Positions 1-64,000 of a stretch of 64,000 nucleotides of DNA are shown here, piece by piece. Below the pieces are notes generated by a model. The model searched no databases. It saw only the letters and a program-made list of their open reading frames with translations, and was not told the DNA's origin. Every line of letters begins with the position of its first letter. The first letter of the stretch is position 1. A program made the position numbers and the translations under genes. Source of the DNA: Erythrobacteraceae bacterium (GTDB lineage Bacteria; Pseudomonadota; Alphaproteobacteria; Sphingomonadales; Sphingomonadaceae); the NCBI GenBank assembly GCA_027486035.1, contig JAIXPX010000033.1, forward strand, positions 186,001-250,000, written 5' to 3'.

Positions 1-827
1 ACGGCACCAACACCAGCCGCGGCGCGACCGACAACGGCAACCTGTCGGGCCGCGCGGCGATCCAGTTCGAGCCGAGCGACGACGTGATGCTCTACGGTTC
101 GTACACCCGCGGCTACAAGGGTCCGGCGTTCAACGTGTTCTTCAACCACACCGCGCCCAACAATGCCCGCCCGATCAGCGAGGAGCTGTCCGACAGCTTC
201 GAAATCGGCGTCAAGTCGCGCTTCCTCGACAATCGCGTGCAGCTCAATGTGGCGGCCTTCACGGTCGAGTATGACGGCTTCCAGGCCAACAATTTCGTGC
301 TGATCAACGGCGCGACGGTCTCGAACCTCACCAACGCCGGGACGGTCAAGAGCGAGGGCTTCGAGGCCGACCTCGTGATCAACCCGGCCGACGGGCTGAA
401 CCTGCGCGCCAGCGCGGCCTATGCCGACGCCCGCGTGAAGCGCTTCAACCCCAACCCGCTGACCAACGCACCGAGCGCGATCAACGGCACCCGCCTGCCG
501 CTTGCGCCCGAGTTCGTCTACACCATCGGCGGCGATTACACCCGCGACCTCGGCGATGCGGCGGTGCTCTATCTCAACACCGATTACCGCCACACCAGCA
601 GCCAGTTCTCGGACCTCGGCAATGTCGGCCCGATCGACGAATACGGCATGTGGAACGCCTCGGTCGGCTTCTCGGACCCCGAGGACAAGTACCGCGTCAC
701 CTTCCACGCCCGCAACATCGCGGACGAGGGCTATGTGCTGCTCAACATCGAGAACGGCCGCCGGCTCCAGATCCCGCGCGATGCGGACCGCTACTTCGGC
801 GTGAGCCTGCGCGTGCGGACCCGCTGA
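1..827 (+). CDS. TonB-dependent receptor, C-terminal part (5' end outside window)
   Basis: The reading frame is open from base 3 to the TGA at 825-827, so only the last 274 or so residues are present. The segment has the alternating polar/aromatic pattern of outer-membrane beta strands (YGSYTRGYKG, FEIGVKSRFLDNRVQLN, GFEADLVINPADGLNLRASA) and finishes like a TonB-dependent receptor barrel, with RDADRYFGVSLRVRTR. Receptors of this family import iron chelates, vitamins or glycans across the outer membrane using TonB-ExbBD energy. The plug and TonB box lie upstream of the window, so the substrate cannot be inferred. A strong terminator follows directly. Confidence 0.9.
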   Translation, partial: GTNTSRGATDNGNLSGRAAIQFEPSDDVMLYGSYTRGYKGPAFNVFFNHTAPNNARPISEELSDSFEIGVKSRFLDNRVQLNVAAFTVEYDGFQANNFVLINGATVSNLTNAGTVKSEGFEADLVINPADGLNLRASAAYADARVKRFNPNPLTNAPSAINGTRLPLAPEFVYTIGGDYTRDLGDAAVLYLNTDYRHTSSQFSDLGNVGPIDEYGMWNASVGFSDPEDKYRVTFHARNIADEGYVLLNIENGRRLQIPRDADRYFGVSLRVRTR

Positions 828-852
828 TCCGCCCGCAGCCATGACAGGCAAG

Positions 853-882
853 GGGGCCGTCGGAGCGATCCGGCGGCCCTTT
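853..882 (+). terminator. Rho-independent terminator after the TonB receptor
   Basis: GGGCCGTCGGA (854-864) pairs with TCCGGCGGCCC (869-879), 11 bp with one G-T wobble, closing a GCGA tetraloop and followed by TTT. Twenty-six bases of this element (853-878) recur exactly, inverted, at 51040-51065. Confidence 0.8.
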
Positions 883-916
883 GCGTCTCCGCCAACGCGT
901 TCTAGGAAGCTTCCTG

Positions 917-2176
917 ATGGCTCCCGCAAATTCCCCCGCCCTTTCCCCGCGCCTGCGCTGGTCGCTGTTCACGGTGCTGTGCATCGCGGGGGTGTTCAAC
1001 GCGATGGACCGGCCGATCATCGCCATCCTCAAGCCCGACATGATGGCCGATTTCGGCTGGAGCGACAGCGACTTCGGCGATCTGGCCGCAGTGACCCAGT
1101 TCTCGGCCGCCTTTGCCTTCCTGTTCACCGGCTGGCTGGTCGACCGGCTCGGGGTCAACCGCGCGATGCAGGTCGGTGCTTCCGCGTGGAGCCTTGCCGC
1201 CATGGCACATGGCTGGGCGCTCAGCACGTGGCAGGTGGTGGCCGCGCGGGTCGGGCTCGGGGTGACCGAGGCGGTGCAGACCCCGCTCACGATCAAGACC
1301 GTCGCCACCCTCTTCCCTCCGGACAAGCGCAGCCTCGCCTTCGGCTTTGCCACGCTGCTGGCCGGGGCCGGCACCATCGCCATGCCCTTCATCATCCCCG
1401 GCCTTGCCCTGGCGGTGGGCTGGCGCGGCGCGCTGGTGGCGGGCGGGGTCGGCGGGCTGGTGTCGCTGCTGGCATGGATGGGGCTGGCCCGCGGGATCGC
1501 CGCCCTGAACGAGCGCCACGTGCCCTCCGCCGCCGAGGCCGCGGGCGAGGCAGCCTTCGGCGCGATCCTCGCCAGCCGCGCCGTCTGGGGCATCGTCGTC
1601 GCCAAGGCCCTGTCGGACATGACCTGGTGGTTCATCAATTTCTGGCTGGCCGACTACTACCGCCGCGAATTCGGCCTCTCGACGCTCGAGCTCGCAGTCC
1701 CGCTCGCCATCGCCTTCGCCGGATCGGGGCTCGGGGCTTTCGGCGCAGGCTGGATCTCGACCCGGCTGCTCGAGCGCGGGGCAAGCCCCAATGCCGTGCG
1801 CAAGGGCGTGATGCTCGCCGCCGCATTGACAGTGGCGCCGCTGCCGCTGGTGCTCGGCCTCAAGGCCTTCTGGCCGGTGGCGGTGATGATCGGGGTGGTG
1901 ATGGCCGGGCACCAGGCCTTCTCGCTCTCGCTGTTCTCGACCATCACCGATGTCGTGCCGGGCGCCAAGGTCGGCCGGGTCACCGCCTTCGGGGCTTTCA
2001 TGGGCAATATGGGCGGGGTGGCGATCAGCCTTGTCGCCGGACGCGTGCTCGATGCCGGCTTCGGCTTCGTCCCGCTGTTCGTCTTCGCCGCAGCCTCCTA
2101 CTTGGTCGCCCTCGCCTGGTTCCACCTCATGCTCCCTGTCATCCGCCGCCCGGACGAGGCCGTCAGCGGCATTTGA
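917..2176 (+). CDS. MFS transporter, organic-anion/hexuronate-type (ACS-like)
   Basis: A 419-residue protein with about twelve hydrophobic segments. The motif-A region GWLVDRLGVNRAMQ follows TM2, as in major facilitator proteins, and the MDRPIIAILKP start of TM1 resembles the anion:cation symporter (hexuronate, 4-hydroxyphenylacetate) branch. ATG 917 is chosen over the in-frame ATG 881 because AGGAAG (904-909) sits 7 nt upstream and the longer form would begin inside the terminator of the preceding gene. An organic acid substrate is family-level inference. The gene stands alone between a terminator and the yeiH-like operon. Confidence 0.8.
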   Translation: MAPANSPALSPRLRWSLFTVLCIAGVFNAMDRPIIAILKPDMMADFGWSDSDFGDLAAVTQFSAAFAFLFTGWLVDRLGVNRAMQVGASAWSLAAMAHGWALSTWQVVAARVGLGVTEAVQTPLTIKTVATLFPPDKRSLAFGFATLLAGAGTIAMPFIIPGLALAVGWRGALVAGGVGGLVSLLAWMGLARGIAALNERHVPSAAEAAGEAAFGAILASRAVWGIVVAKALSDMTWWFINFWLADYYRREFGLSTLELAVPLAIAFAGSGLGAFGAGWISTRLLERGASPNAVRKGVMLAAALTVAPLPLVLGLKAFWPVAVMIGVVMAGHQAFSLSLFSTITDVVPGAKVGRVTAFGAFMGNMGGVAISLVAGRVLDAGFGFVPLFVFAAASYLVALAWFHLMLPVIRRPDEAVSGI

Positions 2177-2269
2177 CGCGGCGGGCCTGCGGTTGCATTC
2201 AGAAGGCGCCCGCGATAGGGCTATGACACCGTAAGACACACATTCCAGCACAGGCAGGGCTGAACCGGT

Positions 2270-3367
2270 ATGACGCAAGGGGCACGCCCCGATTTCGAGG
2301 CCTATGCCGGTGACCTGTTCGGCGAGATGATCCTTGCCGACAGCGCCGCTGCTGCCGCCGCAAAGCCGCAGCCAAAGCCGCTCTCGCGCTTCGTGCCGGG
2401 CGCGGCGATCTGCGCCATCGCCGGGGCGGCGGCGGCATGGCTCGCCCAGAACTACGGCGTACCGGTGATCCTTGCAGGGCTGCTGGTGGGCCTTGCCGTC
2501 AATTTCGCCGCGACCGATCCGCGCACCCATGACGGGCTCGACTTGGTCTCGCGCCACGGCTTGCGCGCCGGCATCGTGCTGCTCGGCTTTCAGGTGACCG
2601 CAATGCAGGTGGCCGCGATGGGCATCATCCCCTTCCTTGGCCTCGCTCTGGTCATGGCAGCCGCGCTCCTTGCCGCGCTCCTCGCCGCGCGGGCCACAGG
2701 CCAGAGCCCCGCCATCGGCCTGCTCGGCGGCGGAGCAACCGCGATCTGCGGCGCCTCGGCCGCGCTCGCGCTCTATGGCGTGATCGGGCGCGAGCGGGTC
2801 GATCAGGCGCTCTTCACCCTGACGCTGGTGATCCTCGCCGCTGCCAGCGCCATCGCGCTCGTCACCTATCCGCCGCTCACCCGGATGCTCGGCTTCTCGG
2901 ATGCACAGGCGGGCTTTCTCGTCGGGGCCTCGATCCATGATGTCGCCCAGGCGATCGGCGCAGGCTTCGCCATCTCGGACGCGGCAGGCGCACAGGCGAC
3001 GGTGGTGAAACTCACCCGCGTCGCGCTGCTCGCCCCGCTGGTGACACTCGCGGCCTTGTGGATCGCCCGCGTCCAGCCGCTCGCGGCGGGCGTCGGGCGG
3101 GCGCGGGTGCCGGTGCTGCCGGGCTTCATCCTCGCCTTCCTCGCGCTCGTCGGGGTCAATTCGCTGGTCACCATGCCGCCCGACCTTGCCGGCCACGCGC
3201 TCACCCTCTCCAAGACCCTGCTCCTGCTCGCCGTAACCGCCACCGCGATGCGCACCCGCACCGACCTGCTGCTCGGCCTCGGCTGGCGCGCGGTCATGCC
3301 GGTGCTGGCGGCGACCATCGCCTCGCTGGCGGTGGCGCTGGCCTTTGCCGAATGGGTGATCGGGTGA
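2270..3367 (+). CDS. YeiH/YadS-family putative sulfate exporter (UPF0324)
   Basis: A 365-residue polytopic membrane protein. About 45 polar residues precede a run of hydrophobic helices with the family features LVSRHGLRAGIVLLGFQ, GGGATAICGASAALALYG and a second half containing LVGASIHDVAQAIGAGF. YeiH-like proteins are annotated as putative sulfate or sulfite-related exporters, and PSE members act in taurine degradation. The stop codon overlaps the GTG of glpD, so it probably heads a co-transcribed set that ends in a sulfite dehydrogenase. A role in exporting sulfate or sulfite would fit that context but is inference. Confidence 0.8.
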   Translation: MTQGARPDFEAYAGDLFGEMILADSAAAAAAKPQPKPLSRFVPGAAICAIAGAAAAWLAQNYGVPVILAGLLVGLAVNFAATDPRTHDGLDLVSRHGLRAGIVLLGFQVTAMQVAAMGIIPFLGLALVMAAALLAALLAARATGQSPAIGLLGGGATAICGASAALALYGVIGRERVDQALFTLTLVILAAASAIALVTYPPLTRMLGFSDAQAGFLVGASIHDVAQAIGAGFAISDAAGAQATVVKLTRVALLAPLVTLAALWIARVQPLAAGVGRARVPVLPGFILAFLALVGVNSLVTMPPDLAGHALTLSKTLLLLAVTATAMRTRTDLLLGLGWRAVMPVLAATIASLAVALAFAEWVIG

Positions 3368-4866
3368 GCCCGACCTTCGATCTCGCGGTGATCGGCGGCG
3401 GCGTCAACGGCGCGGGGATCGCGCGCGATGCGGCCGGGCGCGGGGCCAGGGTGCTGCTGCTCGAGCGCGGCGATCTGGCGCAGGGCACCTCGTCGAACTC
3501 GACCAAGCTGATCCATGGTGGGCTCAGGTATCTCGAGCATTACGAATTCGCCCTCGTGCGCGAGGCCCTGTCCGAGCGCGAGGTGCTGTGGGGCATCGCG
3601 CCGCACATCATCTGGCCGCTGCGCTTCATCCTCCCCCACCGCCCCGGCCTGCGCCCGCGCTGGCTGCTCAGGCTCGGGCTGTTCCTCTATGACCATATCG
3701 GCGGCCGCAAGCACCTGCCTTCGGCCGAGGGCGTGGACCTGACGAAGCACCTCGCAGGCGCGCCCCTCAAGCCTGCCTATACCCGCGCCTTTGCCTATTC
3801 CGATGGCTGGGTGGACGATGCCCGGCTCGTCATCCTCAACGCCCGCGATGCCGCCGATCGCGGCGCCACAGTGCGCACGCGCTGCGAGGTGACTTCCCTC
3901 AACCGCGAGGGGGAGATGTGGCGCATTGAGGCGCGGGGTGAGACCTTTCATGCCCGCGCCGTCGTCAACGCCGCCGGGCCGCGGGTGCTCGACCTGCTGG
4001 GCCGCGCGGGAGAACCCGGCACAAAAGGCTCGGGCCAGAAAATGCGCCTCGTGCGCGGATCGCACATCGTGGTGAGGAAGCTGTTCGACCACGATTACGC
4101 CTATTTCTTCCAGCTCCCCGACGGGCGGATCTTCTTTGCCATCCCCTATGAAAGCGACTTCACCCTGATCGGCACCACCGATGTCGATCACAAGGCGGGG
4201 CTCGACGCGGTGCAGGCCAGCCCCGAGGAGATCGCCTATCTGTGCGAGGGCGCCTCGGACTATTTCCGCACCCCCGTCACGCCCGATGATGTGGTGTGGA
4301 CCTATTCGGGCGTGCGTCCGCTGGTCGATGACGGATCGGGGCGACCCGAGGCAGCGACCCGCGGCTACCGCTTCGAGGTGGACGGCGGCGCGGATGGCCG
4401 CGCGCCCATGCTCTCGGTGTTCGGCGGCAAGATCACCACCTATCGCCACCTCGCGCTCGAGGCGGTGGAGCAGCTCGCGCCCTTCCTGCCGGTGCTGTCC
4501 GGCAGGGACTGGACCGGCTCTGCCCCGCTCCCCGGCGGCGACTTCGGGCGCGCTGCGGCAGGCGACAAGATGCGCGCGCTGGCGGAGCGCTATCCCTTCC
4601 TCCCCAAACGCGAGCCGCGCCGCCTGATCCAGCTTTACGGCACCCGCGCCTTTGCCTTGCTCGGCGATGCCGCGCGGCCCGAGGATCTGGGCGAGCATTT
4701 CGGCCACGGATTGACCGCCGCCGAAGTCGATTACCTGATCGCGCAGGAATGGGCCGCCACGGCCGAGGACGTGCTATGGCGCCGCACCAAGCTCGGCCTC
4801 CACTTCACGCCCGACCAGACCGCCCGCCTTGCCGCCTATATCACCGAAAGGACACGCCCAGCATGA
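3364..4866 (+). CDS. glpD: Aerobic glycerol-3-phosphate dehydrogenase
   Basis: A 500-residue FAD enzyme that oxidises sn-glycerol 3-phosphate to dihydroxyacetone phosphate at the inner membrane and passes electrons to quinone. The FAD-binding GGGVNGAGIARDAAGRG lies near residues 9-25, followed by SSNSTKLIHGGLRYLE typical of GlpD. FALIGTTD-like and GGKITTYRH motifs follow in the second half. The start is GTG 3364, overlapping the previous stop (GTGA); longer in-frame starts would lie inside the yeiH-like gene. No glycerol kinase or facilitator is adjacent, which is unusual, and the gene is embedded in what looks like a sulfite-oxidation operon. Confidence 0.93.
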   Translation: MSPTFDLAVIGGGVNGAGIARDAAGRGARVLLLERGDLAQGTSSNSTKLIHGGLRYLEHYEFALVREALSEREVLWGIAPHIIWPLRFILPHRPGLRPRWLLRLGLFLYDHIGGRKHLPSAEGVDLTKHLAGAPLKPAYTRAFAYSDGWVDDARLVILNARDAADRGATVRTRCEVTSLNREGEMWRIEARGETFHARAVVNAAGPRVLDLLGRAGEPGTKGSGQKMRLVRGSHIVVRKLFDHDYAYFFQLPDGRIFFAIPYESDFTLIGTTDVDHKAGLDAVQASPEEIAYLCEGASDYFRTPVTPDDVVWTYSGVRPLVDDGSGRPEAATRGYRFEVDGGADGRAPMLSVFGGKITTYRHLALEAVEQLAPFLPVLSGRDWTGSAPLPGGDFGRAAAGDKMRALAERYPFLPKREPRRLIQLYGTRAFALLGDAARPEDLGEHFGHGLTAAEVDYLIAQEWAATAEDVLWRRTKLGLHFTPDQTARLAAYITERTRPA

Positions 4867-5435
4867 CCCGAATCGTAGCCCTCGGCGGCACGGTCAATCC
4901 CGGCTCCTCGACCGAGCAGGCGCTGCGCCTTGCCGCCAGCATCGCCGCGGGCGAAGGGGCCAAGGTGCAGGTCTTCGGCGGCGAATACCTCACCGCCCTG
5001 CCGCACTATCTCGGGCCGGACCACAATGCCGGCATGGGGGCCGAGATGGTCGAGGCGGTGCGCGCCGCCGATGGCCTGCTGGTCGCCGCGCCCGGCTATC
5101 ACGGCACGATCTCGGGCGTGGTCAAGAACGCGCTCGATTACCTTGAAGACCTCGCCCGCGACGAGCGGCCCTATCTCGATGGCCGCGCGGTCGGCCTCAT
5201 CGCCACGGCCTTCGGTGATCAGGCCTCGATGTCGACGCTGCTGACGATGCGCGCGATCACCCATGCCCTGCGCGGCTGGCCGACCCCGATGGGGGCGACG
5301 ATCCGCACCTATCGCGGCATGTTCTCACCCGATGGCGAATGCCTTGACGAGCGCGCGCGCGGCCAGATCGAACTGGTCGGCAAGCAGGTGGTGCTGGGCG
5401 CCAGGAGCTTCGCCGCCGGGAGAGACCTTGCGTGA
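4863..5435 (+). CDS. NADPH-dependent FMN reductase family protein
   Basis: A 190-residue flavodoxin-fold protein. GGTVNPGSSTEQALRLA near the N terminus matches the phosphate-binding loop of NAD(P)H:FMN reductases (SsuE/MsuE group), and AAPGYHGTISGVVKNALDYLE is the second family signature. The expected reaction is reduction of free FMN by NAD(P)H, which can feed two-component flavin monooxygenases such as alkanesulfonate enzymes. ATG 4863 overlaps the glpD stop by 4 nt, and the stop overlaps the next ATG by 4 nt, so translational coupling is likely. No partner monooxygenase is present in the window. Confidence 0.85.
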   Translation: MTRIVALGGTVNPGSSTEQALRLAASIAAGEGAKVQVFGGEYLTALPHYLGPDHNAGMGAEMVEAVRAADGLLVAAPGYHGTISGVVKNALDYLEDLARDERPYLDGRAVGLIATAFGDQASMSTLLTMRAITHALRGWPTPMGATIRTYRGMFSPDGECLDERARGQIELVGKQVVLGARSFAAGRDLA

Positions 5436-6046
5436 GCGGGGCCGATCTTGATGCGGCGCTCGCAGCCGTCGCGGCGGGGCGGGTCGTGGTCGTCACCGGC
5501 GATGCCTTGCGCGGCGGGGACATCGACCTGATGTGCGCCGCTGCCCATGTCACGCCCGACATCATCAACTTCATGGCCACCCACGGGCGCGGGCTGATCT
5601 GCCTTTCGGTGACGCCCGAGCGGGCCGGGCAACTGGGGCTCAGTCTCGTCAATCCCGGCACAGCGCGCCAGACCGGGCGGCCCTTCGCCCGCTCGATCGA
5701 GGCGGCCGAGGGCGTCTCGACCGGCATCTCGGCAGCCGACCGCGCGCATACGGTGCGCGTGGCGATAGCCGAAGGGGCAAGTTCGGCCGATATCCACTCG
5801 CCCGGCCACGTCTTCCCGCTGATCGCCCGCCCCGGCGGCGTGCGCGAGCGCGCGGCGGCCTGCGAGGCCTCGATTGACCTTGCGCGCCTCGCGGGGGCAG
5901 GCGACGCGGCGGTGATCTGCTCGATCCTGCGCGACGATGGCGAGATGGCGCGGATCGACGATATCGGCGATCTGATCGCCGCCCACGGCCTGGCGGTGGC
6001 CGATATCGCGGCGCTGATCGAACGGCTCGGGGAGGCAAGGGCATGA
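5432..6046 (+). CDS. RibB-like protein (DHBP synthase fold) lacking metal ligands
   Basis: A 204-residue protein clearly homologous to 3,4-dihydroxy-2-butanone-4-phosphate synthase: INFMATHGRGLICL (45-58), IEAAEGVSTGISAADRA (89-105), PGHVFPLIARPGGV (124-137), ASIDLARLAG (146-155). The acidic metal/substrate loop that reads DRENEGD in active enzymes is DALRGGD here (24-30), and the conserved GHTEA reads AACEA (142-146), so both the ligand Glu and the ligand His are missing. It has no GTP cyclohydrolase II domain. It overlaps its neighbours by 4 nt on both sides, between a flavin reductase and a molybdenum sulfite dehydrogenase. A non-catalytic or altered role is likely. Confidence 0.75.
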   Translation: MSGADLDAALAAVAAGRVVVVTGDALRGGDIDLMCAAAHVTPDIINFMATHGRGLICLSVTPERAGQLGLSLVNPGTARQTGRPFARSIEAAEGVSTGISAADRAHTVRVAIAEGASSADIHSPGHVFPLIARPGGVRERAAACEASIDLARLAGAGDAAVICSILRDDGEMARIDDIGDLIAAHGLAVADIAALIERLGEARA

Positions 6047-7263
6047 GCGATGGCAAGTTCACCCGCCGCGCGCTGGTCGCCGGAGCGGGAACGGCAGCGC
6101 TCGCCGTGCCGGCAGCGGGGAAGCTTGCCGGCGGCATGATCGACCTCGGCCTGCCCGGCGGCCCGAGCCTCAGGCCCACCACGCCCGATTTCCCCGGCAA
6201 GCGGGACATGATCGTCCAGCGCATCCGTCCGCCGCTGCTCGAAACCCCCATGGACGCCTTCCGCGAGGGGGTGATCACACCCAATGACCGCCACTTCGTG
6301 CGCTGGAATTGGTCGATGCCGACCGAGGTCAGGGCAGGCCAGCACCGTGTCGCGGTGGGCGGCGCGGTCCGGAAGCCGGTGTCGCTCACGCTCGAGGAGA
6401 TCGCCGCTGCGGGCGAGCATGTCTCGATTGTCGCGGTCAACCAGTGCGCGGGCAACGGGCGCGGCCTCTCCGAACCGCGGGTGACCGGCACCCAGTGGGG
6501 CAACGGGGCGATGAGCTGCGCCAAGTGGACCGGGGTGCGGCTCGGGGATGTGCTCGCCAAGGCGGGCCTTGCGGATAGCGCGAAGCGGGTCCGCTTTGCC
6601 GGGCTCGACGTGCCGCTGACCGATGGCGCGCCGCAGTTCATCAAGTCGATACCGCTCGATGTCGCGCTGCGCGAGGATGTGCTGGTCGCCTGGGCGATGA
6701 ACGACGAGGCCCTTCCGATCCTCCACGGTTTCCCCTTGCGGATCGTGGTGCCCGGGTGGTTCTCGACCTATTGGGTCAAGATGCTCGCCACCATCGAGGT
6801 GCTGACGGGCGAGGACGAGAGCCACTACGTTGCCGAGACCTATCGCTGGCCGACTGCGCCGGTGAAGCCGGGGGACAAGGACTTCCCGACTGTCCCGATC
6901 GAGGCCATGCCGCCGCGCTCCTTCATCACCAGCCATGCCGATGGCGACACGGTGGCACGGGGCAGGCCCCTGACGCTGGAGGGCTTCGCCTTCGGCGGGG
7001 ATGTGGGGCTCGCCAAGGTCGAACTGGTGGGCGCCGGAGAGGGTGGGGGCTGGACGGCCGCGTGCCAGCTCGGCCCGGACGAGCATGGGCCCTACGCCTT
7101 CCGCCGCTGGTCCGTCACCCTGCCGCACGTCACGGGCGATCTTGCCGAAATCGGCAGCAGGGCGACCAATACCAAAGGCCTGTCACAGCCCGACGCGCTG
7201 GTCTGGAACCCCTCGGGCTATGCCCGCAACGTGATCGAGCGCATCACCCTGAGGGCGCAATGA
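6043..7263 (+). CDS. sorA: SorA-like sulfite dehydrogenase, molybdopterin subunit
   Basis: A 406-residue exported enzyme. FTRRALVAGAGTAALAVPAAG at the start is a twin-arginine signal, as expected for a cofactor loaded in the cytoplasm. The molybdopterin domain contains VAVNQCAGNGRG (about residues 128-139) with the Mo-ligand Cys, and a C-terminal dimerisation domain follows (from about residue 290, ITSHADGDTVARG). Sulfite oxidase family members oxidise sulfite to sulfate and pass electrons to cytochrome c. The adjacent gene encodes a monohaem cytochrome, which supports a SorAB-type periplasmic complex. The start overlaps the RibB-like stop by 4 nt. Confidence 0.85.
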   Translation: MSDGKFTRRALVAGAGTAALAVPAAGKLAGGMIDLGLPGGPSLRPTTPDFPGKRDMIVQRIRPPLLETPMDAFREGVITPNDRHFVRWNWSMPTEVRAGQHRVAVGGAVRKPVSLTLEEIAAAGEHVSIVAVNQCAGNGRGLSEPRVTGTQWGNGAMSCAKWTGVRLGDVLAKAGLADSAKRVRFAGLDVPLTDGAPQFIKSIPLDVALREDVLVAWAMNDEALPILHGFPLRIVVPGWFSTYWVKMLATIEVLTGEDESHYVAETYRWPTAPVKPGDKDFPTVPIEAMPPRSFITSHADGDTVARGRPLTLEGFAFGGDVGLAKVELVGAGEGGGWTAACQLGPDEHGPYAFRRWSVTLPHVTGDLAEIGSRATNTKGLSQPDALVWNPSGYARNVIERITLRAQ

Positions 7264-7604
7264 GAGCCGCGCTGTTCCTGCCCCTCGCCTTTCTGCTCGC
7301 GGCCTGCGGTGCGGCGCCGAGGGTCGAATTCGCCGATGCCAGCATCACCCTGCCCGATGATCCCGGCGATCTGCCCGAAGGCCCGGGACGCGATTCCGTG
7401 ATCGAGAACTGCACCGCCTGCCATTCGCCCTCGACCATGCTCCAGCAGCCCAAGATCAGCCGCGAGAAATGGGAGGCGACGGTCAAGAAGATGGTCACGC
7501 TCTACAAGGCGCCGGTCGACGAAAAGGCCGTGCCGCAGATCGTCGACTACCTGCTCGCGGCGCAGGCGGGCGAGGGCGATGTTTCACGTGAAACACCGCG
7601 ATGA
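7260..7604 (+). CDS. sorB: SorB-like monohaem cytochrome c lipoprotein
   Basis: A 114-residue protein with a short signal ending in the lipobox LAAC (Cys16) and one haem-binding site CTACH at 51-55. The size and the position directly behind sorA (4-nt overlap) match the cytochrome subunit of sulfite:cytochrome c oxidoreductase, here predicted to be tethered in the periplasm. Met78 or Met69 could be the distal haem ligand. The last codons (encoding DVSRETPR) are formed by a perfect parS sequence at 7580-7595, so the C-terminal tail is dictated by a ParB site rather than by function. Confidence 0.8.
   Translation: MRAALFLPLAFLLAACGAAPRVEFADASITLPDDPGDLPEGPGRDSVIENCTACHSPSTMLQQPKISREKWEATVKKMVTLYKAPVDEKAVPQIVDYLLAAQAGEGDVSRETPR
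7580..7595. other. parS site (ParB-binding), copy 1
   Basis: TGTTTCACGTGAAACA is the perfect 16-bp palindromic consensus for chromosomal ParB (Spo0J). It lies within the 3' end of the sorB-like coding sequence, 9 bp before the stop. The same sequence recurs at 25763-25778. ParB loads at parS as a CTP-dependent clamp to segregate the origin region and recruit SMC. Confidence 0.9.
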
Positions 7605-7664
7605 AGGGGGTCTAGAGGGGGTCTAGACCGCACCGGGCGGGGTCCAAATCCGATAGGGAGGGGG
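7605..7664 (+). repeat. 11-bp G-tract repeats beside parS copy 1
   Basis: AGGGGGTCTAG occurs at 7605-7615 and 7616-7626 in perfect tandem. GGG and GGGG tracts follow at 7635-7642, and AGGGGGTCT occurs again at 7659-7667. The block begins 9 bp after parS. Four G-runs lie within about 40 bases, so quadruplex formation is conceivable. A related array sits next to the second parS. Confidence 0.75.
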
Positions 7665-7793
7665 TCTGCCCCGCGCTACCCTTTGCCTCGGCCCGCCTGC
7701 GCTTCGTCCCGCCCCGCCGGCACCATGTCGCATTTGTATCCCCAAGCGCGGGCGTGCTGTAAGCTGTCCCGCGCCATCAAGGAGAACCCGACC

Positions 7794-8537
7794 ATGCGAC
7801 CCCGCGCCCTTTCCCTGCTGCTTGCCGCCGCCGCCTTCGCGCTTCCGGGCATTGCCCGGGCCCAGAACGCCCCGGCCCCGGCCCCGCCCGCCTTCACCCT
7901 CGCCCCGCTGCCCTATGCTGCCGACGCGCTTGAGCCGGTGATCGATGCCGAGACGATGCGCATCCACCACGGCAAGCACCACCAGGCCTATGTCGACAAT
8001 CTCAACAAGGCGCTGGCCGAAAACCCGGTCCTGAAGGACGCGAGCCTCGAGAGCCTTGTCGCCCGCGCCGGCACGCTGGCGCCGGCGATCCGCAACAATG
8101 CCGGCGGACACTGGAACCACACCTTCTTCTGGGAGACCATGGCCCCCACCGCCAAGGTCGGCGCCATCTCGCCCGCGCTTGCCGCTGCGATCGATGCCCG
8201 GTTCGGCAGCCTCGACAAGTTCAAGGCCGCCTTCAAGGCCGCCGGCACCGCGCGCTTCGGATCGGGCTGGGTGTGGCTGGTCATCGGCAAGGACGGCAAG
8301 CTCGCGATCACCTCGACCCCCAACCAGGACAACCCGCTGATGGACGTGGCCGAGGCCAGGGGCACGCCGGTGCTCGGCAATGACGTGTGGGAGCACGCCT
8401 ATTACCTCAAGCACCAGAACCGCCGCGGCGACTATCTCGACAGGTGGTGGCAGGTGGTCGACTGGGGCAAGGTCTCGGCGCGCTATGCCGCCGCGACCAG
8501 CGGACAGGCGGAACAGGCGGGGCATGAGGGCCACTGA
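7794..8537 (+). CDS. Exported Fe/Mn superoxide dismutase
   Basis: A 247-residue protein with an N-terminal signal peptide (about 1-23, RALSLLLAAAAFALPGIARA) before a complete iron/manganese SOD domain. Metal-ligand motifs are visible: MRIHHGKHHQAYVDNLN (first His), GHWNHTFFW (second His) and DVWEHAYYL (Asp and last His). It converts superoxide to peroxide, here probably in the periplasm, whereas most family members are cytoplasmic. ATG 7794 has AAGGAGAA at 7779-7786. The next gene encodes a VIT-type Fe/Mn transporter, a plausible functional link. The metal (Fe or Mn) cannot be read from the sequence with confidence. Confidence 0.92.
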   Translation: MRPRALSLLLAAAAFALPGIARAQNAPAPAPPAFTLAPLPYAADALEPVIDAETMRIHHGKHHQAYVDNLNKALAENPVLKDASLESLVARAGTLAPAIRNNAGGHWNHTFFWETMAPTAKVGAISPALAAAIDARFGSLDKFKAAFKAAGTARFGSGWVWLVIGKDGKLAITSTPNQDNPLMDVAEARGTPVLGNDVWEHAYYLKHQNRRGDYLDRWWQVVDWGKVSARYAAATSGQAEQAGHEGH

Positions 8538-8577
8538 GCCCTTGCCTTGCGCGTCCCGGGAGCGGCACAGTGCGCGC

Positions 8578-9297
8578 ATGGACCAGCCCGCCACCCAACC
8601 CACCGGCCACCCCGACGATCCGCACTATGTCCACCGCACCGGCTGGCTGCGCGCGGCGGTGCTGGGGGCCAATGACGGGATCATCTCGGTCGCCTCGCTG
8701 ATCATCGGCGTCGCCGCCGCAACCCCCGAGGCCGGCCCCGTGCTGATCGCCGGATCGGCCGCCCTGATCGCGGGCGCGATGTCGATGGCGGCGGGGGAGT
8801 ATATCTCGGTCTCCTCGCAGGCCGACAGCGAGCGCGCCGACATCGCCCGCGAGGCCGAGGCGCTGGCCGCCACGCCCGCCGACGAGGAGGCGGAACTCGC
8901 TGCCATCTACCGCGCGCGCGGGCTGTCCGAAGCGACGGCGGCAGCGGTCGCGCGCGAGCTTTCCGCGCATGACGCGCTCGAGGCCCATGTCAGGGACGAG
9001 CTCGGCCTTGCCGAACACCTCGCGGCGAGGCCGCTCCAGGCCGCGCTGGCCTCGGGCGCGACCTTCAGCACAGCGGCCGCGGTGCCGCTCCTTGCCGCAT
9101 GGCTCGCCCCGGCCGGTGCGATCATGGCGAGCGTCGTGGGTGTCTCGATCCTGTGCCTCGCCGCGCTCGGCGCGCTCGGGGCAAGAGCGGGCGCCGCGCC
9201 GCTGGTGCCGGCGACCCTGCGCGTGGTCGGCTGGGGCGTCTTTGCCATGGCGAGCACGGCTGCGGTGGGCCGCCTGTTCGGGGTCAGCATCGGGTAG
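8578..9297 (+). CDS. VIT1/CCC1-family iron/manganese transporter
   Basis: A 239-residue membrane protein with five predicted helices in the VIT layout. The first two carry GANDGIISVASLIIGVAAA and ALIAGAMSMAAGEYISVSSQ, where the MAAGEY motif is characteristic. A charged cytosolic loop (about 85-150) separates them from three C-terminal helices. Family members move Fe2+ or Mn2+ out of the cytosol. ATG 8578 is 40 bp after the superoxide dismutase stop. Co-expression would combine removal of redox-active metal with superoxide detoxification, which is inference from adjacency. Confidence 0.85.
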   Translation: MDQPATQPTGHPDDPHYVHRTGWLRAAVLGANDGIISVASLIIGVAAATPEAGPVLIAGSAALIAGAMSMAAGEYISVSSQADSERADIAREAEALAATPADEEAELAAIYRARGLSEATAAAVARELSAHDALEAHVRDELGLAEHLAARPLQAALASGATFSTAAAVPLLAAWLAPAGAIMASVVGVSILCLAALGALGARAGAAPLVPATLRVVGWGVFAMASTAAVGRLFGVSIG

Positions 9298-9427
9298 GAC
9301 GGGCTGGCCGCGCGCCGAAACCGGCCAAGGGCAATGCAGGATAGGGCAAGCCGCCCTGCGGGTGTGCCCGTGTCGGTGTCCAATGAGGGAGGGGCCAGCG
9401 AGAGCCCCGATGAAAAGGACCTTCGGC

Positions 9428-9625
9428 ATGGCGATCCGCAATCTCTTCAAACCCGCGCCCGCGCCCCGCACCAGGCCTTCAGCGAAGGCCGGGCAGCGAC
9501 CCGAGCAAGCCAATGACCTTCAGGTCGATGACAGCCACACCCAGTGGCGGCACGCGCAGATGGAGCAGCTCGAGCGCAGCTATCTGGCCGCCTGCGATGC
9601 GGTGGAAAGCCCGGCTGCAGCCTGA
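9428..9625 (+). CDS. Small hypothetical protein (65 aa)
   Basis: A short protein with a basic N terminus (MAIRNLFKPAPAPRTRPSAK) and an amphipathic, charged second half (HTQWRHAQMEQLERSYLAACDAVE) that could form one helix. ATG 9428 is chosen because AAAAGGA (9413-9419) is well placed; ATG 9410 is an alternative that adds six residues. I do not recognise the family. Codon usage fits the surroundings. It ends 30 bp before the convergent galM gene. Confidence 0.5.
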   Translation: MAIRNLFKPAPAPRTRPSAKAGQRPEQANDLQVDDSHTQWRHAQMEQLERSYLAACDAVESPAAA

Positions 9626-9655
9626 ACCGCACAGGCGGCGCGGCGCCCGGATGCC

Positions 9656-10756
9656 CTAATCCGCCACGCCGAAAATGAACCGGATCGCGTGACGATAGGT
9701 CTCTCCCGGCGCGAGACGGATCGCGCCGAATGCCGGGCGGTTGGGTGTGTCGGGGAACATCTGCGGCTCGAGCGCGACCCCGTCGCCCCGCCGGTAGGGC
9801 TTGCCGGTCTTGCCCGTGGCGGTGCCATCCAGAAAATTGCCCGAATAGAACTGCACCCCGGGCTCGGTCGAATGGACCGCGAGGCTGCGGCCCGAGGCCG
9901 GGTGGACGAGCCGTGCGACGAGGCGCGGGGCCGCGCTGCGCCCGCGCGCCACCACCCAGTTGTGGTCATAGCCCCTGCCGATGGCGATCTGCGGATGGGC
10001 GGTGTCATCCACCCGCGCGCCGATCACGCGGGGCCTGCGGAAATCGAACGGCGTGCCGGAGACGGGGGCGAATGCGCCGGTGGGAATCGCGCCGGCGTCG
10101 GTCGGCAGGAAGGTTTCGGCCGGGATCATCAGCTCGTGATCCATCGCGCCGCTTGCCGCGCCCTCGCCCGCAAGGTTCCAGTAGGCGTGGTTGGTCATGT
10201 TGACGATCGTCGGCGCGTCGGTCGTGGCCGTGTAGTCAATGGCCAGCGTGCCATCATCGCCCAGACCATAGCTCGCGGTGACGCGCAGCTCTCCGGGAAA
10301 GCCCTGATCCCCGTCGGGGCTGACATGGGTCATGACGACGCGCGGCAAGGGCGCGGCGGCGATCTCGGCCACCTCCCACAGCATCCTGTCGAAGCCTTGC
10401 GGCCCGCCATGCAGCGCATGGGCACCATTGTTGCAGGGCACGCGGTATTCCGCGCCGTCAAGCACGAAGCGCCCGCCCGCGATGCGGTTGGCGACGCGGC
10501 CCACGCTCGATCCGAAGAAGGCCGCATTGGCAAGGTATCCGCCCAGCCCGGCATGGCCGAGCGTGACATCGGCCAGGGCACCCTCGCGGTCCGGCACGAC
10601 CAGCGATTGCAGCGTCGCCCCGTAGGCGAGGATCGTGGCGCTCATTCCCCGCGCATTGACCAGCGTCACGGCCGCCACCGCGCGGCCATCGGGCAGGTGG
10701 CCGAACAGCCGGCGATGCGCGCCGGGGGCGAGATCGGGGGCAGGGGGCTGGGTCAT
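9656..10756 (-). CDS. galM: Aldose 1-epimerase (galactose mutarotase)
   Basis: A 366-residue enzyme that interconverts alpha and beta anomers of aldoses. Family signatures are present: HALHGGPQGFDRMLW, the catalytic-His segment NMTNHAYWNLAGE, and GVALEPQMFPDTPNRP with the catalytic Glu near the C terminus. No signal peptide is seen. ATG 10756 (MTQPPAPD) is preferred over an in-frame ATG 16 codons upstream, because homologues start near here. It borders a decayed sugar-utilisation locus (10.8-12.5 kb) and may be its surviving member. Confidence 0.9.
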   Translation of the reverse strand: MTQPPAPDLAPGAHRRLFGHLPDGRAVAAVTLVNARGMSATILAYGATLQSLVVPDREGALADVTLGHAGLGGYLANAAFFGSSVGRVANRIAGGRFVLDGAEYRVPCNNGAHALHGGPQGFDRMLWEVAEIAAAPLPRVVMTHVSPDGDQGFPGELRVTASYGLGDDGTLAIDYTATTDAPTIVNMTNHAYWNLAGEGAASGAMDHELMIPAETFLPTDAGAIPTGAFAPVSGTPFDFRRPRVIGARVDDTAHPQIAIGRGYDHNWVVARGRSAAPRLVARLVHPASGRSLAVHSTEPGVQFYSGNFLDGTATGKTGKPYRRGDGVALEPQMFPDTPNRPAFGAIRLAPGETYRHAIRFIFGVAD

Positions 10757-10839
10757 CGGCCGGTCCTCTAGAGGATGCCCGCTGCCCGGCAAGCGCCGAT
10801 GCATCTTGCGGCCTGCACCCTTGCCGCGCTTTTTCGCGG

Positions 10840-11159
10840 GCGGCCTTCACCTGGATCGTGGTCGGCCCATCAAAGGCCTGCGACACGAGCGGTTGGCTGG
10901 CGCGGTCCGGCGGTCGCGCCGGCCGCAAGGCTGCTGGCGGGGGAGCAGGTCACACGCCTTGCGATCGCATGGCGCGATGACGGGGCGGAGCAGCCGCTCG
11001 GGCCTTGTGCCGAATATGCGGCGCTCGGCGCTCCACGCCCGGTTCGGCGAGCGGGTGCGTGCCCGGGGGATCGCCGCCGATTGTGCGCCGCTACGGTTCC
11101 TTGCCGATGCCGCGCTGATCGCCCGGCGCGATCCGGCTCCGGGCCTCTCCGTAGCCTGA
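10840..11159 (+). pseudogene. Possible coding remnant, unidentified
   Basis: The 563-bp stretch 10757-11319 holds no intact gene. Coding-like sequence changes frame within it. One frame reads PAARLLAGEQVTRLAIAWRDDG around 10915-10985, and another reads MRRSALHARFGERVRARGIA and then FLADAALIARRDPAPGLSVA up to the TGA at 11157. The latter loosely resembles sugar-kinase C termini (an RF...G...AP pattern), but too little is left to name. From 11200 the sequence turns AT-rich and becomes the promoter of the next gene. Confidence 0.3.
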
Positions 11160-11248
11160 CAGGTGATTCTCCGCAGGCTCGCCCATTCCTTACGGAAACC
11201 TTTCACCAGTACATATATATTCGTTTTTGCGGATAAAACTTAATCTTG

Positions 11249-11264
11249 TTGTAATCGATTGCAA
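11249..11264. promoter_or_regulatory. LacI-type operator-like palindrome
   Basis: TTGTAATCGATTGCAA is palindromic except for one base pair and has the AATCGATT core common in LacI-family operators. A further half-like copy, GCAATCGACT, follows at 11280-11289. It lies 56 bp before the FCD regulator start in an unusually AT-rich tract (11200-11305). Confidence 0.45.
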
Positions 11265-11319
11265 CTAACAGACATATCTGCAATCGACTTAACAAAAGAT
11301 ACTAGGGGGCAGACCGAGA

Positions 11320-11984
11320 ATGTTGACGATAGAAGCTGCCGGGGGCGGCCGGAACCTCACCTACGCCTTGCTGGAAGCGGTGGGAAAATCGATTGTCGCG
11401 GGCCGATTTGACAGCAATCCTTTCCCCACAGAGGCCGATCTCGCCAAGCAATATGCCGTCAGCCGTTCGGTGACCCGCGAGGCGGTCAAGATGCTCACCG
11501 CCAAGGGGCTGCTCGCAGCGCGCCCGCGCAAGGGCACCACCGTCCAGCCTTCGCGGGCCTGGAACCTGTTCGATCCCGATGTGCTGCGCTGGATGATGGA
11601 GCGCAATTTCTCGCTCGAACTTTTGCGCTATTTCAATGAGCTGCGGCACGCTATCGAGCCGATGGCCGCCGCGCTTGCCGCGCAGTCCGCCACCCTCGAG
11701 GGCATCGCCAGAGTCAAGGCCGCCTATCAGCGGATGCTCGATGCCGAGACCGGCCGGGACGAGCCGCTGGAGGCCGACACGGCCTTCCACATCGCCATTC
11801 TCGAGGCCAGCAACAACCCCTTCTACGCCCAGCTCGGCGACATGGTGTCGATCGCCCTCAAGACGTCGATCCGCTTCACCAATCGCGTCAAGGGTGCCTC
11901 GATCGCGAAGCCGCCCGCGCGGCGATGACCGCCCTCATCGACAGCGTCTTTGCCCTGCTCGCCGACGCGCAAGCGGTTAGCTAA
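11320..11984 (+). pseudogene. GntR/FadR (FCD) family regulator, C terminus broken by deletion and frameshift
   Basis: The open frame 11320-11928 encodes a winged-helix domain (FPTEADLAKQYAVSRSVTRE, then LLAARPRKGTTVQP) and most of an FCD ligand domain (AFHIAILEASNNPFYAQLGD). After NRVKGASIA near 11906 the frame runs into an unrelated PPARR tail. The expected FCD ending resumes in another frame as EAARAAMTALIDSVFALLAD and stops with TAA at 11982-11984. About 20 residues normally lie between these two segments, so a short out-of-frame deletion at about 11903-11907 has removed the last FCD helices. DNA binding may survive; ligand response probably does not. Confidence 0.7.
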
Positions 11985-12086
11985 CGTTTTATCATTCAAC
12001 TAACACGGTATCGCCGCCCGGGACGTGCATCGCCTCGTCCCGGGCGCTGCCCGCGATCCCGCTCGGTTCGTCGCATAAGACCGCGC

Positions 12087-12251
12087 GATCCGGCCGAGAC
12101 CTTCGCGGTCGAGGCCGAGGCCGAGGGCATCGCCGCGCGCTTCACCCTGCGCCTCGGCGGTGTCGAGAAGACCTTTCGCCTGACCACCGGCCAGCACAAC
12201 CACTACGCGGTGTTCTTCGGCGAGCTGGCGCGCGATTTCGGCACCCGCGCC
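12087..12251 (+). pseudogene. Orphan coding fragment, C-terminal domain-like
   Basis: One frame reads EGIAARFTLRLGGVEKTFRL followed by [20 protein letters not shown] with no start codon, and it is joined directly to a GH43-like fragment in a different frame near 12252. It resembles the end of a periplasmic carbohydrate-active protein, but I cannot name the family. I read it as the residue of a gene deleted together with part of its neighbour. Confidence 0.45.
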
Positions 12252-12531
12252 CATCACCAACGACGCGCTTGATGCCTTCCCGATGCTCCATTCCGACGAT
12301 CTGGAGACCTGGACCCACAAGGGCTTCGTCTTCCCCGAGGGCGAGGCGCCCGAATGGACCGCGCACGGCCGCCCCGTGGGCGATTACTGGGCGCCGGAAA
12401 TGGCCCGGTGCGGGGACGAATACTGGCTGGTCTACACCGCCGACCATCCGCTTGGGCCTTAGATCAAGCAGGACGGGCCGCTGCTGACCACGAAGCTGCG
12501 CTTCAGCCGTGAGAGAGTGACGCTCGACTGA
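12252..12531 (+). pseudogene. Glycoside hydrolase family 43-like remnant
   Basis: The frame reads [20 protein letters not shown] and then [20 protein letters not shown], which matches the N-terminal beta-propeller blades of GH43 arabinanases/xylosidases (the DLETWT and YWAPE...YWLVYTA signatures). An in-frame TAG at 12460-12462 interrupts it. The same frame then continues with IKQDGPLLTTKLRFSRERVT to TGA at 12529. Both ends of the gene and most of the propeller are missing. With the broken regulator and fragments upstream, this marks a degraded plant- or algal-sugar locus. Confidence 0.65.
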
Positions 12532-12658
12532 CCTTTCCAGCCGACGAACGACGGGCAGGCTCGACAAAGGTCGGCAAACAATCTGCCGAGGCGATTGGCC
12601 GCGCGCCAAAAAGCACGCTAGGCTAGCAAGATAGGACCAAGGCAATCAGGGGCCCGTC

Positions 12659-13546
12659 ATGCTTGAACTTTCCGGCGTCAGTCACGTCTATCCCAATGGC
12701 ACCCATGCGCTCGACAATGTGAACCTGTCGATCCCCAAGGGCATGTTCGGGCTGCTCGGCCCCAACGGCGCGGGTAAATCGACGCTGATGCGCACCATCG
12801 CCACCTTGCAGGCACCGACGCAGGGCACCATCCGCTTCGGCGACATCGACGTTCTGGCCGAACCGGATCGCCTGCGCCGTACGCTCGGCTACCTGCCGCA
12901 GGATTTCGGCGTCTATCCGCGCGTCTCGGCCTACCAGATGCTCGATCACATGGCCGTGCTCAAGGGCGTCAACAACGCCTCCGAGCGCAAGGCGATGGTC
13001 GAACACCTCCTGAACCAGACCAACCTGTGGAGCGTGCGCGGCAAGGCGATCGCGGGCTTTTCGGGCGGGATGCGCCAGCGCTTCGGCATCGCCCAGGCCC
13101 TGATCGGCGAGCCCGCGCTGATTATCGTCGACGAGCCCACCGCCGGGCTCGACCCGGAAGAGCGCAACCGCTTCCTGAACCTGCTGGCGGGCATCGGCGA
13201 GAACGTGGTGGTGATCCTGTCGACCCACATCGTCGATGACGTCGCCGACCTGTGCCCGCGCATGGCGGTGCTGGCAGGGGGCAAGCTGCGCCTCGAAGGC
13301 GCGCCGCATGATCTGATCGCCTCGACCAAGGGCCGCGTCTGGCAGAAGACCGTGCCGCACACCCAGCTTGGCGAGATGCAGGCGGCCCACGAGGTCATAT
13401 CGCACCGCTTTTTCGCGGGCGAGATCGTCGTCCATGTGCTCGCCGACAGCCAGCCCGAAGGCTTCGCGCCGGTCAGCGGCGGGCTCGAGGACGTCTATTT
13501 CGCAACCCTCGCCGAAACCCGCCGCGCGCCCGCGCAAGCGGCGTAA
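12659..13546 (+). CDS. ABC transporter ATP-binding protein
   Basis: A 295-residue ATPase with Walker A LLGPNGAGKST (about 34-44), the Q-loop QDFG, signature FSGGMRQR (about 134-141), Walker B LIIVDEPTAGLD and the switch His in LSTHIVDD. It supplies energy to the ABC-2 type permease encoded 15 bp downstream. The C-terminal region after residue 230 is a short accessory domain. Together the two genes resemble sphingomonad pairs in which the permease carries an M1 peptidase domain. The substrate is unknown. Confidence 0.93.
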   Translation: MLELSGVSHVYPNGTHALDNVNLSIPKGMFGLLGPNGAGKSTLMRTIATLQAPTQGTIRFGDIDVLAEPDRLRRTLGYLPQDFGVYPRVSAYQMLDHMAVLKGVNNASERKAMVEHLLNQTNLWSVRGKAIAGFSGGMRQRFGIAQALIGEPALIIVDEPTAGLDPEERNRFLNLLAGIGENVVVILSTHIVDDVADLCPRMAVLAGGKLRLEGAPHDLIASTKGRVWQKTVPHTQLGEMQAAHEVISHRFFAGEIVVHVLADSQPEGFAPVSGGLEDVYFATLAETRRAPAQAA

Positions 13547-13561
13547 GAGAGGGCTGCCATC

Positions 13562-16500
13562 ATGCTGACCGCCAGCCTTGCCGCCTTCGAAATCCGCTAC
13601 CAGCTGAGGAACCCGGTGTTCTGGGTTTCGGTGGCGATCTTCTTCCTTCTGGGCTTCGGCCTTGCCGCATCGGAGAACGTGAGCTTCGGCGCGCCCGGAG
13701 CGGTGCACGAGAACTCGCCCTACACGCTCACCATCGCCAGCGCGATCTTCGCCACCTTCTACCTCTTCGTCATCACCGCCTTCGTGGCCAATGCGGTGGT
13801 GCGCGATGACGTGACCAAGTTCGGGCCGATGATCCGTGCCACGCCGGTGGGCCGCACCCAGTTCCTCGCCGGGCGCTTCCTCGGCGGGCTCGCCATTGCG
13901 ACGCTCGGCTACATCGCGGTGCCGCTGGGCATCGCGGTGGGCGCGGCGATGCCCTGGGTCGATCCCGAGACGGTAGGCCCCGGCGGCTTTGCCACCTATG
14001 CCTGGCCGTTCCTGATCATCGCCATCCCCAACCTGATCCTGTCCTCGGCGCTGCTGTTCAGCCTTGCGACGCTCACCCGCTCGATGCTGGCGAGCTATAT
14101 CGGCGTGCTGGTGCTGGTGATGGCCTATCTGGCGGTCAATGTGCTCGCCTCGGCCGACCCCGCCAACCTGCCCCTCATCGCCCGCTACGAACCGCTCGGC
14201 ACCGCCGCGATCAGCGAGGCGACGCGCTACTGGACGGCGGCGGAAATGAATTCCCGGCTGATCCCGCTCGAGGGCAACCTCCTGTTCAACCGGATCTTCA
14301 CACTCGGCCTGGCCGCGCTGTTCCTGATGATCGCCTGGCTGCGCTTCAGCATGACCGAACGCGCGCCTTCGCGCTGGCGGCTGCGGCGTCTGGCCCGGCA
14401 GGCCGCGCGTGCCGCCAAGGCCGAAAGCGTGCCGCCGCGTGCCCTCACCGCGCCCGTGCACCGCAGCTTCGGCCTCGGCCACGGCCTCGCCGCCTTCCGG
14501 ATGCGCCTCAAGACCGAGGTGTTGCAGGTGCTCAAGAGCCCGGGCCTGATCGTCCTCTTGCTGATTGCGGTGTCCTTCATCATACTCAACCTCGTGAGCG
14601 CGGAGACGGTCTACGGCACCGGCTCCTATCCGCTCACCGCCGGCATCATCACCACCGTGATCGGCAGCATCACGCTGTTCAGCCTGATCATCGCCGTGTT
14701 CTACGGCGGCGAGCTGGTCTGGCGCGAGCGCGACGTGAAGATCAATGAAATCCTTGATGCGACCCCGGCCCCGGGCTGGGCGGTGTTCGTGCCCAAGATC
14801 ATCGCGATCTTTGCCGTGCTGATCGTCATGTCGCTGGCAGGCGCCCTGACCGGCATGATCTACCAGCTCGCCAAGGGCGCGGGCGGGGTCGATATCGGCC
14901 TCTACCTTTCGGCGTTCGTCTGGCCCCAGAGTGTGGACCTGCTGCTGATCGCGATCCTCTCGGTGTTCTTCCAGGTCCTCAGCCCTAACAAATATGTCGG
15001 CTGGGGGATCATCCTCGTGTGGTTCCTGAGCCGCATCTTCCTCCAGAACCTTGGCTACCAGAACATGCTCTACATGTTCGGCGCCGGGCCGGGCGAGCCT
15101 TTGAGTGACATGAACGGCACTGGCGGCTTCTGGGTCGGCGGGTTGATCGCGCGCGCCTACTGGGCGTGCTTCGGGGTGCTGCTGCTGGTGTTTGCGCACT
15201 GGGCCTGGCCGCGCGGCACCGTGGTCGCCGTCCTGCCGCGCCTCAAAGGCATCCGTGGCCGCGTCACCCTGCCCTCGGCAGGCATCGCTCTCGCCGCAAT
15301 CGGCGGGATGGTGGGCACTGGCCTCGTCATCAACCACAACATCAAGGTGCTCAACACCTACGAGACATCGGACGAGAGCGAGGCGCGCCTGGCCGAGTAC
15401 GAGCGCAAATATCTCAAATACGAAACCCTTCCGCGGCCGGTGGTCACCGATGTCGTCTTCGACGTCGCGGTCTACCCGAAAGAGCGCCGGCTCGAGGTCA
15501 CGGGTCACTATGACCTGCGCAACGACAGCGGGGTGCCGATCACCGAGCTGCACGTGCGGCAGGGCAATGCCGAGGTCCGCTTTGCACGGCTCGAGATCGC
15601 CGGGGCCAGGCTCGCCAGCCACGACACGCGCCACGGCTACCGCATCTACCGCTTCGCCGCCCCGCTGGCGCCGGGCGCGACGACGCGGCTGTACTTCCGC
15701 TCGCAGGTGTGGCGGCGCGGCTTTGCCAACGGCAGCGCTGCGACCGATATCGTCGACAACGGCACCTTCGTGAACAACGGGGTTTTTGCCCCGACCATCG
15801 GCATGGACCGCCGCGGCCTGCTTCAGGACCGCGCCCAGCGGCGCCGCCAGGGGCTGCCTGCAGAGCTGCGGATGGCGAAGCTTGAGGACACGGCCGCGCA
15901 AGCCGAGAACTACGTCCGCGCCGACTGGGTCAATTCGCGCATCACCATCAGCACCGATGCCGATCAGGTGCCGATTGCACCGGGCAACAAGCTGTCGGAC
16001 GAGGTCAAGGGGGGACGCCGCGTCGCGGTGTTCCAGAGCCCTGCGCCGATCCTCAACTTCTTCTCGGTGCAATCGGCGCGCTATGCCGTCGCCGAGGAGC
16101 AGGCCGGGCCGATCACCTTGAGCGTCTATCACGATCCGCGTCACGCGTGGAACGTGCCCGCGATGCTGAAGTCGATGAAGACCTCGCTGGCCTATTACCA
16201 GCGCGCTTTCGGGCCCTACCAGTTCGGCTATGCGCGGATCATCGAGTTCCCGGGTTACGACAGCTTCGCCCAGGCCTTTGCCGGGACCATGCCCTATTCG
16301 GAAAGCATCGGCTTTGCCGCCGACGTGCGCGATCCGGAGAGCATCGACTACGTCACCTATGTCACCGCTCACGAGGTCGCGCACCAGTACTGGGCGCACC
16401 AGCTGATCGGCGCGGACATGCAGGGCTCGACGCTGCTGTCGGAGACGCTGTCCCAATACAGCGCGCTGATGGTGATGAAGCAGCTCTACGGCGAGGACAA

Positions 16501-17170
16501 GATTCGCCGCTTCCTCAAGTTCGAGCTCGACCGCTACCTTGCAGGCCGCAAGGGGGATGTGCTGGGCGAACAGCCGCTGCTGCGGGTCGAGAACCAGCAG
16601 CACATCCACTACAACAAGGGCAGTCTTGCGATGTATCTGCTCCAGCAGCGGCTGGGCGAGGATGCGGTGAACCGCGCGCTTTCACGGCTGGTGGCCGCGC
16701 ACCGCTTCAAGGGCGCCCCTTACCCGCGCAGCCTCGATCTCGTCGCCGCGCTGCGCAAGGAGGCCACGACGCCCGAACAGCAGGCGCTGATCACCGACCT
16801 GTTCGAGAAGATCACCATCTACGATCTCAAGACCAAGGAGGCGGTCACGACCAGGCTCGCCGATGGCCGCTGGCGCACCCGCATCACCATCGAGGCGGGC
16901 AAGTTCTACGCGGACAGCAAGGGCACCGAACAGCCCGCGCGCCTTGCTGAGAGCATCGAGGTCGGGGTCTTCACCGCCCGTCCCGAAGGCGGTGCCTTCA
17001 ACCGCGCCGACGTGCTCTCGATGCAGCGCTATCCGGTCCGTTCCGGCCAGCAGGTGATCGAGGTGGTCACGGCAAGGGAGCCGAAATTTGCCGGGGTCGA
17101 TCCCTACAACTTCACCATCGACCGCGATTCCGACGACAACCTCGTGGCGGTGACCGGGCCCGCCAGATAG
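13562..17170 (+). CDS. ABC permease fused to M1-family aminopeptidase domain
   Basis: A 1202-residue fusion. Residues about 1-590 hold two sets of ABC-2 type membrane segments (starting FEIRYQLRNPVFWVS, with a second set from about 330). The C-terminal half is a gluzincin: ITELHVRQ-type N-terminal beta domain, then HEVAHQYW with zinc ligands His937 and His941 and the third-ligand Glu in SETLSQY. The GAMEN-like exopeptidase loop was not found, so peptidase specificity is uncertain. The peptidase half follows the last membrane helix and probably faces the periplasm. It forms a unit with the ATPase just upstream and ends inside a bidirectional terminator. Confidence 0.88.
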   Translation: MLTASLAAFEIRYQLRNPVFWVSVAIFFLLGFGLAASENVSFGAPGAVHENSPYTLTIASAIFATFYLFVITAFVANAVVRDDVTKFGPMIRATPVGRTQFLAGRFLGGLAIATLGYIAVPLGIAVGAAMPWVDPETVGPGGFATYAWPFLIIAIPNLILSSALLFSLATLTRSMLASYIGVLVLVMAYLAVNVLASADPANLPLIARYEPLGTAAISEATRYWTAAEMNSRLIPLEGNLLFNRIFTLGLAALFLMIAWLRFSMTERAPSRWRLRRLARQAARAAKAESVPPRALTAPVHRSFGLGHGLAAFRMRLKTEVLQVLKSPGLIVLLLIAVSFIILNLVSAETVYGTGSYPLTAGIITTVIGSITLFSLIIAVFYGGELVWRERDVKINEILDATPAPGWAVFVPKIIAIFAVLIVMSLAGALTGMIYQLAKGAGGVDIGLYLSAFVWPQSVDLLLIAILSVFFQVLSPNKYVGWGIILVWFLSRIFLQNLGYQNMLYMFGAGPGEPLSDMNGTGGFWVGGLIARAYWACFGVLLLVFAHWAWPRGTVVAVLPRLKGIRGRVTLPSAGIALAAIGGMVGTGLVINHNIKVLNTYETSDESEARLAEYERKYLKYETLPRPVVTDVVFDVAVYPKERRLEVTGHYDLRNDSGVPITELHVRQGNAEVRFARLEIAGARLASHDTRHGYRIYRFAAPLAPGATTRLYFRSQVWRRGFANGSAATDIVDNGTFVNNGVFAPTIGMDRRGLLQDRAQRRRQGLPAELRMAKLEDTAAQAENYVRADWVNSRITISTDADQVPIAPGNKLSDEVKGGRRVAVFQSPAPILNFFSVQSARYAVAEEQAGPITLSVYHDPRHAWNVPAMLKSMKTSLAYYQRAFGPYQFGYARIIEFPGYDSFAQAFAGTMPYSESIGFAADVRDPESIDYVTYVTAHEVAHQYWAHQLIGADMQGSTLLSETLSQYSALMVMKQLYGEDKIRRFLKFELDRYLAGRKGDVLGEQPLLRVENQQHIHYNKGSLAMYLLQQRLGEDAVNRALSRLVAAHRFKGAPYPRSLDLVAALRKEATTPEQQALITDLFEKITIYDLKTKEAVTTRLADGRWRTRITIEAGKFYADSKGTEQPARLAESIEVGVFTARPEGGAFNRADVLSMQRYPVRSGQQVIEVVTAREPKFAGVDPYNFTIDRDSDDNLVAVTGPAR

Positions 17171-17184
17171 GCGGGCCCGGTCAC
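17150..17184. terminator. Bidirectional terminator-like hairpin
   Basis: GTGACCGGGCCCGCC (17150-17164) and GGCGGGCCCGGTCAC (17170-17184) form a perfect 15-bp stem with an AGATA loop. It overlaps the stop codon of the permease/peptidase gene and sits just before the stop of the convergent AceE-like gene. There is no long T-run on either side. Confidence 0.65.
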
Positions 17185-17185
17185 A

Positions 17186-19552
17186 TCAGCCGAGGAACAG
17201 CTCGGCCATGGCGTCGATGATCGCCTCGGCATCGAGGCGGTAGGTGCGGTAGAGATCGGGCAGGTCGCCGGTCTGGCCGAAGCGGTCGGTGCCGAGGGGG
17301 CTAACCCGCTGGCCCCTCACCCCGCCGAGCCATGACAGGGCGGCAGGCGACCCGTCGAGCACGGTGACAAGGCCTGCGCTCGGGGCAAGCTGGCCGAGCA
17401 GGCGCTCGACATGGCTCTCCCGGCGCACGCCCCCGCTCCAGCGCGCGGCACGCGCCTGCGACCAGTCGCGGTGCAGCCGGTCGGGCGAGGTCACGGCGAG
17501 CAGGCCGAGGCCGGGGATGTCGCCGCGCAATTGCTCCCACGCAGCCAGCGCCTCGGGCGCGACCGCGCCGCTATAGGCAATCGCGGCCCCGGCACCCGGC
17601 GCAGGCTCGCGCAGCCAATAGGCCCCGGCGATCGCGCCTGCCTCCCACGCTTCATCGCTGCGCGGTTGCTGTTCGATCTGGCGGGTGGTGAGCCGCAGGT
17701 AAACCGAGCTGCCGTCCTCCGCCTGCATATGCCCGAAGGCCCATGCCATCAGCAGGGCGACCTCGTCGGCAAAGGCCGGATCGAAGCTTTCGAGGCCCGG
17801 CTGGCCCATCCCGATCAGCGGCGTGTTGATCGATTGATGCGCCCCGCCCTCGCCCGCCAGAGTGATCCCCGAAGGCGTCCCCACCAGCAGGAAGCGCGCG
17901 TCCTGGTAGCAGCCGTAGTTCAGGGCATCCAGACCGCGGGCAATGAAGGGATCATAGACCGTGCCCACCGGCAGCAGCCGCGTGCCGAAATGCGGCGCGG
18001 CGAGGCCCAGTGAGGCAAGCAGGAGGAAGAAATTGTGCTCGGCAATCCCCAGCTCGATATGCTGGCCTGCCCTGTGCGCGCTCCATTTCTGCGCGCTCGG
18101 GATCTTCGCCTTCTGGAACACGTCGGCCAGCTCCTGCCGCCGGAACAGCCCGCGCTGGTTGACGAAGGCGCCAAGATTGGTCGTCTGGGTCACGTCGGGC
18201 GCGGTGGTGACGATCCGGTCGGCGAGCGCCGCGTCCGATTTGGCGAGATCGAACAGGATGCGCCCGAAGGCCGCCTGCGTCGATTGCACCGCGCCTTCCG
18301 GCACGGGCAGGCGCGCGGGCACGGGAACAGCGGGCGCGCGGTGTTCGGCGGTCTTGCGCGCAATCGGGCTGTCCTTGACCAGCGCCTCCAGCCGCGCGGC
18401 GAGATTGTCGCCCAGCCCGGCCCACTTGTCCCACTCCTCGCCCGGCGCAATCCCGAGCTCGGCGCGCAAGCCTTCGATCTGCGCCGTGTTCATCATGCCC
18501 GAATGGTTGTCCTTGTGCCCCGCCAGCGGCAGGCCATAGCCCTTGACAGTGTAGGCGATGAACAGCGTCGGCTGGTCGCCCGTCGCCGCGTCGAAGGCGT
18601 CGAGCAGGGTCTCGATGCAATGCCCGCCGAGGTTGGTCATCAGCCGGGCAAGCGCGGAATCGTCATGCGCCGCCAGCAGCTCGGAAACCCCCGGCACGCC
18701 TGCCAGATCCCGCTCCAGCCGCTCGCGCCACGCCGCGCCGCCGAGATAGGTCAGCACCGCGAAATCGGCATTGGGGCAGTTTGCGATCCAGTGCTCGAGC
18801 GCCTTGCCGCCCGGGCGCTGGAAGGCCTCGCGCTGCAAACGCCCGTGCTTCAACGTCACCACCCGCCAGCCGCAGGTCTCGAAGATGTCGTCGAAGCGGC
18901 GGAACATCCGGTCGGCGGTGGTCGCATCCAAAGATTGGCGGTTGTAATCGACGATCCACCAGCAGTTCCTGAGATCGTGCTTGTAGCCCTCGATCAGGCA
19001 TTCGTAGATATTGCCCTCGTCGAGTTCGGCATCCCCCATCAGCGCGACCATCCGGCCCGTGTCGCCCTCGGCAAGCTGGCCGTGGGCGACGAGGTAGTCC
19101 TGCACCAGGCTGCTGAACGCCGTCACGGCGACGCCGAGGCCGACCGAACCGGTGGAGAAATCGACCGGGATCGTGTCCTTGGTCCGGCTGGGGTAGGACT
19201 GCACCCCGCCCAGCCCCCGGAAAGCCTCGAGCTTCTCGCGCGTCTGCTCGTCCAGCAGATAGTGGATCGCGTGCAGCACCGGCCCGGCATGGGGCTTGAC
19301 CGCCACCTTGTCCTTCGGCCCCAGCGCGTGGAAATAGAGCGCGGTCATGATCGCGGTCATCGAGGCACACGACGCCTGATGCCCGCCGACCTTCAGCCCG
19401 TCACGCTTTTCGCGCAGGTTGTTGGCATTGTGGACCGTCCACGAGGACAGCCAGCGCAGGCGCTCCTCGATGCGGGTGAGGAGCGCAACCTGCTCGGCGC
19501 GCAGCGCATCACCGGTCACCTGCGCCTGCGCCTTTTGAGCCCTTGCCGTCAC
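17186..19552 (-). CDS. AceE-like thiamine-diphosphate 2-oxoacid dehydrogenase E1 / transketolase family
   Basis: A 788-residue ThDP enzyme. The N-terminal half carries GGHQASCASM, STGSVGLGV and the ThDP motif GDAELDEGNIYE...DYNRQSLD. The second half has ELGIAEHNFFLLLASLGL (activating Glu) and YQDARFLLVGTPSGITLAGE with GGAHQSI, which are AceE-like (homodimeric pyruvate dehydrogenase E1) rather than typical of transketolase. Such proteins are often annotated simply as transketolase. No E2 or E3 gene is near, so its oxoacid and acceptor are unknown. The next gene upstream on this strand is a sulfatase, 78 bp away. Confidence 0.75.
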   Translation of the reverse strand: MTARAQKAQAQVTGDALRAEQVALLTRIEERLRWLSSWTVHNANNLREKRDGLKVGGHQASCASMTAIMTALYFHALGPKDKVAVKPHAGPVLHAIHYLLDEQTREKLEAFRGLGGVQSYPSRTKDTIPVDFSTGSVGLGVAVTAFSSLVQDYLVAHGQLAEGDTGRMVALMGDAELDEGNIYECLIEGYKHDLRNCWWIVDYNRQSLDATTADRMFRRFDDIFETCGWRVVTLKHGRLQREAFQRPGGKALEHWIANCPNADFAVLTYLGGAAWRERLERDLAGVPGVSELLAAHDDSALARLMTNLGGHCIETLLDAFDAATGDQPTLFIAYTVKGYGLPLAGHKDNHSGMMNTAQIEGLRAELGIAPGEEWDKWAGLGDNLAARLEALVKDSPIARKTAEHRAPAVPVPARLPVPEGAVQSTQAAFGRILFDLAKSDAALADRIVTTAPDVTQTTNLGAFVNQRGLFRRQELADVFQKAKIPSAQKWSAHRAGQHIELGIAEHNFFLLLASLGLAAPHFGTRLLPVGTVYDPFIARGLDALNYGCYQDARFLLVGTPSGITLAGEGGAHQSINTPLIGMGQPGLESFDPAFADEVALLMAWAFGHMQAEDGSSVYLRLTTRQIEQQPRSDEAWEAGAIAGAYWLREPAPGAGAAIAYSGAVAPEALAAWEQLRGDIPGLGLLAVTSPDRLHRDWSQARAARWSGGVRRESHVERLLGQLAPSAGLVTVLDGSPAALSWLGGVRGQRVSPLGTDRFGQTGDLPDLYRTYRLDAEAIIDAMAELFLG

Positions 19553-19629
19553 TGCCCGCGTCCTTCCACCTCAGCGGCAGCGCAGCACGCGCAGCCGCCT
19601 GCGCCTCTGCCCCGCAAGGTGTGGGCGCG

Positions 19630-21297
19630 TCAATTGGGCCAGTAGATGAACTCGTCTCCCTCGCGGTAGGGCTGGGCCAGGGTCTTGTCGATCGAGACAG
19701 GCGTATCGAAGGTGCTGGCGTAGAGCGGCGGCTTACGGCCGCGTTCGTGAGCGGCCAGCAGCGCCTCGAGCTCGCGGCGCTTGGCGGGCTCTCTGGCGGC
19801 GAGATTGGTTGTCTCGGTCGGATCGGCGGCGAGGTTGTGGAGCCACGTCTTGCCCTGCTTGCCGTTGACCTGCAGCTTCCAGTCACCGGCGCGCACCGCC
19901 TTGTAATAGCCGCTGCTCCAGAACAGCGGGGCCTGCGGGTCGAGCGCGGCGCCCTTGCCGGTCAGCGCAGGGATGAGGCTGCGCCCGTCGATCGCCACGC
20001 CCTGCGGCAGCGGCGCGGCGGCGGCGGCCGCGAAGGTCGGCATGAGATCGACCTGTGCCACCGGTAGCGCGATCTGCGCCCCCGCAGGGATCCGCGCCGG
20101 CCAGCGCGCTAACATCGGCACGCGGATGCCGCCTTCGAAGAAGCTCCCCTTGCCCCCGCGAAAGGGCGCATTGAGATTGTCGAGCCCGATATAGCCCGGC
20201 GCGCCATTGTCCGAGGAAATCACCACCAGCGTGTTGTCCGCCAGCCCCTCGGCCTCGAGCTTGGCCATGATCCGCGCGACCGAGCGGTCGAGCGCGCGCA
20301 GCATCGCGGCATAGACGCGCAGCTGGTGCGGGCCGATATCGCCCACCGCGTCATAATCGGCGCGCGTCGCCTGCAAGGGCGAATGGACGCCCCAATGGGC
20401 AAGGTAGAGGAAGAAGGGGCGATTGCGGTTCGCCTCGATCACCTTGAGGCTCTGGTCGGTCCAGTAATCGGCCAGATAGCCGCCGGGCGTGAATTTCTCG
20501 CCGCCATTGTAGCTGGTGGCGAAATGGGACGAGGCCCACAGGAAACGGTCGATCGGGTCGAAGTCGATGGGGGCGTTGACGACACCGGGGTCATCGGCCG
20601 CCATGTGCAGCAGCCCGTCCATGTTGAGGCTCTCGTCAAAGCCCTGGGCCTTGGGCAGGAAGCGCGGCGCATTGCCGAGATGCCACTTGCCGATGTGGAC
20701 CGTGTGATAGCCGCGCGCCTTGAGCACTTCTGCGATGGTCACCTCTTCGGGCGGAAGGCCCTGATCCTCGAAGGGCGGAGCGGCGGCGGCGGCATCGGGG
20801 TGGGTGATGACCGGCGGGCGATCGGGCTGGATGTCGTTCCACACCAGCGGCACGATCCGGGGGAAGCCGGAGGGCGTCGGGGTGAATTCGAACCCGGTGC
20901 GCGTGGCATAGCGCCCGGTCATGAGCTGGGCGCGGCTGGGCGAGCAGGTCGCATTGCCGGCATAGGCCTGGGTGAAGATCGCGCCCTCGGCGGCGAGCCG
21001 GTCGATGGCGGGAGTCTTGATCCTGCCGCCCGCGACCCCGCCGCCAAAGGTCGACAGGTCGTTCATGCCAAGATCGTCGAACAGGATGAAGACGATGTTG
21101 GGCGGCCGTTCGGCCGGGGCAAGCGCGGCCTGCTGCGGCCCCTGCTGCCAGGGCACCGGACGGTTGGGCGCGACCTCCTGCGCGGTCTGCCAGCGCACCA
21201 GCGCAAGCGCGAGATCGGTGCGGAACTGATAGGCTCCTGCCGCCAGCACCGCCGCCCCGGCAGCGGCGCCGAGCAGCCCCTTCAGCCAGCGCGTCAC
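19630..21297 (-). CDS. Type I sulfatase (arylsulfatase family), membrane-anchored or exported
   Basis: A 555-residue alkaline-phosphatase-fold sulfatase. Residues 6-22 form a hydrophobic signal or anchor. NIVFILFDDLG supplies the metal-binding Asp pair, CSPSR (118-122) is the canonical CxPxR formylglycine site, and GKWHLG and SSDNGAPGY complete the active site. It should hydrolyse sulfate esters in the periplasm once Cys118 becomes formylglycine. Its start overlaps the DUF1330 stop by 4 nt, and a formylglycine-generating enzyme lies three genes upstream in the same run. The sulfated substrate is unknown. Confidence 0.9.
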   Translation of the reverse strand: MTRWLKGLLGAAAGAAVLAAGAYQFRTDLALALVRWQTAQEVAPNRPVPWQQGPQQAALAPAERPPNIVFILFDDLGMNDLSTFGGGVAGGRIKTPAIDRLAAEGAIFTQAYAGNATCSPSRAQLMTGRYATRTGFEFTPTPSGFPRIVPLVWNDIQPDRPPVITHPDAAAAAPPFEDQGLPPEEVTIAEVLKARGYHTVHIGKWHLGNAPRFLPKAQGFDESLNMDGLLHMAADDPGVVNAPIDFDPIDRFLWASSHFATSYNGGEKFTPGGYLADYWTDQSLKVIEANRNRPFFLYLAHWGVHSPLQATRADYDAVGDIGPHQLRVYAAMLRALDRSVARIMAKLEAEGLADNTLVVISSDNGAPGYIGLDNLNAPFRGGKGSFFEGGIRVPMLARWPARIPAGAQIALPVAQVDLMPTFAAAAAAPLPQGVAIDGRSLIPALTGKGAALDPQAPLFWSSGYYKAVRAGDWKLQVNGKQGKTWLHNLAADPTETTNLAAREPAKRRELEALLAAHERGRKPPLYASTFDTPVSIDKTLAQPYREGDEFIYWPN

Positions 21298-21710
21298 GCG
21301 CCCGCCCCCGCTTTCGTGCAGATGTTGAGCTGCCCTTCGAGCCCGGCGTCGCGGTGCCTAGTGATCGCCTGATACTCGGGCGACTGCACCATCGCCAGCA
21401 TGGCCTTGCGCGAGGGATATTCGGCAATCGCCACCATGTCCCACAGCTCCTCGACTTCGCCCAGCAGCAGTCCGGTCACCGCGCCGCTGAAGCGCACCTT
21501 GCCGCCGACCACCGCAAGGCAGGCGTGCACGCCCGCCGCATAGCGCGCATAGGCCTCGCGTCCCGAAAGCTCCGGCTCGGACCCGTCGGCATAGGCAGCC
21601 TTGTCGCGGAACTTGAGGAGATTGACCATGCACATGGGCTCGCCGTCATCGGCGGCAAAGAAGCCCATCGCCTGTTCGGGCCTCGGGTGGTGGGCGTTGG
21701 TGACGATCAT
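21294..21710 (-). CDS. DUF1330 (dimeric alpha-beta barrel) protein
   Basis: A 138-residue protein with MCMVNLLKFRDKA and a following YARYAAG...VGGKVRFSG segment typical of DUF1330, then WDMVAIAEYPSRKAMLAMVQSPEYQ. The fold is a ferredoxin-like barrel related to EthD and monooxygenase-type small domains; the function is unknown. It overlaps by 4 nt both the upstream dehalogenase gene and the downstream sulfatase, so the three are almost certainly co-translated. A role in handling a common xenobiotic or sulfated substrate is inference from this coupling. Confidence 0.8.
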   Translation of the reverse strand: MIVTNAHHPRPEQAMGFFAADDGEPMCMVNLLKFRDKAAYADGSEPELSGREAYARYAAGVHACLAVVGGKVRFSGAVTGLLLGEVEELWDMVAIAEYPSRKAMLAMVQSPEYQAITRHRDAGLEGQLNICTKAGAGA

Positions 21711-22615
21711 TGCGGCTCTCCCTTGCGCAGCGCGTCGAGAATGGCGGCGACGAAGCCTTGTGGATCGTCCTCCTGGATGAAATGCCCGCCCGCGAGCGTG
21801 CGGTGCGGCTGACCCGCGGTCCCGGGCACGCGGCCGATGAAGCGGGTCTCGCCGCCGCGGGTGATGGGATCGCCATCGGAAAAGGCGCAAAGGAAGGGCT
21901 TGTGCCACTGGTCGAGCACTGTCCATGCCTCCTTCTGGTCGGCGACCGCCGGATTGCCCTCGAAGGGCACGAAGCTCGGGAAGATCCGGGCGCCGGCCTT
22001 GTAGCGGGCGTCGGGGAAAGGCGCGTCATAGGCGGCGATCTCGTCGGCCGAGAGCGCGCGCCTGGTGCCCTTGGCGATGATCCTGCCAATCGGGAACAGC
22101 GGGCTCCATTTCGAGAAGGCGCGCCAGATCGCGAAGGCGCGGGGCGCGGGGCCGCCTTCGGGCAGGCCCCCGTTCGACAGCGCCACGGCGCGGAACCGGT
22201 CGGGACAGGCCGCCACCAGCCGCAGCCCGATCAGCGAGCCCCAGTCCTGACAGGCAAGCGTGATGTCCGATAGGTCGAGCGCCTCGAGCCACTGCCGCAT
22301 CCAGTCGACATGACGGGCATAGGAATAGTCGCTTTTGGCAGCGGGCTTGTCGGATCTGCCAAAGCCGATGAGATCGGGTGCGACGACGCGATATCCCGCC
22401 TCCACCACGGGGCCGATCATATGGCGATAGAGATAGCACCAGGTCGGCTCGCCATGCATCATCAGCACGACCGGCGCATCGCGCGGGCCTTCATCGATGT
22501 AGTGAACGCGCAAGGGCATGCCGCTCGCCCGGTCGTGCACCTCGAGGTAACGGGGGGCGAAAGGAAACCCCGACACGCCTGCAAAGGCCTCTTCCGGTGT
22601 GCGCAGCACCTTCAC
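21707..22615 (-). CDS. Haloalkane dehalogenase (type I, DhlA/DhmA-like)
   Basis: A 302-residue alpha/beta hydrolase. The oxyanion/halide motif HGEPTW is at 54-59, and the nucleophile elbow ACQDWGSLIG gives Asp124 followed by Trp125, the same spacing as in DhlA. A SDGDPIT segment and GGHFIQEDDPQG supply the later acid and catalytic His. It would hydrolyse carbon-halogen bonds to alcohols in the cytoplasm. Epoxide hydrolases also have Asp nucleophiles, but the HGEPTW and QDW motifs favour a dehalogenase. It lies 73 bp after the FGE-like gene in the same transcriptional direction. Confidence 0.82.
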   Translation of the reverse strand: MKVLRTPEEAFAGVSGFPFAPRYLEVHDRASGMPLRVHYIDEGPRDAPVVLMMHGEPTWCYLYRHMIGPVVEAGYRVVAPDLIGFGRSDKPAAKSDYSYARHVDWMRQWLEALDLSDITLACQDWGSLIGLRLVAACPDRFRAVALSNGGLPEGGPAPRAFAIWRAFSKWSPLFPIGRIIAKGTRRALSADEIAAYDAPFPDARYKAGARIFPSFVPFEGNPAVADQKEAWTVLDQWHKPFLCAFSDGDPITRGGETRFIGRVPGTAGQPHRTLAGGHFIQEDDPQGFVAAILDALRKGEPQ

Positions 22616-22688
22616 GGCTTCTCTTCCTCTCCCGATCTATTGGCATCAGGAATGTCATTATAGGCCGCGCCCGTCAATGCCCGCCCTG

Positions 22689-23618
22689 TCAACGTGCCGG
22701 TGGCGGCGGGCGACGGGTGTCGATCAGCCGGAAGCCGATGTGGTCGGTGCCGAGCGTGCGTTCCTGGAACTGGCGCGCGGCCGGGCGGTAGCGCGCGCAG
22801 TAATTGGCAGCGCACAGGAACGAGCCGCCCTTGATCACCCCGACCGGCTCGCTGGCGTCGGCCCGCCCGCCTGAGGTCGTCGTCCACTCCCACACATTGC
22901 CGATCATGTCGTGAAGCCCGAAGGCATTGGCGGCAAAGCAGCCGACCGGGGCGCGACCCGTGAAGCCGTCGGTGCCGAGATCGCGTGCCGGGAATGCGCC
23001 CTGATAGTAATTCGCCCGGGGCTTGCCTTCGTCGTCCACCGGCTCGGGCAGAGCCTGCGCGCCGGCCCGCGCGGCATATTCCCACTGGGCTTCGTCGGGC
23101 AGCGCCTTGCCCGCCCAGGCAGCATAGGCAGCCGCGTCCTCATAGGCGACCTGCACCACCGGGGCGCGCCCTTGCCCGGCGATCCCCGCGCCGTCCCCTG
23201 CCGGGTCGCGCCACTGCGCGCCGGGAGCCCAGCGCCACCACGAGCGGTCCTCGCGGGTCGGCACGCGGAACACCGCCGATCCCGGTTCCAGCATCGCGGG
23301 TGGAGCCCCCGGCAGCGCCGGCGGGGCGCGTTCGGCCATGGTGACATATCCGGTCGCCGCGACGAAGGCGGCGAACTGGTCGTTGGTGACTTCGTGGGCA
23401 TCCATCCAGAAGCCCGCGACGGTGACCTCGCGCGGCGGGCCTTCCTCGGGGTAGCGGGGTTCCTCGCCCATGGTGAATGTGCCGCCGGGCACCCACACCA
23501 TCGCGTCGCCATCACGTCCGGCACACAGGCTGGCCGCGCCATCCTGCGCCGGCGCCGCATCGCCGCAGGCCGCCACCGCAGCGCACAGGATCACAAGCGC
23601 GGGCCCGTGCCGACCCAT
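22689..23618 (-). CDS. Formylglycine-generating enzyme family protein with lipoprotein-type signal
   Basis: A 309-residue SUMF1/FGE protein that oxidises the CxPxR cysteine of sulfatases to formylglycine. Domain motifs run from MVWVPGGTFTMG (40-51) through HEVTNDQFAAFV and PDEAQWEYAARAG to GLHDMIGNVWEWT. Both active-site cysteines are present in GGSFLCAANYCARYR (Cys269 and Cys274). The N terminus is hydrophobic and ends in AVAAC (Cys18), a lipobox-like signal, so the enzyme appears exported, unlike the usual cytoplasmic bacterial FGEs. Its likely client is the CSPSR sulfatase of the same cluster. Confidence 0.85.
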   Translation of the reverse strand: MGRHGPALVILCAAVAACGDAAPAQDGAASLCAGRDGDAMVWVPGGTFTMGEEPRYPEEGPPREVTVAGFWMDAHEVTNDQFAAFVAATGYVTMAERAPPALPGAPPAMLEPGSAVFRVPTREDRSWWRWAPGAQWRDPAGDGAGIAGQGRAPVVQVAYEDAAAYAAWAGKALPDEAQWEYAARAGAQALPEPVDDEGKPRANYYQGAFPARDLGTDGFTGRAPVGCFAANAFGLHDMIGNVWEWTTTSGGRADASEPVGVIKGGSFLCAANYCARYRPAARQFQERTLGTDHIGFRLIDTRRPPPPAR

Positions 23619-23620
23619 CC

Positions 23621-24226
23621 CTATTCCTCGGGCCAGCGCGCCAGCGCGTCGCCAAGCATCCGCTCGACCACCGCCCGGGCCTCCTCGGGGGACAGGCTCT
23701 GGTCATGGCGCAGCAGCCGCCATGTGCTGAAGGAGAGGATCACATTGAGACCGCGGGCACCCGCGACATCCTCCCGCACCTCTTCGGGCAGATGGGCCGC
23801 AAGCGCCTCGGTCTCGAGCCGGAGCATCCTGCGATAGTCCTCCATCAGATAGGCCGAATCGAACCGACGGGCATTGGCCGAGATGCGATAGGGCATGATC
23901 GTCTCGAAGATCAGAGCACGGCGCGCAGCGATGTCGAACAGCCGCTGCTGCCAGGTCGCACCCTGGGGCGGGCGCATGAGGATCGGCAGCACCTGCAATT
24001 CGACCGCCTCGGTCATCTCGCGGTAGAGTTCGTCGATCTCGGAGAAGTGGCGATAGACCGACCTGAGACCGACACCGGCAAGATCCGCGACCTGCGAAGC
24101 GCTCGGGGACATCTCGCCGCCACCGACCAGATCGAGCATGGCCTTGACGATCTTCGCGCGGCTCGACTGGCTGCGGGCGCGGCGGCCATCCGGGGCAGCA
24201 GGGTTGCCCGCAACGATGTGCCTCAT
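23621..24226 (-). CDS. TetR-family transcriptional regulator
   Basis: A regulator of about 201 residues with an N-terminal helix-turn-helix (ASQVADLAGVGLRSVYRHFS) and an all-helical C-terminal half with no recognisable ligand signature. ATG 24226 is chosen; a TTG 27 codons upstream is possible but would overlap promoter-like TTGACA sequence. It ends 2 bp before the FGE-like start and reads in the same direction, so it probably heads the sulfatase/dehalogenase run and may control it. Repression relieved by a pathway substrate is the usual mode for the family, not shown here. Confidence 0.82.
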   Translation of the reverse strand: MRHIVAGNPAAPDGRRARSQSSRAKIVKAMLDLVGGGEMSPSASQVADLAGVGLRSVYRHFSEIDELYREMTEAVELQVLPILMRPPQGATWQQRLFDIAARRALIFETIMPYRISANARRFDSAYLMEDYRRMLRLETEALAAHLPEEVREDVAGARGLNVILSFSTWRLLRHDQSLSPEEARAVVERMLGDALARWPEE

Positions 24227-24478
24227 GTCTGGCTGGCTCACGCTACCGGTCCCCGGAGGCGACACTACCCCCCCGGCGAAAGATAGTATTTGCAGCTTTG
24301 CTGTCAATAATTGCGGGGGGCGTCAGGGAATGGGCAGAGGCAGGAAGACCGCACCCCCGCGTCAGTCGAGGCGGGGCTTGTGCGGGGAAGGCTATCAGAC
24401 GCGCGGAAGCGGTCACCTTGCCGCCCCCGTCAGCGCCCCGCCGCGGCAGCGCGCGGACATCAGATCGTGAGGAAAGGG

Positions 24479-24569
24479 TGGCGGAGCAGGAGGGATTCGA
24501 ACCCTCGATACGGTTTTGCCGTATACACACTTTCCAGGCGTGCGCCTTCGACCACTCGGCCACTGCTCC
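24479..24569 (-). tRNA. tRNA-Ser (anticodon GGA), CCA encoded
   Basis: The minus strand begins GGAGCAGTGGCCGAGTGGTC and its 3' strand CTGCTCC closes a 7-bp acceptor stem. The anticodon GGA is at 24535-24533, between T and AA, and a long type II variable arm (ATACGGCAAAACCGTAT) is present. The T-arm GGTTCGAATCCC is intact, and discriminator G plus CCA are encoded at 24482-24479. No integrated element is seen at its 3' end. Confidence 0.95.
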
Positions 24570-24683
24570 GTCGTGTCCTTGGGCTCTACCGCATCGCTGC
24601 TTGAGCGCCTTCAAGGGCAAGAGCGCGGGCACTAGACGCGAATGGATTGCTTCGCAAGGCGCGTGGTGGCACCAATTGGTGGC

Positions 24684-25754
24684 ATGAGAACCCTGCTTCT
24701 GGCAGCCTCGGCTGCGCTCGCCCTGACCTTGCCGCTGGCTGCGCAAGAGACAACCAAGCCTACGGCTCTCGCCCCGTCCGAAATCGTCGCTGCCGCGCCC
24801 AAGGCGGACTGGGTGGCGATTCCGGCGGAGGATCTGCTGGTGATGACCCTTGCGCCGGATGCCGACGGCAAGCCGCGGGTGGTGGTGATCCAGCTCCTGC
24901 CCGCCCCTTTCAGCCAGGGCTGGGTGCACAACATCCGCCTGTTTGCCCGCGCCAAGTGGTACGACGGCATCTCGGTCAACCGGGTGCAGGACAATTACGT
25001 CACCCAGTGGGGCGATCCCAATTACGACAACCCCGAGGCGAAGGGGAAGCCGAAGCCGCTGCCCGAGGGGCTGAAGGTGATGGGGGAGGCTGAGTATATC
25101 ACGCGCGCCTCACGCGAAACCGTGCCCTCGGTTTGGACCGAGGCAGGAAAGTTTCCCTTTGACGAGGCCATCACCCCTTTCCGGAGCGTCAGGGCTGGCA
25201 CCGTACCCTCGCGCTTCGCGGATCCCTACACCTCGATGGCGGGCTTCGCGGGAGGCTTTCCCGTCGGCCTCGCCATCGAGGGCACGATGGCTAAACGCGC
25301 AGTGCCAACGGGGCCGGACATTGCATGGCCCACCCACTGCTACGGCATGGTCGGCGTGGGCCGGAATTACTCCCCCGACACCGGATCAGGTGCCGAGCTC
25401 TACACCGTGATCGGCCATGCGCCGCGCCATCTCGATCGCAATATCGCACTGGTCGGCCGGGTGATCGAGGGGATGGAGCACCTCTCCTCGCTGCCGCGCG
25501 GATCGGGGGCGCTGGGGTTCTACACCGCTGCGGAAGCAAACAAGCGCACCCCGATTCTCACCGTCCGTGTGGCGAGCGACCTGCCCCTCGCCGCGCAGCC
25601 CAAGTTCGAATACCTCTCGACCGAGAGCGGCACCTTCGCCACCTACGCCGAAGCCATCGCCAATCGCCGCGATCCGTTCTTCATCACCCCCGCCGGCGGG
25701 GCGGACATCTGCAACATCAAGGTGCCGGTGCGGCGGCTCGCGGACGCCAAGTGA
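24684..25754 (+). CDS. Exported cyclophilin-type peptidyl-prolyl isomerase
   Basis: A 356-residue protein with a signal peptide (MRTLLLAASAALALTLPLAA, cleavage after about residue 20). The cyclophilin domain is visible as VVIQLLPAPFSQGWVHNIRL, WYDGISVNRVQDNYVTQWGD (about 90-110) and GGFPVGLAI, ending with ELYTVIGHAPRHLDRNIALVGRV. It would isomerise prolyl bonds during folding in the periplasm. ATG 24684 starts the signal peptide; a longer in-frame start would lengthen the N terminus implausibly. A parS site begins 8 bp after the stop. Confidence 0.82.
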   Translation: MRTLLLAASAALALTLPLAAQETTKPTALAPSEIVAAAPKADWVAIPAEDLLVMTLAPDADGKPRVVVIQLLPAPFSQGWVHNIRLFARAKWYDGISVNRVQDNYVTQWGDPNYDNPEAKGKPKPLPEGLKVMGEAEYITRASRETVPSVWTEAGKFPFDEAITPFRSVRAGTVPSRFADPYTSMAGFAGGFPVGLAIEGTMAKRAVPTGPDIAWPTHCYGMVGVGRNYSPDTGSGAELYTVIGHAPRHLDRNIALVGRVIEGMEHLSSLPRGSGALGFYTAAEANKRTPILTVRVASDLPLAAQPKFEYLSTESGTFATYAEAIANRRDPFFITPAGGADICNIKVPVRRLADAK

Positions 25755-25762
25755 GGCCAGAT

Positions 25763-25778
25763 TGTTTCACGTGAAACA
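25763..25778. other. parS site (ParB-binding), copy 2
   Basis: TGTTTCACGTGAAACA is identical to copy 1 at 7580-7595. Here it is intergenic, 9 bp after the cyclophilin stop and 100 bp before the convergent rsh stop. Two perfect sites 18.2 kb apart are typical of an origin-proximal parS cluster. Confidence 0.92.
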
Positions 25779-25798
25779 CTGCGAAAACGCCGCGCAAG

Positions 25799-25837
25799 AG
25801 GGGGGCTAGAGGGGGTCTAGAGGGGGGCTAACCGGGG
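25799..25837 (+). repeat. 11-bp G-tract repeats beside parS copy 2
   Basis: AGGGGGGCTAG (25799), AGGGGGTCTAG (25810) and AGGGGGGCTAA (25821) are spaced exactly 11 bp apart and followed by GGGG at 25834-25837. The four G-runs have loops of 5, 6 and 6 nt, which fits a canonical G-quadruplex pattern. The block starts 20 bp after parS and matches the array at 7605-7664. Confidence 0.8.
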
Positions 25838-25877
25838 TCTGGCGGCCAGCAAACGCGCGCGGCGACCACCCTTCCCG

Positions 25878-27968
25878 CTACTGCCGCTCCGCCTGCGCCA
25901 CGGCATCGCTCGCGCGCAGGGCCGAGACGATGCGGTTCAAATGCCCAGCGTCCTGCACCTCGACCTCGATGTCGTAGGTCACGAAAGGCGGGTCGATCTG
26001 CGCCTGCATCAGGGTGATGATGTTTGCCTTGTTCTGGGCAAAGATCCCCGCCATCTCGGCGAGCGTGCCCAGACGGTCGTAGATCGTCACCGAAAGCTGG
26101 CCCGCCGCCCCGACCGAGCGGTTGCCCCAGGCCAGGTCGATCCAGTCGCTGTCGATCCCGTTCGCCAGTTCGAGGCAGTCAATCGCGTGGACCAGCACCG
26201 TCTCGCCCTTGCGGCGGATGCCGACGATGCGGTCACCCGGCACCGGGTGGCAGCAGGTGGCGAGTTCGAAGGCGACGCCCGGCGTCAGGCCCCGGATCGA
26301 GATCGCCCGCTCGCGCCGGCTCCAGTGCTCGTCCTCTTCGATCCCCGCCGTGCAGCCGGGGACCAGCGCCTCCATCACGTCGCGGTCGGCAATCTTGGCC
26401 GCGCCGATCGCGTACATCAGATCATCGGGCTCATCCATGCCGAGGCGCGATGCGGCCTCGCGGATCGCCTTCTTGCCGATCTTGGCGGGCACCCGGGCCG
26501 AAATCTCGTCGAACAGCTTGGCGCCGATGCTGGCAACCTCGGCGCGCTCCTTCATGCGCACCGCGCGGCGGATCGCGGCGCGCGCCTTGCCGGTCACGAC
26601 GAAGCCGAGCCATGACAATTGCGGCGAGGCATGGGGATTCTTGATGATCTCCACCACATCGCCATTCGCCAGCGGCGTCCTCAGCGGCATATGCCGCCCG
26701 TTGATCTTCACGCCGGCGGTCTGGATACCGAGCTTGGTGTGGACGGCGAAGGCGAAGTCCACCGCCGTCGCCCCCTTGGGCAGTTGGAACAGCGCGCCCT
26801 TGGGGGTGAAGGCGAAGATGCGATCCTGATAGATCGCCATGCGGGTGTGTTCGAGCAGCTCCTCGGCATCGTGGCTGGCATCGACGATCTCGATCAGATC
26901 GCGCAGCCAGCCCACCGCGCCATCGGGCTTGTCGCCCTGCTTGTAGGCCCAGTGCGCCGCGAGGCCGAATTCGTTGGTGCGGTGCATCTCGCGTGTGCGG
27001 ATCTGCACCTCCACCCGCATCGAGTTTTCGTACATCAGCGAGGTGTGCAAGGAGCGGTAGCCATTCGACTTGGGGGTCGAGATGTAGTCCTTGAACTTGC
27101 CCGGCAGGAACTGCCAGGTCGTGTGCAGGATGCCCAATGCCCGGTAGCAGTCCTCCTCGCTTTCGGTCAGCACGCGGAAGGCCATGATGTCGGTCACCTG
27201 CTCGAAGCTGACATGGCGCTCGGACATCTTGTGCCAGATCGAAAAAGGGTGCTTCTCGCGCCCGTAGACCTCGACCTTGAGCCCCGCCTCGGCAAGGGCC
27301 TGCTTCATCTTCAGTGCAATGGCATCGACCTGTCCGCCGTCCTGCGAGCGCAGCTGTTCGAGCCGGGCGGTGATCGTGGCGTGGGCCTCGGGCTCCAGCT
27401 CGCGGAAGGCCAGCGCCTGCATCTCGTGCATATATTCGTACATGCCCACGCGCTCGGCGAGGGGCGCATAGATATCCATCGTCTCGCGGGCGATGCGCTG
27501 GCGCTTCTCGGGGCTCTTGATGAAGTGCAGCGTGCGCATGTTGTGCAAGCGGTCGGCGAGCTTGACCAGCAGCACGCGGATGTCCTCGGACATGGCGAGC
27601 AGGAACTTGCGCAGGTTTTCGGCCGCGCGCTCGTTCTCGGGCATGGCCTCGATCTTGGAGAGCTTGGTCACCCCGTCGACCAGCCGCGCGACCTCGGTGC
27701 CGAAATGGGCCTCGATATCGTCGATCGTCGCCAGCGTGTCCTCGACCGTGTCGTGGAGCAGCGCGGTGATGATCGTCGCCATGTCGAGCTTGAGATCGGT
27801 CATCAATCCCGCGACTTCGACCGGGTGCGAAAAATAGGGGTCGCCGCTCGCGCGCTTCTGGGAGCCGTGCTTCTGCACGGTGTAGACATAGGCGCGGTTG
27901 AGCATCGCCTCATCGGCGGCAGGGTCGTAATCGAGGACCTTTTCGACGAGTTCGTACTGGCGCAGCAT
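25878..27968 (-). CDS. rsh: Bifunctional (p)ppGpp synthetase/hydrolase (Rsh, RelA/SpoT)
   Basis: A 696-residue long RSH protein governing the stringent response. The hydrolase HD domain has HDTVEDT (72-78), so hydrolysis should be active. The synthetase domain carries KDYISTPKSNGYRSLHTSL and EVQIRTREMHRTNEFG. A TGS domain (IFAFTPKGALFQLPKGATAVDFAF) and a C-terminal ACT domain (VTIYDRLGTLAEMAGIFAQN) follow. ATG 27968 gives the usual alphaproteobacterial N terminus MLRQYELVEKVLDY; longer in-frame starts add unrelated sequence. It is divergently placed from a toxin-antitoxin pair whose antitoxin starts 82 bp away. Confidence 0.95.
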   Translation of the reverse strand: MLRQYELVEKVLDYDPAADEAMLNRAYVYTVQKHGSQKRASGDPYFSHPVEVAGLMTDLKLDMATIITALLHDTVEDTLATIDDIEAHFGTEVARLVDGVTKLSKIEAMPENERAAENLRKFLLAMSEDIRVLLVKLADRLHNMRTLHFIKSPEKRQRIARETMDIYAPLAERVGMYEYMHEMQALAFRELEPEAHATITARLEQLRSQDGGQVDAIALKMKQALAEAGLKVEVYGREKHPFSIWHKMSERHVSFEQVTDIMAFRVLTESEEDCYRALGILHTTWQFLPGKFKDYISTPKSNGYRSLHTSLMYENSMRVEVQIRTREMHRTNEFGLAAHWAYKQGDKPDGAVGWLRDLIEIVDASHDAEELLEHTRMAIYQDRIFAFTPKGALFQLPKGATAVDFAFAVHTKLGIQTAGVKINGRHMPLRTPLANGDVVEIIKNPHASPQLSWLGFVVTGKARAAIRRAVRMKERAEVASIGAKLFDEISARVPAKIGKKAIREAASRLGMDEPDDLMYAIGAAKIADRDVMEALVPGCTAGIEEDEHWSRRERAISIRGLTPGVAFELATCCHPVPGDRIVGIRRKGETVLVHAIDCLELANGIDSDWIDLAWGNRSVGAAGQLSVTIYDRLGTLAEMAGIFAQNKANIITLMQAQIDPPFVTYDIEVEVQDAGHLNRIVSALRASDAVAQAERQ

Positions 27969-28049
27969 CACAAGGGAATATGGGGCGGGGGCGTAAGCGG
28001 GGCAAGCGCGATTGTTGCGGTGCGGCAGGGAGCGTGTTATAACGGATGT

Positions 28050-28277
28050 ATGAACACGACGCTCAAGATCACCAAGATCGGCAATTCTGCCGGTGTCGTC
28101 CTCCCCAAGGACGTGCTGGCACACCTCAAGTCTGCGCTTGGCGACGAACTGACTCTGACCACGACCCCGCGTGGTATAGAACTGAGCGTGCCCGAAGACG
28201 ATTTCGAAGAGCAGATGCGGATTGCGCGGGAGATCATGCGCAAGCGCCGGCGCGCATTGGCCGAACTCGCCAAGTAA
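28050..28277 (+). CDS. AbrB/MazE-type antitoxin
   Basis: A 75-residue protein with an N-terminal SpoVT/AbrB swapped-hairpin DNA-binding domain (TTLKITKIGNSAGVVLPKDV) and an acidic-to-basic C-terminal helix (DDFEEQMRIAREIMRKRRRA) that could neutralise the toxin. The GTTATAAC palindrome at 28036-28043, 6 bp upstream of the ATG, overlaps a -10-like TATAAC and could be the autoregulatory operator. The toxin gene starts 9 bp after its stop. The pairing with a Doc toxin rather than a MazF is notable, since classical Doc pairs with Phd. Confidence 0.85.
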   Translation: MNTTLKITKIGNSAGVVLPKDVLAHLKSALGDELTLTTTPRGIELSVPEDDFEEQMRIAREIMRKRRRALAELAK

Positions 28278-28286
28278 GTCTCCCCG

Positions 28287-28685
28287 TTGACCAAATCACA
28301 CTGGATCGGGGTCGCCACATCTGTGGCGCAGGCTGCGCACCGTGAGCAACTCGCCGAACATGGCGGGCTCGACGGGGTGCGCGACCTTGCGTTGCTTGAA
28401 AGCGCAATGGCACGCCCGCAGCAGCTTGAAGCCTACGGAGAACCGGATGTCGCCGCGCTGGCGGCAGCATATGCCTACGGGATCGCCCGCAACCATCCTT
28501 TTGCTGATGGCAACAAGCGCACGGCTGCCGTGATCAGCGAAACCTTTCTGGTGCTGAACGGCTATGACCTGCCGTCGACGAGCGATGCACAAGTGGCGGC
28601 CACCTTCATCGCGCTGGCTGCCGGCGAGCTCAGCGAAGACGAACTCGCCGACTGGTTCCGGCAGCGGGTGGTGGCGGTCGGCTAG
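28287..28685 (+). CDS. doc: Doc (Fic-fold) toxin, death-on-curing family
   Basis: A 132-residue protein with the Doc signature HPFADGNKRTA (70-80). Doc phosphorylates EF-Tu on a conserved Thr and blocks translation; the F(A)DGNK loop is the degenerate Fic motif that favours phosphorylation over AMPylation. The start is TTG 28287 (TTGACCAAATCA); no ATG lies in frame near the N terminus and the domain begins at once (HWIGVATSVAQAAHREQL). It is probably translated in step with the AbrB-type antitoxin 9 bp upstream. Confidence 0.88.
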   Translation: MTKSHWIGVATSVAQAAHREQLAEHGGLDGVRDLALLESAMARPQQLEAYGEPDVAALAAAYAYGIARNHPFADGNKRTAAVISETFLVLNGYDLPSTSDAQVAATFIALAAGELSEDELADWFRQRVVAVG

Positions 28686-28710
28686 GCGCGGGCTGGCGCA
28701 AGGCCGCGCG

Positions 28711-29568
28711 TTATGACCAGGTGGCTCTGGGCGGCAGGCTCATCAGGATCGCGTCGATATTGCCGCCGGTCTTGAGGCCAAAGATCGTTCCACGGTCGTA
28801 GACGAGGTTGAACTCGGCATAGCGCCCCCGGTATTCGAACATCTGCGCCTCGTCCGCCGCATCGAAAGGCGTGTTCATCCGCTTCCTCACGATCGCCGGG
28901 AAAGCGGCAAGGAACTGCCTGCCGATGTCCTGGATGAAGGCGAAGTTGGCATCGAATCCCGCGTCATCGGCACATTCGAGGTGGTCGCAGAAGATCCCCC
29001 CCACGCCGCGGTGCACCTTGCGGTGGGGAATGTAGAAATAGTCCTCCGCCCACTTGGCATAGCGATCATAGTAATCAGCCCCGTGCGGATCGCAGGCGGC
29101 CTTCATCGCTTCGTGGAAGCTGGCCGTATCCTCGGCATAGGGCAGCGGCGGATTGAGGTCCGCGCCGCCGCCGAACCATGCCTTGGTGGTGGTGAGGAAG
29201 CGGGTGTTCATGTGCACCGCGGGCACGTGCGGGTTGCTCATGTGGGCAACGAGGCTGATGCCGGTGGCGACGAAGCCGGGGTTCTCGGCGCTGGCCCCAT
29301 TGATCGATCCGGCGAACTCCTTGGCGAAGCTGCCGCGCACGGTCGAGACGTTGACCCCGACCTTCTCGAACACCTTGCCCTTCATCAACCCCTGCACCCC
29401 GCCGCCGGGATCGGGATTGCCTTCTTCCTCGCGCTGCCAGGGGGTGTATTGAAACACCGCCTGCGAGCCCGCCTCGCGCTCGATTGCCTCGAATTCGGCG
29501 CAAATCCGGTCGCGCAAGTCTTCAAACCAGACGCGCGCGCGTTCGGTGTAAGGTGTCCAGTCTGTCAT
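28711..29568 (-). CDS. hemF: Oxygen-dependent coproporphyrinogen III oxidase
   Basis: A 285-residue haem-biosynthesis enzyme that oxidatively decarboxylates coproporphyrinogen III to protoporphyrinogen IX using O2. Family motifs are clear: GKVFEKVGVNVSTVRG, MNTRFLTTTKAWFGGGADLNP and RGVGGIFCDHLE, with YAEFNLVYDRGTIFGLKTGG near the end. ATG 29568 (MTDWTPYTERAR) fits homologues better than an in-frame start 17 codons upstream. The next gene, pdeM, is divergent across a 113-bp gap. Confidence 0.95.
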   Translation of the reverse strand: MTDWTPYTERARVWFEDLRDRICAEFEAIEREAGSQAVFQYTPWQREEEGNPDPGGGVQGLMKGKVFEKVGVNVSTVRGSFAKEFAGSINGASAENPGFVATGISLVAHMSNPHVPAVHMNTRFLTTTKAWFGGGADLNPPLPYAEDTASFHEAMKAACDPHGADYYDRYAKWAEDYFYIPHRKVHRGVGGIFCDHLECADDAGFDANFAFIQDIGRQFLAAFPAIVRKRMNTPFDAADEAQMFEYRGRYAEFNLVYDRGTIFGLKTGGNIDAILMSLPPRATWS

Positions 29569-29681
29569 ACAGCCCCATCCGTCATTCTGGCGCACCATAG
29601 GCGATAGGGCGCAGCGCACAAGCCCTGCCTCGGTCTTGCAGCGCTGTTGCCAAGCTGCCGATTCGGCGGCAGGGAGGGGCC

Positions 29682-30389
29682 ATGGTTCGCGCTATGTTCG
29701 CCCCCTTCCCCTTCGCCGGACACGAGCTTGCCCTCGGAGCCGGCCGCGCGCTCTACTGGCCGGCCGAGCAGGCGCTGCTGGTCGCCGACCTGCATCTTGA
29801 GAAAGCCAGCTGGTTTGCCGCGCGCGGGCAGATGCTCCCGCCCTATGACAGCCGCGACACGCTGGAGCGGCTGGCCGATGCGGTGCGGGAGACCGGCGCG
29901 CGGCGGGTCATCACGCTGGGCGACAATTTCCACGATGATGCGGGCGCGCTGCGACTCGATCATCATTGCACGGGGATGCTCGAAGCCCTGACCCGCGCGC
30001 TCGACTGGGTGTGGATCACCGGCAACCACGACGAGGAACTGCCCAAGGGCTTCGGCGGGACAATCCTGCCGGAACTCAAGATCGGCGGCGTGATCCTGCG
30101 CCACGAGGCCCGCGCCGGAGAGACCGCGCCCGAGCTGTCGGGCCACTACCACCCCAAGCTGCGCGTCAACGTGAGGAACCGCCACATCGCCCGCCCCTGC
30201 GCGGTCATGGGGCGCAGCCACAGCGGGGCCGAGCGCATGATCCTCCCCGCCTTCGGCAGCCTCACCGGCGGGCTTGATGCGAACCATCCCGAGATCCTCG
30301 GCGCGCTGCAACCAGCTGCGAAGATCGCGGCGCTGATGCCCGCCGCGGGCCGCATCGCGCGCTTCCCGCTGCGGCAGGCGGCGGGTTAA
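29682..30389 (+). CDS. pdeM: PdeM-like metallophosphoesterase (DNA-repair-associated endonuclease family)
   Basis: A 235-residue calcineurin-like phosphoesterase. Metal ligands are in LLVADLHLEKASWFAARG, TLGDNFHDDAG and WITGNHDEELP, with later ligands in LSGHYHPK. The size and the ADLHLEKA motif match the family annotated as ligase-associated DNA damage response endonuclease, although no ligase or helicase partner is adjacent here. ATG 29682 has GGGAGGGG close upstream. The last coding bases (30353-30385) are duplicated at 31083-31115, on the far side of the MarR-type gene, suggesting an insertion at the 3' end of this gene. Confidence 0.82.
   Translation: MVRAMFAPFPFAGHELALGAGRALYWPAEQALLVADLHLEKASWFAARGQMLPPYDSRDTLERLADAVRETGARRVITLGDNFHDDAGALRLDHHCTGMLEALTRALDWVWITGNHDEELPKGFGGTILPELKIGGVILRHEARAGETAPELSGHYHPKLRVNVRNRHIARPCAVMGRSHSGAERMILPAFGSLTGGLDANHPEILGALQPAAKIAALMPAAGRIARFPLRQAAG
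30353..30385 (+). repeat. 33-bp direct repeat, left copy (3' end of pdeM)
   Basis: CATCGCGCGCTTCCCGCTG followed by 14 further bases matches 31083-31115 at 30 of 33 positions in the same orientation, 730 bp apart. The copies bracket the MarR-type gene and its AT-rich upstream region. Confidence 0.7.
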
Positions 30390-30892
30390 TCGCCCAGGCG
30401 TTCCAGCACGGTCTCGACCTTGTTCAAGCCCTCGCGGGTAAGTTCGACGAATGTGACGCGCCTGTCACCTTCGGAATGGGAGCGGGCGACGAGACCGCGC
30501 TTCTCTAGCCTGCCGATGATCCTGAGCGCCGTCGTCTCCGGGCAACCGGCGATAATCTGGAGCGATTTGGTCGAAACCTTCGCCAGGCCAGCCCTCTGCT
30601 TGAAGAGTTCGAGCAGCATGTTCCAAGCCGGCATGCCAAGAAGATCGGCACCGATGGCATCTTCCCGAATCTTCGCCCGGCGCTCTTCTTTCGAGGCCGA
30701 GAAGAACAACGGCACGGCATTTCGTTCGATCTTGGTAGCCTTGGAAAACCACGGAAAAATCGAATGGACCGATGCCGGATCCCAATCCTGATCGATCGAG
30801 TCCGCCACCCTAAGAAGAGTAGCAGATAGGTCGCGCAAGTAGGAAGGGGACATATTGACTTCGAGCTGACCGAGTAGCTCTTCAACGTTCAT
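30386..30892 (-). CDS. MarR-type winged-helix regulator, low-GC
   Basis: A 168-residue protein whose C-terminal two thirds form a winged helix: VSTKSLQIIAGCPETTALRI as recognition region, then RLEKRGLVARSHSEGDRRVT as the wing, and a dimerisation helix at the end. The N-terminal 60 residues (LGQLEVNMSPSYLRDLSATL) are not typical of MarR. ATG 30892 is chosen because a GGGGGG tract lies 9-14 nt upstream. Base composition is visibly less GC-rich than its neighbours, and the gene plus an AT-rich leader to 31082 lies between 33-bp direct repeats, so it may be acquired. Its stop overlaps the pdeM stop. The target is unknown. Confidence 0.75.
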   Translation of the reverse strand: MNVEELLGQLEVNMSPSYLRDLSATLLRVADSIDQDWDPASVHSIFPWFSKATKIERNAVPLFFSASKEERRAKIREDAIGADLLGMPAWNMLLELFKQRAGLAKVSTKSLQIIAGCPETTALRIIGRLEKRGLVARSHSEGDRRVTFVELTREGLNKVETVLERLGD

Positions 30893-31082
30893 GCCAACAC
30901 ACCCCCCTGGGTCTCCACACGCCAGCCTGAAATCGATGAAATTCACGAAATGATTATAACAAATCCGTAACATTCAGAAAAGTTAACCGACTAACTGAAA
31001 TACGTGTAAAACATTCAAAATGAACCTTTCATTGACAGCGTCAGCGATGGTCCGAGGCGATGGCAAGGGCCAGTCGACCGGA
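30893..31082. other. AT-rich intergenic region upstream of the MarR-type gene
   Basis: The stretch 30893-31192 holds no gene. From about 30935 to 31035 it is markedly AT-rich (for example GAAATGATTATAACAAATC), which suggests the promoter of the minus-strand regulator. Beyond the right repeat copy the usual high GC returns and only the infC leader remains. Confidence 0.4.
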
Positions 31083-31115
31083 CATCGCGCGCTTCCCGCT
31101 GTGACAGGCGGCGGC
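31083..31115 (+). repeat. 33-bp direct repeat, right copy
   Basis: Matches 30353-30385 at 30 of 33 positions. It is not within a gene. It looks like the duplicated 3' end of pdeM on the outer side of the regulator segment. Confidence 0.7.
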
Positions 31116-31192
31116 GTAAGACTCCATCTGGCGCTCGCCTGCGTTTCGCACTACAGAGCCGCCAGCACGAAGCTACCACAGGAGAACACCCC

Positions 31193-31735
31193 ATATCTCG
31201 TCCACCCCGGCGCTCGTTGGCCCCGCCCGTAAAAAGCGGCCCTCGGTTTGATAACATGATCAACGTCCCCAAGGTCCGCGTCATCGACGATGAAGGCGAG
31301 AACCTGGGCGTGATGTACACCCGCGAAGCCATCGAGCAGGCCAACGAAAAGGGCCTGAACCTCGTCGAAGTGTCCCCCAACGCGGACCCGCCGGTGTGCA
31401 AGTTCCTCGATGTCGGCAAGTATCGCTACGAGGCCCAGAAAAAGGCGAACCTCGCGCGCAAGACGCAGAAGACGCAGGACATCAAGGAAGTGAAGATGCG
31501 TCCGAACATCGACACGCATGATTATGACGTGAAGATGCGCAACGTGCACAAGTTCATCGACAATGGCGACAAGGTGAAGATCACCCTGCGCTTCCGCGGG
31601 CGCGAGATGGCGCACCAGCATCTCGGCATGGACCTGCTGAAGCAGGTGCAGGATGATGTCGCCGAATATGCCAAGGTCGAGGCCTTCCCGCGATTGGAAG
31701 GCCGCCAGATGCTGATGGTGCTCGCGCCCAAGTAG
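31193..31735 (+). CDS. infC: Translation initiation factor IF-3, probable AUA start
   Basis: A protein of 180 residues from ATA 31193, the same length as E. coli IF-3. It contains [37 protein letters not shown] (N domain) and a lysine-rich linker, then [12 protein letters not shown] and [10 protein letters not shown] (C domain) up to [11 protein letters not shown]. The only good ribosome-binding site, AGGAGAA (31180-31186), lies 6 nt before an in-frame ATA. No ATG or GTG lies in frame before residue 22, and TTG 31217 has no Shine-Dalgarno. IF-3 rejects non-standard start codons, and infC genes often use one to autoregulate, so ATA is credible. Confidence 0.88.
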
Positions 31736-31759
31736 GCGGGCATCCTCGCAAGGGTTTCG

Positions 31760-31792
31760 AAAGGGGCGGGCCGCGAGGTTTCCGCCCCTTTT
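31760..31792 (+). terminator. Rho-independent terminator after infC
   Basis: AAAGGGGCGG (31760-31769) pairs with CCGCCCCTTT (31782-31791), a 10-bp stem with a 12-nt loop that runs into TTTT. It lies 25 bp after the infC stop. Confidence 0.85.
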
Positions 31793-31865
31793 GCGTGGCC
31801 CCGCTTGCCCCGGCGGCGGGGCTGCTGATAGGCCCGCTGGCGATGCACAGGGGAGAGCCATTCGC

Positions 31866-33284
31866 ATGACCGTGCGCCGGATCGGCCTGTTCCTCGGCCC
31901 GCTCGCCTTCGCCCTGACCGTGGTGGTGGCCCCGCCCGCCGGGATGGAGCCGGGCGCATGGCTGGTCGCGGGGCTGACACTCTGGATGGCCGCGTGGTGG
32001 ATGACCGAGGCCGTGCCGCTGACGGTGACCGCGCTCCTGCCCTTCATCATCCTGCCCCTCGCCGGGATCTCGAACGCCGAGGAAACCGCGGCGACCTATT
32101 ACTCGCCGATCCTGTTCCTGCTGCTCGGTGGTGCCTTCATCGCCCTCGCGATCGAGCGCACCGGGCTGCACCGCCGCCTCAGCCTCGCGATCCTGCGCGC
32201 CGTGGGGAACAATGGTGGCCCGGTCCGGCTGCTGATCGCCTTCATGCTGTCGACCGCGCTCCTGTCGATGTTCATTTCCAACACCTCGACCGCGCTCATC
32301 ATGATGCCGATGGCGCTGGCGGTGCTCGAGAGCGGGGGCGGCGAAGATGGAGGCCTACCCCGGCAAGACGGCATCTGGGGCGCCCTGCCCATGGGAATCG
32401 CCTTTGCCGCGAGCATCGGCGGGCTCGGCACGATCGTCGGCTCGCCCACCAACGCCATCGCCGTGGGCCTGCTCGACAAGATCGTCGGCGTGCGCATCAC
32501 CTTTGCCGAGTGGTCGCTCTACGGCATCCCGCTGGTGCTGCTCGGCGTGCCACTGGCCGCCTGGATCATCGCGCGGGTGCAGGCCGTGGCGAGGCACCCC
32601 TTCGACATCGCCGCCGCGCGCGAGGCGATTGTCTCCCATGCACGCTGGACCGTGCCGGAGAAGCGCCTCGTGCCGATCTTCGCGCTGACCTTTCTGGCCT
32701 GGACCACCCAGCCGCTCGTCGCTCCCCTGCTTCCTGCGGGCTCGTGGACCGACGGCACCATAGCGGTCATCGCCGCGCTTGCGCTGTTCCTGCTGCCCGA
32801 TGGCACCGGCCGCCCGCTGCTGGTGTGGAGCGAGGCAGAGCGCGCGCCGTGGAGCGTGATCTTCATGTTCGGCGGGGGTCTCGCGCTGGCGGCGGGGATG
32901 CAGGCCTCGGGCCTTGCCGCCTGGATCGGCCAGGCGCTGCTGCCGCTGGCGAGCTGGCCGCTGATCCTCGTCGTGCTGGCAGTGGTGGTGCTGGTGATCG
33001 TGGTCACGGAATTCGCCAGCAACGTGGCGACCGCGACGGGGATCGTGCCCGTGGTGGGCGTGCTGGTGGTGGCGCTGGGGGTCGATCCCGTGCTCCTCGC
33101 CCTGCCCGCAGCCCTCGCGGCGAGCTGGGGCTTCATGCTCCCCGCCGGCACCGGGCCCAACGCCATCGCCTGGGCGACGGGGCGCATCCGCATCGGGGCG
33201 ATGGTCAAGGCCGGCCTGCTGCTCGACCTTGCCGGGGCTCTGCTCATCGTCGGCGTGGTGTGGATGATCGCATCGCTCACGTGA
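31866..33284 (+). CDS. SLC13/DASS-family anion:sodium symporter
   Basis: A 472-residue polytopic protein. FISNTSTALIMMPMALAVLE near residue 140 and NVATATGIVPVVGVLVVALG near 385 are the paired Ser-Asn-Thr-type substrate/sodium motifs of DASS carriers, and GGLGTIVGSPTNAIAVG is also characteristic. Family substrates are di- and tricarboxylates (succinate, citrate) or sulfate. ATG 31866 is preferred; GGGGAGAG at 31850-31857 precedes it. The gene starts after the infC terminator and is followed by the structured leader of a Cys/Met enzyme. A sulfate substrate would suit that neighbour but is speculative. Confidence 0.82.
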   Translation: MTVRRIGLFLGPLAFALTVVVAPPAGMEPGAWLVAGLTLWMAAWWMTEAVPLTVTALLPFIILPLAGISNAEETAATYYSPILFLLLGGAFIALAIERTGLHRRLSLAILRAVGNNGGPVRLLIAFMLSTALLSMFISNTSTALIMMPMALAVLESGGGEDGGLPRQDGIWGALPMGIAFAASIGGLGTIVGSPTNAIAVGLLDKIVGVRITFAEWSLYGIPLVLLGVPLAAWIIARVQAVARHPFDIAAAREAIVSHARWTVPEKRLVPIFALTFLAWTTQPLVAPLLPAGSWTDGTIAVIAALALFLLPDGTGRPLLVWSEAERAPWSVIFMFGGGLALAAGMQASGLAAWIGQALLPLASWPLILVVLAVVVLVIVVTEFASNVATATGIVPVVGVLVVALGVDPVLLALPAALAASWGFMLPAGTGPNAIAWATGRIRIGAMVKAGLLLDLAGALLIVGVVWMIASLT

Positions 33285-33309
33285 AATCTTCGGAAGCCTG
33301 CTTGAAAGG

Positions 33310-33325
33310 ATCGTGCGCGCACGAT
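33310..33325. promoter_or_regulatory. Perfect 16-bp palindrome
   Basis: ATCGTGCGCGCACGAT is a perfect palindrome 25 bp after the SLC13 carrier stop and 127 bp before the next start. No T-run follows, so an operator is as likely as a terminator. Confidence 0.4.
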
Positions 33326-33362
33326 ACCCCTTGCTCCAGCACTGCGGTGGTAGCGGAGAGGC

Positions 33363-33441
33363 GTTCCTGCGGAGGTTAGGAACGGGCGCCCTGCCGCCGT
33401 AATCGGCTCCCGCCTTCCTGGGAGCGTGAGCACAAGGAAGG
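33363..33441 (+). promoter_or_regulatory. Candidate RBS-sequestering pseudoknot leader (riboswitch-like)
   Basis: GCTCCC (33406-33411) pairs with GGGAGC (33420-33425). The 8-nt loop contains CCTTCCT (33413-33419), the exact complement of AGGAAGG (33435-33441), which is the Shine-Dalgarno of the following gene (ATG 33452). Connecting loops are 1, 0 and 9 nt, which suits an H-type pseudoknot. An upstream hairpin GTTCCT/AGGAAC (33363-33368, 33378-33383) carries another TTCCT/AGGAA pair that could compete. The layout recalls SAM-II and SAM/SAH riboswitches, but I see neither consensus. Confidence 0.5.
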
Positions 33442-33451
33442 ACCCGTCGCC

Positions 33452-34747
33452 ATGGCCGACGCTCCCACGCCCGCCCGCAAACCCAAACCCGCCCGCCGCG
33501 AGATCGCCGGACGCCCGCTGAAGCCTGCCACCCTCATGATGGGCCATGGCTATGACCCGGTCCTCTCGGAAGGATCGCTCAAGGCGCCGATTTTCCTCAC
33601 CAGCACCTTCGCATTCGAGAGCGCGGCCGCCGGCAAGCGCCACTTCGAGGGCATCACCGGCCTGCGCGAAGGCGGCGCCGAGGGCCTCGTCTATTCGCGC
33701 TTCAACGGGCCGAACCAGGAAATTCTCGAGGGTCGGCTCGCCGTGTGGGACGGCGCGGAGGACGCGCTGACCTTCTCCAGCGGCATGACGGCGATCTGCA
33801 TCCTGATGATGGCCTATGCCAGCCAGAACGACGTGATCGTCCATTCCGGCCCGCTCTATGCCGCATCGGAGGGCTTCGTCGCCAAGACCCTGTCGCGCTT
33901 CGGCGTCGACTATGTCGATTTCCCGGCGGGCGCGACCCGCGAGGAACTCGACGCCGTTCTCGCTGCGGCCAAGGCCAAGGCCGAGGCGCAGGGCGGCAAG
34001 GTCGCGATGATCTACCTCGAAAGCCCCGCCAACCCGACCAATGCGCTGGTCGATGTCGAGGCAGTGCGCGATGCCCGCGATGCGACCGTGCCGGGGACGC
34101 CCGTCGCCATCGACAACACCTTCCTCGGCCCCTTGTGGTCGCGCCCGCTAGAGCATGGCGCGGACATCGTTGCCTATTCGCTCACCAAGTATGTCGGCGG
34201 GCATTCCGACCTGGTGGCCGGTTCGATCGCGGGCGCGAAGCAGTGGATCGCGCCGGTGCGGGCGCTGCGCAACACCATGGGCGGGATCGTCGATCCCAAC
34301 ACCGCGTGGATGCTGCTGCGCAGTCTCGAGACGGTCGAGCTCAGAATGCAGCGCGCGGGCGAGAACGCCGCAAGGGTCTGCGATTTCCTGCGCTCGCACC
34401 CCAAGGTCGAAGGCCTCGGCTATCTCGGCCTCATCGCCGATTCGCGCCAGCAGGACATCTATGACCGCCATTGCCTTGGCGCCGGATCGACCTTCTCGGT
34501 GTTCATCAACGGCGGCGAGGCCGAATGTTTCCGTTTCCTCGACAGCCTCACCATCGCCAAGCTCGCGGTAAGCCTCGGCGGGACGGAGACGCTGGCGAGC
34601 CACCCCGCCTCGATGACACACCTCTCGGTCCCGCAGGCGCGCAAGGACCTGCTCGGCATCACCGACAATCTCGTGCGGATCAGCGTGGGGATCGAGGATG
34701 CGGACGACCTGATCGCCGATTTCGCGCAAGCGCTGGAGCACGTCTGA
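33452..34747 (+). CDS. Cys/Met-metabolism PLP-dependent enzyme (cystathionine gamma-synthase family)
   Basis: A 431-residue fold-type I PLP enzyme. VYSRFNGPNQEILEGRLAVW (substrate/PLP phosphate side), FSSGMTAI, IDNTFLGPLWSRPLEHGADI and the PLP lysine in AYSLTKYVGGHSD (about residue 247) are family hallmarks. Candidate activities are cystathionine gamma-synthase, O-acyl-homoserine sulfhydrylase or methionine gamma-lyase; the sequence alone does not decide. The N terminus has a 25-residue basic extension. The strong Shine-Dalgarno AAGGAAGGA can be masked by the leader pseudoknot, so translational control by a sulfur-amino-acid metabolite is plausible. Confidence 0.88.
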   Translation: MADAPTPARKPKPARREIAGRPLKPATLMMGHGYDPVLSEGSLKAPIFLTSTFAFESAAAGKRHFEGITGLREGGAEGLVYSRFNGPNQEILEGRLAVWDGAEDALTFSSGMTAICILMMAYASQNDVIVHSGPLYAASEGFVAKTLSRFGVDYVDFPAGATREELDAVLAAAKAKAEAQGGKVAMIYLESPANPTNALVDVEAVRDARDATVPGTPVAIDNTFLGPLWSRPLEHGADIVAYSLTKYVGGHSDLVAGSIAGAKQWIAPVRALRNTMGGIVDPNTAWMLLRSLETVELRMQRAGENAARVCDFLRSHPKVEGLGYLGLIADSRQQDIYDRHCLGAGSTFSVFINGGEAECFRFLDSLTIAKLAVSLGGTETLASHPASMTHLSVPQARKDLLGITDNLVRISVGIEDADDLIADFAQALEHV

Positions 34748-34762
34748 GGAGTTTCCCCTTTC

Positions 34763-34867
34763 CGTCACCCTGAACTTGTTTCAGGGTCCATGGGGCGGCT
34801 GAAGGCAATTCACCAGAGGGCAGAGCCCCGCCGCCTGATGGATGCTGAAACGAGTTCAGCATGACGG
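34763..34867. repeat. Sphingomonad-type intergenic palindromic repeat
   Basis: The left arm CGTCACCCTGAACTTGTTTC continues to 34791. The right arm (34838-34867) is its imperfect inverse, centred on GCTGAAACGAGTTCAGC. The element fills the gap between the PLP enzyme and the following SDR gene. The right arm's end provides the GGGGAGGA ribosome-binding site of that gene. Confidence 0.65.
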
Positions 34868-34878
34868 GGAGGATAGCA

Positions 34879-35718
34879 ATGACCGACAGCCGCAAACCTG
34901 TGTTCCTCGTGATCGGCGCAGGGGCAGGGATCGGGGGCAACGCCGCGCTGCGCTTTGCCGCCGGGGGCTACCATGCCGTTCTGGCGAGGCGCTCGGACGA
35001 GGACGGCCTTCAGCGCATGGTGGCCGAGATCAAGGCGGCTGGGGGGTCAGCCTCGGGTACCCTGCTGAACGCGGCCGAGGACGGCGCAATCGAAGATCTG
35101 GTCGCACGCACCGAGGCGGACATCGGTCCGATCCACGCCGCGCTCTACAATCTCGGCGCGCAAATCGGGAACCGCGCGCTCGAGGCCACCCCGCACCGCA
35201 TCTTCGAGCTCGGCTGGCGGCTCGGCACCTATGGCGTGTTCCGCCTTGCCCATGCGCTGTTCCCGGCCATGGTCGAGCGTGCCGCCAACGGAGGACCGCA
35301 CGGCACCTTGCTCGTCACCTCGGCGACGGCGGCGGTGCGCGGCAATGCCGGACAGCACAGCCACGCCGCGGCGATGGGCGGGCGGCGGATGCTGTGCCAG
35401 ACCCTCAACGCCGAATTCGCCCCCAAGGGCATCCATGTCGCCCACGTCGTGGTCGATGGTGCGGTCGACGCGCCCGACACGCTCGGCAAGCTGCTCGGCG
35501 ACAGGTTCGAGGCCTTCAAGGCGAACAAAGGCACAGACGGCGTGATCGACCCCGCAGCGCTGGCCGAGACCTACTGGCACCTCGCCCACCAGCCGAGGAA
35601 CTGCTGGACCCACGAGATCGACGTGCGCCCCTGGACCGATGTCGCGTGGTGGAACGACAATCCGAACCCGGAGATCAATGCGGCGGGCAAGGGCTTTCAG
35701 GGCCCGCCTGCCGCCTAG
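34879..35718 (+). CDS. Atypical short-chain dehydrogenase/reductase-like protein lacking Tyr-Lys
   Basis: A 279-residue Rossmann protein with the nucleotide loop GAGAGIGG (13-20) and a Ser at 148 in LLVTSATAAVRG. The catalytic YxxxK expected about 13 residues later is absent; the segment reads GQHSHAAAMGGRRML (158-172), with neither Tyr nor Lys. The NAG-like strand-4 motif is NLGAQ. Oxidoreductase chemistry of the usual SDR type is therefore doubtful. ATG 34879 follows GGGGAGGA (34866-34873); an in-frame ATG at 34861 lies within the palindromic repeat. Confidence 0.75.
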   Translation: MTDSRKPVFLVIGAGAGIGGNAALRFAAGGYHAVLARRSDEDGLQRMVAEIKAAGGSASGTLLNAAEDGAIEDLVARTEADIGPIHAALYNLGAQIGNRALEATPHRIFELGWRLGTYGVFRLAHALFPAMVERAANGGPHGTLLVTSATAAVRGNAGQHSHAAAMGGRRMLCQTLNAEFAPKGIHVAHVVVDGAVDAPDTLGKLLGDRFEAFKANKGTDGVIDPAALAETYWHLAHQPRNCWTHEIDVRPWTDVAWWNDNPNPEINAAGKGFQGPPAA

Positions 35719-35722
35719 CGCA

Positions 35723-36256
35723 TCAGCCCTTCCACTCGCGCCGTTCCTCGGCGGCGCGCAGGACTTCGTAGGCGGCCTGGATCAGCTGGAACTGGCGCGC
35801 GGCCTCGGCATCGCCCGGCTTTACATCCGGGTGCACTTCCTTGGCGCGGGCGCGATAGGCCTTCTTCACCGCATCGAAATCGGCGTCCGCCGCGAGCCCC
35901 AGCACCTCCAGCGCCCGCATTTCGTCAGCCGAGCGCGATCCATCGCCCGATCCGGCCCAGCCGTAGTGGGCGCTCTCGGCATAGCCCGCGCTCTCCTGCC
36001 GTTCGGCCCGCGCGCGTTCTTCCTTCTCGGCCGCTTCGAGGCCTTCGAAATAGTCCCACTTCCCGTTATATTCGGCTGCGTGCTTCTGGCAGAAATACCA
36101 CCGGTCGCGGCTGTTGGGGGCTTTGGGCGCGGGGCAATCGCCGCGCTCGTTGCAGCCGTGGCGGTCGCAGATCCGCACCTGCGCGGCCTCCTGCGACGAG
36201 CCATAGCCCCGCCAGCGCGGAAAGCCCCAGTCCATCGACCGGCGCGCGCGGCTCAT
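35723..36256 (-). CDS. J-domain protein with N-terminal Cys-rich segment
   Basis: A 177-residue protein with a C-terminal J domain (about 113-172): ALEVLGLAADADFDAVKKAY, the HPD tripeptide in EVHPDVKPG, then FQLIQAAYEVLR. It can stimulate a DnaK partner's ATPase. Before it, residues 27-60 contain CDRHGCNERGDCPAP and WYFCQKH, a possible small metal site, followed by a charged helix (GLEAAEKEERARAERQ). This layout of an N-terminal Cys/His segment and a C-terminal J domain is seen in alphaproteobacterial DnaJ-like proteins. It is convergent with the SDR-like gene. Confidence 0.85.
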   Translation of the reverse strand: MSRARRSMDWGFPRWRGYGSSQEAAQVRICDRHGCNERGDCPAPKAPNSRDRWYFCQKHAAEYNGKWDYFEGLEAAEKEERARAERQESAGYAESAHYGWAGSGDGSRSADEMRALEVLGLAADADFDAVKKAYRARAKEVHPDVKPGDAEAARQFQLIQAAYEVLRAAEERREWKG

Positions 36257-36435
36257 GGGCGCGATCCGCGCGCAGCCGGAATCATGTCGTTGGTCGATTG
36301 TCTCACGCGCTCAATCTAGAGGACGTGGCGCGCGAATGAAAGGCGTGAGAACGCGGGAACCAGTTGCAATGTGAAATGTTGCAGTGCAATCGAACTTTGG
36401 CGTCACCAACTGTGCCGCGACCCGAAAGACCGATC

Positions 36436-36585
36436 ATGAGCCAGCAACTGACCCTTTCCAGCCTGTTCTGCGTGCTTGCGCTCGCGGGCCTGTGCGTGGT
36501 CACCTCGGCGCGCGATCTGGCCGGCTATCCGGCCGCAGTGGTGGCCCAACGGGCCGAGCTTGCGCCCGGCCCGCTCGCCGGTTGA
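36436..36585 (+). CDS. Small hypothetical membrane or exported peptide (49 aa)
   Basis: The ORF begins MSQQLTLSSLFCVLALAGLC and has a single hydrophobic segment (about 8-24) followed by a short polar tail. The preceding 180 bases separate it from the divergent J-domain gene and are relatively AT-richer (GTTGCAATGTGAAATGTTGC), which would suit a promoter. There is only a weak ribosome-binding site (GAAAGA). It ends immediately before the convergent pal stop. No family is recognised. Confidence 0.4.
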   Translation: MSQQLTLSSLFCVLALAGLCVVTSARDLAGYPAAVVAQRAELAPGPLAG

Positions 36586-37116
36586 TCAGCGATTGATGAT
36601 CACGCTCGCGGCGCGACGGTTCTGCGCCCAGGCCGCTTCGTCCGAGGCGAGCGCGACGGGACGCTCCTTGCCGTAGCTCACCACCGAAATGCGGCTGGAA
36701 TCGACGCCGAGGCTAACAAGGTAGGCGTGCGCGGAATCCGCCCGCTTCTCGCCCAGAGCGAGGTTGTATTCACGCGTGCCGCGCTCGTCCGCGTGACCTT
36801 CGATGGTGAAGGTGATCTGCGGGTAGCGGGCGAAGTACTGCGCCTGCGCCTGCAGGGCAGCAGCATCCTGCGTGTCGATGTTGAAGCGATCGGTGTCGAA
36901 GTAGATCGTGGTCGAGGAGCCGACGGCCTGGGCGAAATGCTCCTGCGTGCCGACAGCCGGGCCGCTCGGCGGCAGGGGCGGCGGCGCCATGGTCGGGGCC
37001 GGGGCCGGAGCCGGAGCCTCGGCGACCGGCGGGAGGGTTTCGGGGGCCTTCTTCGCGCAGGCGGCAAGGCCGGTGGCCGAGGCGAGCAGCAGGATCGTCG
37101 CAATCTTCCGGTTCAT
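36586..37116 (-). CDS. pal: Peptidoglycan-associated lipoprotein Pal
   Basis: A 176-residue outer-membrane lipoprotein. The signal ends in the lipobox LAAC (Cys20), a Pro/Ala-rich tether (25-55) follows, and an OmpA-like peptidoglycan-binding domain fills the rest: TIYFDTDRFNID, FTIEGHADERGTREYNLALG and the R/K-rich NRRAASVIIN end. It anchors the outer membrane to peptidoglycan and works with TolB during constriction. It is the last gene of ybgC-tolQRAB-pal, 83 bp after tolB. Confidence 0.95.
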   Translation of the reverse strand: MNRKIATILLLASATGLAACAKKAPETLPPVAEAPAPAPAPTMAPPPLPPSGPAVGTQEHFAQAVGSSTTIYFDTDRFNIDTQDAAALQAQAQYFARYPQITFTIEGHADERGTREYNLALGEKRADSAHAYLVSLGVDSSRISVVSYGKERPVALASDEAAWAQNRRAASVIINR

Positions 37117-37199
37117 AATTATTTCCTTTCAGACGGTTGCACGGACAGTGGGCAGTCCGGGATAGCTAGCGAAACAGTGAGACGAATTCGTGGAGCGTT

Positions 37200-38621
37200 T
37201 CAAGGACGTATCGGTCCCCACGCGGGATCAGATGCATCGACGGGCGTCGGCAGGCGGCGCTCGTTCTGGCCGGTGAGGTCAACCTGCCAGATGCCAGAGC
37301 GGCCGGTGTTCTTCTCGGTGCGGAAGAACTGGATGATGCGGCCATTGGGCGCCCAGGTCGGGGCCTCGTCCTGCCAGCCATTGGTCAGCACGCGCATTCC
37401 GCCGCCGCTGGTGCTCATCACCGCGACGTTGAAGTCGCCCGCGATCCGCGTGAAGGCGATCTGGTCGCCGCGCGGGCTCCATTCGGGCGTGGCGCAGCGC
37501 CCGCCGAAGAAGCTGATGCGCTTCTGGTCGGTGCCGTCGGCATTCATGATATAGCACTGCTGGCTGCCCGAGCGGTCGCTCTCGAACACGATCTTGGTGC
37601 CGTCGGGCGAGAAGGAGCCGCCCACATCGATCCCCGGATTGTCGGTGAGCTTGATCGCGCGCCCGCCGGTTGCGGGGATGCGGTAGATATCGGTGTTGCC
37701 CGCCACCGCCATCGAGAACAGGATCGAGCGTCCGTCGGGCGACCAGCGCGGGGCGATGGTCGGGTTCCTGTTCTCGGTCACTAGCGTCTGCTTGCCGCTG
37801 CCGATGTCATAGACATAGATGCGCGGGTTGCCGTCGACATAGGAGAGATAGAGGATCTTCGAATAGTCGGGTGAATAGCGCGGGGTGAGCGCGGTCGCGC
37901 TGCCCAATGTCAGGAAGCGATGGTTGGCGCCGTCCGAATCCATCACCGCAAGCCGCTTCACCCGGCGGTCCTTGGGACCGGTCTCGGCGATATAGGCGAT
38001 GCGGCTGTCGAAGAACGGGCTCTCGCCGGTGAGGCGCGAGAAGATGAGGTCCGAGCACTTGTGCGCAGCGCGCCGCCAGTCGCCCGGCGCAACCACCCAG
38101 CCCTCGCGCACCAGCTGGTTCTTGAGCGCGACGTCGTAGAGGTAGCAGCCGACCACCAGCTTGCCATCGTCGCGGGCGCGGACATAGCCCTGCACCAGCA
38201 TCTCCGCGCCCCGGCCGCTCCACGTGTCATAGACAGGCGCGGTGATCTGCGGGAAGCCGGGTGCGGGCAGGCTGTCGGGGCCGACCGGCTTGAACAATCC
38301 GTTGTTTCTGAGGTTGGCGGTGATGACGCGCGAAATCTCGCGGCCGAGCGCCCCCGTCCCCGCCTCGTTGGCCGGGGTCGGCTTGTTGGCATCGGTGGCA
38401 AAGGCGGGGATGGCAATGCCGATATCCGACCAGGCGCTCTCGTCGGTGACGGTGCCGCGCAGCGGACCATCATCCTCGCCTTCGACCGGCACGCTTTCGA
38501 CCTGCTGGTCCTGCGGGATCGGCGCGCCGAGATCCTGCGCGGCAAGCGGCGTGCCGAGGAAGGGGGCGAGGAGCGGGACGAGCAGCGCGGCACCGGCGAG
38601 CGGGAACGAGGTCTTGGTCAT
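37200..38621 (-). CDS. tolB: Tol-Pal system beta-propeller protein TolB
   Basis: A 473-residue periplasmic protein with a signal peptide ending in TPLAAQ (about residue 27). An N-terminal alpha/beta domain precedes WD40-like propeller repeats, each with a TPRYSPD / APRWSPDG / ATPEWSPRGDQIAF type core. TolB binds Pal and transmits TolA action. ATG 38621 begins the signal peptide, 1 bp from the tolA stop, so the two are coupled. The C-terminal propeller ends in SDPAWGPIRP. Confidence 0.95.
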   Translation of the reverse strand: MTKTSFPLAGAALLVPLLAPFLGTPLAAQDLGAPIPQDQQVESVPVEGEDDGPLRGTVTDESAWSDIGIAIPAFATDANKPTPANEAGTGALGREISRVITANLRNNGLFKPVGPDSLPAPGFPQITAPVYDTWSGRGAEMLVQGYVRARDDGKLVVGCYLYDVALKNQLVREGWVVAPGDWRRAAHKCSDLIFSRLTGESPFFDSRIAYIAETGPKDRRVKRLAVMDSDGANHRFLTLGSATALTPRYSPDYSKILYLSYVDGNPRIYVYDIGSGKQTLVTENRNPTIAPRWSPDGRSILFSMAVAGNTDIYRIPATGGRAIKLTDNPGIDVGGSFSPDGTKIVFESDRSGSQQCYIMNADGTDQKRISFFGGRCATPEWSPRGDQIAFTRIAGDFNVAVMSTSGGGMRVLTNGWQDEAPTWAPNGRIIQFFRTEKNTGRSGIWQVDLTGQNERRLPTPVDASDPAWGPIRP

Positions 38622-38622
38622 G

Positions 38623-39390
38623 TCACAGCCTTCGGTCGAACTGCCATTCGAGATCGTCCCAGCGGGTATAGAACTGTTCGGGCAGGTTGGAGAAGTCGGC
38701 AAGCTGCACCGCGCGGATCGCGCGCTCGCAATGCAGCGAGGCTTGCGGACGGTTGCTTTGGGTGATGCTCTCGGGCTTGGTCCGGCAGGTCGGACGCCCC
38801 TTGAGCGAGCCATCGGGATTCAGCTTCCAGCTCACCACCGAAACCAGCAACTCGGCCTCGACCCCGCTGGGAGCGGTCCAGTTGCGCTTGATCTGGCGCG
38901 AGATCGCCGAGCGCAGGTCTGCTTCCTCTTTCGCGCCGAAGGTTGCAGCCGGCGCGCGGGTTTCCTGCGTTGTCGCCGAGGAGCCTTTGCCGTCGAGGAA
39001 ATCCTCGCCGACGCGGCTGCCCCCGCCGGCCTTGCTCGCCGGCTTGGGCTGGTTGGCGCCGGTCTGGCCGGGTGCCTGACGGTCCGGACGGCTGCGATCG
39101 CGCGCCGGCTGGCTCGCCGCGGTGCGCGGGTCAGGCTTGACCGGCTCTGGCGCAGGCGCAGCCTCGGGGGCAAGCGTCGGCGCCACCGAGGCACGGCTTT
39201 CGGACACCGGATCGGGCGAAGCGTTCTCGAGGCCGACATCGGCCGCAAGGCTGACGGTCATGCGTTCCGGGAAGACCGCGACCTCGCTGCGCACCGCCTG
39301 CATCAGCAGCACGGCGACCAGCGCGCCGTGCAGCACGACTGCTGCGGCCAGACCGAGTTTTTCGTCGCTGCGGAGCCTCATTCCATCCAT
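38623..39390 (-). CDS. tolA: TolA-like envelope protein
   Basis: A protein of about 255 residues with one N-terminal membrane helix (KLGLAAAVVLHGALVAVLLM), a Pro/Ala-rich charged periplasmic linker, and a C-terminal domain (ISRQIKRNWTAPSGVEAELL) like that of TolA/TonB-C proteins. It links TolQR to TolB-Pal. The linker is much shorter than in E. coli TolA, as is usual in this order. ATG 39390 or ATG 39381 (with GATGGA upstream) are both possible starts; an upstream TTG/GTG-type start overlapping tolR is less likely. Confidence 0.85.
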   Translation of the reverse strand: MDGMRLRSDEKLGLAAAVVLHGALVAVLLMQAVRSEVAVFPERMTVSLAADVGLENASPDPVSESRASVAPTLAPEAAPAPEPVKPDPRTAASQPARDRSRPDRQAPGQTGANQPKPASKAGGGSRVGEDFLDGKGSSATTQETRAPAATFGAKEEADLRSAISRQIKRNWTAPSGVEAELLVSVVSWKLNPDGSLKGRPTCRTKPESITQSNRPQASLHCERAIRAVQLADFSNLPEQFYTRWDDLEWQFDRRL

Positions 39391-39403
39391 CACCACAACC
39401 CGA

Positions 39404-39849
<446 letters not shown>

Positions 39850-39853
<4 letters not shown>

Positions 39854-40557
39854 GCGCGGTCCAGCTCGCGGCTGAGGCCCATGTGGAGCTTGTCGGCGAA
39901 CCGCTGGAGGGTCGCCTCGAAGCGGTCCACCGCGCCGCCGAAGCGATTATAGGCGATCACCGCGGGGATGGCGGCGAACAGACCGATCGCGGTCGCGAAC
40001 AGCGCCTCGGCGATGCCGGGGGCAACGACCGCCAGCGACGCGCTCTGCTGCGCACCGATCTGGAAAAAGGACTTCATGATCCCCCACACCGTGCCGAACA
40101 GGCCGACGAAGGGCGCGACGGAACCGACTGTGGCGAGGAAATTGAGGCGGGCCGAAAGCTGGTCCGCCTCCTCGGCAATCTGGCTGTCCATGGCGGCGGC
40201 GATGCGCTGACGGGTTGCATCCCGGTCAACCGGCTGCTTGGCGGTGGATTTGCGCCACTCGTCGAGCCCGGCTGCGGCGACCCGCGCAGCGGGCACATCC
40301 TTCCTGGCCTGCTTGGTGAGCTGCCCGTCGCGGTCGCCCTGCACCCAAAACTCGTCTTCATAGTCCCGGGACCTCTTGTGCATCGCGCCGATCCGCAGGG
40401 AGAAGGAGACGATGATCGTCCACACCCAGATACTGGCGAGGATCAGACCGAGCATAACCGCCTGGACGATGATGTCGGCCTGGATAAACAGGTCCAGCGG
40501 GTCGAGCCGGGCCGGGGCAGTGTTTGCAGCGGCGGCGCTGAGCAGGGCAAGCGTCAC
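39850..40557 (-). CDS. tolQ: MotA/TolQ/ExbB proton channel protein TolQ
   Basis: A 235-residue inner-membrane protein with three helices: an N-terminal one ([20 protein letters not shown]), and the paired ones around [22 protein letters not shown] and [21 protein letters not shown]. The cytoplasmic loop lies between. It forms the stator with TolR, powered by the proton gradient. ybgC ends 18 bp upstream, and the order ybgC-tolQ-tolR-tolA-tolB-pal is the standard one. Confidence 0.95.
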
Positions 40558-40575
40558 GGGATCACATATCCTTGA

Positions 40576-41031
40576 TCAAGAAGATTGGGCATTCATGAAG
40601 GTCTGGAAAGCGTCCCGCCATACGGCGGGCTGACGGCGCGGGCGGCCATCGAGGGTGATGAAGCCGACCCTGAGGTGACCCTCGCATAGCGCCTCCTCGC
40701 CGCGCCATGCGATCTGGTGCATACGGCAGGAGGCCGCACCCAGTTCGGTGCAACGCGTCTCGATCACCACATCATCGTCGAGCCTCGCGGGCCGCAGGTA
40801 TCTGAGGTTGACCTCAGAGAGCGCGTAAGCCCCCTCCCCGCTCTCGATCGCGGCGCGCTGGTCGATGCCGAGCAGGCGCAGGAGATCCGAACGCGCGCGC
40901 TCGAACCAGCGCAGGTAATTGGCGTGATAGGTAATGCCCGAGAGGTCTGTGTCCTCGTAATAGACGCGCACCGCATAAAGGTGCCGCGCACCATGGAGCA
41001 CGCCGCCGGGGGGAGTGGGAGAGACCATCAT
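40576..41031 (-). CDS. ybgC: YbgC-family acyl-CoA thioesterase (Tol-Pal associated)
   Basis: A 151-residue hot-dog-fold protein. VRVYYEDTDLSGITYHANYLRWFERARSD-type sequence near residues 22-50 carries the catalytic Asp of the 4-hydroxybenzoyl-CoA thioesterase family (YEDTD...YHANYLRW). It hydrolyses short acyl-CoA esters, and in other bacteria it associates with phospholipid synthesis proteins. It is the first gene of the tol operon. The 217-bp gap upstream ends with the terminator of the hit gene. Confidence 0.92.
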   Translation of the reverse strand: MMVSPTPPGGVLHGARHLYAVRVYYEDTDLSGITYHANYLRWFERARSDLLRLLGIDQRAAIESGEGAYALSEVNLRYLRPARLDDDVVIETRCTELGAASCRMHQIAWRGEEALCEGHLRVGFITLDGRPRRQPAVWRDAFQTFMNAQSS

Positions 41032-41224
41032 GCGCCACCTAGCCTAGCGGAGAATCCCTGCAAAGGCCGCTGTGTGGCTTTTGTGGATGAACCGCCGCCG
41101 AACGGGTCCGGGCGCAGGTCCGGTCGCCAGACGCCTCAGCGCCGCGCGATCTATCGGTCGCAAAGCGACCGCAAGCGCGAACGCGCGCCCGCAGCGACGC
41201 GGCCTTCAGGACGTGTGAGCGAGG

Positions 41225-41250
41225 AAAATGCAGCCCTGAGGGGCTGCATT
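41225..41250 (-). terminator. Terminator after the HIT gene
   Basis: AATGCAGCCC (41227-41236) and GGGCTGCATT (41241-41250) form a perfect 10-bp stem with a 4-nt loop. On the minus strand it runs into TTTT (41228-41225). It overlaps the last bases of the HIT coding sequence. Confidence 0.85.
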
Positions 41251-41626
41251 ACACCGAAATCATACGCCCCAAGGGCTGGCCGCCGAAGATGTGGACATGG
41301 AGGTGCGGCACTTCCTGCCCGCCGTGCTGGCCGATATTGGCGAGAAGGCGGTAGCCCGGCTCGACCAGGCCCTTCATCCGCGCCACTTCGCCCACGGCCC
41401 GCACGAAGCCCCCGATTTCGGCATCGCTCGCTTTGGCCGAGAAATCGTCCCAGCTGACATAGCGCCCCTTGGGGATGACCAGCGTGTGCACCTCGGCCTG
41501 CGGGTTGATGTCCTCGAAGGCGAACCCCCACTCGTCCTCGTAGACCTTGCGCGAGGGGGTCTCCCCGCGCAGGATCCGCGCGAAGATGTTGGCGTCGTCA
41601 TAAGGGATGGTCGGGTCGATCGGCAT
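41249..41626 (-). CDS. HIT-family nucleotide-binding protein (HinT-like)
   Basis: A 125-residue histidine-triad protein: NIFARILRGETPSRKVYEDE at the N terminus, and GQEVPHLHVHIFGGQPLG with the HxHxH triad (about residues 110-114). HinT-type members hydrolyse phosphoramidates of nucleotides. It shares one base with the hisE stop and is the distal gene of the his run, a common alphaproteobacterial arrangement. The transcript ends at the hairpin overlapping its stop codon. Confidence 0.92.
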   Translation of the reverse strand: MPIDPTIPYDDANIFARILRGETPSRKVYEDEWGFAFEDINPQAEVHTLVIPKGRYVSWDDFSAKASDAEIGGFVRAVGEVARMKGLVEPGYRLLANIGQHGGQEVPHLHVHIFGGQPLGRMISV

Positions 41627-41940
41627 TATTCGCTCCGGCTGGCTTTTTCAGCGAGGCCTGACAGCCCCTCGCGGCGGTCGAGTTCGGCGAGCACTTTGTT
41701 CAGCGCCACGCCCTTCTCGGCAAGCAGCACCATCAGGTGAAACAGCACGTCCGCCGCCTCCCCGACAAGCTCGGCCTCGTCACCCGCGAGCGCGGCGATA
41801 ACCGCCTCGGTCGCTTCCTCGCCGAGCTTCTGGGCGATTTTCTTCAGGCCCTTGGCGTGGAGCTTGGCCACATAGCTCGCCTCGGGCGAGGCGGTGAGGC
41901 GCTGGGCTATCGTGGCTTCGAGGCGGGTCAGAATGTCCAT
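41626..41940 (-). CDS. hisE: Phosphoribosyl-ATP pyrophosphatase
   Basis: A 104-residue enzyme for step 2 of histidine synthesis (PR-ATP to PR-AMP). The all-alpha NTP pyrophosphohydrolase motif is [18 protein letters not shown] with [12 protein letters not shown] following. ATG 41940 has AAAGGAA just upstream; a TTG at 41958 that overlaps the hisF stop is an alternative. No hisI domain is fused. Confidence 0.93.
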
Positions 41941-41954
41941 GCCGTTCCTTTCGG

Positions 41955-42719
41955 TCAAACCCCGCGCGCGGGCAAGCCTGCCGCCCGAAGCGCCGCGTGC
42001 GCCTCGGCGATGGTGTGGTGGCCGAAGTGGAAGATGCTCGCGGCGAGCACCGCGCTGGCGTGGCCTTTCGTCACCCCTTCGACGAGATGCTCGAGGCTCC
42101 CCACCCCGCCGCTGGCGATCACCGGCACGCTGACGCTGTCCGCAATCTCGCGGGTGAGATCGAGGTCATATCCCCTTTGCGTCCCGTCCCCGTCCATCGA
42201 GGTGACGAGGAGTTCGCCCGCGCCAAGCCCCGCGACCAGCCGCGCATATTCGAGCGCATCGATCCCTGTGGGCTTCCTCCCGCCATGGGTGAAAATCTCC
42301 CAGTTGCCGCGCGGGGTGCGGCGCGCATCGACACTGGCGACGACGCACTGGCTGCCGAAGCGTTCGGCGATCTCGCCCACCAGTTCGGGCCGGGCGACAG
42401 CGGCGGAGTTGACCGCGACCTTGTCCGCCCCTGCCAGCAAAAGCGCGCGCGCATCCTCGGCGCTGCGCACCCCGCCGCCGACGGTCAATGGCATGAAGCA
42501 CACCTCCGCCGTGCGCCGCACCATGTCGAGCAGCGTCCCGCGCCCTTCGTGGCTGGCGGAAATGTCGAGGAAGCACAACTCGTCCGCCCCCGCCGCGTCA
42601 TAGGCGCGCGCCTGCTCGACGGGATCGCCCGCGTCCTTGAGGTCGACGAAATTCACGCCCTTGACCACACGGCCATCGGCGACATCGAGGCAGGGTATGA
42701 CGCGGATACGGACGCTCAT
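41955..42719 (-). CDS. hisF: Imidazole glycerol phosphate synthase, cyclase subunit
   Basis: A 254-residue TIM barrel. [20 protein letters not shown] carries the first catalytic Asp, [11 protein letters not shown] the strand-2 region, and [20 protein letters not shown] the second Asp, with [15 protein letters not shown] in the phosphate site. It uses ammonia from HisH to make IGP and AICAR. Its start overlaps the hisA stop by 4 nt. Confidence 0.96.
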
Positions 42720-43459
42720 GCCACCCCGCCTTCCGCTCTTTGGCCCATCGCGATCGCTGCTGCGAGGTCCAGCCGCCCTTCATAGAGCGCGCGGCCGGTG
42801 ATCACGCCTTCGATCCCCTCATGCGCGTGGAGCGAGAGGATGTGGATGTCGTCCAGCCCCTTGACCCCGCCGCTGGCGATCACCGGAATGTCCACGCGGC
42901 GCGCGAGGTCCACCGTGGCTTCGATGTTCACGCCCTTCAGCAGCCCATCGCGGCCAATGTCAGTGAACAGCAGGCTTGCGACGCCCGCGTCCTCGAAGCG
43001 GCGGGCGAGATCGGTGACAGGGACGTCGGAGACTTCCGCCCAGCCCTCGGTCGCGACCATCCCGTCCTTGGCATCAACCGCGACGACGATGCCGCCTTCC
43101 CACTCGCGGGCCATGTCCTTGACGAATTCGGGGTTCTTCAAGGCCGCCGAGCCCATCACCACCCGCGCCACGCCGAGGTTGAACCAGCCCTCCACGGCCT
43201 TCGCATCGCGGATGCCGCCGCCGAGCTGCACATAGCCCGGGAAGGCCTTGACGATCGCCTCCACGGCCTCGCGATTGCGGCTTTCGCCTGCGAAGCTGCC
43301 GTCGAGATCGACCACATGAAGATGCCCCGCGCCCGCCTCGGCAAAGATCATCGCCTGTGCGGCGGGATCATCGCCGTAGATCGTGGCGCGCTCCATGTCG
43401 CCTTCCGCGAGGCGCACGACCTGGCCACCCTTCAGATCGATGGCGGGGAAGATTATCAT
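42716..43459 (-). CDS. hisA: ProFAR isomerase
   Basis: A 247-residue TIM barrel paralogue of His[21 protein letters not shown] has the catalytic Asp, [16 protein letters not shown] and [15 protein letters not shown] the other active-site strands, and [15 protein letters not shown] the phosphate loop. It performs the Amadori rearrangement of ProFAR to PRFAR. A palindromic repeat separates it from hisH upstream. Confidence 0.96.
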
Positions 43460-43462
43460 GGC

Positions 43463-43612
43463 ATCCTCCCCGGCATGGGGAGGGGGACCGCGACGCGCAG
43501 CGGCGGGGTGGAGGGGCGAGCGGCGCTGCCCCGATAGGCAAGGTTTCGGATCGCGGTGGACCGCCCCTCCACCACCTTCGGTGGTTCCCCTCCCCTGAAG
43601 GGGAGGATTGTC
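43463..43612. repeat. Intergenic inverted-repeat element between hisA and hisH
   Basis: The whole 151-bp gap is made of G- and C-rich complementary tracts. GGGGTGGAGGGGCG near 43505 faces CGCCCCTCCACCACC near 43562, and CTCCCCGGCATGGGGAGG plus CCCCTCCCCTGAAGGGGAGG sit at the ends. No coding signal is seen. It looks like a dispersed palindromic unit inserted in the his operon. Confidence 0.6.
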
Positions 43613-44237
43613 ACGGATACCATGCCAGAAACCTCTCTAACGTCGCCAGCCCGTAGGCCTGGCTCTTTTCCGGATGGAACTGCACGCCAAGGATGTTGTC
43701 GCGCGCCACCGCGGCGACCAACCCCTCGCCGTGGTCGGTCATCGCCGCGACATGGTGCGGGTTGTCGGCGGCGAAGTGGTAGGAATGGAGGAAATAGGCC
43801 TCGCCCCCTTCGATCACCGCGTGGTCCTTGGCATGCGGGAGCATGGCGACATCGTTCCAGCCCATGTGCGGCACCTTGATGGCGGGGTCCGAGGGCTCGA
43901 TCCGCCGCACCTCGCCGGGCACCCAGCCAAGACCCGCAGTCCCCCCATGTTCAAGGCCCCTGTCGGCCAGCAATTGCATTCCCACGCAGATGCCGAGGAA
44001 GGGCGCGCCCCCCACATGGACGCGCTCGGCCATCGCCTCGACCATGCCGGGGACGGCCCTGAGGCCATCCGCGCAGGCGCGGAAGGCGCCGACGCCGGGC
44101 AGCACGATCCGGTCCGCGGCGCGCACCACATAGGGGTCAGCGGTGACGGTAACCTCGGCGCCTGCCGCCTTCAGCGCGTTGTGAACCGAATGCAGATTGC
44201 CCGCGCCGTAATCGACGAGAGCGATGACCTCAGCCAC
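43611..44237 (-). CDS. hisH: Imidazole glycerol phosphate synthase, glutaminase subunit
   Basis: A 208-residue class I glutamine amidotransferase. The nucleophile Cys lies in PFLGICVGMQLLADRG, and the His-Glu pair in ILGVQFHPEKSQAYG. VIALVDYGAGNLHSVHNAL is the usual start. GTG 44237 is chosen because GGAGG lies 6 nt upstream; a longer ATG start adds nine residues that overlap the previous gene more. It delivers ammonia to HisF. Confidence 0.95.
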   Translation of the reverse strand: MAEVIALVDYGAGNLHSVHNALKAAGAEVTVTADPYVVRAADRIVLPGVGAFRACADGLRAVPGMVEAMAERVHVGGAPFLGICVGMQLLADRGLEHGGTAGLGWVPGEVRRIEPSDPAIKVPHMGWNDVAMLPHAKDHAVIEGGEAYFLHSYHFAADNPHHVAAMTDHGEGLVAAVARDNILGVQFHPEKSQAYGLATLERFLAWYP

Positions 44238-44526
44238 CGAACGCCTCCAGCCCCGGGAAGGCATAGCGCGGGATCCATTCGGTGATCGTCAGATCGGCCA
44301 GCCCTTCGGTGATGAAGGGATCGCTTGCGAGCAGCGCTTCCGCCTCGGCGCGGCTGGCCGTCTTCACGAAGATCAGCCCCCCGTCACGCGGCTCGCGCGG
44401 GCCCCAGGCGATGAAGTGCCCCGCCGCGTGTCCGGCCTTCAGCCAGGCGAGGTGCGCCTCCAGCACCGCGTCGATCCGCGCGATCGGCACGGTGTAGGTG
44501 AGCGAGGCAATGAAGATGCTAGCCAC
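44230..44526 (-). CDS. YciI-family protein
   Basis: A 98-residue ferredoxin-like protein of the YCII family. [21 protein letters not shown] contributes the putative His-based site, and [20 protein letters not shown] is the signature second half. Function is unknown; related small domains take part in ring-cleavage or dehalogenation chemistry. It overlaps hisB upstream by 8 nt and hisH downstream by 8 nt, so it is firmly embedded in the his operon. Confidence 0.88.
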
Positions 44527-45127
44527 CCAATTGCCCCTTGGTGCTGGGGATGGCCGCGCCCTTTCTCGGATCGCGTTCCACCGCCTGCCGCATCGCCCTC
44601 GCGAAGCCCTTGTAGAGGCTCTCGCAGATGTGGTGGTTGTTGGTGCCGTAGATCAGCTCCATGTGGAGCGTGATGCCCGCCGCCTGCGAAACCGAATGGA
44701 ACCAGTGCTCGATCAGCTCGGTGTCCCATTCGCCGAGGCGCTCCTGGGTGAACTTCGCCTTCCACACGAGGTAGGGCCGGCCGGAAATGTCGAGCGCGAC
44801 GCGGCTCAGCGTCTCGTCCATTGGCGAGTACGCCGCACCGTAACGCCCGATCCCGGCCTTGTCGCCGAGCGCCTGCGCGATCGCCTGCCCCAGCGCGATC
44901 GCCGAATCCTCGGTGGTGTGGTGCTGGTCGACGTGGAGGTCACCCTCGACCTTCATCGTCACGTCGATGAGCGAATGGCGGCTGAACTGTTCGACCATGT
45001 GGTCGAGAAAGCCAATGCCGGTCGACACGTCATAGGCGCCGGTGCCGTCGAGATTGACGGCGATGGCGATCTTCGTCTCGGTGGTGTTGCGCGCGACGGA
45101 GCCGGTGCGGGCGGGGATGCTGGCCAT
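44519..45127 (-). CDS. hisB: Imidazoleglycerol-phosphate dehydratase
   Basis: A 202-residue enzyme that dehydrates IGP. The two metal-binding HHxxE motifs are present: [15 protein letters not shown] in the first half and [18 protein letters not shown] in the second, with [13 protein letters not shown] and [11 protein letters not shown] as further signatures. ATG 45127 gives the standard N terminus ([13 protein letters not shown]). It is the first his gene of the run and is divergent from sspB across a 128-bp gap. Confidence 0.96.
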
Positions 45128-45255
45128 GTCTTGGCCTATAGTCCGCTTGTCCGGCATGACAAGCGCGAGGCGCAAGGTCCGGGTCGTCGCAAAGCGTTGC
45201 CGCGCTTCGCCAAAGGTCTTGACCAAGCCCGCATGTGCGGCCACGATTCCCGGGT

Positions 45256-45735
45256 ATGACGAGCGAAACCCCCGACAGCCTGATCCCTTATGACGAGATC
45301 GTGCAGGAAGCCCTTAGGGCCGTCGTCGGGCGGGTGCTCGGCTCGATTGTCGGTGGCGGCGGCACGCTTCCGGGCGCGCATCACTTCTATATCACCTTCA
45401 AGACCGGGGCGCCGGGCGTCTCCATTCCGCCGCACCTTCGCGAGCGGTTCCCGGACGAGATGACGATCGTTCTCCAGAACAAGTTCTGGGATCTGGAAGT
45501 CGGCCCCCAGCTTTTCTCCGTGAGCCTCACCTTCAACCAGGTGCCCGCCAAGCTGACAATCCCGTTCGCCGCGATCACCGCCTTCGTCGATCCGGCGGTC
45601 GATTTCGGCCTCCAGTTCCAGGCCGCGGTCGAGGAACTCGAGCCCGAGGCGCACGAGGATGCAGAAAATGACGGGCCGGACGGCGATCCCGATGGCTCGA
45701 ATGTCGTCAGCATCGACTTCGGACGCAAGAAATAG
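45256..45735 (+). CDS. sspB: SspB-family ClpXP adaptor
   Basis: A 159-residue protein of the alphaproteobacterial SspB family. [20 protein letters not shown] and the beta-rich [20 protein letters not shown] core (tag-binding domain), with [20 protein letters not shown] and a hydrophobic [17 protein letters not shown] strand pair, are typical. The acidic linker EEDAEN-like region ends in [11 protein letters not shown], a tail that docks to ClpX. It delivers ssrA-tagged proteins to ClpXP. Confidence 0.9.
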
Positions 45736-45741
45736 GCTCCT

Positions 45742-46152
45742 ATGGCCCGGGGCAAGCGCAAGACGGGCAGCAAGGATGCAGGGGCCGCGCCGGATGATGC
45801 TGCCCTTCAGACGGGCGCAAAACCCGCACTGCCGCTTCCCAGCCCCGAAGCCTCGACCAATCTCGTTATCGCGGACATCGTGCTGCGCGCAGCTGGCGGA
45901 ATGCTGCGCGAGCGGCTCGAGAAGGGCCTTATCGTCGGCCAGCACGGCGACACGACAGAGGCGCATCGGCTGGTCGACAAGCGCGGTGTCGCGGCCAGCG
46001 CCATGCTGTGGGGCGCCAGTCGCCTCGCCCGCCGCTCGCCGCTCGGTCTTGCCGTGGTCGCGGGCGGACTTGCTGCAAAGGTGTTCTACGACCGGGGCAA
46101 GCGGCTGGGCTCCAAGGGCAAGGCATCGCAGCCTGGCGAGGACGAATCCTGA
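45742..46152 (+). CDS. Conserved hypothetical protein (136 aa)
   Basis: A basic Ala-rich N terminus (ARGKRKTGSKDAGAAPDDAA) leads into an amphipathic core (NLVIADIVLRAAGGMLRERL) and a hydrophobic helix (SPLGLAVVAGGLAAKVFYDR), ending with a charged tail. The hydrophobic helix may associate with the membrane. It starts 6 bp after sspB, so the two are probably co-transcribed. I do not recognise a named family. Confidence 0.7.
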   Translation: MARGKRKTGSKDAGAAPDDAALQTGAKPALPLPSPEASTNLVIADIVLRAAGGMLRERLEKGLIVGQHGDTTEAHRLVDKRGVAASAMLWGASRLARRSPLGLAVVAGGLAAKVFYDRGKRLGSKGKASQPGEDES

Positions 46153-46194
46153 TCCACGCTTGATTCGTGCGGCCCAAATGGTGCAACGGACGCC

Positions 46195-46860
46195 ATGGGC
46201 GACTCCACACAGCACACCTCCCCGGAGCAAGCGGACGACCAGCTTCACCGCCGGGGCCTGATGTTCATCCTGTCCTCGCCTTCGGGCGCAGGAAAGACAA
46301 CGCTTTCGCGGATGCTGCTTGCCCGTGATCCCGAGATCAGGCTCTCGGTCTCGGCCACCACCCGCCCGCCGCGTCCCAACGAGGTCGACGGGGTGCATTA
46401 CCACTTCGTCACCCCCGAACAGTTCGACCAGATGGTCGAAGAGGACGATTTCTACGAGTGGGCGCATGTCTTCGGCCACCGCTACGGCACGCCCAAGGGG
46501 CTGATCCGCGCCGGGCTGAAGCAGGGGCAGGACTTCCTGTTCGACATCGACTGGCAGGGCACCCAGCAGCTCTACCAGAAGGACCAGCAGGATGTGGTGC
46601 GCGTGTTCATCCTGCCGCCATCGATCGACGAGCTGTACCGCCGCCTCGAGGGTCGGGCCACCGACAGCGCCGAGGTCATCGCCGCCCGCATGGAGCGTGC
46701 CCGCGCCGAGATCAGCCACTGGGACGGCTATGATTACGTCATCATCAACGACGATGTGGACGTCTGCTTTGAGAAAGTCCGCGCGATCCTCGAGGCCGAG
46801 CGCATGAAGCGCGCGCGCCAGACCGGGCTGATCCCCTTCGTGCGCGGGCTGATGGGCTAA
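46195..46860 (+). CDS. gmk: Guanylate kinase
   Basis: A 221-residue GMP kinase (GMP + ATP to GDP + ADP). The P-loop is SSPSGAGKTTLSR (about 27-39), and the GMP site SVSATTRPPRPNEVDGVHYHF and FYEWAHVFGHRYGTPK follow, then LFDIDWQGTQQL. A 20-residue N-terminal extension precedes the usual start; a later ATG at 46261 (MFILSSPSG) would give a more standard length. It lies 43 bp after the preceding gene. Confidence 0.94.
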   Translation: MGDSTQHTSPEQADDQLHRRGLMFILSSPSGAGKTTLSRMLLARDPEIRLSVSATTRPPRPNEVDGVHYHFVTPEQFDQMVEEDDFYEWAHVFGHRYGTPKGLIRAGLKQGQDFLFDIDWQGTQQLYQKDQQDVVRVFILPPSIDELYRRLEGRATDSAEVIAARMERARAEISHWDGYDYVIINDDVDVCFEKVRAILEAERMKRARQTGLIPFVRGLMG

Positions 46861-46976
46861 CCCGTGTGATGGCCGGCACGAGTCAGCGCCTGTTCAAGCG
46901 CGCGTCGCCACACGCCTGCCCCTGATTGTAACGAGCGGACGAATTCCCGCCCGCTTTTGCCAAGCACAGAGAGAAG

Positions 46977-49226
46977 ATGCTTATGAAGGTCCGTATCTTG
47001 GTCCCGATCCTGTCCAGTGCCTGCGCCGCCGCGCTTCTCGTGCCGACGGCCGCTCAAGCGGAAGGGAAAGCCATGACTGCCGCCGCGCCTGCCAAGTCCA
47101 AGAAGCCCGCGCCCTCGGCGCCCGCCGCGACCGGACCTTTCGCTGCGGCCAGCACCCTTCCCTTCCAGGCCCCCGATTTCACGAAGATCAAGGAGACCGA
47201 TTACCTCCCCGCCTTCGAACAGGGCATGGCGATCCACCGCGCCGAGGTCGACGCGATCATCGCCAACAAGGCCGCGCCGACCTTCGAGAACACGATTGCC
47301 GCGCTGGAGACCTCGGGCCAGATGCTCGGCCGGGTGGCCCGCGTGTTCTATGCCCTGACCGGCGCCAACACGACCGATGCGCTCGACGCAATCGACACTG
47401 AGGTGAGCCCGAAGCTTTCGGCGCACAATGACGCGATCAATCTCGACCCGCGCCTCTTTGCCCGGGTAAAGGCGGTCTATGAAAATCGCGCGGCGGCAAG
47501 CCTGACGCCCGAGGACGCGCGCCTGCTCGAGCGCACCTACGAACAGATGGTTCATGCCGGGGCCTTGCTGACCGATGCGCAGCGCGCCGAAGTGAAGGCG
47601 ATCAACACCCAGCTTTCCACCCTCACCACCCAGTTCGCGCAGGCCGTGCGCACCGCTTCCAACAGTCAGCCGCTGATCGTCGACACCAGGGAAGAGCTCG
47701 CAGGCCTGTCCGAAGCCGACATCAAGGCCGCCGCCGATCTTGCCGCCGAACGCGGCGCGCCGGGCAAATATGCCATCGCGCTCCAGAACACGACGCAACA
47801 GCCGCTGCTGCCGGCGCTGGAAAACCGCGCGACCCGCGAGGCCTTGTTCAAGCGCAGCTATCACCGCGCCGATGGTCAGGCCTCGGCCGGCAACGACACC
47901 CGCCTGCTGCTCGCCCGCATCGCCGAGCTGCGCGCCAGGAAGGCGGCGCTGTTCGGAGAGCCCGACTGGGCGAGCTATGCGATGTATGACCGCATGGCCA
48001 AGGAGCCCAAGACCGCATTGGGCTTCATGGAACAGATGGTCCCTGCCCTCGCCGCAACCCAGCGGCGCGAAGCGGCTGAGCTGACTGCCGCGATCGCCCG
48101 CGACGGCGGCAATTTCGAGGTCCGGCCGTGGGACTGGTACCGCTACGCCAACCGCATCAAGGCCGAGCGCTACCAGCTCGACGAGGAAGCAGTCGCCCAG
48201 TACTTCCAGATCGACAAGGTGCTGGAAGACGGCGTTTTCTTCGCTGCCAACAAGCTCTACGGGATCAGCTTCAAGAAGCGCACCGATCTGCCCGTCTATC
48301 ATCCCGACGTCTCGGTCTACTCCGTGTTCGATGCAGACGGTTCGGAGATGGGGGTGTTCTACTTCGATCCCTATCAGCGCCCCTCGAAGCGCGGCGGGGC
48401 GTGGATGAGCAACTTCGTCGATCAGAGCCACCTCGCTGGGACCAAGCCGGTGGTCTACAACGTGCTCAACATCTCCAAGGCGGCGCCGGGCGAGGTGCAG
48501 CTCGTCACCTGGGACGACGTGACGACGATGTTCCACGAATTCGGCCACGCATTGCATGGTCTGTTCGCCGACCAGCGCTACGCCTCTATCTCGGGCGCGG
48601 CAACGGCGCGCGACTTTGTGGAATACCCGAGCCAGGTCAACGAGATGTGGGCGAGCGATCCGGCCGTGCTCCAGAACTACGCCAAGCACCACAAGACCGG
48701 CGAGACGATCCCGGCCGCGATGATCGAGAAGATGGAGGCGGCGAGCAAGTTCAACCAGGGCTACGACTTCGGCGAGACCGTTGAGGCGGCGCTGCTCGAC
48801 ATGAAGTGGGCCGCGCTAACGCCAGCACAGGCCGCCGCGATCGACACACCCGAGAAGGTCGACGCTTTCGAGGAGAAGGCCCTCAAGGAGCTCGGCCTCG
48901 AGGTCGGCCTCGTGCCCCCGCGCTACCGCTCGACCTATTTCAACCACGTCTTCAGCGACCCCGAAGGCTACTCGGCGGGCTATTACAGCTATCTGTGGAC
49001 CCAGATGCTCGATCAGGACAGCCGCAGATGGTTCCGCGAGAACGGCGGGCTGACGCGGGCGAACGGTGACCATTACCGCAAGACGGTGCTGAGCCGTGGC
49101 GGGACAATGGACTACTTCGAAATGTTCAGGAACTTCGCCGGGCGCGAGCCCGACGTGACCCCGATGCTCGAGGCGCGCGGGCTGGTGGCACCCAAGCCCG
49201 CCGACAGGTCCGCATCGGCGAAGTGA
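46977..49226 (+). CDS. Exported M3-family metallopeptidase (Dcp-like)
   Basis: A 749-residue zinc oligopeptidase with a signal peptide (ILVPILSSACAAALLVPTAA, cleavage near residue 27) and an Ala/Pro-rich stretch. The catalytic motif HEFGHALHG begins at residue 520, with the third-ligand Glu in EYPSQVNEMW about 26 residues later, as in M3 enzymes. It resembles peptidyl-dipeptidase Dcp and should cut short peptides in the periplasm. Two start codons (46977, 46983) are in frame. Its stop is 155 bp before the porin start. Confidence 0.92.
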   Translation: MLMKVRILVPILSSACAAALLVPTAAQAEGKAMTAAAPAKSKKPAPSAPAATGPFAAASTLPFQAPDFTKIKETDYLPAFEQGMAIHRAEVDAIIANKAAPTFENTIAALETSGQMLGRVARVFYALTGANTTDALDAIDTEVSPKLSAHNDAINLDPRLFARVKAVYENRAAASLTPEDARLLERTYEQMVHAGALLTDAQRAEVKAINTQLSTLTTQFAQAVRTASNSQPLIVDTREELAGLSEADIKAAADLAAERGAPGKYAIALQNTTQQPLLPALENRATREALFKRSYHRADGQASAGNDTRLLLARIAELRARKAALFGEPDWASYAMYDRMAKEPKTALGFMEQMVPALAATQRREAAELTAAIARDGGNFEVRPWDWYRYANRIKAERYQLDEEAVAQYFQIDKVLEDGVFFAANKLYGISFKKRTDLPVYHPDVSVYSVFDADGSEMGVFYFDPYQRPSKRGGAWMSNFVDQSHLAGTKPVVYNVLNISKAAPGEVQLVTWDDVTTMFHEFGHALHGLFADQRYASISGAATARDFVEYPSQVNEMWASDPAVLQNYAKHHKTGETIPAAMIEKMEAASKFNQGYDFGETVEAALLDMKWAALTPAQAAAIDTPEKVDAFEEKALKELGLEVGLVPPRYRSTYFNHVFSDPEGYSAGYYSYLWTQMLDQDSRRWFRENGGLTRANGDHYRKTVLSRGGTMDYFEMFRNFAGREPDVTPMLEARGLVAPKPADRSASAK

Positions 49227-49297
49227 ACACCCGTTTCGGGACAAGCCGGCCCGATGGGCGAAATTGAACGACCGGCTGTGGCCGCAATTTGTCGCAA

Positions 49298-49326
49298 TTG
49301 TCACAAGTCTGACATGTATGCGACAT
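49298..49326 (+). promoter_or_regulatory. Pho-box-like direct repeats upstream of the porin
   Basis: TTGTCAC (49298), CTGACAT (49309) and GCGACAT (49320) are heptamers repeated every 11 bp, matching the CTGTCAT-type PhoB box in period and sequence (5, 6 and 4 of 7). They lie 56-84 bp before the porin ATG. A CATATT -10-like hexamer overlaps the last one. Confidence 0.5.
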
Positions 49327-49381
49327 ATTGGCGGGCTGCAGCCGGTTCGTTGTGAGCGGGCAGAATTCGAAGGCGCCCACC

Positions 49382-50887
49382 ATGCTCCGCCCTCCCTATG
49401 GCTCTCCGATCCGCCTGATCATCGCTGCTGCTCTCGCCGGTGCAAGCGCGCCCGTGATGGCGCAGGCGACGACACCGGACGCATCGGCACCCGCGCCCCC
49501 GCAGGCGCCCAGCGTCGCCGATCTCCAGCGCCAAATCGACGAGCTCAAAGCCATTGTCGCCGCGCTGCAGGTGCAGCAGGCGCAAGGCTCTGTTGCATCC
49601 GCACCCGCTCCATTCGCAGCGCCCTCGGCCGCTCCCGGCTCGTCGATGCTGGCAGTGACGACCCCGAACACGGCCGGCAGTGCCGCACCCATCACCCCCG
49701 CCCAGCTCGCCGCTGCCCCCGCACCCGCCAAGCCCAAGGCAAAGGCGTGGTACGAAAAGCTCCGCCTGCGCGGCTATACCCAGATGCGCTTCAACCAGAT
49801 CGTCTCGGGCGACGCCGATGCCCCTTCGGGCCTGTCGAGGCTGCGCACCATCGGTGATGGCGAGGTGCGGCCGGACAACAATTTCAGCTTCCGTCGGCTC
49901 CGCATGATCCTGCAAGGCGATCTCAACGATCACGTCTCGCTCTACTTCCAGCCCGATTTCGCCGCAGCGGTCTCGAACCAATCGGTCGGCGAGCGGCGCG
50001 AAGGTTCGGTCTCGCTGCGCGACATGTATGCCGACGTCTTCCCGACCGGTGACAAGGCGTTCCGCGTCCGCCTCGGCCAGTCCAAGGTGCCCTATGGCTG
50101 GGAAAACATGCAGTCCTCCTCCAACCGCCTCGCGCTCGATCGTACCGACGCGATCAACACGGCTGCGGCCGGCGAGCGCGATCTCGGGATCGTGGCCTAT
50201 TACACCCCGCCCAAGGTGCAGAAGATCTGGGACCGTCTGACGGCTGACGGGCAGAAGCTTTTCGGCAATTACGGCGCTTTCGGGGTCGGCGCGTTCAACG
50301 GGCAGGGGCTCAACCGCACCGAGGGCAACGACGGGGTGATGCTGGTCGGCCTTGCCACCTGGCCGTTCGAACTCGACGGGCTGGGGCTCGATGGACAGGT
50401 GCTCGAAATCGGCGGGTCGGTGATGCACAATCGCATCCGCCCGGAAATCCGCACCGGAGGCCTGAGCGCCGCGAGCTTCAAGGACGAGCGCGTCAACCTC
50501 CATGCCATCCTCTATCCGCAGCCGATCGGCGTGCAGGCGGAGTGGAACTGGGGCACCGGCCCCGAATTCGTCCCCTCGCGCGGACGGATCGAGGAACGCC
50601 CCCTCGACGGCGGTTACGTCCAGCTGATGGGCAAGATCGACAAGTCGCCGATCGGCCCCTTCTATCCCTTTGCTCGCTGGCAATATTACCGCGGCGGGTT
50701 CAAGGCGGCGGTGAACGCCCCGCGGCTCGAGACCGAGGAACTGGAACTGGGCTTCGAATTCCAGCTCGATCCGGCGCTGGAGATCACCACCACCTATGGC
50801 TTTGCCAAGCGCAAGGAAGCCGACGAGCGCCGCTTCGGGCAGGCCGAGGGACAAATCGTCCGCGTGCAGGCGCAGTGGAACTATTGA
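49382..50887 (+). CDS. OprP/OprO-like outer-membrane porin
   Basis: A 501-residue porin. A signal peptide (about 1-22, ending VMAQA) leads to a short coiled coil (VADLQRQIDELKAIVAALQV) of the trimerisation type and a Pro/Ala linker. A 16-stranded barrel then starts with YEKLRLRGYTQMRFNQ. SFRRLRMILQGDLNDHVSLYF and RLGQSKVPYGWENMQSSS are characteristic of phosphate-selective porin O/P. The barrel ends in an aromatic residue pair (AQWNY), as usual for Bam substrates. A Pho-box-like promoter supports phosphate-starvation control, though family members also serve other anions. Confidence 0.87.
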   Translation: MLRPPYGSPIRLIIAAALAGASAPVMAQATTPDASAPAPPQAPSVADLQRQIDELKAIVAALQVQQAQGSVASAPAPFAAPSAAPGSSMLAVTTPNTAGSAAPITPAQLAAAPAPAKPKAKAWYEKLRLRGYTQMRFNQIVSGDADAPSGLSRLRTIGDGEVRPDNNFSFRRLRMILQGDLNDHVSLYFQPDFAAAVSNQSVGERREGSVSLRDMYADVFPTGDKAFRVRLGQSKVPYGWENMQSSSNRLALDRTDAINTAAAGERDLGIVAYYTPPKVQKIWDRLTADGQKLFGNYGAFGVGAFNGQGLNRTEGNDGVMLVGLATWPFELDGLGLDGQVLEIGGSVMHNRIRPEIRTGGLSAASFKDERVNLHAILYPQPIGVQAEWNWGTGPEFVPSRGRIEERPLDGGYVQLMGKIDKSPIGPFYPFARWQYYRGGFKAAVNAPRLETEELELGFEFQLDPALEITTTYGFAKRKEADERRFGQAEGQIVRVQAQWNY

Positions 50888-50899
50888 GGTGACCCGCAC

Positions 50900-50921
50900 G
50901 CCGCCGGATCAGTCCGGCGGC
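50900..50921. terminator. Hairpin after the porin gene
   Basis: GCCGCCGG (50900-50907) and CCGGCGGC (50914-50921) form a perfect 8-bp stem, extendable by one A-T pair, 13 bp after the porin stop. No T-run follows. Confidence 0.55.
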
Positions 50922-51039
50922 AGCTCCTCCGGGCCACGCCCGGGCTCGTCGATGTCCGGCGGGGCCGGTTCTGTTACCGGTGGCAGCGGCGGCGTCACCT
51001 CGGGTGGAACGCCGGTTGGTCCGCCTCAGCACATGAAAA

Positions 51040-51067
51040 GGCCGCCGGATCGCTCCGACGGCCCCTT
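51040..51067 (-). terminator. Terminator-like hairpin, inverted copy of the element at 853
   Basis: GGCCG/CGGCC and CGGA/TCCG close a TCGC loop between the convergent porin and SDR genes. Bases 51040-51065 are the exact inverse of 853-878. On either strand a short A/T tract flanks it, so it may act in both directions. Confidence 0.6.
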
Positions 51068-51089
51068 CATGCCCGCAAGGCGGTAAGTC

Positions 51090-51902
51090 TCAGTGACCGC
51101 CGCCGCTCGGATCGGCGAAGTGGCTGGGCAGGTGCGCGTTGACCACCCCGCCATCGACCGTCAGCGTCTCACCCACCACATAGTCACCTGCGCGGCTGCA
51201 CAGGTAGATCGCGGCCGCCGCCATGTCCTCGGCGGTGCCGATGCGCTTGGCGGGGATGCCGCCCGCCGAAGTGTCAGGCGCGTCCTTGGCGGCGCGGTTC
51301 ATCTCGCTCGGGAAGGCGCCCGGGGCGATCGAGGTGACGACGATATTGTCCTGGATCAGCCGCGCGGCCATGCGCCGGGTCAGCTGGATCACGCCCGCCT
51401 TAGAGGCCTGATAGGCATAGGTCTCCCACGGGTTGATCCGCTGCCCGTCGATCGAGGAGACGTGGATCACCTTGGCGGGATGCCCCCGCTTGCCGCCTTC
51501 GACCAGCAGGTCGTGGAGCTTCTGTGTCAGGAAGAACGGGGTCTTGACGTTCAAATCCATCGTCCGGTGCCAGCCGGCCTCGGAGAATTCGAGATAGGGC
51601 TGGCCCCAGGCGGCCCCCGCATTGTTGATGAGGATATCGAGATGGCTCTCGCGCGCCTTCAGTTCGTTGGCGAGGCTCACCATGCCGTCCATCTGGCTGA
51701 GGTCGGCAGGGATGCCGATCACCTTGTCGGCGCCAAACTCGTCGATGGTCGCCTGCATCTGATCGGCCTTGCGCGCCGAGATATAGACCCGTGCGCAGCC
51801 CGCCGCGAGCAGACCCTCGACGAACATCTTGCCGATGCCGCGGGAGCCGCCGGTGACGAGGGCAACGCGGCCTTCAAGGCTGAAAAGTGATTGAATGTCC
51901 AT
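51090..51902 (-). CDS. Short-chain dehydrogenase/reductase
   Basis: A 270-residue classical SDR. The nucleotide loop is TGGSRGIGK (17-25), the NNAG motif lies in DILINNAGAAWGQP, Ser in HVSSIDGQR, and the catalytic pair in YAYQASKAGVIQL. It should be an NAD(P)-dependent oxidoreductase of a hydroxyacyl or alcohol intermediate. It is the distal gene of a minus-strand set with two acyl-CoA dehydrogenases, separated from them by a palindromic repeat. Substrate not determinable. Confidence 0.9.
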   Translation of the reverse strand: MDIQSLFSLEGRVALVTGGSRGIGKMFVEGLLAAGCARVYISARKADQMQATIDEFGADKVIGIPADLSQMDGMVSLANELKARESHLDILINNAGAAWGQPYLEFSEAGWHRTMDLNVKTPFFLTQKLHDLLVEGGKRGHPAKVIHVSSIDGQRINPWETYAYQASKAGVIQLTRRMAARLIQDNIVVTSIAPGAFPSEMNRAAKDAPDTSAGGIPAKRIGTAEDMAAAAIYLCSRAGDYVVGETLTVDGGVVNAHLPSHFADPSGGGH

Positions 51903-51917
51903 GACTTGAAACCTCTT

Positions 51918-52004
51918 ACGCCTTCCCGGGCTTGACCCGGGATCCCGCTATCTTGTTCCCCGCCGCGAGAAGGAAGCGGGGCCCCGGATCAAGTCCGGGG
52001 AGAC
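51918..52004. repeat. Palindromic intergenic repeat, copy A
   Basis: CCCGGGCTTGACCCGGGATC on the left is mirrored by GCCCCGGATCAAGTCCGGGG on the right, with an AT-richer centre. It lies between the SDR and acyl-CoA dehydrogenase genes and matches copy B at 53176-53259 closely. Confidence 0.75.
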
Positions 52005-52013
52005 GACTTTGGC

Positions 52014-53153
52014 CTAGTACCCGCTCAATTCCGCCACGCGGTTCGCATGGAACGTCGCGTCGCCCAGGAATTCAGCGAGCGCGCGGTCGCGCTTCATGTA
52101 GAGGCCGATGTCGTATTCGTCGGTCATGCCGATGCCGCCGTGCATCTGCACGCCCTCCTGCACCGCAAGGCGCGCGGTCTTGGCGACCTTGGCCTTGGCG
52201 ACGCTCGCCATGAGGTCGGCATGGGCCGAGCCGCCGTCGAGCAGTTGCTGCGCCTTGATGGTCGCGGCGCGGGCGATCTCGACCTCGGAATAGAGGTGGC
52301 TGGCGCGGTGCTGGAGCGCCTGGAACTCGCCGATCAACTTGCCGAACTGCTTCCTCTGCTTGAGGTAATCGACCGTCATGTCCATCGCCCCGCGCGCGAC
52401 GCCGACGCCTTCGGCCGCGGCACCGACACGCCCGGCGATCAGCATCGCATCGAGCACAGCGCGCCCGCCGTCGATCTCCCCGATCACCGCGTCGCCATCA
52501 AGCTCGACCCCTTCGAACTTCGTGTGGGTTGCCATCGAGGAATCGACGAGGCGAACGCTGTCGTGGCTCATTCCCGCTGCGTCCTTGGGAACGGCGAACA
52601 GGGTGATGCCGTCCGCGTCTTCATCCGAGCCGCTCGTGCGCGCGGCGACGACGATCATGTCCGCACTCGCACCCTGAATGACGAAGCTCTTGGCGCCGTT
52701 GAGGCGGAAGCCGTTGCCCGACTTCTCGGCCCGGGTGGTGATGCGCGAAGGGCGGTGCTTGGCGGTTTCGTCGATGGCGACGGCGAAGACGCTGTCACCG
52801 GCGATCAGGCCGGGAAGGTAGCGGCCCTTGAGATCGGCCGAACCGTGCTTCAGCGCAGTCGCAGCCAGCACCGAGGAGGTCAGGAACGGCGAGGGCGTGA
52901 GGTTGCGGCCGATTTCCTCGAGCACGATCCCCGCCTCGACATGACCCATGCCGAGCCCGCCGTCGGCCTCCTCCACCAGCATCCCGGTGAAGCCCATCTC
53001 GGCCATCTGCTTCCACAGGGCGTGGCCGAAGCCGTCCTTGCAGTTGCGGTCGCGCCAGTGGCGCAGCTGCTTGGCGATATTGCCTTCCTCGGCGATGAAG
53101 CCGCGCGCGGTGTCGGCGAGCATCGCCTGATCTTCGTTGTGATACAGGGGCAT
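52014..53153 (-). CDS. Acyl-CoA dehydrogenase (shorter subunit-like)
   Basis: A 379-residue flavoprotein. N-terminal helical domain (DQAMLADTARGFIAEEGNIA), a central beta domain with FVIQGASADMIVVAART, and a C-terminal helical domain with RKQFGKLIGEFQALQHRASH and VQMHGGIGMTDEYDIGLYMK. It oxidises acyl-CoA at the alpha-beta position, passing electrons to ETF. The HGGxGMT segment is kept, but I could not place the catalytic Glu. The next gene upstream encodes a second ACAD, and such pairs often form heteromeric steroid- or branched-acyl-CoA dehydrogenases. Confidence 0.88.
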   Translation of the reverse strand: MPLYHNEDQAMLADTARGFIAEEGNIAKQLRHWRDRNCKDGFGHALWKQMAEMGFTGMLVEEADGGLGMGHVEAGIVLEEIGRNLTPSPFLTSSVLAATALKHGSADLKGRYLPGLIAGDSVFAVAIDETAKHRPSRITTRAEKSGNGFRLNGAKSFVIQGASADMIVVAARTSGSDEDADGITLFAVPKDAAGMSHDSVRLVDSSMATHTKFEGVELDGDAVIGEIDGGRAVLDAMLIAGRVGAAAEGVGVARGAMDMTVDYLKQRKQFGKLIGEFQALQHRASHLYSEVEIARAATIKAQQLLDGGSAHADLMASVAKAKVAKTARLAVQEGVQMHGGIGMTDEYDIGLYMKRDRALAEFLGDATFHANRVAELSGY

Positions 53154-53175
53154 TGGTTTTCCCTCTCCAATTCTT

Positions 53176-53259
53176 CGTCTTACCGGGCTTGACCCGGGAT
53201 CCCGCTGCCTTCTTCCCCGGCAAAAGAAGCGGGGCCCCGGGTCAAGCCCGGGGAGGCGC
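53176..53259. repeat. Palindromic intergenic repeat, copy B
   Basis: ACCGGGCTTGACCCGGGATC on the left and GGCCCCGGGTCAAGCCCGGG on the right form a long imperfect hairpin around CTTCTTCCCCGGCAAAAGAAG. It lies between the two minus-strand acyl-CoA dehydrogenase genes. Confidence 0.75.
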
Positions 53260-53270
53260 GTGTTGCTAGA

Positions 53271-54464
53271 TCAAGCCCCCGGCAGGTCGAGGATGCGCTT
53301 GGCGATGACGTTGAGCATCACCTCGCTGGTCCCGCCCTCGATCGAGTTGGCCTTGGTGCGCAGCCAGTTGCGCGAGGGCTTGCCGCCCTCGGTCGCTTCG
53401 CTTTCCCACTCGAGGCTGCGCGAGCCGCCGACCGCCATCATCAGTTCGTGGCGGCGCTTGTTCAGTTCGGTGCCGGCATATTTCATCATGTTGGGCTGCG
53501 CCGGGTGCGCCTTGCCGACCTTGATCTCGTCGAGAAACTTCTCGCCCATCGCGGCATAGGCCAGCGCGTCGACATCGAACTGCGCGAGCTCGGCGCGCAG
53601 CACCGGATCGAGATCGTCGCCGAGCTTGGCCGCATGGCGCTTCATCATCGCCCCGATCGCCGCCGCGCGCTCGCCGCCGTCCGCGCCCGAGATCATCTCG
53701 CGCTCGTGGCCGAGGAGATACTTGGCAACGTCCCAGCCGCGGTTGATCGTGCCCACGTAAGCGGGCACGTCATCGCCATAGGACTTGGGCACGGCGACAT
53801 TGTCGAAGAAGGTCTCGCAGAAAGGCGAGGAGCCGGAGATCAGCAGGATCGGCTTGGTGGTCACGCCTTCAGATGCCATGTCGAACAGCATGAAGGTGAT
53901 GCCCTGATACTTGTCGGCCTTGTCGGTGCGGACGAGGCAGAAGATCCAGTCGGCGTGATCGGCGTAGGAGGTCCAGATTTTCTGGCCGTTGACGACCCAG
54001 TGATCGCCTTTGTCTTCGCCAAAGGTCTGGAGCGAAACGAGGTCGCTGCCCGAGCCGGGTTCCGAATAGCCCTGGCACCAGCGGATTTCCCCGCGCGCGA
54101 TTTCGTTGAGGAAGCGCTGCTTCTGGCCGTCCGTGCCGAAGTGCAGCAGCGCCGGGCCGAGCATCCAGATGCCGAAGCTGCTGAGCGGCGGGCGCGCATT
54201 GATGCGGCCCATTTCCTCGCGCAGCACCTTGGCTTGCGGAGCGCTGAGGCCAGCGCCGCCATATTCCTTGGGCCACATCGGCACGGTGTAGCCCTTGGCG
54301 ATGCACGCTTCGAGCCACGCCTTCTGCGCATCATTCTTGAAGGTCGCGCGGCGGCCGCCCCAGTAGATGTCATCCTCGCCGCGCACCGGCTCGCGCATCT
54401 CGGGCGGGCAGTTGGCTTCCAGCCAGCTGCGGGTTTCGGTGCGGAACTGCTCAAGATCGGCCAT
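53271..54464 (-). CDS. Acyl-CoA dehydrogenase
   Basis: A 397-residue ACAD. GYTVPMWPKEYGGAGLSAPQ is the N-terminal domain signature, RWCQGYSEPGSGSDLVSLQT with WVVNGQKIWTSYADHADWIF the FAD-contacting beta domain, and a C-terminal helix bundle ends in SEVMLNVIAKRILDLPGA. ATG 54464 follows GAGGAGAG. It probably works with the adjacent shorter ACAD. The long inserted loop around residues 245-290 is seen in ACADs acting on bulky substrates, which is only suggestive. Confidence 0.9.
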   Translation of the reverse strand: MADLEQFRTETRSWLEANCPPEMREPVRGEDDIYWGGRRATFKNDAQKAWLEACIAKGYTVPMWPKEYGGAGLSAPQAKVLREEMGRINARPPLSSFGIWMLGPALLHFGTDGQKQRFLNEIARGEIRWCQGYSEPGSGSDLVSLQTFGEDKGDHWVVNGQKIWTSYADHADWIFCLVRTDKADKYQGITFMLFDMASEGVTTKPILLISGSSPFCETFFDNVAVPKSYGDDVPAYVGTINRGWDVAKYLLGHEREMISGADGGERAAAIGAMMKRHAAKLGDDLDPVLRAELAQFDVDALAYAAMGEKFLDEIKVGKAHPAQPNMMKYAGTELNKRRHELMMAVGGSRSLEWESEATEGGKPSRNWLRTKANSIEGGTSEVMLNVIAKRILDLPGA

Positions 54465-54688
54465 GACCGACTCTCCTCTTGTGTCTCTCACTTGACGCTT
54501 ACGTTAGTGGCATTTTGCTACCGGCTGCAAGCGCCGATCACGCGGGAAAGGATGCCGTAGCGTCCGTAGCGTCAGGTGGGGGCACATTGACGATGGGCAT
54601 ATTCGGTCTAGGTTCGAAACTGAAAAAAGGGAGAGAGAGCAGTGACCGGATTCGCGCTGGCGGCCATCGGCCGCAGGGGGTGCCGCGC

Positions 54689-56122
54689 ATGAGCGAGGCA
54701 GGCGCGAAGGTGCCGATGCGGCTAAAGCTGGCCTATGGTGCCGGATCGGTCGCCTATGGCATCAAGGACAATGGTTTCGCGGTCTTCCTGCTGATCTTCT
54801 ACAATCAGGTGATGGGCCTGCCGGCCAATCTGGTCGGCTTTGCGGTGATGGTCGCGCTGATCATTGATGCTTTTGTCGATCCGCTGATCGGCCACCTCTC
54901 CGATCGCACCAACACCCGCTGGGGGCGGCGCCATCCGTGGCTTTATGCCTCGATCCTACCGGTCGGCCTGTCGTGGTTCATGCTCTGGAACCCACCCGAT
55001 TGGGGGCAGACCGGCACGCTGGTCTATCTCACCTGTTCGGCCATTCTGGTGCGCACCGCGATTGCATTGAACGAAGTGCCCTCGCTCGCCATGCTGCCCG
55101 AGATCACGCAGGACTATCACGAGCGCACCGATGTGATCCGTTACCGCTTCCTGTTCGGCTGGATCGGCGGGCTGTTCCTGCTGTTCCTCGCCTATGCGGT
55201 GTTCCTCGCCCCAACCCCGGAACAGCCCGCCGGGCTGCTGCGGCGCGAGGGCTATGATGCCTATGCCTGGTCGGGCGTGGCGCTGATGACGGGTGCGATC
55301 CTGATCGTATCGCTGGGCACCCACCGCGCGCTGGCCAAGCCCCCGGCGAAGCTCCCCCCGCGCCTGCCCTTGGGCGAGGAATTGCGGGCTATGGGCCGCA
55401 CATTGCGCAACCCGGCCTTCCTGACGCTGATGGGGGCGGGCGTGTTCGCCTATGCCAATCAGGGCCTGAACTTTGCCACCAGCACCTATATGCAGACCTA
55501 TGTCTGGGAATTTCCGCGCTGGGCGCTGGCCGCCTGGCCGATGACCTTGCTGGGCGGCGTGGCCCTCGCCTTCGTGATGGCGCCGCCGGTGTCGCGCCGC
55601 TGGGGCAAGAAGCACGCGGCGGCAGGGATGGCGGCGCTGGGGCTGGTGCTGGGCCTTGCGCCCTATGTCCTGCGCCTCGCCGGCCTGTACCCACCCAATG
55701 GCACGCCTGCCGCTGTACCGCTGTTTCTGGCCTTCACCACGCTCGCCACGTCTTTCGCGGTCGCCACCATGATGCTGGTGGGATCGATGCTGGCCGATGT
55801 GGTCGAGGATTCCGAGATGCGCACCGGTCACCGTGAGGAAGGGCTGTTCTTCGCGGGCAACCTGTTCATGCAGAAATGCGTCACCGGGATCGGCACCTTT
55901 GCCGCCGGCACGCTGATCAGCGCGGCCGGCTTTCCCGACAATGCCGCGCCGGGCATGGTCGATCCGGCCGTGATCGAGCGGCTGATGACGTGGTTCACGA
56001 TCCTCACCGCGCTGTTCATCAGCGCTGCGGTGCTGGTGTTCCTGCGCTTTCCGCTGGGCGAGGACGACCATGCCGAGCGCCTCGCCCGGCTGCGCACCGC
56101 AGCACCCCCGCACCACAAATGA
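54689..56122 (+). CDS. GPH-family (MFS) sugar/cation symporter-like transporter
   Basis: A 477-residue transporter with twelve predicted helices. LKLAYGAGSVAYGIKDNGFA at the start and DPLIGHLSDRTNTRWGRRHP after TM2 are the signature of the glycoside-pentoside-hexuronide:cation family. Sphingomonad members of this group often sit beside catabolic acyl-CoA genes and may carry lipophilic acids instead of sugars. ATG 54689 is preceded by AGGGGGTG; a longer in-frame ORF begins upstream but lacks a good site. It is flanked by ACAD genes. Confidence 0.83.
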   Translation: MSEAGAKVPMRLKLAYGAGSVAYGIKDNGFAVFLLIFYNQVMGLPANLVGFAVMVALIIDAFVDPLIGHLSDRTNTRWGRRHPWLYASILPVGLSWFMLWNPPDWGQTGTLVYLTCSAILVRTAIALNEVPSLAMLPEITQDYHERTDVIRYRFLFGWIGGLFLLFLAYAVFLAPTPEQPAGLLRREGYDAYAWSGVALMTGAILIVSLGTHRALAKPPAKLPPRLPLGEELRAMGRTLRNPAFLTLMGAGVFAYANQGLNFATSTYMQTYVWEFPRWALAAWPMTLLGGVALAFVMAPPVSRRWGKKHAAAGMAALGLVLGLAPYVLRLAGLYPPNGTPAAVPLFLAFTTLATSFAVATMMLVGSMLADVVEDSEMRTGHREEGLFFAGNLFMQKCVTGIGTFAAGTLISAAGFPDNAAPGMVDPAVIERLMTWFTILTALFISAAVLVFLRFPLGEDDHAERLARLRTAAPPHHK

Positions 56123-56200
56123 GAGCTTGGCGCGTGTCGCGCGCTCTGCCACGGTTGCCCAAAGATTCGGTTTTCATTCAGGACGAGAGAGGAACCCCCC

Positions 56201-57538
56201 ATGGATTTCGAACCCACCGAACGCCAGGCCTATTGGCGCGATCGTGTGCGCGATTTCATCGAGGCCCATGTGCGGCCCAACATGGACACCTATAAGGCAC
56301 AGGACGCTGCCGGCGACCGCTGGAAGGTGATCCAGATCATCGAGGACAAGAAGAAGCTCGCCAAGGAAGCGGGCATCTGGAACCTCTTCATGCCGCCCCG
56401 CAATGACAGCCACCACCATGTCGACGATACCTTCGAATTCGAAGGCCCGGGCCTCACCAACCTCGAATATGCGCTGTGCGCCGAGGAAATGGGCCGTATC
56501 GGCTGGGCGTCGGAAGTGTTCAACTGCTCGGCGCCCGACACCGGCAACATGGAGGTGTTCCACCGCTATGGCACGCGCGAACAGAAGGAACAGTGGCTGC
56601 GTCCGCTGATGAACGGCGAGATCCGTTCCGCCTTCCTGATGACCGAGCCCTACACCGCGTCTTCGGATGCGACCAATATCGAGACCCGGATCGAGCGGGA
56701 CGGCGATCACTATGTGATCAACGGGCGCAAGTGGTGGTCATCGGGCCTTGGCGATCCGCGCTGCAAGATCGCGATCGTGATGGGCAAGACCAATCCTGAA
56801 TCGCAGCGCCATGCGCAGCAATCGCAGGTGCTGATGCCGATCGACACCCCCGGCGTGAACATCCTGCGCCATCTGCCGGTGTTCGGCTATGACGATGCGC
56901 CGCACGGCCACATGGAAGTCGAGATGAAGGATGTGCGCGTCCCCGTCTCCAATGTGCTGCTCGGCGAAGGCCGCGGCTTTGAAATCGCGCAGGGGCGCCT
57001 CGGGCCGGGCCGCATCCACCACTGCATGCGCACCATCGGCGTCGCGGAAGAGGCGCTCGCCAAGATGTGCCGCCGCCTGCAGGAGCGCGAGGCTTTCGGC
57101 AAGCCGGTCTACAAGCACTCGGTGTGGGAGGAGCGCGTCGCGCGCGCGCGCATCGACATCGACATGACCCGCCTGCTCTGCCTCAAGGCCGCCGACATGA
57201 TGGACAAGGTCGGCAACAAGGCGGCCAAGCAGGAAATCGCGATGATCAAGGTGCAGGCGCCGAACATGGCGCTCAAGATCATCGACGACGCGATCCAGGC
57301 CCACGGCGGCGGGGGCGTTTCGGAGGACTACGGCCTCGCCTCGGCCTATGCCCACCAGCGCACCCTGCGCCTTGCCGACGGGCCGGACGAGGTCCACGCC
57401 CGCTCGATCGCGCACATGGAGTTTGCCAAGCACGCGCCGATCCCCGGCCCGACGGCCAACGCCCTGCGCGGCAACCATGGGCGCGCAGCCAATGATGGCC
57501 AGAGCTTCAGCTCGGGCGACATGGGCGTTGCTCGCTGA
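56201..57538 (+). CDS. Acyl-CoA dehydrogenase (long-form, ACAD10/11-like)
   Basis: A 445-residue [44 protein letters not shown] and [20 protein letters not shown] are typical of the branch near human ACAD10/11, and the C-terminal part has [20 protein letters not shown] and [20 protein letters not shown]. It oxidises an acyl-CoA with electrons to ETF. It is followed by an alcohol dehydrogenase and an APH-like kinase, and ACAD10 itself is a fusion of an APH kinase to such a dehydrogenase, so the proximity is functionally suggestive. Confidence 0.9.
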
Positions 57539-57582
57539 CGGGGGCGCGGTAAGGCTGCGCGCAAGTTGATAAAATACACCCT

Positions 57583-57638
57583 GGGGGCGGCTTTGAACGA
57601 AAGTCGCCCCCATTTCCTACAGGTGCACAGCCTGTAGG
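57583..57638 (+). terminator. Terminator and adjacent inverted repeat after the ACAD gene
   Basis: GGGGGCGGCTTT (57583-57594) pairs with AAAGTCGCCCCC (57600-57611), a 12-bp stem with one G-T wobble and a 5-nt loop, followed by ATTT. A second hairpin CCTACAGG/CCTGTAGG (57616-57623, 57631-57638) lies directly after it, 41 bp before the next start. Confidence 0.7.
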
Positions 57639-57678
57639 AACCGCCGAAAGGCATTCCAACCAAGGGAAGAGAGATCGC

Positions 57679-58767
57679 ATGGCCAAGGCAGCCATCCTTG
57701 AACAACCCGGCCAAGGCCTCACAATCGCCGAGGTCACCTATGCCGAGCCCGGCCCGCATGAAGTCCTGATCGACACCAAGGCCTGCGGGCTGTGCCATTC
57801 GGACCTGCACTTCATCGACGGCCACTACCCCCACGCCCTGCCCTGCATTCCGGGGCACGAGGCCGCCGGGATCGTGCGCGCGGTGGGTTCCGAGGTGAAG
57901 ACGGTGAAGCCCGGCGACCACGTCGTCTCCTGCCTTTCGGCCTTCTGCGGCCACTGCGAGTTCTGCGTCACCGGCCGCATGGCGCTGTGCATGGGGGCCG
58001 ACACCCGCCGCCAGAAGGGTGACGCCTCGCGCATCACCTTTGCTGATGGTTCGCCGGTCAACCAGATGCTCAACCTCTCAGCCCTCAGCGAACAGATGCT
58101 GATCCACGAGCACGCCTGCGTCGCGATCGACAAGGACATGCCCTTCGACCGCGCGGCCCTCCTCGGCTGCGCGGTGACGACGGGGGCGGGCACGATCTTC
58201 AACGCCTGCAAGGTGACCCCGGGCGAGACCGTCCTCGTGGTCGGCTGCGGCGGGGTGGGCCTTGCCGCGATCAACGCCGCCAAGATCGCCGGCGCAGGCA
58301 AGATCATCGCCGCCGATCCGCTCCCGGAAAAGCGCGAGCTCGCGAAAGTGCTGGGCGCGACCCACACCGTCGATGCGCTGGCCGAAGACGCCGCCAAGCA
58401 GATCATCGCGATCAGCGGCGGCGGGGTCGACTGGGGGATCGAGGCGGTGGGCCGACAGGCCTCGGCCGATCTCGCGGTTGCCAGCCTCAAGCGCGGGGGC
58501 ACCGCGGTGATCCTCGGCATGATGCCCTTGGACTGCAAGGTCGGGCTCGGCGCCTTCGATCTCCTCGGCGGCAAGAAGCTGATGGGCGCGATCATGGGGA
58601 TGAACCACTTCCCCGTCGATCTGCCGCGCCTCGTCGACTTCTACCTGCGCGGCCTCCTCGATCTCGACACGATCATCGCCGAGCGCATCCCGCTCGAAAG
58701 GGTCAACGAGGGCTTCGAGACGATGCGCAAGGGAACCTCCGCGCGCACGGTGGTGGTGTTCGACTGA
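57679..58767 (+). CDS. Zinc-dependent class III-like alcohol dehydrogenase
   Basis: A 362-residue MDR alcohol dehydrogenase. The catalytic-zinc Cys is in KACGLCHSDLHF, with PGHEAAG next. Structural-zinc cysteines are in CGHCEFCVTGRMALC, and the Rossmann loop is VVGCGGVGLAAINAAKIAG. It oxidises an alcohol with NAD. Family annotation for such sequences is often S-(hydroxymethyl)glutathione dehydrogenase-like, but the gene sits in an acyl-CoA cluster, so a pathway alcohol is more likely. Its stop overlaps the next start (ATGA-type 1-nt overlap). Confidence 0.9.
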   Translation: MAKAAILEQPGQGLTIAEVTYAEPGPHEVLIDTKACGLCHSDLHFIDGHYPHALPCIPGHEAAGIVRAVGSEVKTVKPGDHVVSCLSAFCGHCEFCVTGRMALCMGADTRRQKGDASRITFADGSPVNQMLNLSALSEQMLIHEHACVAIDKDMPFDRAALLGCAVTTGAGTIFNACKVTPGETVLVVGCGGVGLAAINAAKIAGAGKIIAADPLPEKRELAKVLGATHTVDALAEDAAKQIIAISGGGVDWGIEAVGRQASADLAVASLKRGGTAVILGMMPLDCKVGLGAFDLLGGKKLMGAIMGMNHFPVDLPRLVDFYLRGLLDLDTIIAERIPLERVNEGFETMRKGTSARTVVVFD

Positions 58768-59849
58768 TGAGCGAGGCACCCCAGATCGATTTCGACACCG
58801 AAATGGTCGGCACCGTCGAAGTGTCGGAGAAGGACGCGCTCGACCTTGCCTCGCTCACCGCGTGGTTCGAAGCCCATGTCGAGGGCTTCGCAGGCCCGAT
58901 CAGCTACACCAAGTTCAAGGGCGGGCAGTCGAACCCCACCTACCGGATCGACACCCCCGGCGCCTCCTACGTGCTGCGCCGCCAGCCTTTCGGCAAGCTG
59001 CTCCCCTCGGCCCACGCGGTCGACCGCGAATATGCGGCGATGACCGGCCTCTACCCGACCGGCTTCCCCGTCCCGCGCACCTACGGACTGTGCGAGGACG
59101 TCGACGTCATCGGCTCCAAGTTCTTCGTGATGAGCATGGCCGATGGCCGCAGCTTGTGGAACGGCGCGCTCCCCGGCCTCACGCCGGACGAGCGCCGCGC
59201 CCATTACCACGCGCTGATCGACACCATGGCCGAGCTGCACCTCAACGATCCGCAGGCGATCGGCATGGGCGAGTTCGGCAAGCCCAATGATTACTGCGCG
59301 CGCCAGATCACCCGCTGGACCAAGCAGTACAAGCTCTCCGAGACCGAGCACATGCCCGAGATGGAGCGGCTGATCGAATGGCTGCCGCAGACCATCCCGC
59401 CGCAGCACGGCTCGAGCGTGGTCCACGGCGATTACCGGCTCGACAACGTGATCTTCCACAAGACGGAAGCCCGCATCATCGCGGTGCTCGACTGGGAGCT
59501 TTCGACGCTGGGCGATCCGATCGCAGATTTCAGCTACTTGATGCTCAACTGGCACAACCCCGCCGATGGCCGTGCGGGGCTGCTGGGGCTGGATCTGGAG
59601 GCGCTCGGCATCCCCTCGCAGGAGGAAGCGGTGGAGCGTTACGTCGCGCGCACCGGCTATCCGGTGCCGCCGATGGACTGGTATTTCGCCTATAACCTGT
59701 TCCGCCTCGCGGGGATCATGCAGGGGATCAAGAAGCGCGTGATCGACGGCACCGCCTCGAGCGCCCATGCCCAGGCGATGAGCGACCGCGTGCGGCCTCT
59801 CGCGGAGCGGGCCTACGCCTTCGCGCTGACCGCAGGGATGGATTCCTAG
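58767..59849 (+). CDS. Phosphotransferase family protein (aminoglycoside-kinase fold, ACAD10 N-domain-like)
   Basis: A 360-residue kinase-like protein. TKFKGGQSNPTYRI is the glycine-rich loop, VLRRQPFGKLLPSAHAVDRE supplies the ATP lysine region, and SSVVHGDYRLDNVIFH has the catalytic Asp, with VLDWELSTLGDPIADFSYLM the metal-binding Asp. Related proteins fused or adjacent to acyl-CoA dehydrogenases phosphorylate hydroxyacyl-CoA intermediates to allow elimination, as in 4-hydroxy acid catabolism. Here an ACAD and an alcohol dehydrogenase lie upstream, so a hydroxyacyl substrate is plausible but unproven. It is not an antibiotic-resistance gene on this evidence. Confidence 0.87.
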   Translation: MSEAPQIDFDTEMVGTVEVSEKDALDLASLTAWFEAHVEGFAGPISYTKFKGGQSNPTYRIDTPGASYVLRRQPFGKLLPSAHAVDREYAAMTGLYPTGFPVPRTYGLCEDVDVIGSKFFVMSMADGRSLWNGALPGLTPDERRAHYHALIDTMAELHLNDPQAIGMGEFGKPNDYCARQITRWTKQYKLSETEHMPEMERLIEWLPQTIPPQHGSSVVHGDYRLDNVIFHKTEARIIAVLDWELSTLGDPIADFSYLMLNWHNPADGRAGLLGLDLEALGIPSQEEAVERYVARTGYPVPPMDWYFAYNLFRLAGIMQGIKKRVIDGTASSAHAQAMSDRVRPLAERAYAFALTAGMDS

Positions 59850-59976
59850 TGTTTCGCACGCCCATCCGGGCGTGCATCCTCGCCGCGTCTCGCGCGGCCT
59901 GTGCGAGCGGCTGCGGGCGGCCGCCCGGCCTTGCGGCCCTGAGGGCCGGCTCCCTCGGGAATGCCTGATCTTTAGG

Positions 59977-60014
59977 CAGGGCGCGGGCGGTCTACCTATA
60001 CTGCCCGCGCCCTG
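59977..60014. promoter_or_regulatory. 12-bp inverted repeat enclosing a -10-like box upstream of dapD
   Basis: CAGGGCGCGGGC (59977-59988) and GCCCGCGCCCTG (60003-60014) are exact inverse copies around a 14-nt centre that contains TATACT. Either a terminator of the preceding gene or an operator over a promoter for dapD, whose ATG is 75 bp away. There is no T-run. Confidence 0.5.
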
Positions 60015-60089
60015 TGCAGCCTCCGCTTGCCGAGGGCGCGCGGCACGGCTAGGCGCGGGCGCGGAAACCTTGCCGCAGGAGACGCCCGC

Positions 60090-60929
60090 ATGACCGACGC
60101 CCTGATGAACGCCATCGAAGCCGCGTGGGAGAACCGCGCCGAGATCACCCCCGCCAGCACCGATATCGCGGCGGTGGTCGACGAGGTGCTCGGCCTGCTC
60201 GATTCAGGGGCAGTGCGCGTCGCGGAGCCTGACGGCAACGGCGGGTGGCGCGTCAACCAGTGGCTCAAGAAGGCGGTGCTGCTGTCCTTCCGCCTCAATG
60301 ACAACGCCGTGGTCGATGGCGGCGCGGCGAGTGCGCCTGCCTATGACAAGGTGCCGCTGAAGTTCGCCGGCTGGGACGAGACCCGCTTCCGCCAGGGCGG
60401 CTTCCGCGTGGTGCCGGGCGCGGTGGTCCGCCGCGGGGCGCATATCTCGAAGGGCGTCGTCCTCATGCCGAGCTTCGTCAACATCGGGGCCTATGTGGGC
60501 GAGAACACGATGATCGACACCTGGGCGACCGTCGGATCCTGCGCGCAGATCGGCGCCAACGTCCATATCTCGGGCGGCGCAGGGATCGGCGGGGTGCTCG
60601 AACCGCTTCAGGCCGAACCCGTCATCATCGGTGACGGCGCCTTCATCGGCGCGCGCGCCGAAGTGGCCGAAGGTGTGCGCGTCGGCGAGGGGGCGGTGCT
60701 CTCGATGGGGGTCTATCTCGGCGCCTCGACCAAGATCGTCGACCGTGCGACCGGGCAGGTCCACATCGGCGAGGTGCCGCCCTATGCCGTGGTCGTCCCC
60801 GGCTCGATGCCCGGCAAGCCGCTGCCCGACGGCACCATGGGCCCAAGCCTCTACTGCGCGGTGATCGTCAAGACGGTGGACGCGCAGACCCGCTCCAAGA
60901 CCGGCATCAACGAGCTGCTGCGCGATTGA
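60090..60929 (+). CDS. dapD: Tetrahydrodipicolinate N-succinyltransferase
   Basis: A 279-residue acyltransferase of lysine/diaminopimelate synthesis, using succinyl-CoA. The left-handed beta-helix shows hexapeptide repeats from [20 protein letters not shown] to [20 protein letters not shown] and [19 protein letters not shown], preceded by the N-terminal helical domain ([13 protein letters not shown]). ATG 60090 follows AGGAGA. It stands apart from other dap genes. Confidence 0.96.
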
Positions 60930-61037
60930 CCTTGCGGCAGGGGCGTCCTGCCGCTTTTCGCCCGCTTCCCTTACAAGGTTGGGGAAACCACGGCCTGCGC
61001 CGCGCCATAGTCCCTGCCCGTCCAGCAGGAGACCCCC

Positions 61038-61328
61038 ATGCCGCAACCCGACCGGCCGACCCGCATCGATCAGGTGGATGCCAAGGCCGGCACCAGGGAA
61101 GGCGTGGTGCGCTGGGTGCTGGCGATCAGCCTTGTCCTTACCGTACTCGCCTTCGCGGTGATCGTCCTCAGCGGCGCGCTCAGCCAGGGGCCGGTGGAAA
61201 GCCAGCAGAATGTCGAGCGCAAGGTCGAGGCCGAGCGCGAGCAAGCGGAACCGGACCACAGCTCGATCGATGGCGTGGTCGTGGACGACCCGGGCGCCGG
61301 CGCGCCGCCGACGACATCCGGTCGATGA
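61038..61328 (+). CDS. Hypothetical single-pass membrane protein (96 aa)
   Basis: One hydrophobic helix (VVRWVLAISLVLTVLAFAVI, about 23-42) separates a short polar N terminus from a charged, Glu/Lys-rich tail (NVERKVEAEREQAEPDHSSI). There is a good ribosome-binding site (AGGAG 61026-61030). No family is recognised. The stop overlaps the next start (ATGA), so the two small genes are coupled. Confidence 0.65.
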   Translation: MPQPDRPTRIDQVDAKAGTREGVVRWVLAISLVLTVLAFAVIVLSGALSQGPVESQQNVERKVEAEREQAEPDHSSIDGVVVDDPGAGAPPTTSGR

Positions 61329-61546
61329 GCGACACCTTCCGCAAGGGGCAGGCAGTGATCTGGGACTGGAGCGGAGGCACCGCTGCGGGCAGGATCAAGG
61401 ACCGCTACGAACGCAAGGTGACGCGGCGGATCAAGGGCTCCCAAGTCACCCGCAACGGCGATGCCGACAACCCTGCCTATCTGATCGTGCAGGACGATGG
61501 CGACGAGGTCCTCAAGCTGGCCAGCGAGTTGAGACCGGCCGGCTGA
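61325..61546 (+). CDS. DUF2945 (HVA1/TUDOR-like) small protein
   Basis: A 73-residue protein, FRKGQAVIWDWSGGTAAGRI, then RRIKGSQVTRNGDADNPAYL and QDDGDEVLKLASEL, which fits the DUF2945 'hypervirulence-associated protein' family of small SH3-like barrels. Function is not known; the family name does not imply a role in disease. It overlaps the preceding gene by 4 nt and ends 72 bp before the convergent dipeptidase. Confidence 0.82.
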   Translation: MSDTFRKGQAVIWDWSGGTAAGRIKDRYERKVTRRIKGSQVTRNGDADNPAYLIVQDDGDEVLKLASELRPAG

Positions 61547-61618
61547 CCTTGTCCCGGAGGCCTCTCCCCGCGCCGCCATCAGGAATGTTCACCACGCGCA
61601 CGCGTGCACCACCGGGGC

Positions 61619-62926
61619 TCAGGGGGCCGCCGGGGCCGGGGACGTGATCAGCGTTTCGATCGGCGGCTGGTCCTGTACGCTGGCGGCATAGGCTTCGGCG
61701 GCGCGCATGACCCGCAGGATGTTGCGGCTGGCGATCATCTCCAGCTCCGCCTGCGAATAGCCCCGCCTGGCCAGTTCGGCGAAGAGCAGCGGATAGCCGC
61801 GCACGTCCTCGAAGCCTTGCGGGCCCGAGGGCATCCCGTCGAAGTCGCCGCCTATCCCGATATGCTCCACACCTGCAACCTTGCGGATGTGGTCGATATG
61901 GTCGGCCATGTCCCTGATCGTCGCCTTGGGCTCGGGATTGGCCTTGTCCCACGCCGCGAGAAGCTCTGTGACCTTGGCGGGCTGCCCCTGCCACAGGCCC
62001 TTCAATCGCGCCTCCTCGCCGGCACGGCTCGCGGTCCATTGGCGGACCTGCTCGCTGATGAAGCGCGGGAGCGCGACGACCATCACGATCCCGCCGTTCT
62101 CGGGCAGGCGGGCAAGGACGCTGTCGGGGACATTGCGCGGGTGGCCGTCCACCGCCCGCGCGCCCGAATGGCTGAAGATCACCGGGGCCTTCGCCACGTC
62201 GAGCGCGTCCATCATGGTCGCCTCGCTGACGTGGCTGAGATCGACCAGCATCCCCAGCCGGTTCATCTCGCGCACCACATCCTGGCCGAAATCGCTGAGG
62301 CCGCCAAACCGGGGATCGTCGGTCGCCGCGTCAGCCCAGGGCGTGTTGCTGTTGTGGGTGAGGGTCATGTAGCGCGCGCCCAAGGCGTGGAGCTGGCGCA
62401 GCACCGCGAGGCTCGATCCGATCGAATGGCCCCCTTCCATCCCCAGCAGCGAGGCGATCCGCCCCTCGGCCATCGCCCGCTCGACCTGATCGGCGGTGGT
62501 CACGAACCGCAAGGAGGCCGGATTGCGGTCGATCAGGCGGCGGGTGACGTCGATCTGCTCGATCACCTGCTGCACTGCCCGCGGTTCATCGGCGGTGTAG
62601 GGGACATAGACCGACCAGAACTGCGCTCCGACCTTGCCCTGCCTGAGGCGCGCAAGATCGGTCTGCATCGCGGCGACGTCCGGGCCGGTCGCGGTGTGGC
62701 TGGTGTCCTCGAAATCGAAGGCGTTGATCCGGTTCTGCGTCCGGTCGCGCAGCTGGTTGGGCACGTCGTTATGCCCGTCGAACACCGGCGCTGCCTCGAG
62801 CGCGGCATGGGCTGTCGCCGTCGCCGGATCGACCGCAGGCACCGGCGCGGCTTGCTGCGCCGCGAGCGGAGAAGCCAGCGCGAGCGCGGCGCCAAGAGCG
62901 AGGCGCGAGATGACGAGACGTTGCAT
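61619..62926 (-). CDS. Exported membrane dipeptidase (M19 family)
   Basis: A 435-residue renal-dipeptidase-like enzyme. A signal peptide (QRLVISRLALGAALALASPL, ending near LAAQ) precedes a metal-dependent barrel: VFDGHNDVPNQLRD (HxD), EGGHSIGSSLAVLRQLHALG (bridging Glu), YMTLTHNSNTPWADA, VDLSHVSEATMMDAL and VIFSHSGARAVDGHPRN (later His ligands), and IGIGGDFDGM (catalytic Asp). It cleaves dipeptides in the periplasm. ATG 62926 is the signal-peptide start. Confidence 0.93.
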   Translation of the reverse strand: MQRLVISRLALGAALALASPLAAQQAAPVPAVDPATATAHAALEAAPVFDGHNDVPNQLRDRTQNRINAFDFEDTSHTATGPDVAAMQTDLARLRQGKVGAQFWSVYVPYTADEPRAVQQVIEQIDVTRRLIDRNPASLRFVTTADQVERAMAEGRIASLLGMEGGHSIGSSLAVLRQLHALGARYMTLTHNSNTPWADAATDDPRFGGLSDFGQDVVREMNRLGMLVDLSHVSEATMMDALDVAKAPVIFSHSGARAVDGHPRNVPDSVLARLPENGGIVMVVALPRFISEQVRQWTASRAGEEARLKGLWQGQPAKVTELLAAWDKANPEPKATIRDMADHIDHIRKVAGVEHIGIGGDFDGMPSGPQGFEDVRGYPLLFAELARRGYSQAELEMIASRNILRVMRAAEAYAASVQDQPPIETLITSPAPAAP

Positions 62927-62977
62927 GGGACAGGTTCCGGAAGCTAGAGCGCGTGGATGACAGGCGCGGGGAGGCTC

Positions 62978-63418
62978 ATGGATAGCGCGGAAGCACTGAT
63001 CGAACAATTGGGCCTTGCCGCTCATCCCGAGGGCGGATGGTACCGCGAGACCTGGCGCGGCGAGCCGGGGCCGGACGGGCGTGCGGGCGGGACGGCGATC
63101 CTGTTCCTGCTGCGCGCGGGCGAGGCCTCGCACTGGCACAGGGTCGATGCCGCCGAACTGTGGATCTGGCAGGCGGGCGATCCGGTCGAACTGCGGCTTG
63201 CCGCGAGCGGGGCGGGGCCGGTGCGCTCGGTGATCCTCGGCAGCGATGTCACGGCGGGGCAGAAGCTCCAGGGGCTCGTCGCACCCCACGAATGGCAGGC
63301 GGCCCGCCCGCACGGCGGGGCAAAGCATGGCTATTCGCTGGTCTCCTGCGTGGTTGTGCCCGGGTTCGATTTCGCCGGCTTCACCCTCGCCCCGCCAGGG
63401 TGGGAACCGGGCCGGTGA
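62978..63418 (+). CDS. DUF985-family cupin
   Basis: A 146-residue single-domain cupin. EQLGLAAHPEGGWYRETWRG, ILFLLRAGEASHWHRVDAAE (metal-binding His cluster) and LWIWQAGDPVELRLA are DUF985 features, and GYSLVSCVVVPGFDFAGFTL the C-terminal strands. It probably binds a divalent metal; the substrate is unknown. GGGGAGG (62968-62974) fixes the ATG at 62978. The next gene's GTG overlaps the stop. Confidence 0.87.
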   Translation: MDSAEALIEQLGLAAHPEGGWYRETWRGEPGPDGRAGGTAILFLLRAGEASHWHRVDAAELWIWQAGDPVELRLAASGAGPVRSVILGSDVTAGQKLQGLVAPHEWQAARPHGGAKHGYSLVSCVVVPGFDFAGFTLAPPGWEPGR

Positions 63419-63819
63419 CGAAGACTGTCCTGCGCTGGCTGCTCGCCGTCTTCTACTTCGCCGCCGGGGTGATCCATCTCGCGTTCCCCGACCCCTTCCT
63501 GACGATCATGCCCGCCTTCGTGCCGATGCCCGAGGCGGTGGTGCTGTGGACCGGGGTTGCCGAGATTCTCGGCGCGATCGGCCTTGCGCAAGACGTGTCG
63601 CTTCCGCTGCGGCGCGCGGCGGGATGGGGGCTCGCCGCCTATGCGCTGTGCGTCTGGCCCGCCAACATCAACCACTTCGCGCTCGACCTGGCGCGGCTAG
63701 GCGGCGGGCTCGGGCTTGCCTATCACGTGCCGCGCATGGTCGCGCAGCCCGCGATCATCTGGCTGGCGCTCTGGGTCGGCGGCTGCCTGCCACGCAAAGA
63801 AAAGCGGCGCGGACCCTGA
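63415..63819 (+). CDS. DoxX-like small membrane protein
   Basis: A 134-residue protein from GTG 63415 (overlapping the cupin stop by 4 nt) with four hydrophobic segments. KTVLRWLLAVFYFAAGVIHL and VVLWTGVAEILGAIGLAQDV fit the DoxX/DoxD-type helix pattern, and INHFALDLA follows. Function unknown. Translational coupling to the cupin suggests a shared role. Confidence 0.72.
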   Translation: MTKTVLRWLLAVFYFAAGVIHLAFPDPFLTIMPAFVPMPEAVVLWTGVAEILGAIGLAQDVSLPLRRAAGWGLAAYALCVWPANINHFALDLARLGGGLGLAYHVPRMVAQPAIIWLALWVGGCLPRKEKRRGP

Positions 63820-63838
63820 CCGGATCGCGCGCCGCCTT
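63804..63838 (+). terminator. Terminator at the end of the DoxX-like gene
   Basis: GCGGCGCG (63804-63811) pairs with CGCGCCGC (63828-63835), 8 bp with a 16-nt loop, followed by CTTTG. It overlaps the end of the coding sequence. Confidence 0.65.
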
Positions 63839-63876
63839 TGCTTTGCAAGGAGCGCCCTGAAGGCGCCCGCTCGCCC

Positions 63877-64000
63877 TTACTTGAGGTGCTTCGAGACCGC
63901 AGCGGTCATCTTGAACATCGAGATCTGGGCATTGCCGATCACCGCGCCGAGCTTGGCATCGGGATTGATCTGACGCTTGTCGGTCTTGTCCTGAAGACCG
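63877..64000 (-). CDS. SWIB/MDM2-domain protein, C-terminal part (continues beyond window)
   Basis: The last 40 residues are in the window: LQDKTDKRQINPDAKLGAVI then SMFKMTAAVSKHLK before TAA (63879-63877). This matches the end of the SWIB (BAF60b) domain (the ...LQD..N+R.I..D.KL..... pattern followed by .MF.+...+SKHL). Bacterial SWIB proteins are small, DNA-associated and of unclear role, often found in alphaproteobacteria and chlamydiae. The N terminus is outside the window. Confidence 0.82.
   Translation of the reverse strand, partial: GLQDKTDKRQINPDAKLGAVIGNAQISMFKMTAAVSKHLK

Follow-up and report, generated by a model that had tools for sequence, protein, structure and literature searches.

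The two parS sites of the window (the whole stretch of 64,000 nucleotides analysed here) belong to a chromosome-wide set of composite elements consisting of parS and a repeat array, whereby in the best-sampled genomes most scattered parS bear repeats on one side only, about one helix turn apart. The explanation favoured here, to which a probability of roughly one half is given, is that of a composite element in which ParB is predicted to occupy parS and a second protein is likely to bind the phased repeats against ParB. A search of titles and abstract openings in the openly licensed literature returned no description of an element combining parS with a phased array. Bacterial centromeres have been described as a device of the origin region, a rule from which a clade possessing dozens of conserved full parS all round the chromosome, many of them with a phased array, departs; this clade constitutes a natural experiment for the local retention of ParB clamps, for SMC loading at many sites and for ParB partner recognition.

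Within the window, parS 1 (7580..7595) and parS 2 (25763..25778), neither of which is assigned to a strand, are both the perfect palindrome TGTTTCACGTGAAACA. The former lies within the last codons of ORF 7260..7604 (plus strand, 114 aa), which presumably encodes a cytochrome c-like protein, as judged from CTACH (CxxCH motif) in its sequence; it flanks site 1 on the parS side and its stop codon (7602-7604) is located just before array 1 (7605..7667, plus strand). This array comprises AGGGGGTCTAG at 7605 and 7616 and, further on, two cores, GGGGTCC (7639) and GGGGTCT (7661), and the further copy AGGGGGTCT listed at 7659 by the first-pass annotation was confirmed in the sequence. parS 2 follows 8 bp past the stop of ORF 24642..25754 (plus strand), which lies on the parS side, shares the orientation of the array and forms one half of a convergent pair, while ORF 25878..27968 (minus strand) on the array side converges on array 2 (25799..25840, plus strand). 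Here, units start at 25799, 25810 and 25821, the last of them ending in AA, its one mismatch to AGGGGGKCTAG, and a fourth core (GGGGTCT) is found at 25834. The core GGGG[TG]C[TC] starts at distances of 11, 22, 43 and 65 bp from parS 1 and of 22, 33, 44 and 55 bp from parS 2, and as the gaps from parS to array (9 bp versus 20 bp) differ by exactly one repeat, both arrays share the same register, a point which the first-pass annotation had missed. The initial claim that both parS are followed by 11-bp G-tract repeats was borne out, with a GGGGTCT-like core on one side of each site, as was the claim that both arrays lie outside genes; parS 1 itself, however, does not. Allowing for at most one mismatch, AGGGGGKCTAG occurs exactly five times in the window (7605, 7616, 25799, 25810 and 25821), as compared to a mean of 1.38 and a largest count of 4 in 100 shuffles. 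A five-unit profile, trained on arrays of the window's genome (G000) and of a relative (G003) with both window arrays included, reached scores of at least 14 in the whole window at the two arrays only (27.8 and 49.2), the best score on 30 Markov windows being 8.7.

The window's genome (2.55 Mb) was considered together with two complete relatives, G003 and G021. Next to an origin cluster beside parAB and a chromosomal ParB (names of non-ParB genes were read by eye), G000 possesses 43 copies of TGTTNCACGTGNAACA, the origin cluster contributing 7, and parS totals amount to 54 in G003, 56 in G021 and likewise 54 in G011. Outside the origin cluster, 36 (G000), 46 (G003) and 48 (G021) parS are spread round the chromosome, and along the arms the dispersed sites (45 analysed in G003, 48 in G021) were not distinguishable from a uniform distribution. 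The farthest bins of both genomes are occupied, the two farthest of G003 holding 3 sites each only. The identical 16-bp palindrome and the origin cluster beside parAB are shared with chromosomal ParABS systems, whereas here the sites are not confined to the origin region and bear a one-sided phased array; known parS are described as lying near the origin in up to 20-23 copies (PMC7333895), and for Caulobacter a second parS cluster was reported to be tolerated only within a zone of ~500 kb round the native one (PMC5815017). P. aeruginosa ParB was described at half-parS sites throughout the chromosome, i.e., at heptamer half-sites according to that source (PMC7022226), whereas full parS with arrays are found here. 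Scattered palindromes for a ParB-family protein are also on record for Bacillus Noc with its ~70 NBSs (PMC4331003), and this likeness speaks for a Noc-like function by which the scattered sites would keep division off the nucleoid. Such a function is nevertheless considered improbable, as the sites here carry arrays, are present toward the terminus without significant depletion (KS p 0.26 in G003, 0.52 in G021) and occur in G003 and G011, each of which holds one match to the ParB family (TIGR00180). We know of no phased arrays at Noc sites.

The G-runs and the polarity of the arrays would be in line with a quadruplex or a KOPS-like polar signal, which is the least probable of all readings considered. 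Against KOPS, the arrays show no replichore polarity (19 versus 19 in G003, 21 versus 15 in G021). The four-run quadruplex pattern proposed at first was found to fit array 2 but not array 1, and with loops of up to 7 it is present at 7/32 (G000), 16/40 (G003), 19/36 (G021), 0/15 (G105) and 0/14 (G095 plus G128) arrays, which does not support a quadruplex role. As four G-runs are not conserved across members, quadruplex formation is disfavoured as a shared feature.

The central observation, which the first-pass annotation did not make, is a helical phase lock. Array units are found on one side of parS only, at distances from its end that are multiples of ~11 bp, whereby the first unit falls at 10, 0 or 1 mod 11 at 66 of 68 sites (29/31 plus 37/37); no orientation was given to sites at which the two sides tied in unit number, and these are not part of orientation-based counts. 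When the side with more words is taken as array side, the three best neighbouring phases hold 60/67 (G000), 67/71 (G003) and 93/100 (G021) occurrences of GGGTCT, 17/18 of GGGTCA (G105) and 27/34 of CAAYGA (G095 plus G128). In a consensus-free test of this lock, none of 1000 random phasings was as good in G000, and the same holds for G003, G021 and G105. For G095 plus G128, where the array word is present at 14 of 27 sites only, one or more of the 1000 random phasings did as well (0.384; random maximum 0.388), and for G045 plus G047 no significant lock was obtained (0.267; random mean 0.221, maximum 0.438). Arrays found by word alone, at parS with 1-2 mismatches, are in phase 10, 0 or 1 in 12 of 13 cases. 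Single unit steps have a mean of 10.91 bp (23 of 10 bp, 3 of 12 bp) and two-unit steps one of 21.3 bp, both near the helical repeat, a step bias which could also arise from a G-run losing one base.

At ortholog sites, array orientation is kept in 49 of 50 pairwise comparisons (19/20, 17/17 and 13/13), a set which includes an origin-cluster site of G003 oriented by chance words. The array word itself is GGGTCT, GGGTCA or CAAYGA depending on the lineage, with side and register unchanged. In G021, the parS sequence was found to be switched in 52 of 56 copies, including 7 of the 8 in the origin cluster, whereas the array word is still GGGTCT, from which two separate recognition codes follow; taken together, the lineage-varying word, the constant side and register and the parS switch argue for two DNA-binding activities, that of ParB on parS and, on the array, probably that of a second protein. 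ParB binding at the dispersed sites is predicted on the ground that they switched in concert with the origin cluster. This joint switch also speaks against a REP/BIME-like intergenic family spread by copying and without any ParB role, an idea to which the many copies and their location at gene ends lend some appeal, but which is held to be quite improbable, since the parS core hardly varies, in contrast to the degenerate arrays, and positions and orientation are kept between species.

The ParB proteins of 15 genomes with dispersed sites form one side of a branch with a support of 100/100 and a long stem, and 12 diagnostic positions are changed in this clade, some of which lie in what we take to be the HTH region and some close to the C-terminus. 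Together with the register being set from parS and an extra GAACN half-site located 11 bp out at some array-less sites, this alteration is compatible with an extended parS, whereby ParB itself would read the array by a second surface, so that loading becomes polar and one protein suffices. A model for this is plasmid P1 ParB, which reads two kinds of boxes. The extended parS is nonetheless considered unlikely, because G021 and G105 use GGGTCT and GGGTCA, respectively, despite an almost identical aligned part of the ParB C-terminus, and because orphan arrays exist that lack parS. Since G003 and G011 have just one ParB-family match each, a ParB paralog was dropped as a requirement; other genomes with dispersed sites hold more such matches (2 in G000, 6 in G021 and 10 in G024), which counts against the favoured explanation. 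By eye, the neighbours of parB in G000 and G003 look standard, and no candidate for an array binder emerged among them.

Based on custom codon-usage gene calls, 37 of 73 oriented sites (including 3 origin-cluster sites of G003 oriented by chance words) lie between convergent genes, as compared to 31 of 181 background gaps of at least 60 bp. This location would suit an element acting at the transcript level, where the complementary strand of the array would give rise to a C-rich Rho-loading or terminator RNA. In tandem gene pairs, however, the array occurs in both orientations (17 versus 9), stems in four genomes extend beyond parS as far as expected or at most slightly farther, and TTTT on the non-array side is confined to a minority of sites (3/32, 4/41, 5/37 and 5/15 in the four genomes). 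Moreover, rut sites are not expected to show a parS register or near-helical steps, and the CAAYGA word is strongly different, so that little likelihood is left to this explanation. An intrinsic terminator is disfavoured by the stem and TTTT counts, and the structured transcript end suggested by the first-pass annotation found no support in this stem and T-run test or in gene orientation. Among the roles put forward there, an accessory-protein site or a ParB barrier fits best, with the repeats being a real parS companion. The Noc-like reading and those as a quadruplex, a KOPS or a terminator do less well.

The parC site of plasmid R1 differs from the present element in being a plasmid site without parS or ParB. 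The two are alike in their serial direct repeats of ~11 bp, parC being described to contain 11-bp direct repeats which are bound serially by ParR (PMC9426499). By analogy only, the combination of a ParB-family clamp with a neighbouring DNA-bound partner resembles KorB and KorA of plasmid RK2, where the KorB CTP clamp was reported to be held by the adjoining KorA (PMC11790492); KorA is, however, a known protein acting at promoters, whereas the present element combines a putative binder with several phased units located at gene ends. Following the two-protein reading, ParB would bind the dispersed parS, and the array binder would be a protein other than ParB which oligomerises head to tail on one face of the DNA. 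By touching ParB, it may hold or stop the ParB clamp on the array side, as KorA does for KorB, and it is the register that suggests such a contact between the array-bound partner and the clamp. Each element would consequently represent a station at the end of a gene where ParB is pinned, behaving apart from the array-less origin cluster; such stations might serve to anchor chromosome arms, to load SMC or to bring about partition locally. Held somewhat more tentatively is the wider idea of a two-protein chromosomal centromere, according to which in one Erythrobacter clade the ParB of the origin may have been redeployed to dozens of stations all round the chromosome, with the second protein pinning each of them as a short one-sided filament in register with ParB on parS, and with parS and array codes evolving separately, each changing in concert in all copies.

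Arrays locate directly beside parS in 31 of 35 cases within 340 kb of G000 and in 40 of 43 within 330 kb of G003, both stretches being regions chosen around parS. Across the genus, parS is followed by GGGTCT 6-36 bp away in 28 of 114 genomes, in keeping with the expectation that parS of relatives carry arrays. Of the 47 genomes with 9 or more parS, 30 hold the GGGGTCT double unit at least twice, as compared to none of the 67 genomes with fewer parS, although 3 of these show a single match. The coupling is not strict in either direction: arrays do accompany parS in relatives, but there are orphan arrays, which count against the favoured explanation, and the origin-cluster parS examined are without arrays. 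Some dispersed parS also have no adjoining array, and five arrays near such sites are 200-228 bp off. In G000, 6 of 21 array clusters are without parS, and in G003 10 of 37 are without a known parS, 2 of these 10 having been inspected and both being without it. Of the 50 array starts in G024, just 8 are near a TGTTNCACGTGNAACA (with 25 of the 30 TGTTNCACGTGNAACA positions known), although 8 of the 9 array clusters inspected have a parS with no more than 2 mismatches.

Both parS sites of the window are perfect palindromes (parS 1 at 7580-7595, falling within the final codons of an ORF at 7260-7604, and parS 2 at 25763-25778), and, as the first-pass annotation had claimed, each is trailed by 11-bp repeats: allowing for one mismatch or less, AGGGGGKCTAG matches exactly five times in the window, each time immediately 3' of one of the two parS, as compared to a mean of 1.38 and a maximum of 4 in shuffled windows (n=100). 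The arrays proved to be intergenic, as likewise stated there, with core offsets of 11, 22, 43 and 65 bp past parS 1 and of 22, 33, 44 and 55 bp past parS 2. A five-unit profile, the training set of which included both window arrays, scored 14 or higher on both strands of the 64 kb at these two arrays only (27.8 and 49.2), the best score among 30 Markov windows being 8.7. Among the fetched sites of the complete relatives G003 and G021 (47 of the 56 in G021), no reciprocal partner of the two window sites was identified.

The window's own genome (G000; 2.55 Mb, 52 contigs) holds 43 copies of TGTTNCACGTGNAACA, seven of which lie inside 5 kb on contig C5 and 36 elsewhere, whereby the C5 cluster adjoins mnmG-rsmG-parA-parB-type genes (ParB from a TIGR00180 match, the rest assigned by eye). 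Across the genus (n=114), 9 to 69 parS were counted in 47 genomes, 7 in one and 0 to 6 in 66, and within a family sample of 298 genomes counts above 7 are restricted to this genus and to genus g104 (13, 9, 13, 6 and 5 in five genomes). For origin-proximal parS, the upper end in the literature is 20-23 sites according to an excerpt of PMC7333895, and an excerpt of PMC5815017 describes that Caulobacter tolerates a second parS cluster within a zone of ~500 kb. Records of parS plus array include, among the matches listed, Erythrobacter colymbi, E. dokdonensis, E. sanguineus and Porphyrobacter sp. AAP60; the few listed matches from Streptomyces, Bifidobacterium and a Fimbriimonadaceae MAG appear to be coincidental. 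With the origin of the two complete genomes set from the parS cluster, the dispersed sites cannot be told apart from a uniform distribution over the arms (G003, n=45, KS p 0.26; G021, n=48, KS p 0.52), and array polarity showed no relation to the origin (19 vs 19 and 21 vs 15, respectively).

A single TIGR00180 match was found in G003 and G011, with 54 parS each, and also in G047, G054, G060, G087, G095, G097, G101 and G104 (14-38 sites), hence a Noc-like paralog is not required; more matches occur elsewhere (2 in G000, 6 in G021, 10 in G024). In a ParB tree of 22 hand-picked genomes (L055, L075, L290-L309), the 15 with dispersed sites split from the seven origin-only ones (support 100/100, branch 0.54), with 12 diagnostic positions, including ones in the HTH region and close to the C-terminus. 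The long stem of the dispersed-parS genomes suggests a burst of change in ParB.

Most dispersed sites of G000, G003 and G021 are composite elements, which are one-sided, in register, conserved and subject to concerted change. By eye, origin-cluster parS of G000 and G003 are array-free, and most of their dispersed parS are accompanied by a degenerate run of 11-bp units on one side only; a unit excess on one side was found for 32 of 36 dispersed sites in G000, 40 of 45 in G003 and 36 of 39 fetched ones in G021. Ungapped alignment on parS places the highest information at units 3 to 6, tailing off by about +90. In the sequence fetched around parS (340 kb for G000, 330 kb for G003), a sample biased to parS surroundings, 31/35 and 40/43 above-threshold arrays directly adjoin parS. 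Seven do not: five lie 200-228 bp from dispersed parS with no adjacent array, one (C5:35388) is on the strand opposite to an array region, and one stands alone. The 200-228 bp distance (G000 C32:6229 and C23:49344; G003 661010, 1294549 and 2037183), each time to a dispersed parS without adjacent array, shows a striking uniformity. Some dispersed parS (L226, L277, L323, L334, L340 and others) possess an extra half-site, GAACA, 11 bp and hence one repeat past GAAACA, which by eye recurs in many parS of G045, G047, G095 and G128; in G000, G003, G021 and G105, GAAC occupies that position in 8/39 array-less (origin cluster included) vs 4/125 array-bearing sites.

Of 68 oriented sites, 66 (G000 29/31, G003 37/37) have their first unit in one register, at 10, 0 or 1 modulo 11 from the 16-mer end. 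The three best neighbouring phases hold 60/67 (G000), 67/71 (G003) and 93/100 (G021) copies of GGGTCT, 17/18 of GGGTCA in G105 and 27/34 of CAAYGA in G095+G128, where 14 of 27 sites hold the word, and the opposite flank, defined as that with fewer words, has 0, 0, 1, 0 and 0. In a consensus-free test, whereby the side was picked by 11-bp self-similarity and folded modulo 11, none of 1000 random phasings was as good in G000, G003, G021 or G105, and G095+G128 reached 0.384 (random mean 0.177, maximum 0.388, hence at least one random phasing matches). Arrays identified by their word alone at parS with 1-2 mismatches obey the same register in 12 of 13 cases, two of the 13 (L348, L371) being TGTTNCACGTGNAACA forms. 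The mean single step is 10.91 bp (10-bp steps 23, 12-bp steps 3) and the mean two-unit step 21.3 bp, near the helical repeat, as is expected of units required to lie on one face of the helix.

Reciprocal partners, assigned by flanking similarity in three overlapping comparisons and including origin-cluster sites, were obtained for 30/43 (G000-G003), 24/53 (G003-G021) and 18/43 (G000-G021) sites, and orientation was kept in 19/20, 17/17 and 13/13 pairs with both arrays oriented. One position, seemingly orthologous by eye, carries parS and array in five genomes, each in its own word: GGGTCTAG in G021 (L265), GGGTCA in G105 (L274), GGGGTCT in G045 (L211) and CAATGA in G095 (L335) and G128 (L342). 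The G095/G128 word, about RCAATGAYCSG (L332, L335, L330, L319, L327, L342), takes the place held elsewhere by GGGGTCT arrays, in register with parS. In G021 (L230-L269) parS itself switched in concert, TGTTCCACGTGGAACA being present in 52/56 sites including 7/8 origin-cluster copies and TGTTTCACGTGAAACA in 0/56; its array word remains GGGTCT, thus parS code and array code move separately.

With home-made gene calls, convergent pairs account for 37/73 oriented sites vs 31/181 background gaps (>=60 bp), the others being tandem (17 and 9 in the two orientations), divergent (5) or inside a called ORF (5), and in 34 of the 37 pairs the gene on the parS side ends 0-31 bp before parS starts, as measured from its stop codon. 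The extension of stems beyond parS equalled expectation or slightly exceeded it, and T-runs occur in a minority of sites. In G021, parS of L263, L269 and L255 lie in longer, terminator-stem-like palindromes, with 7 bp more per side in 3/37 oriented sites, which is not general.

It is suggested that ParB would occupy the dispersed parS and that a second, putative protein would read the array, in register against ParB; the main rival is that ParB reads the array itself. PhoP is a protein of the OmpR/PhoB kind. In excerpts of the respective sources, PhoP binds 7-bp motifs with 4-bp spacers (PMC4832192), R1 ParR binds serial 11-bp direct repeats (PMC9426499), the array likewise consisting of 11-bp units, and KorA locks the KorB clamp (PMC11790492). 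By analogy to KorA-KorB, the array protein may hold or stop ParB clamps on the array side, which would leave ParB pinned in short stations at gene ends. Several findings speak against this proposal. The consensus-free lock of G045+G047 was not significant (0.267; random mean 0.221, maximum 0.438 in 1000 phasings), some dispersed parS lack an adjacent array, and arrays without parS exist. In g104, dispersed parS are TGTTCCACGTGGAACA with no arrays visible at the sites read, therefore the array is not required for dispersal; G224 of this genus (L313, L317, L325, L345) has a handful of dispersed parS, some closely paired, likewise with no arrays visible.

Searches by array word alone are free of the bias to parS surroundings. 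In G000, 26 rows were grouped manually into 21 clusters, 12 at TGTTNCACGTGNAACA, three at one-mismatch parS and six at none. In G003, 51 of 52 matches form 37 clusters, 25 of which lie within 300 bp of 53 fetched sites (0.38 expected), while L371 is at an additional site and L347 at a parS with one mismatch, the other ten being without known parS (two of them read, L365 and L367). In G024, 8/50 array starts are near TGTTNCACGTGNAACA, with 25/30 TGTTNCACGTGNAACA positions known, and a parS that departs from the 16-mer by 1 or 2 mismatches lies 27-93 bp upstream of 8/9 fetched clusters. Arrays without parS are real but form a minority where sequence was read. By eye, two species apparently share one orphan array at a common locus (L031, G000 C42:76950; L364, G024 C1:417422), the nearest parS-like 16-mers having 4 mismatches at ~1.1 kb and 6 mismatches at 210 bp.
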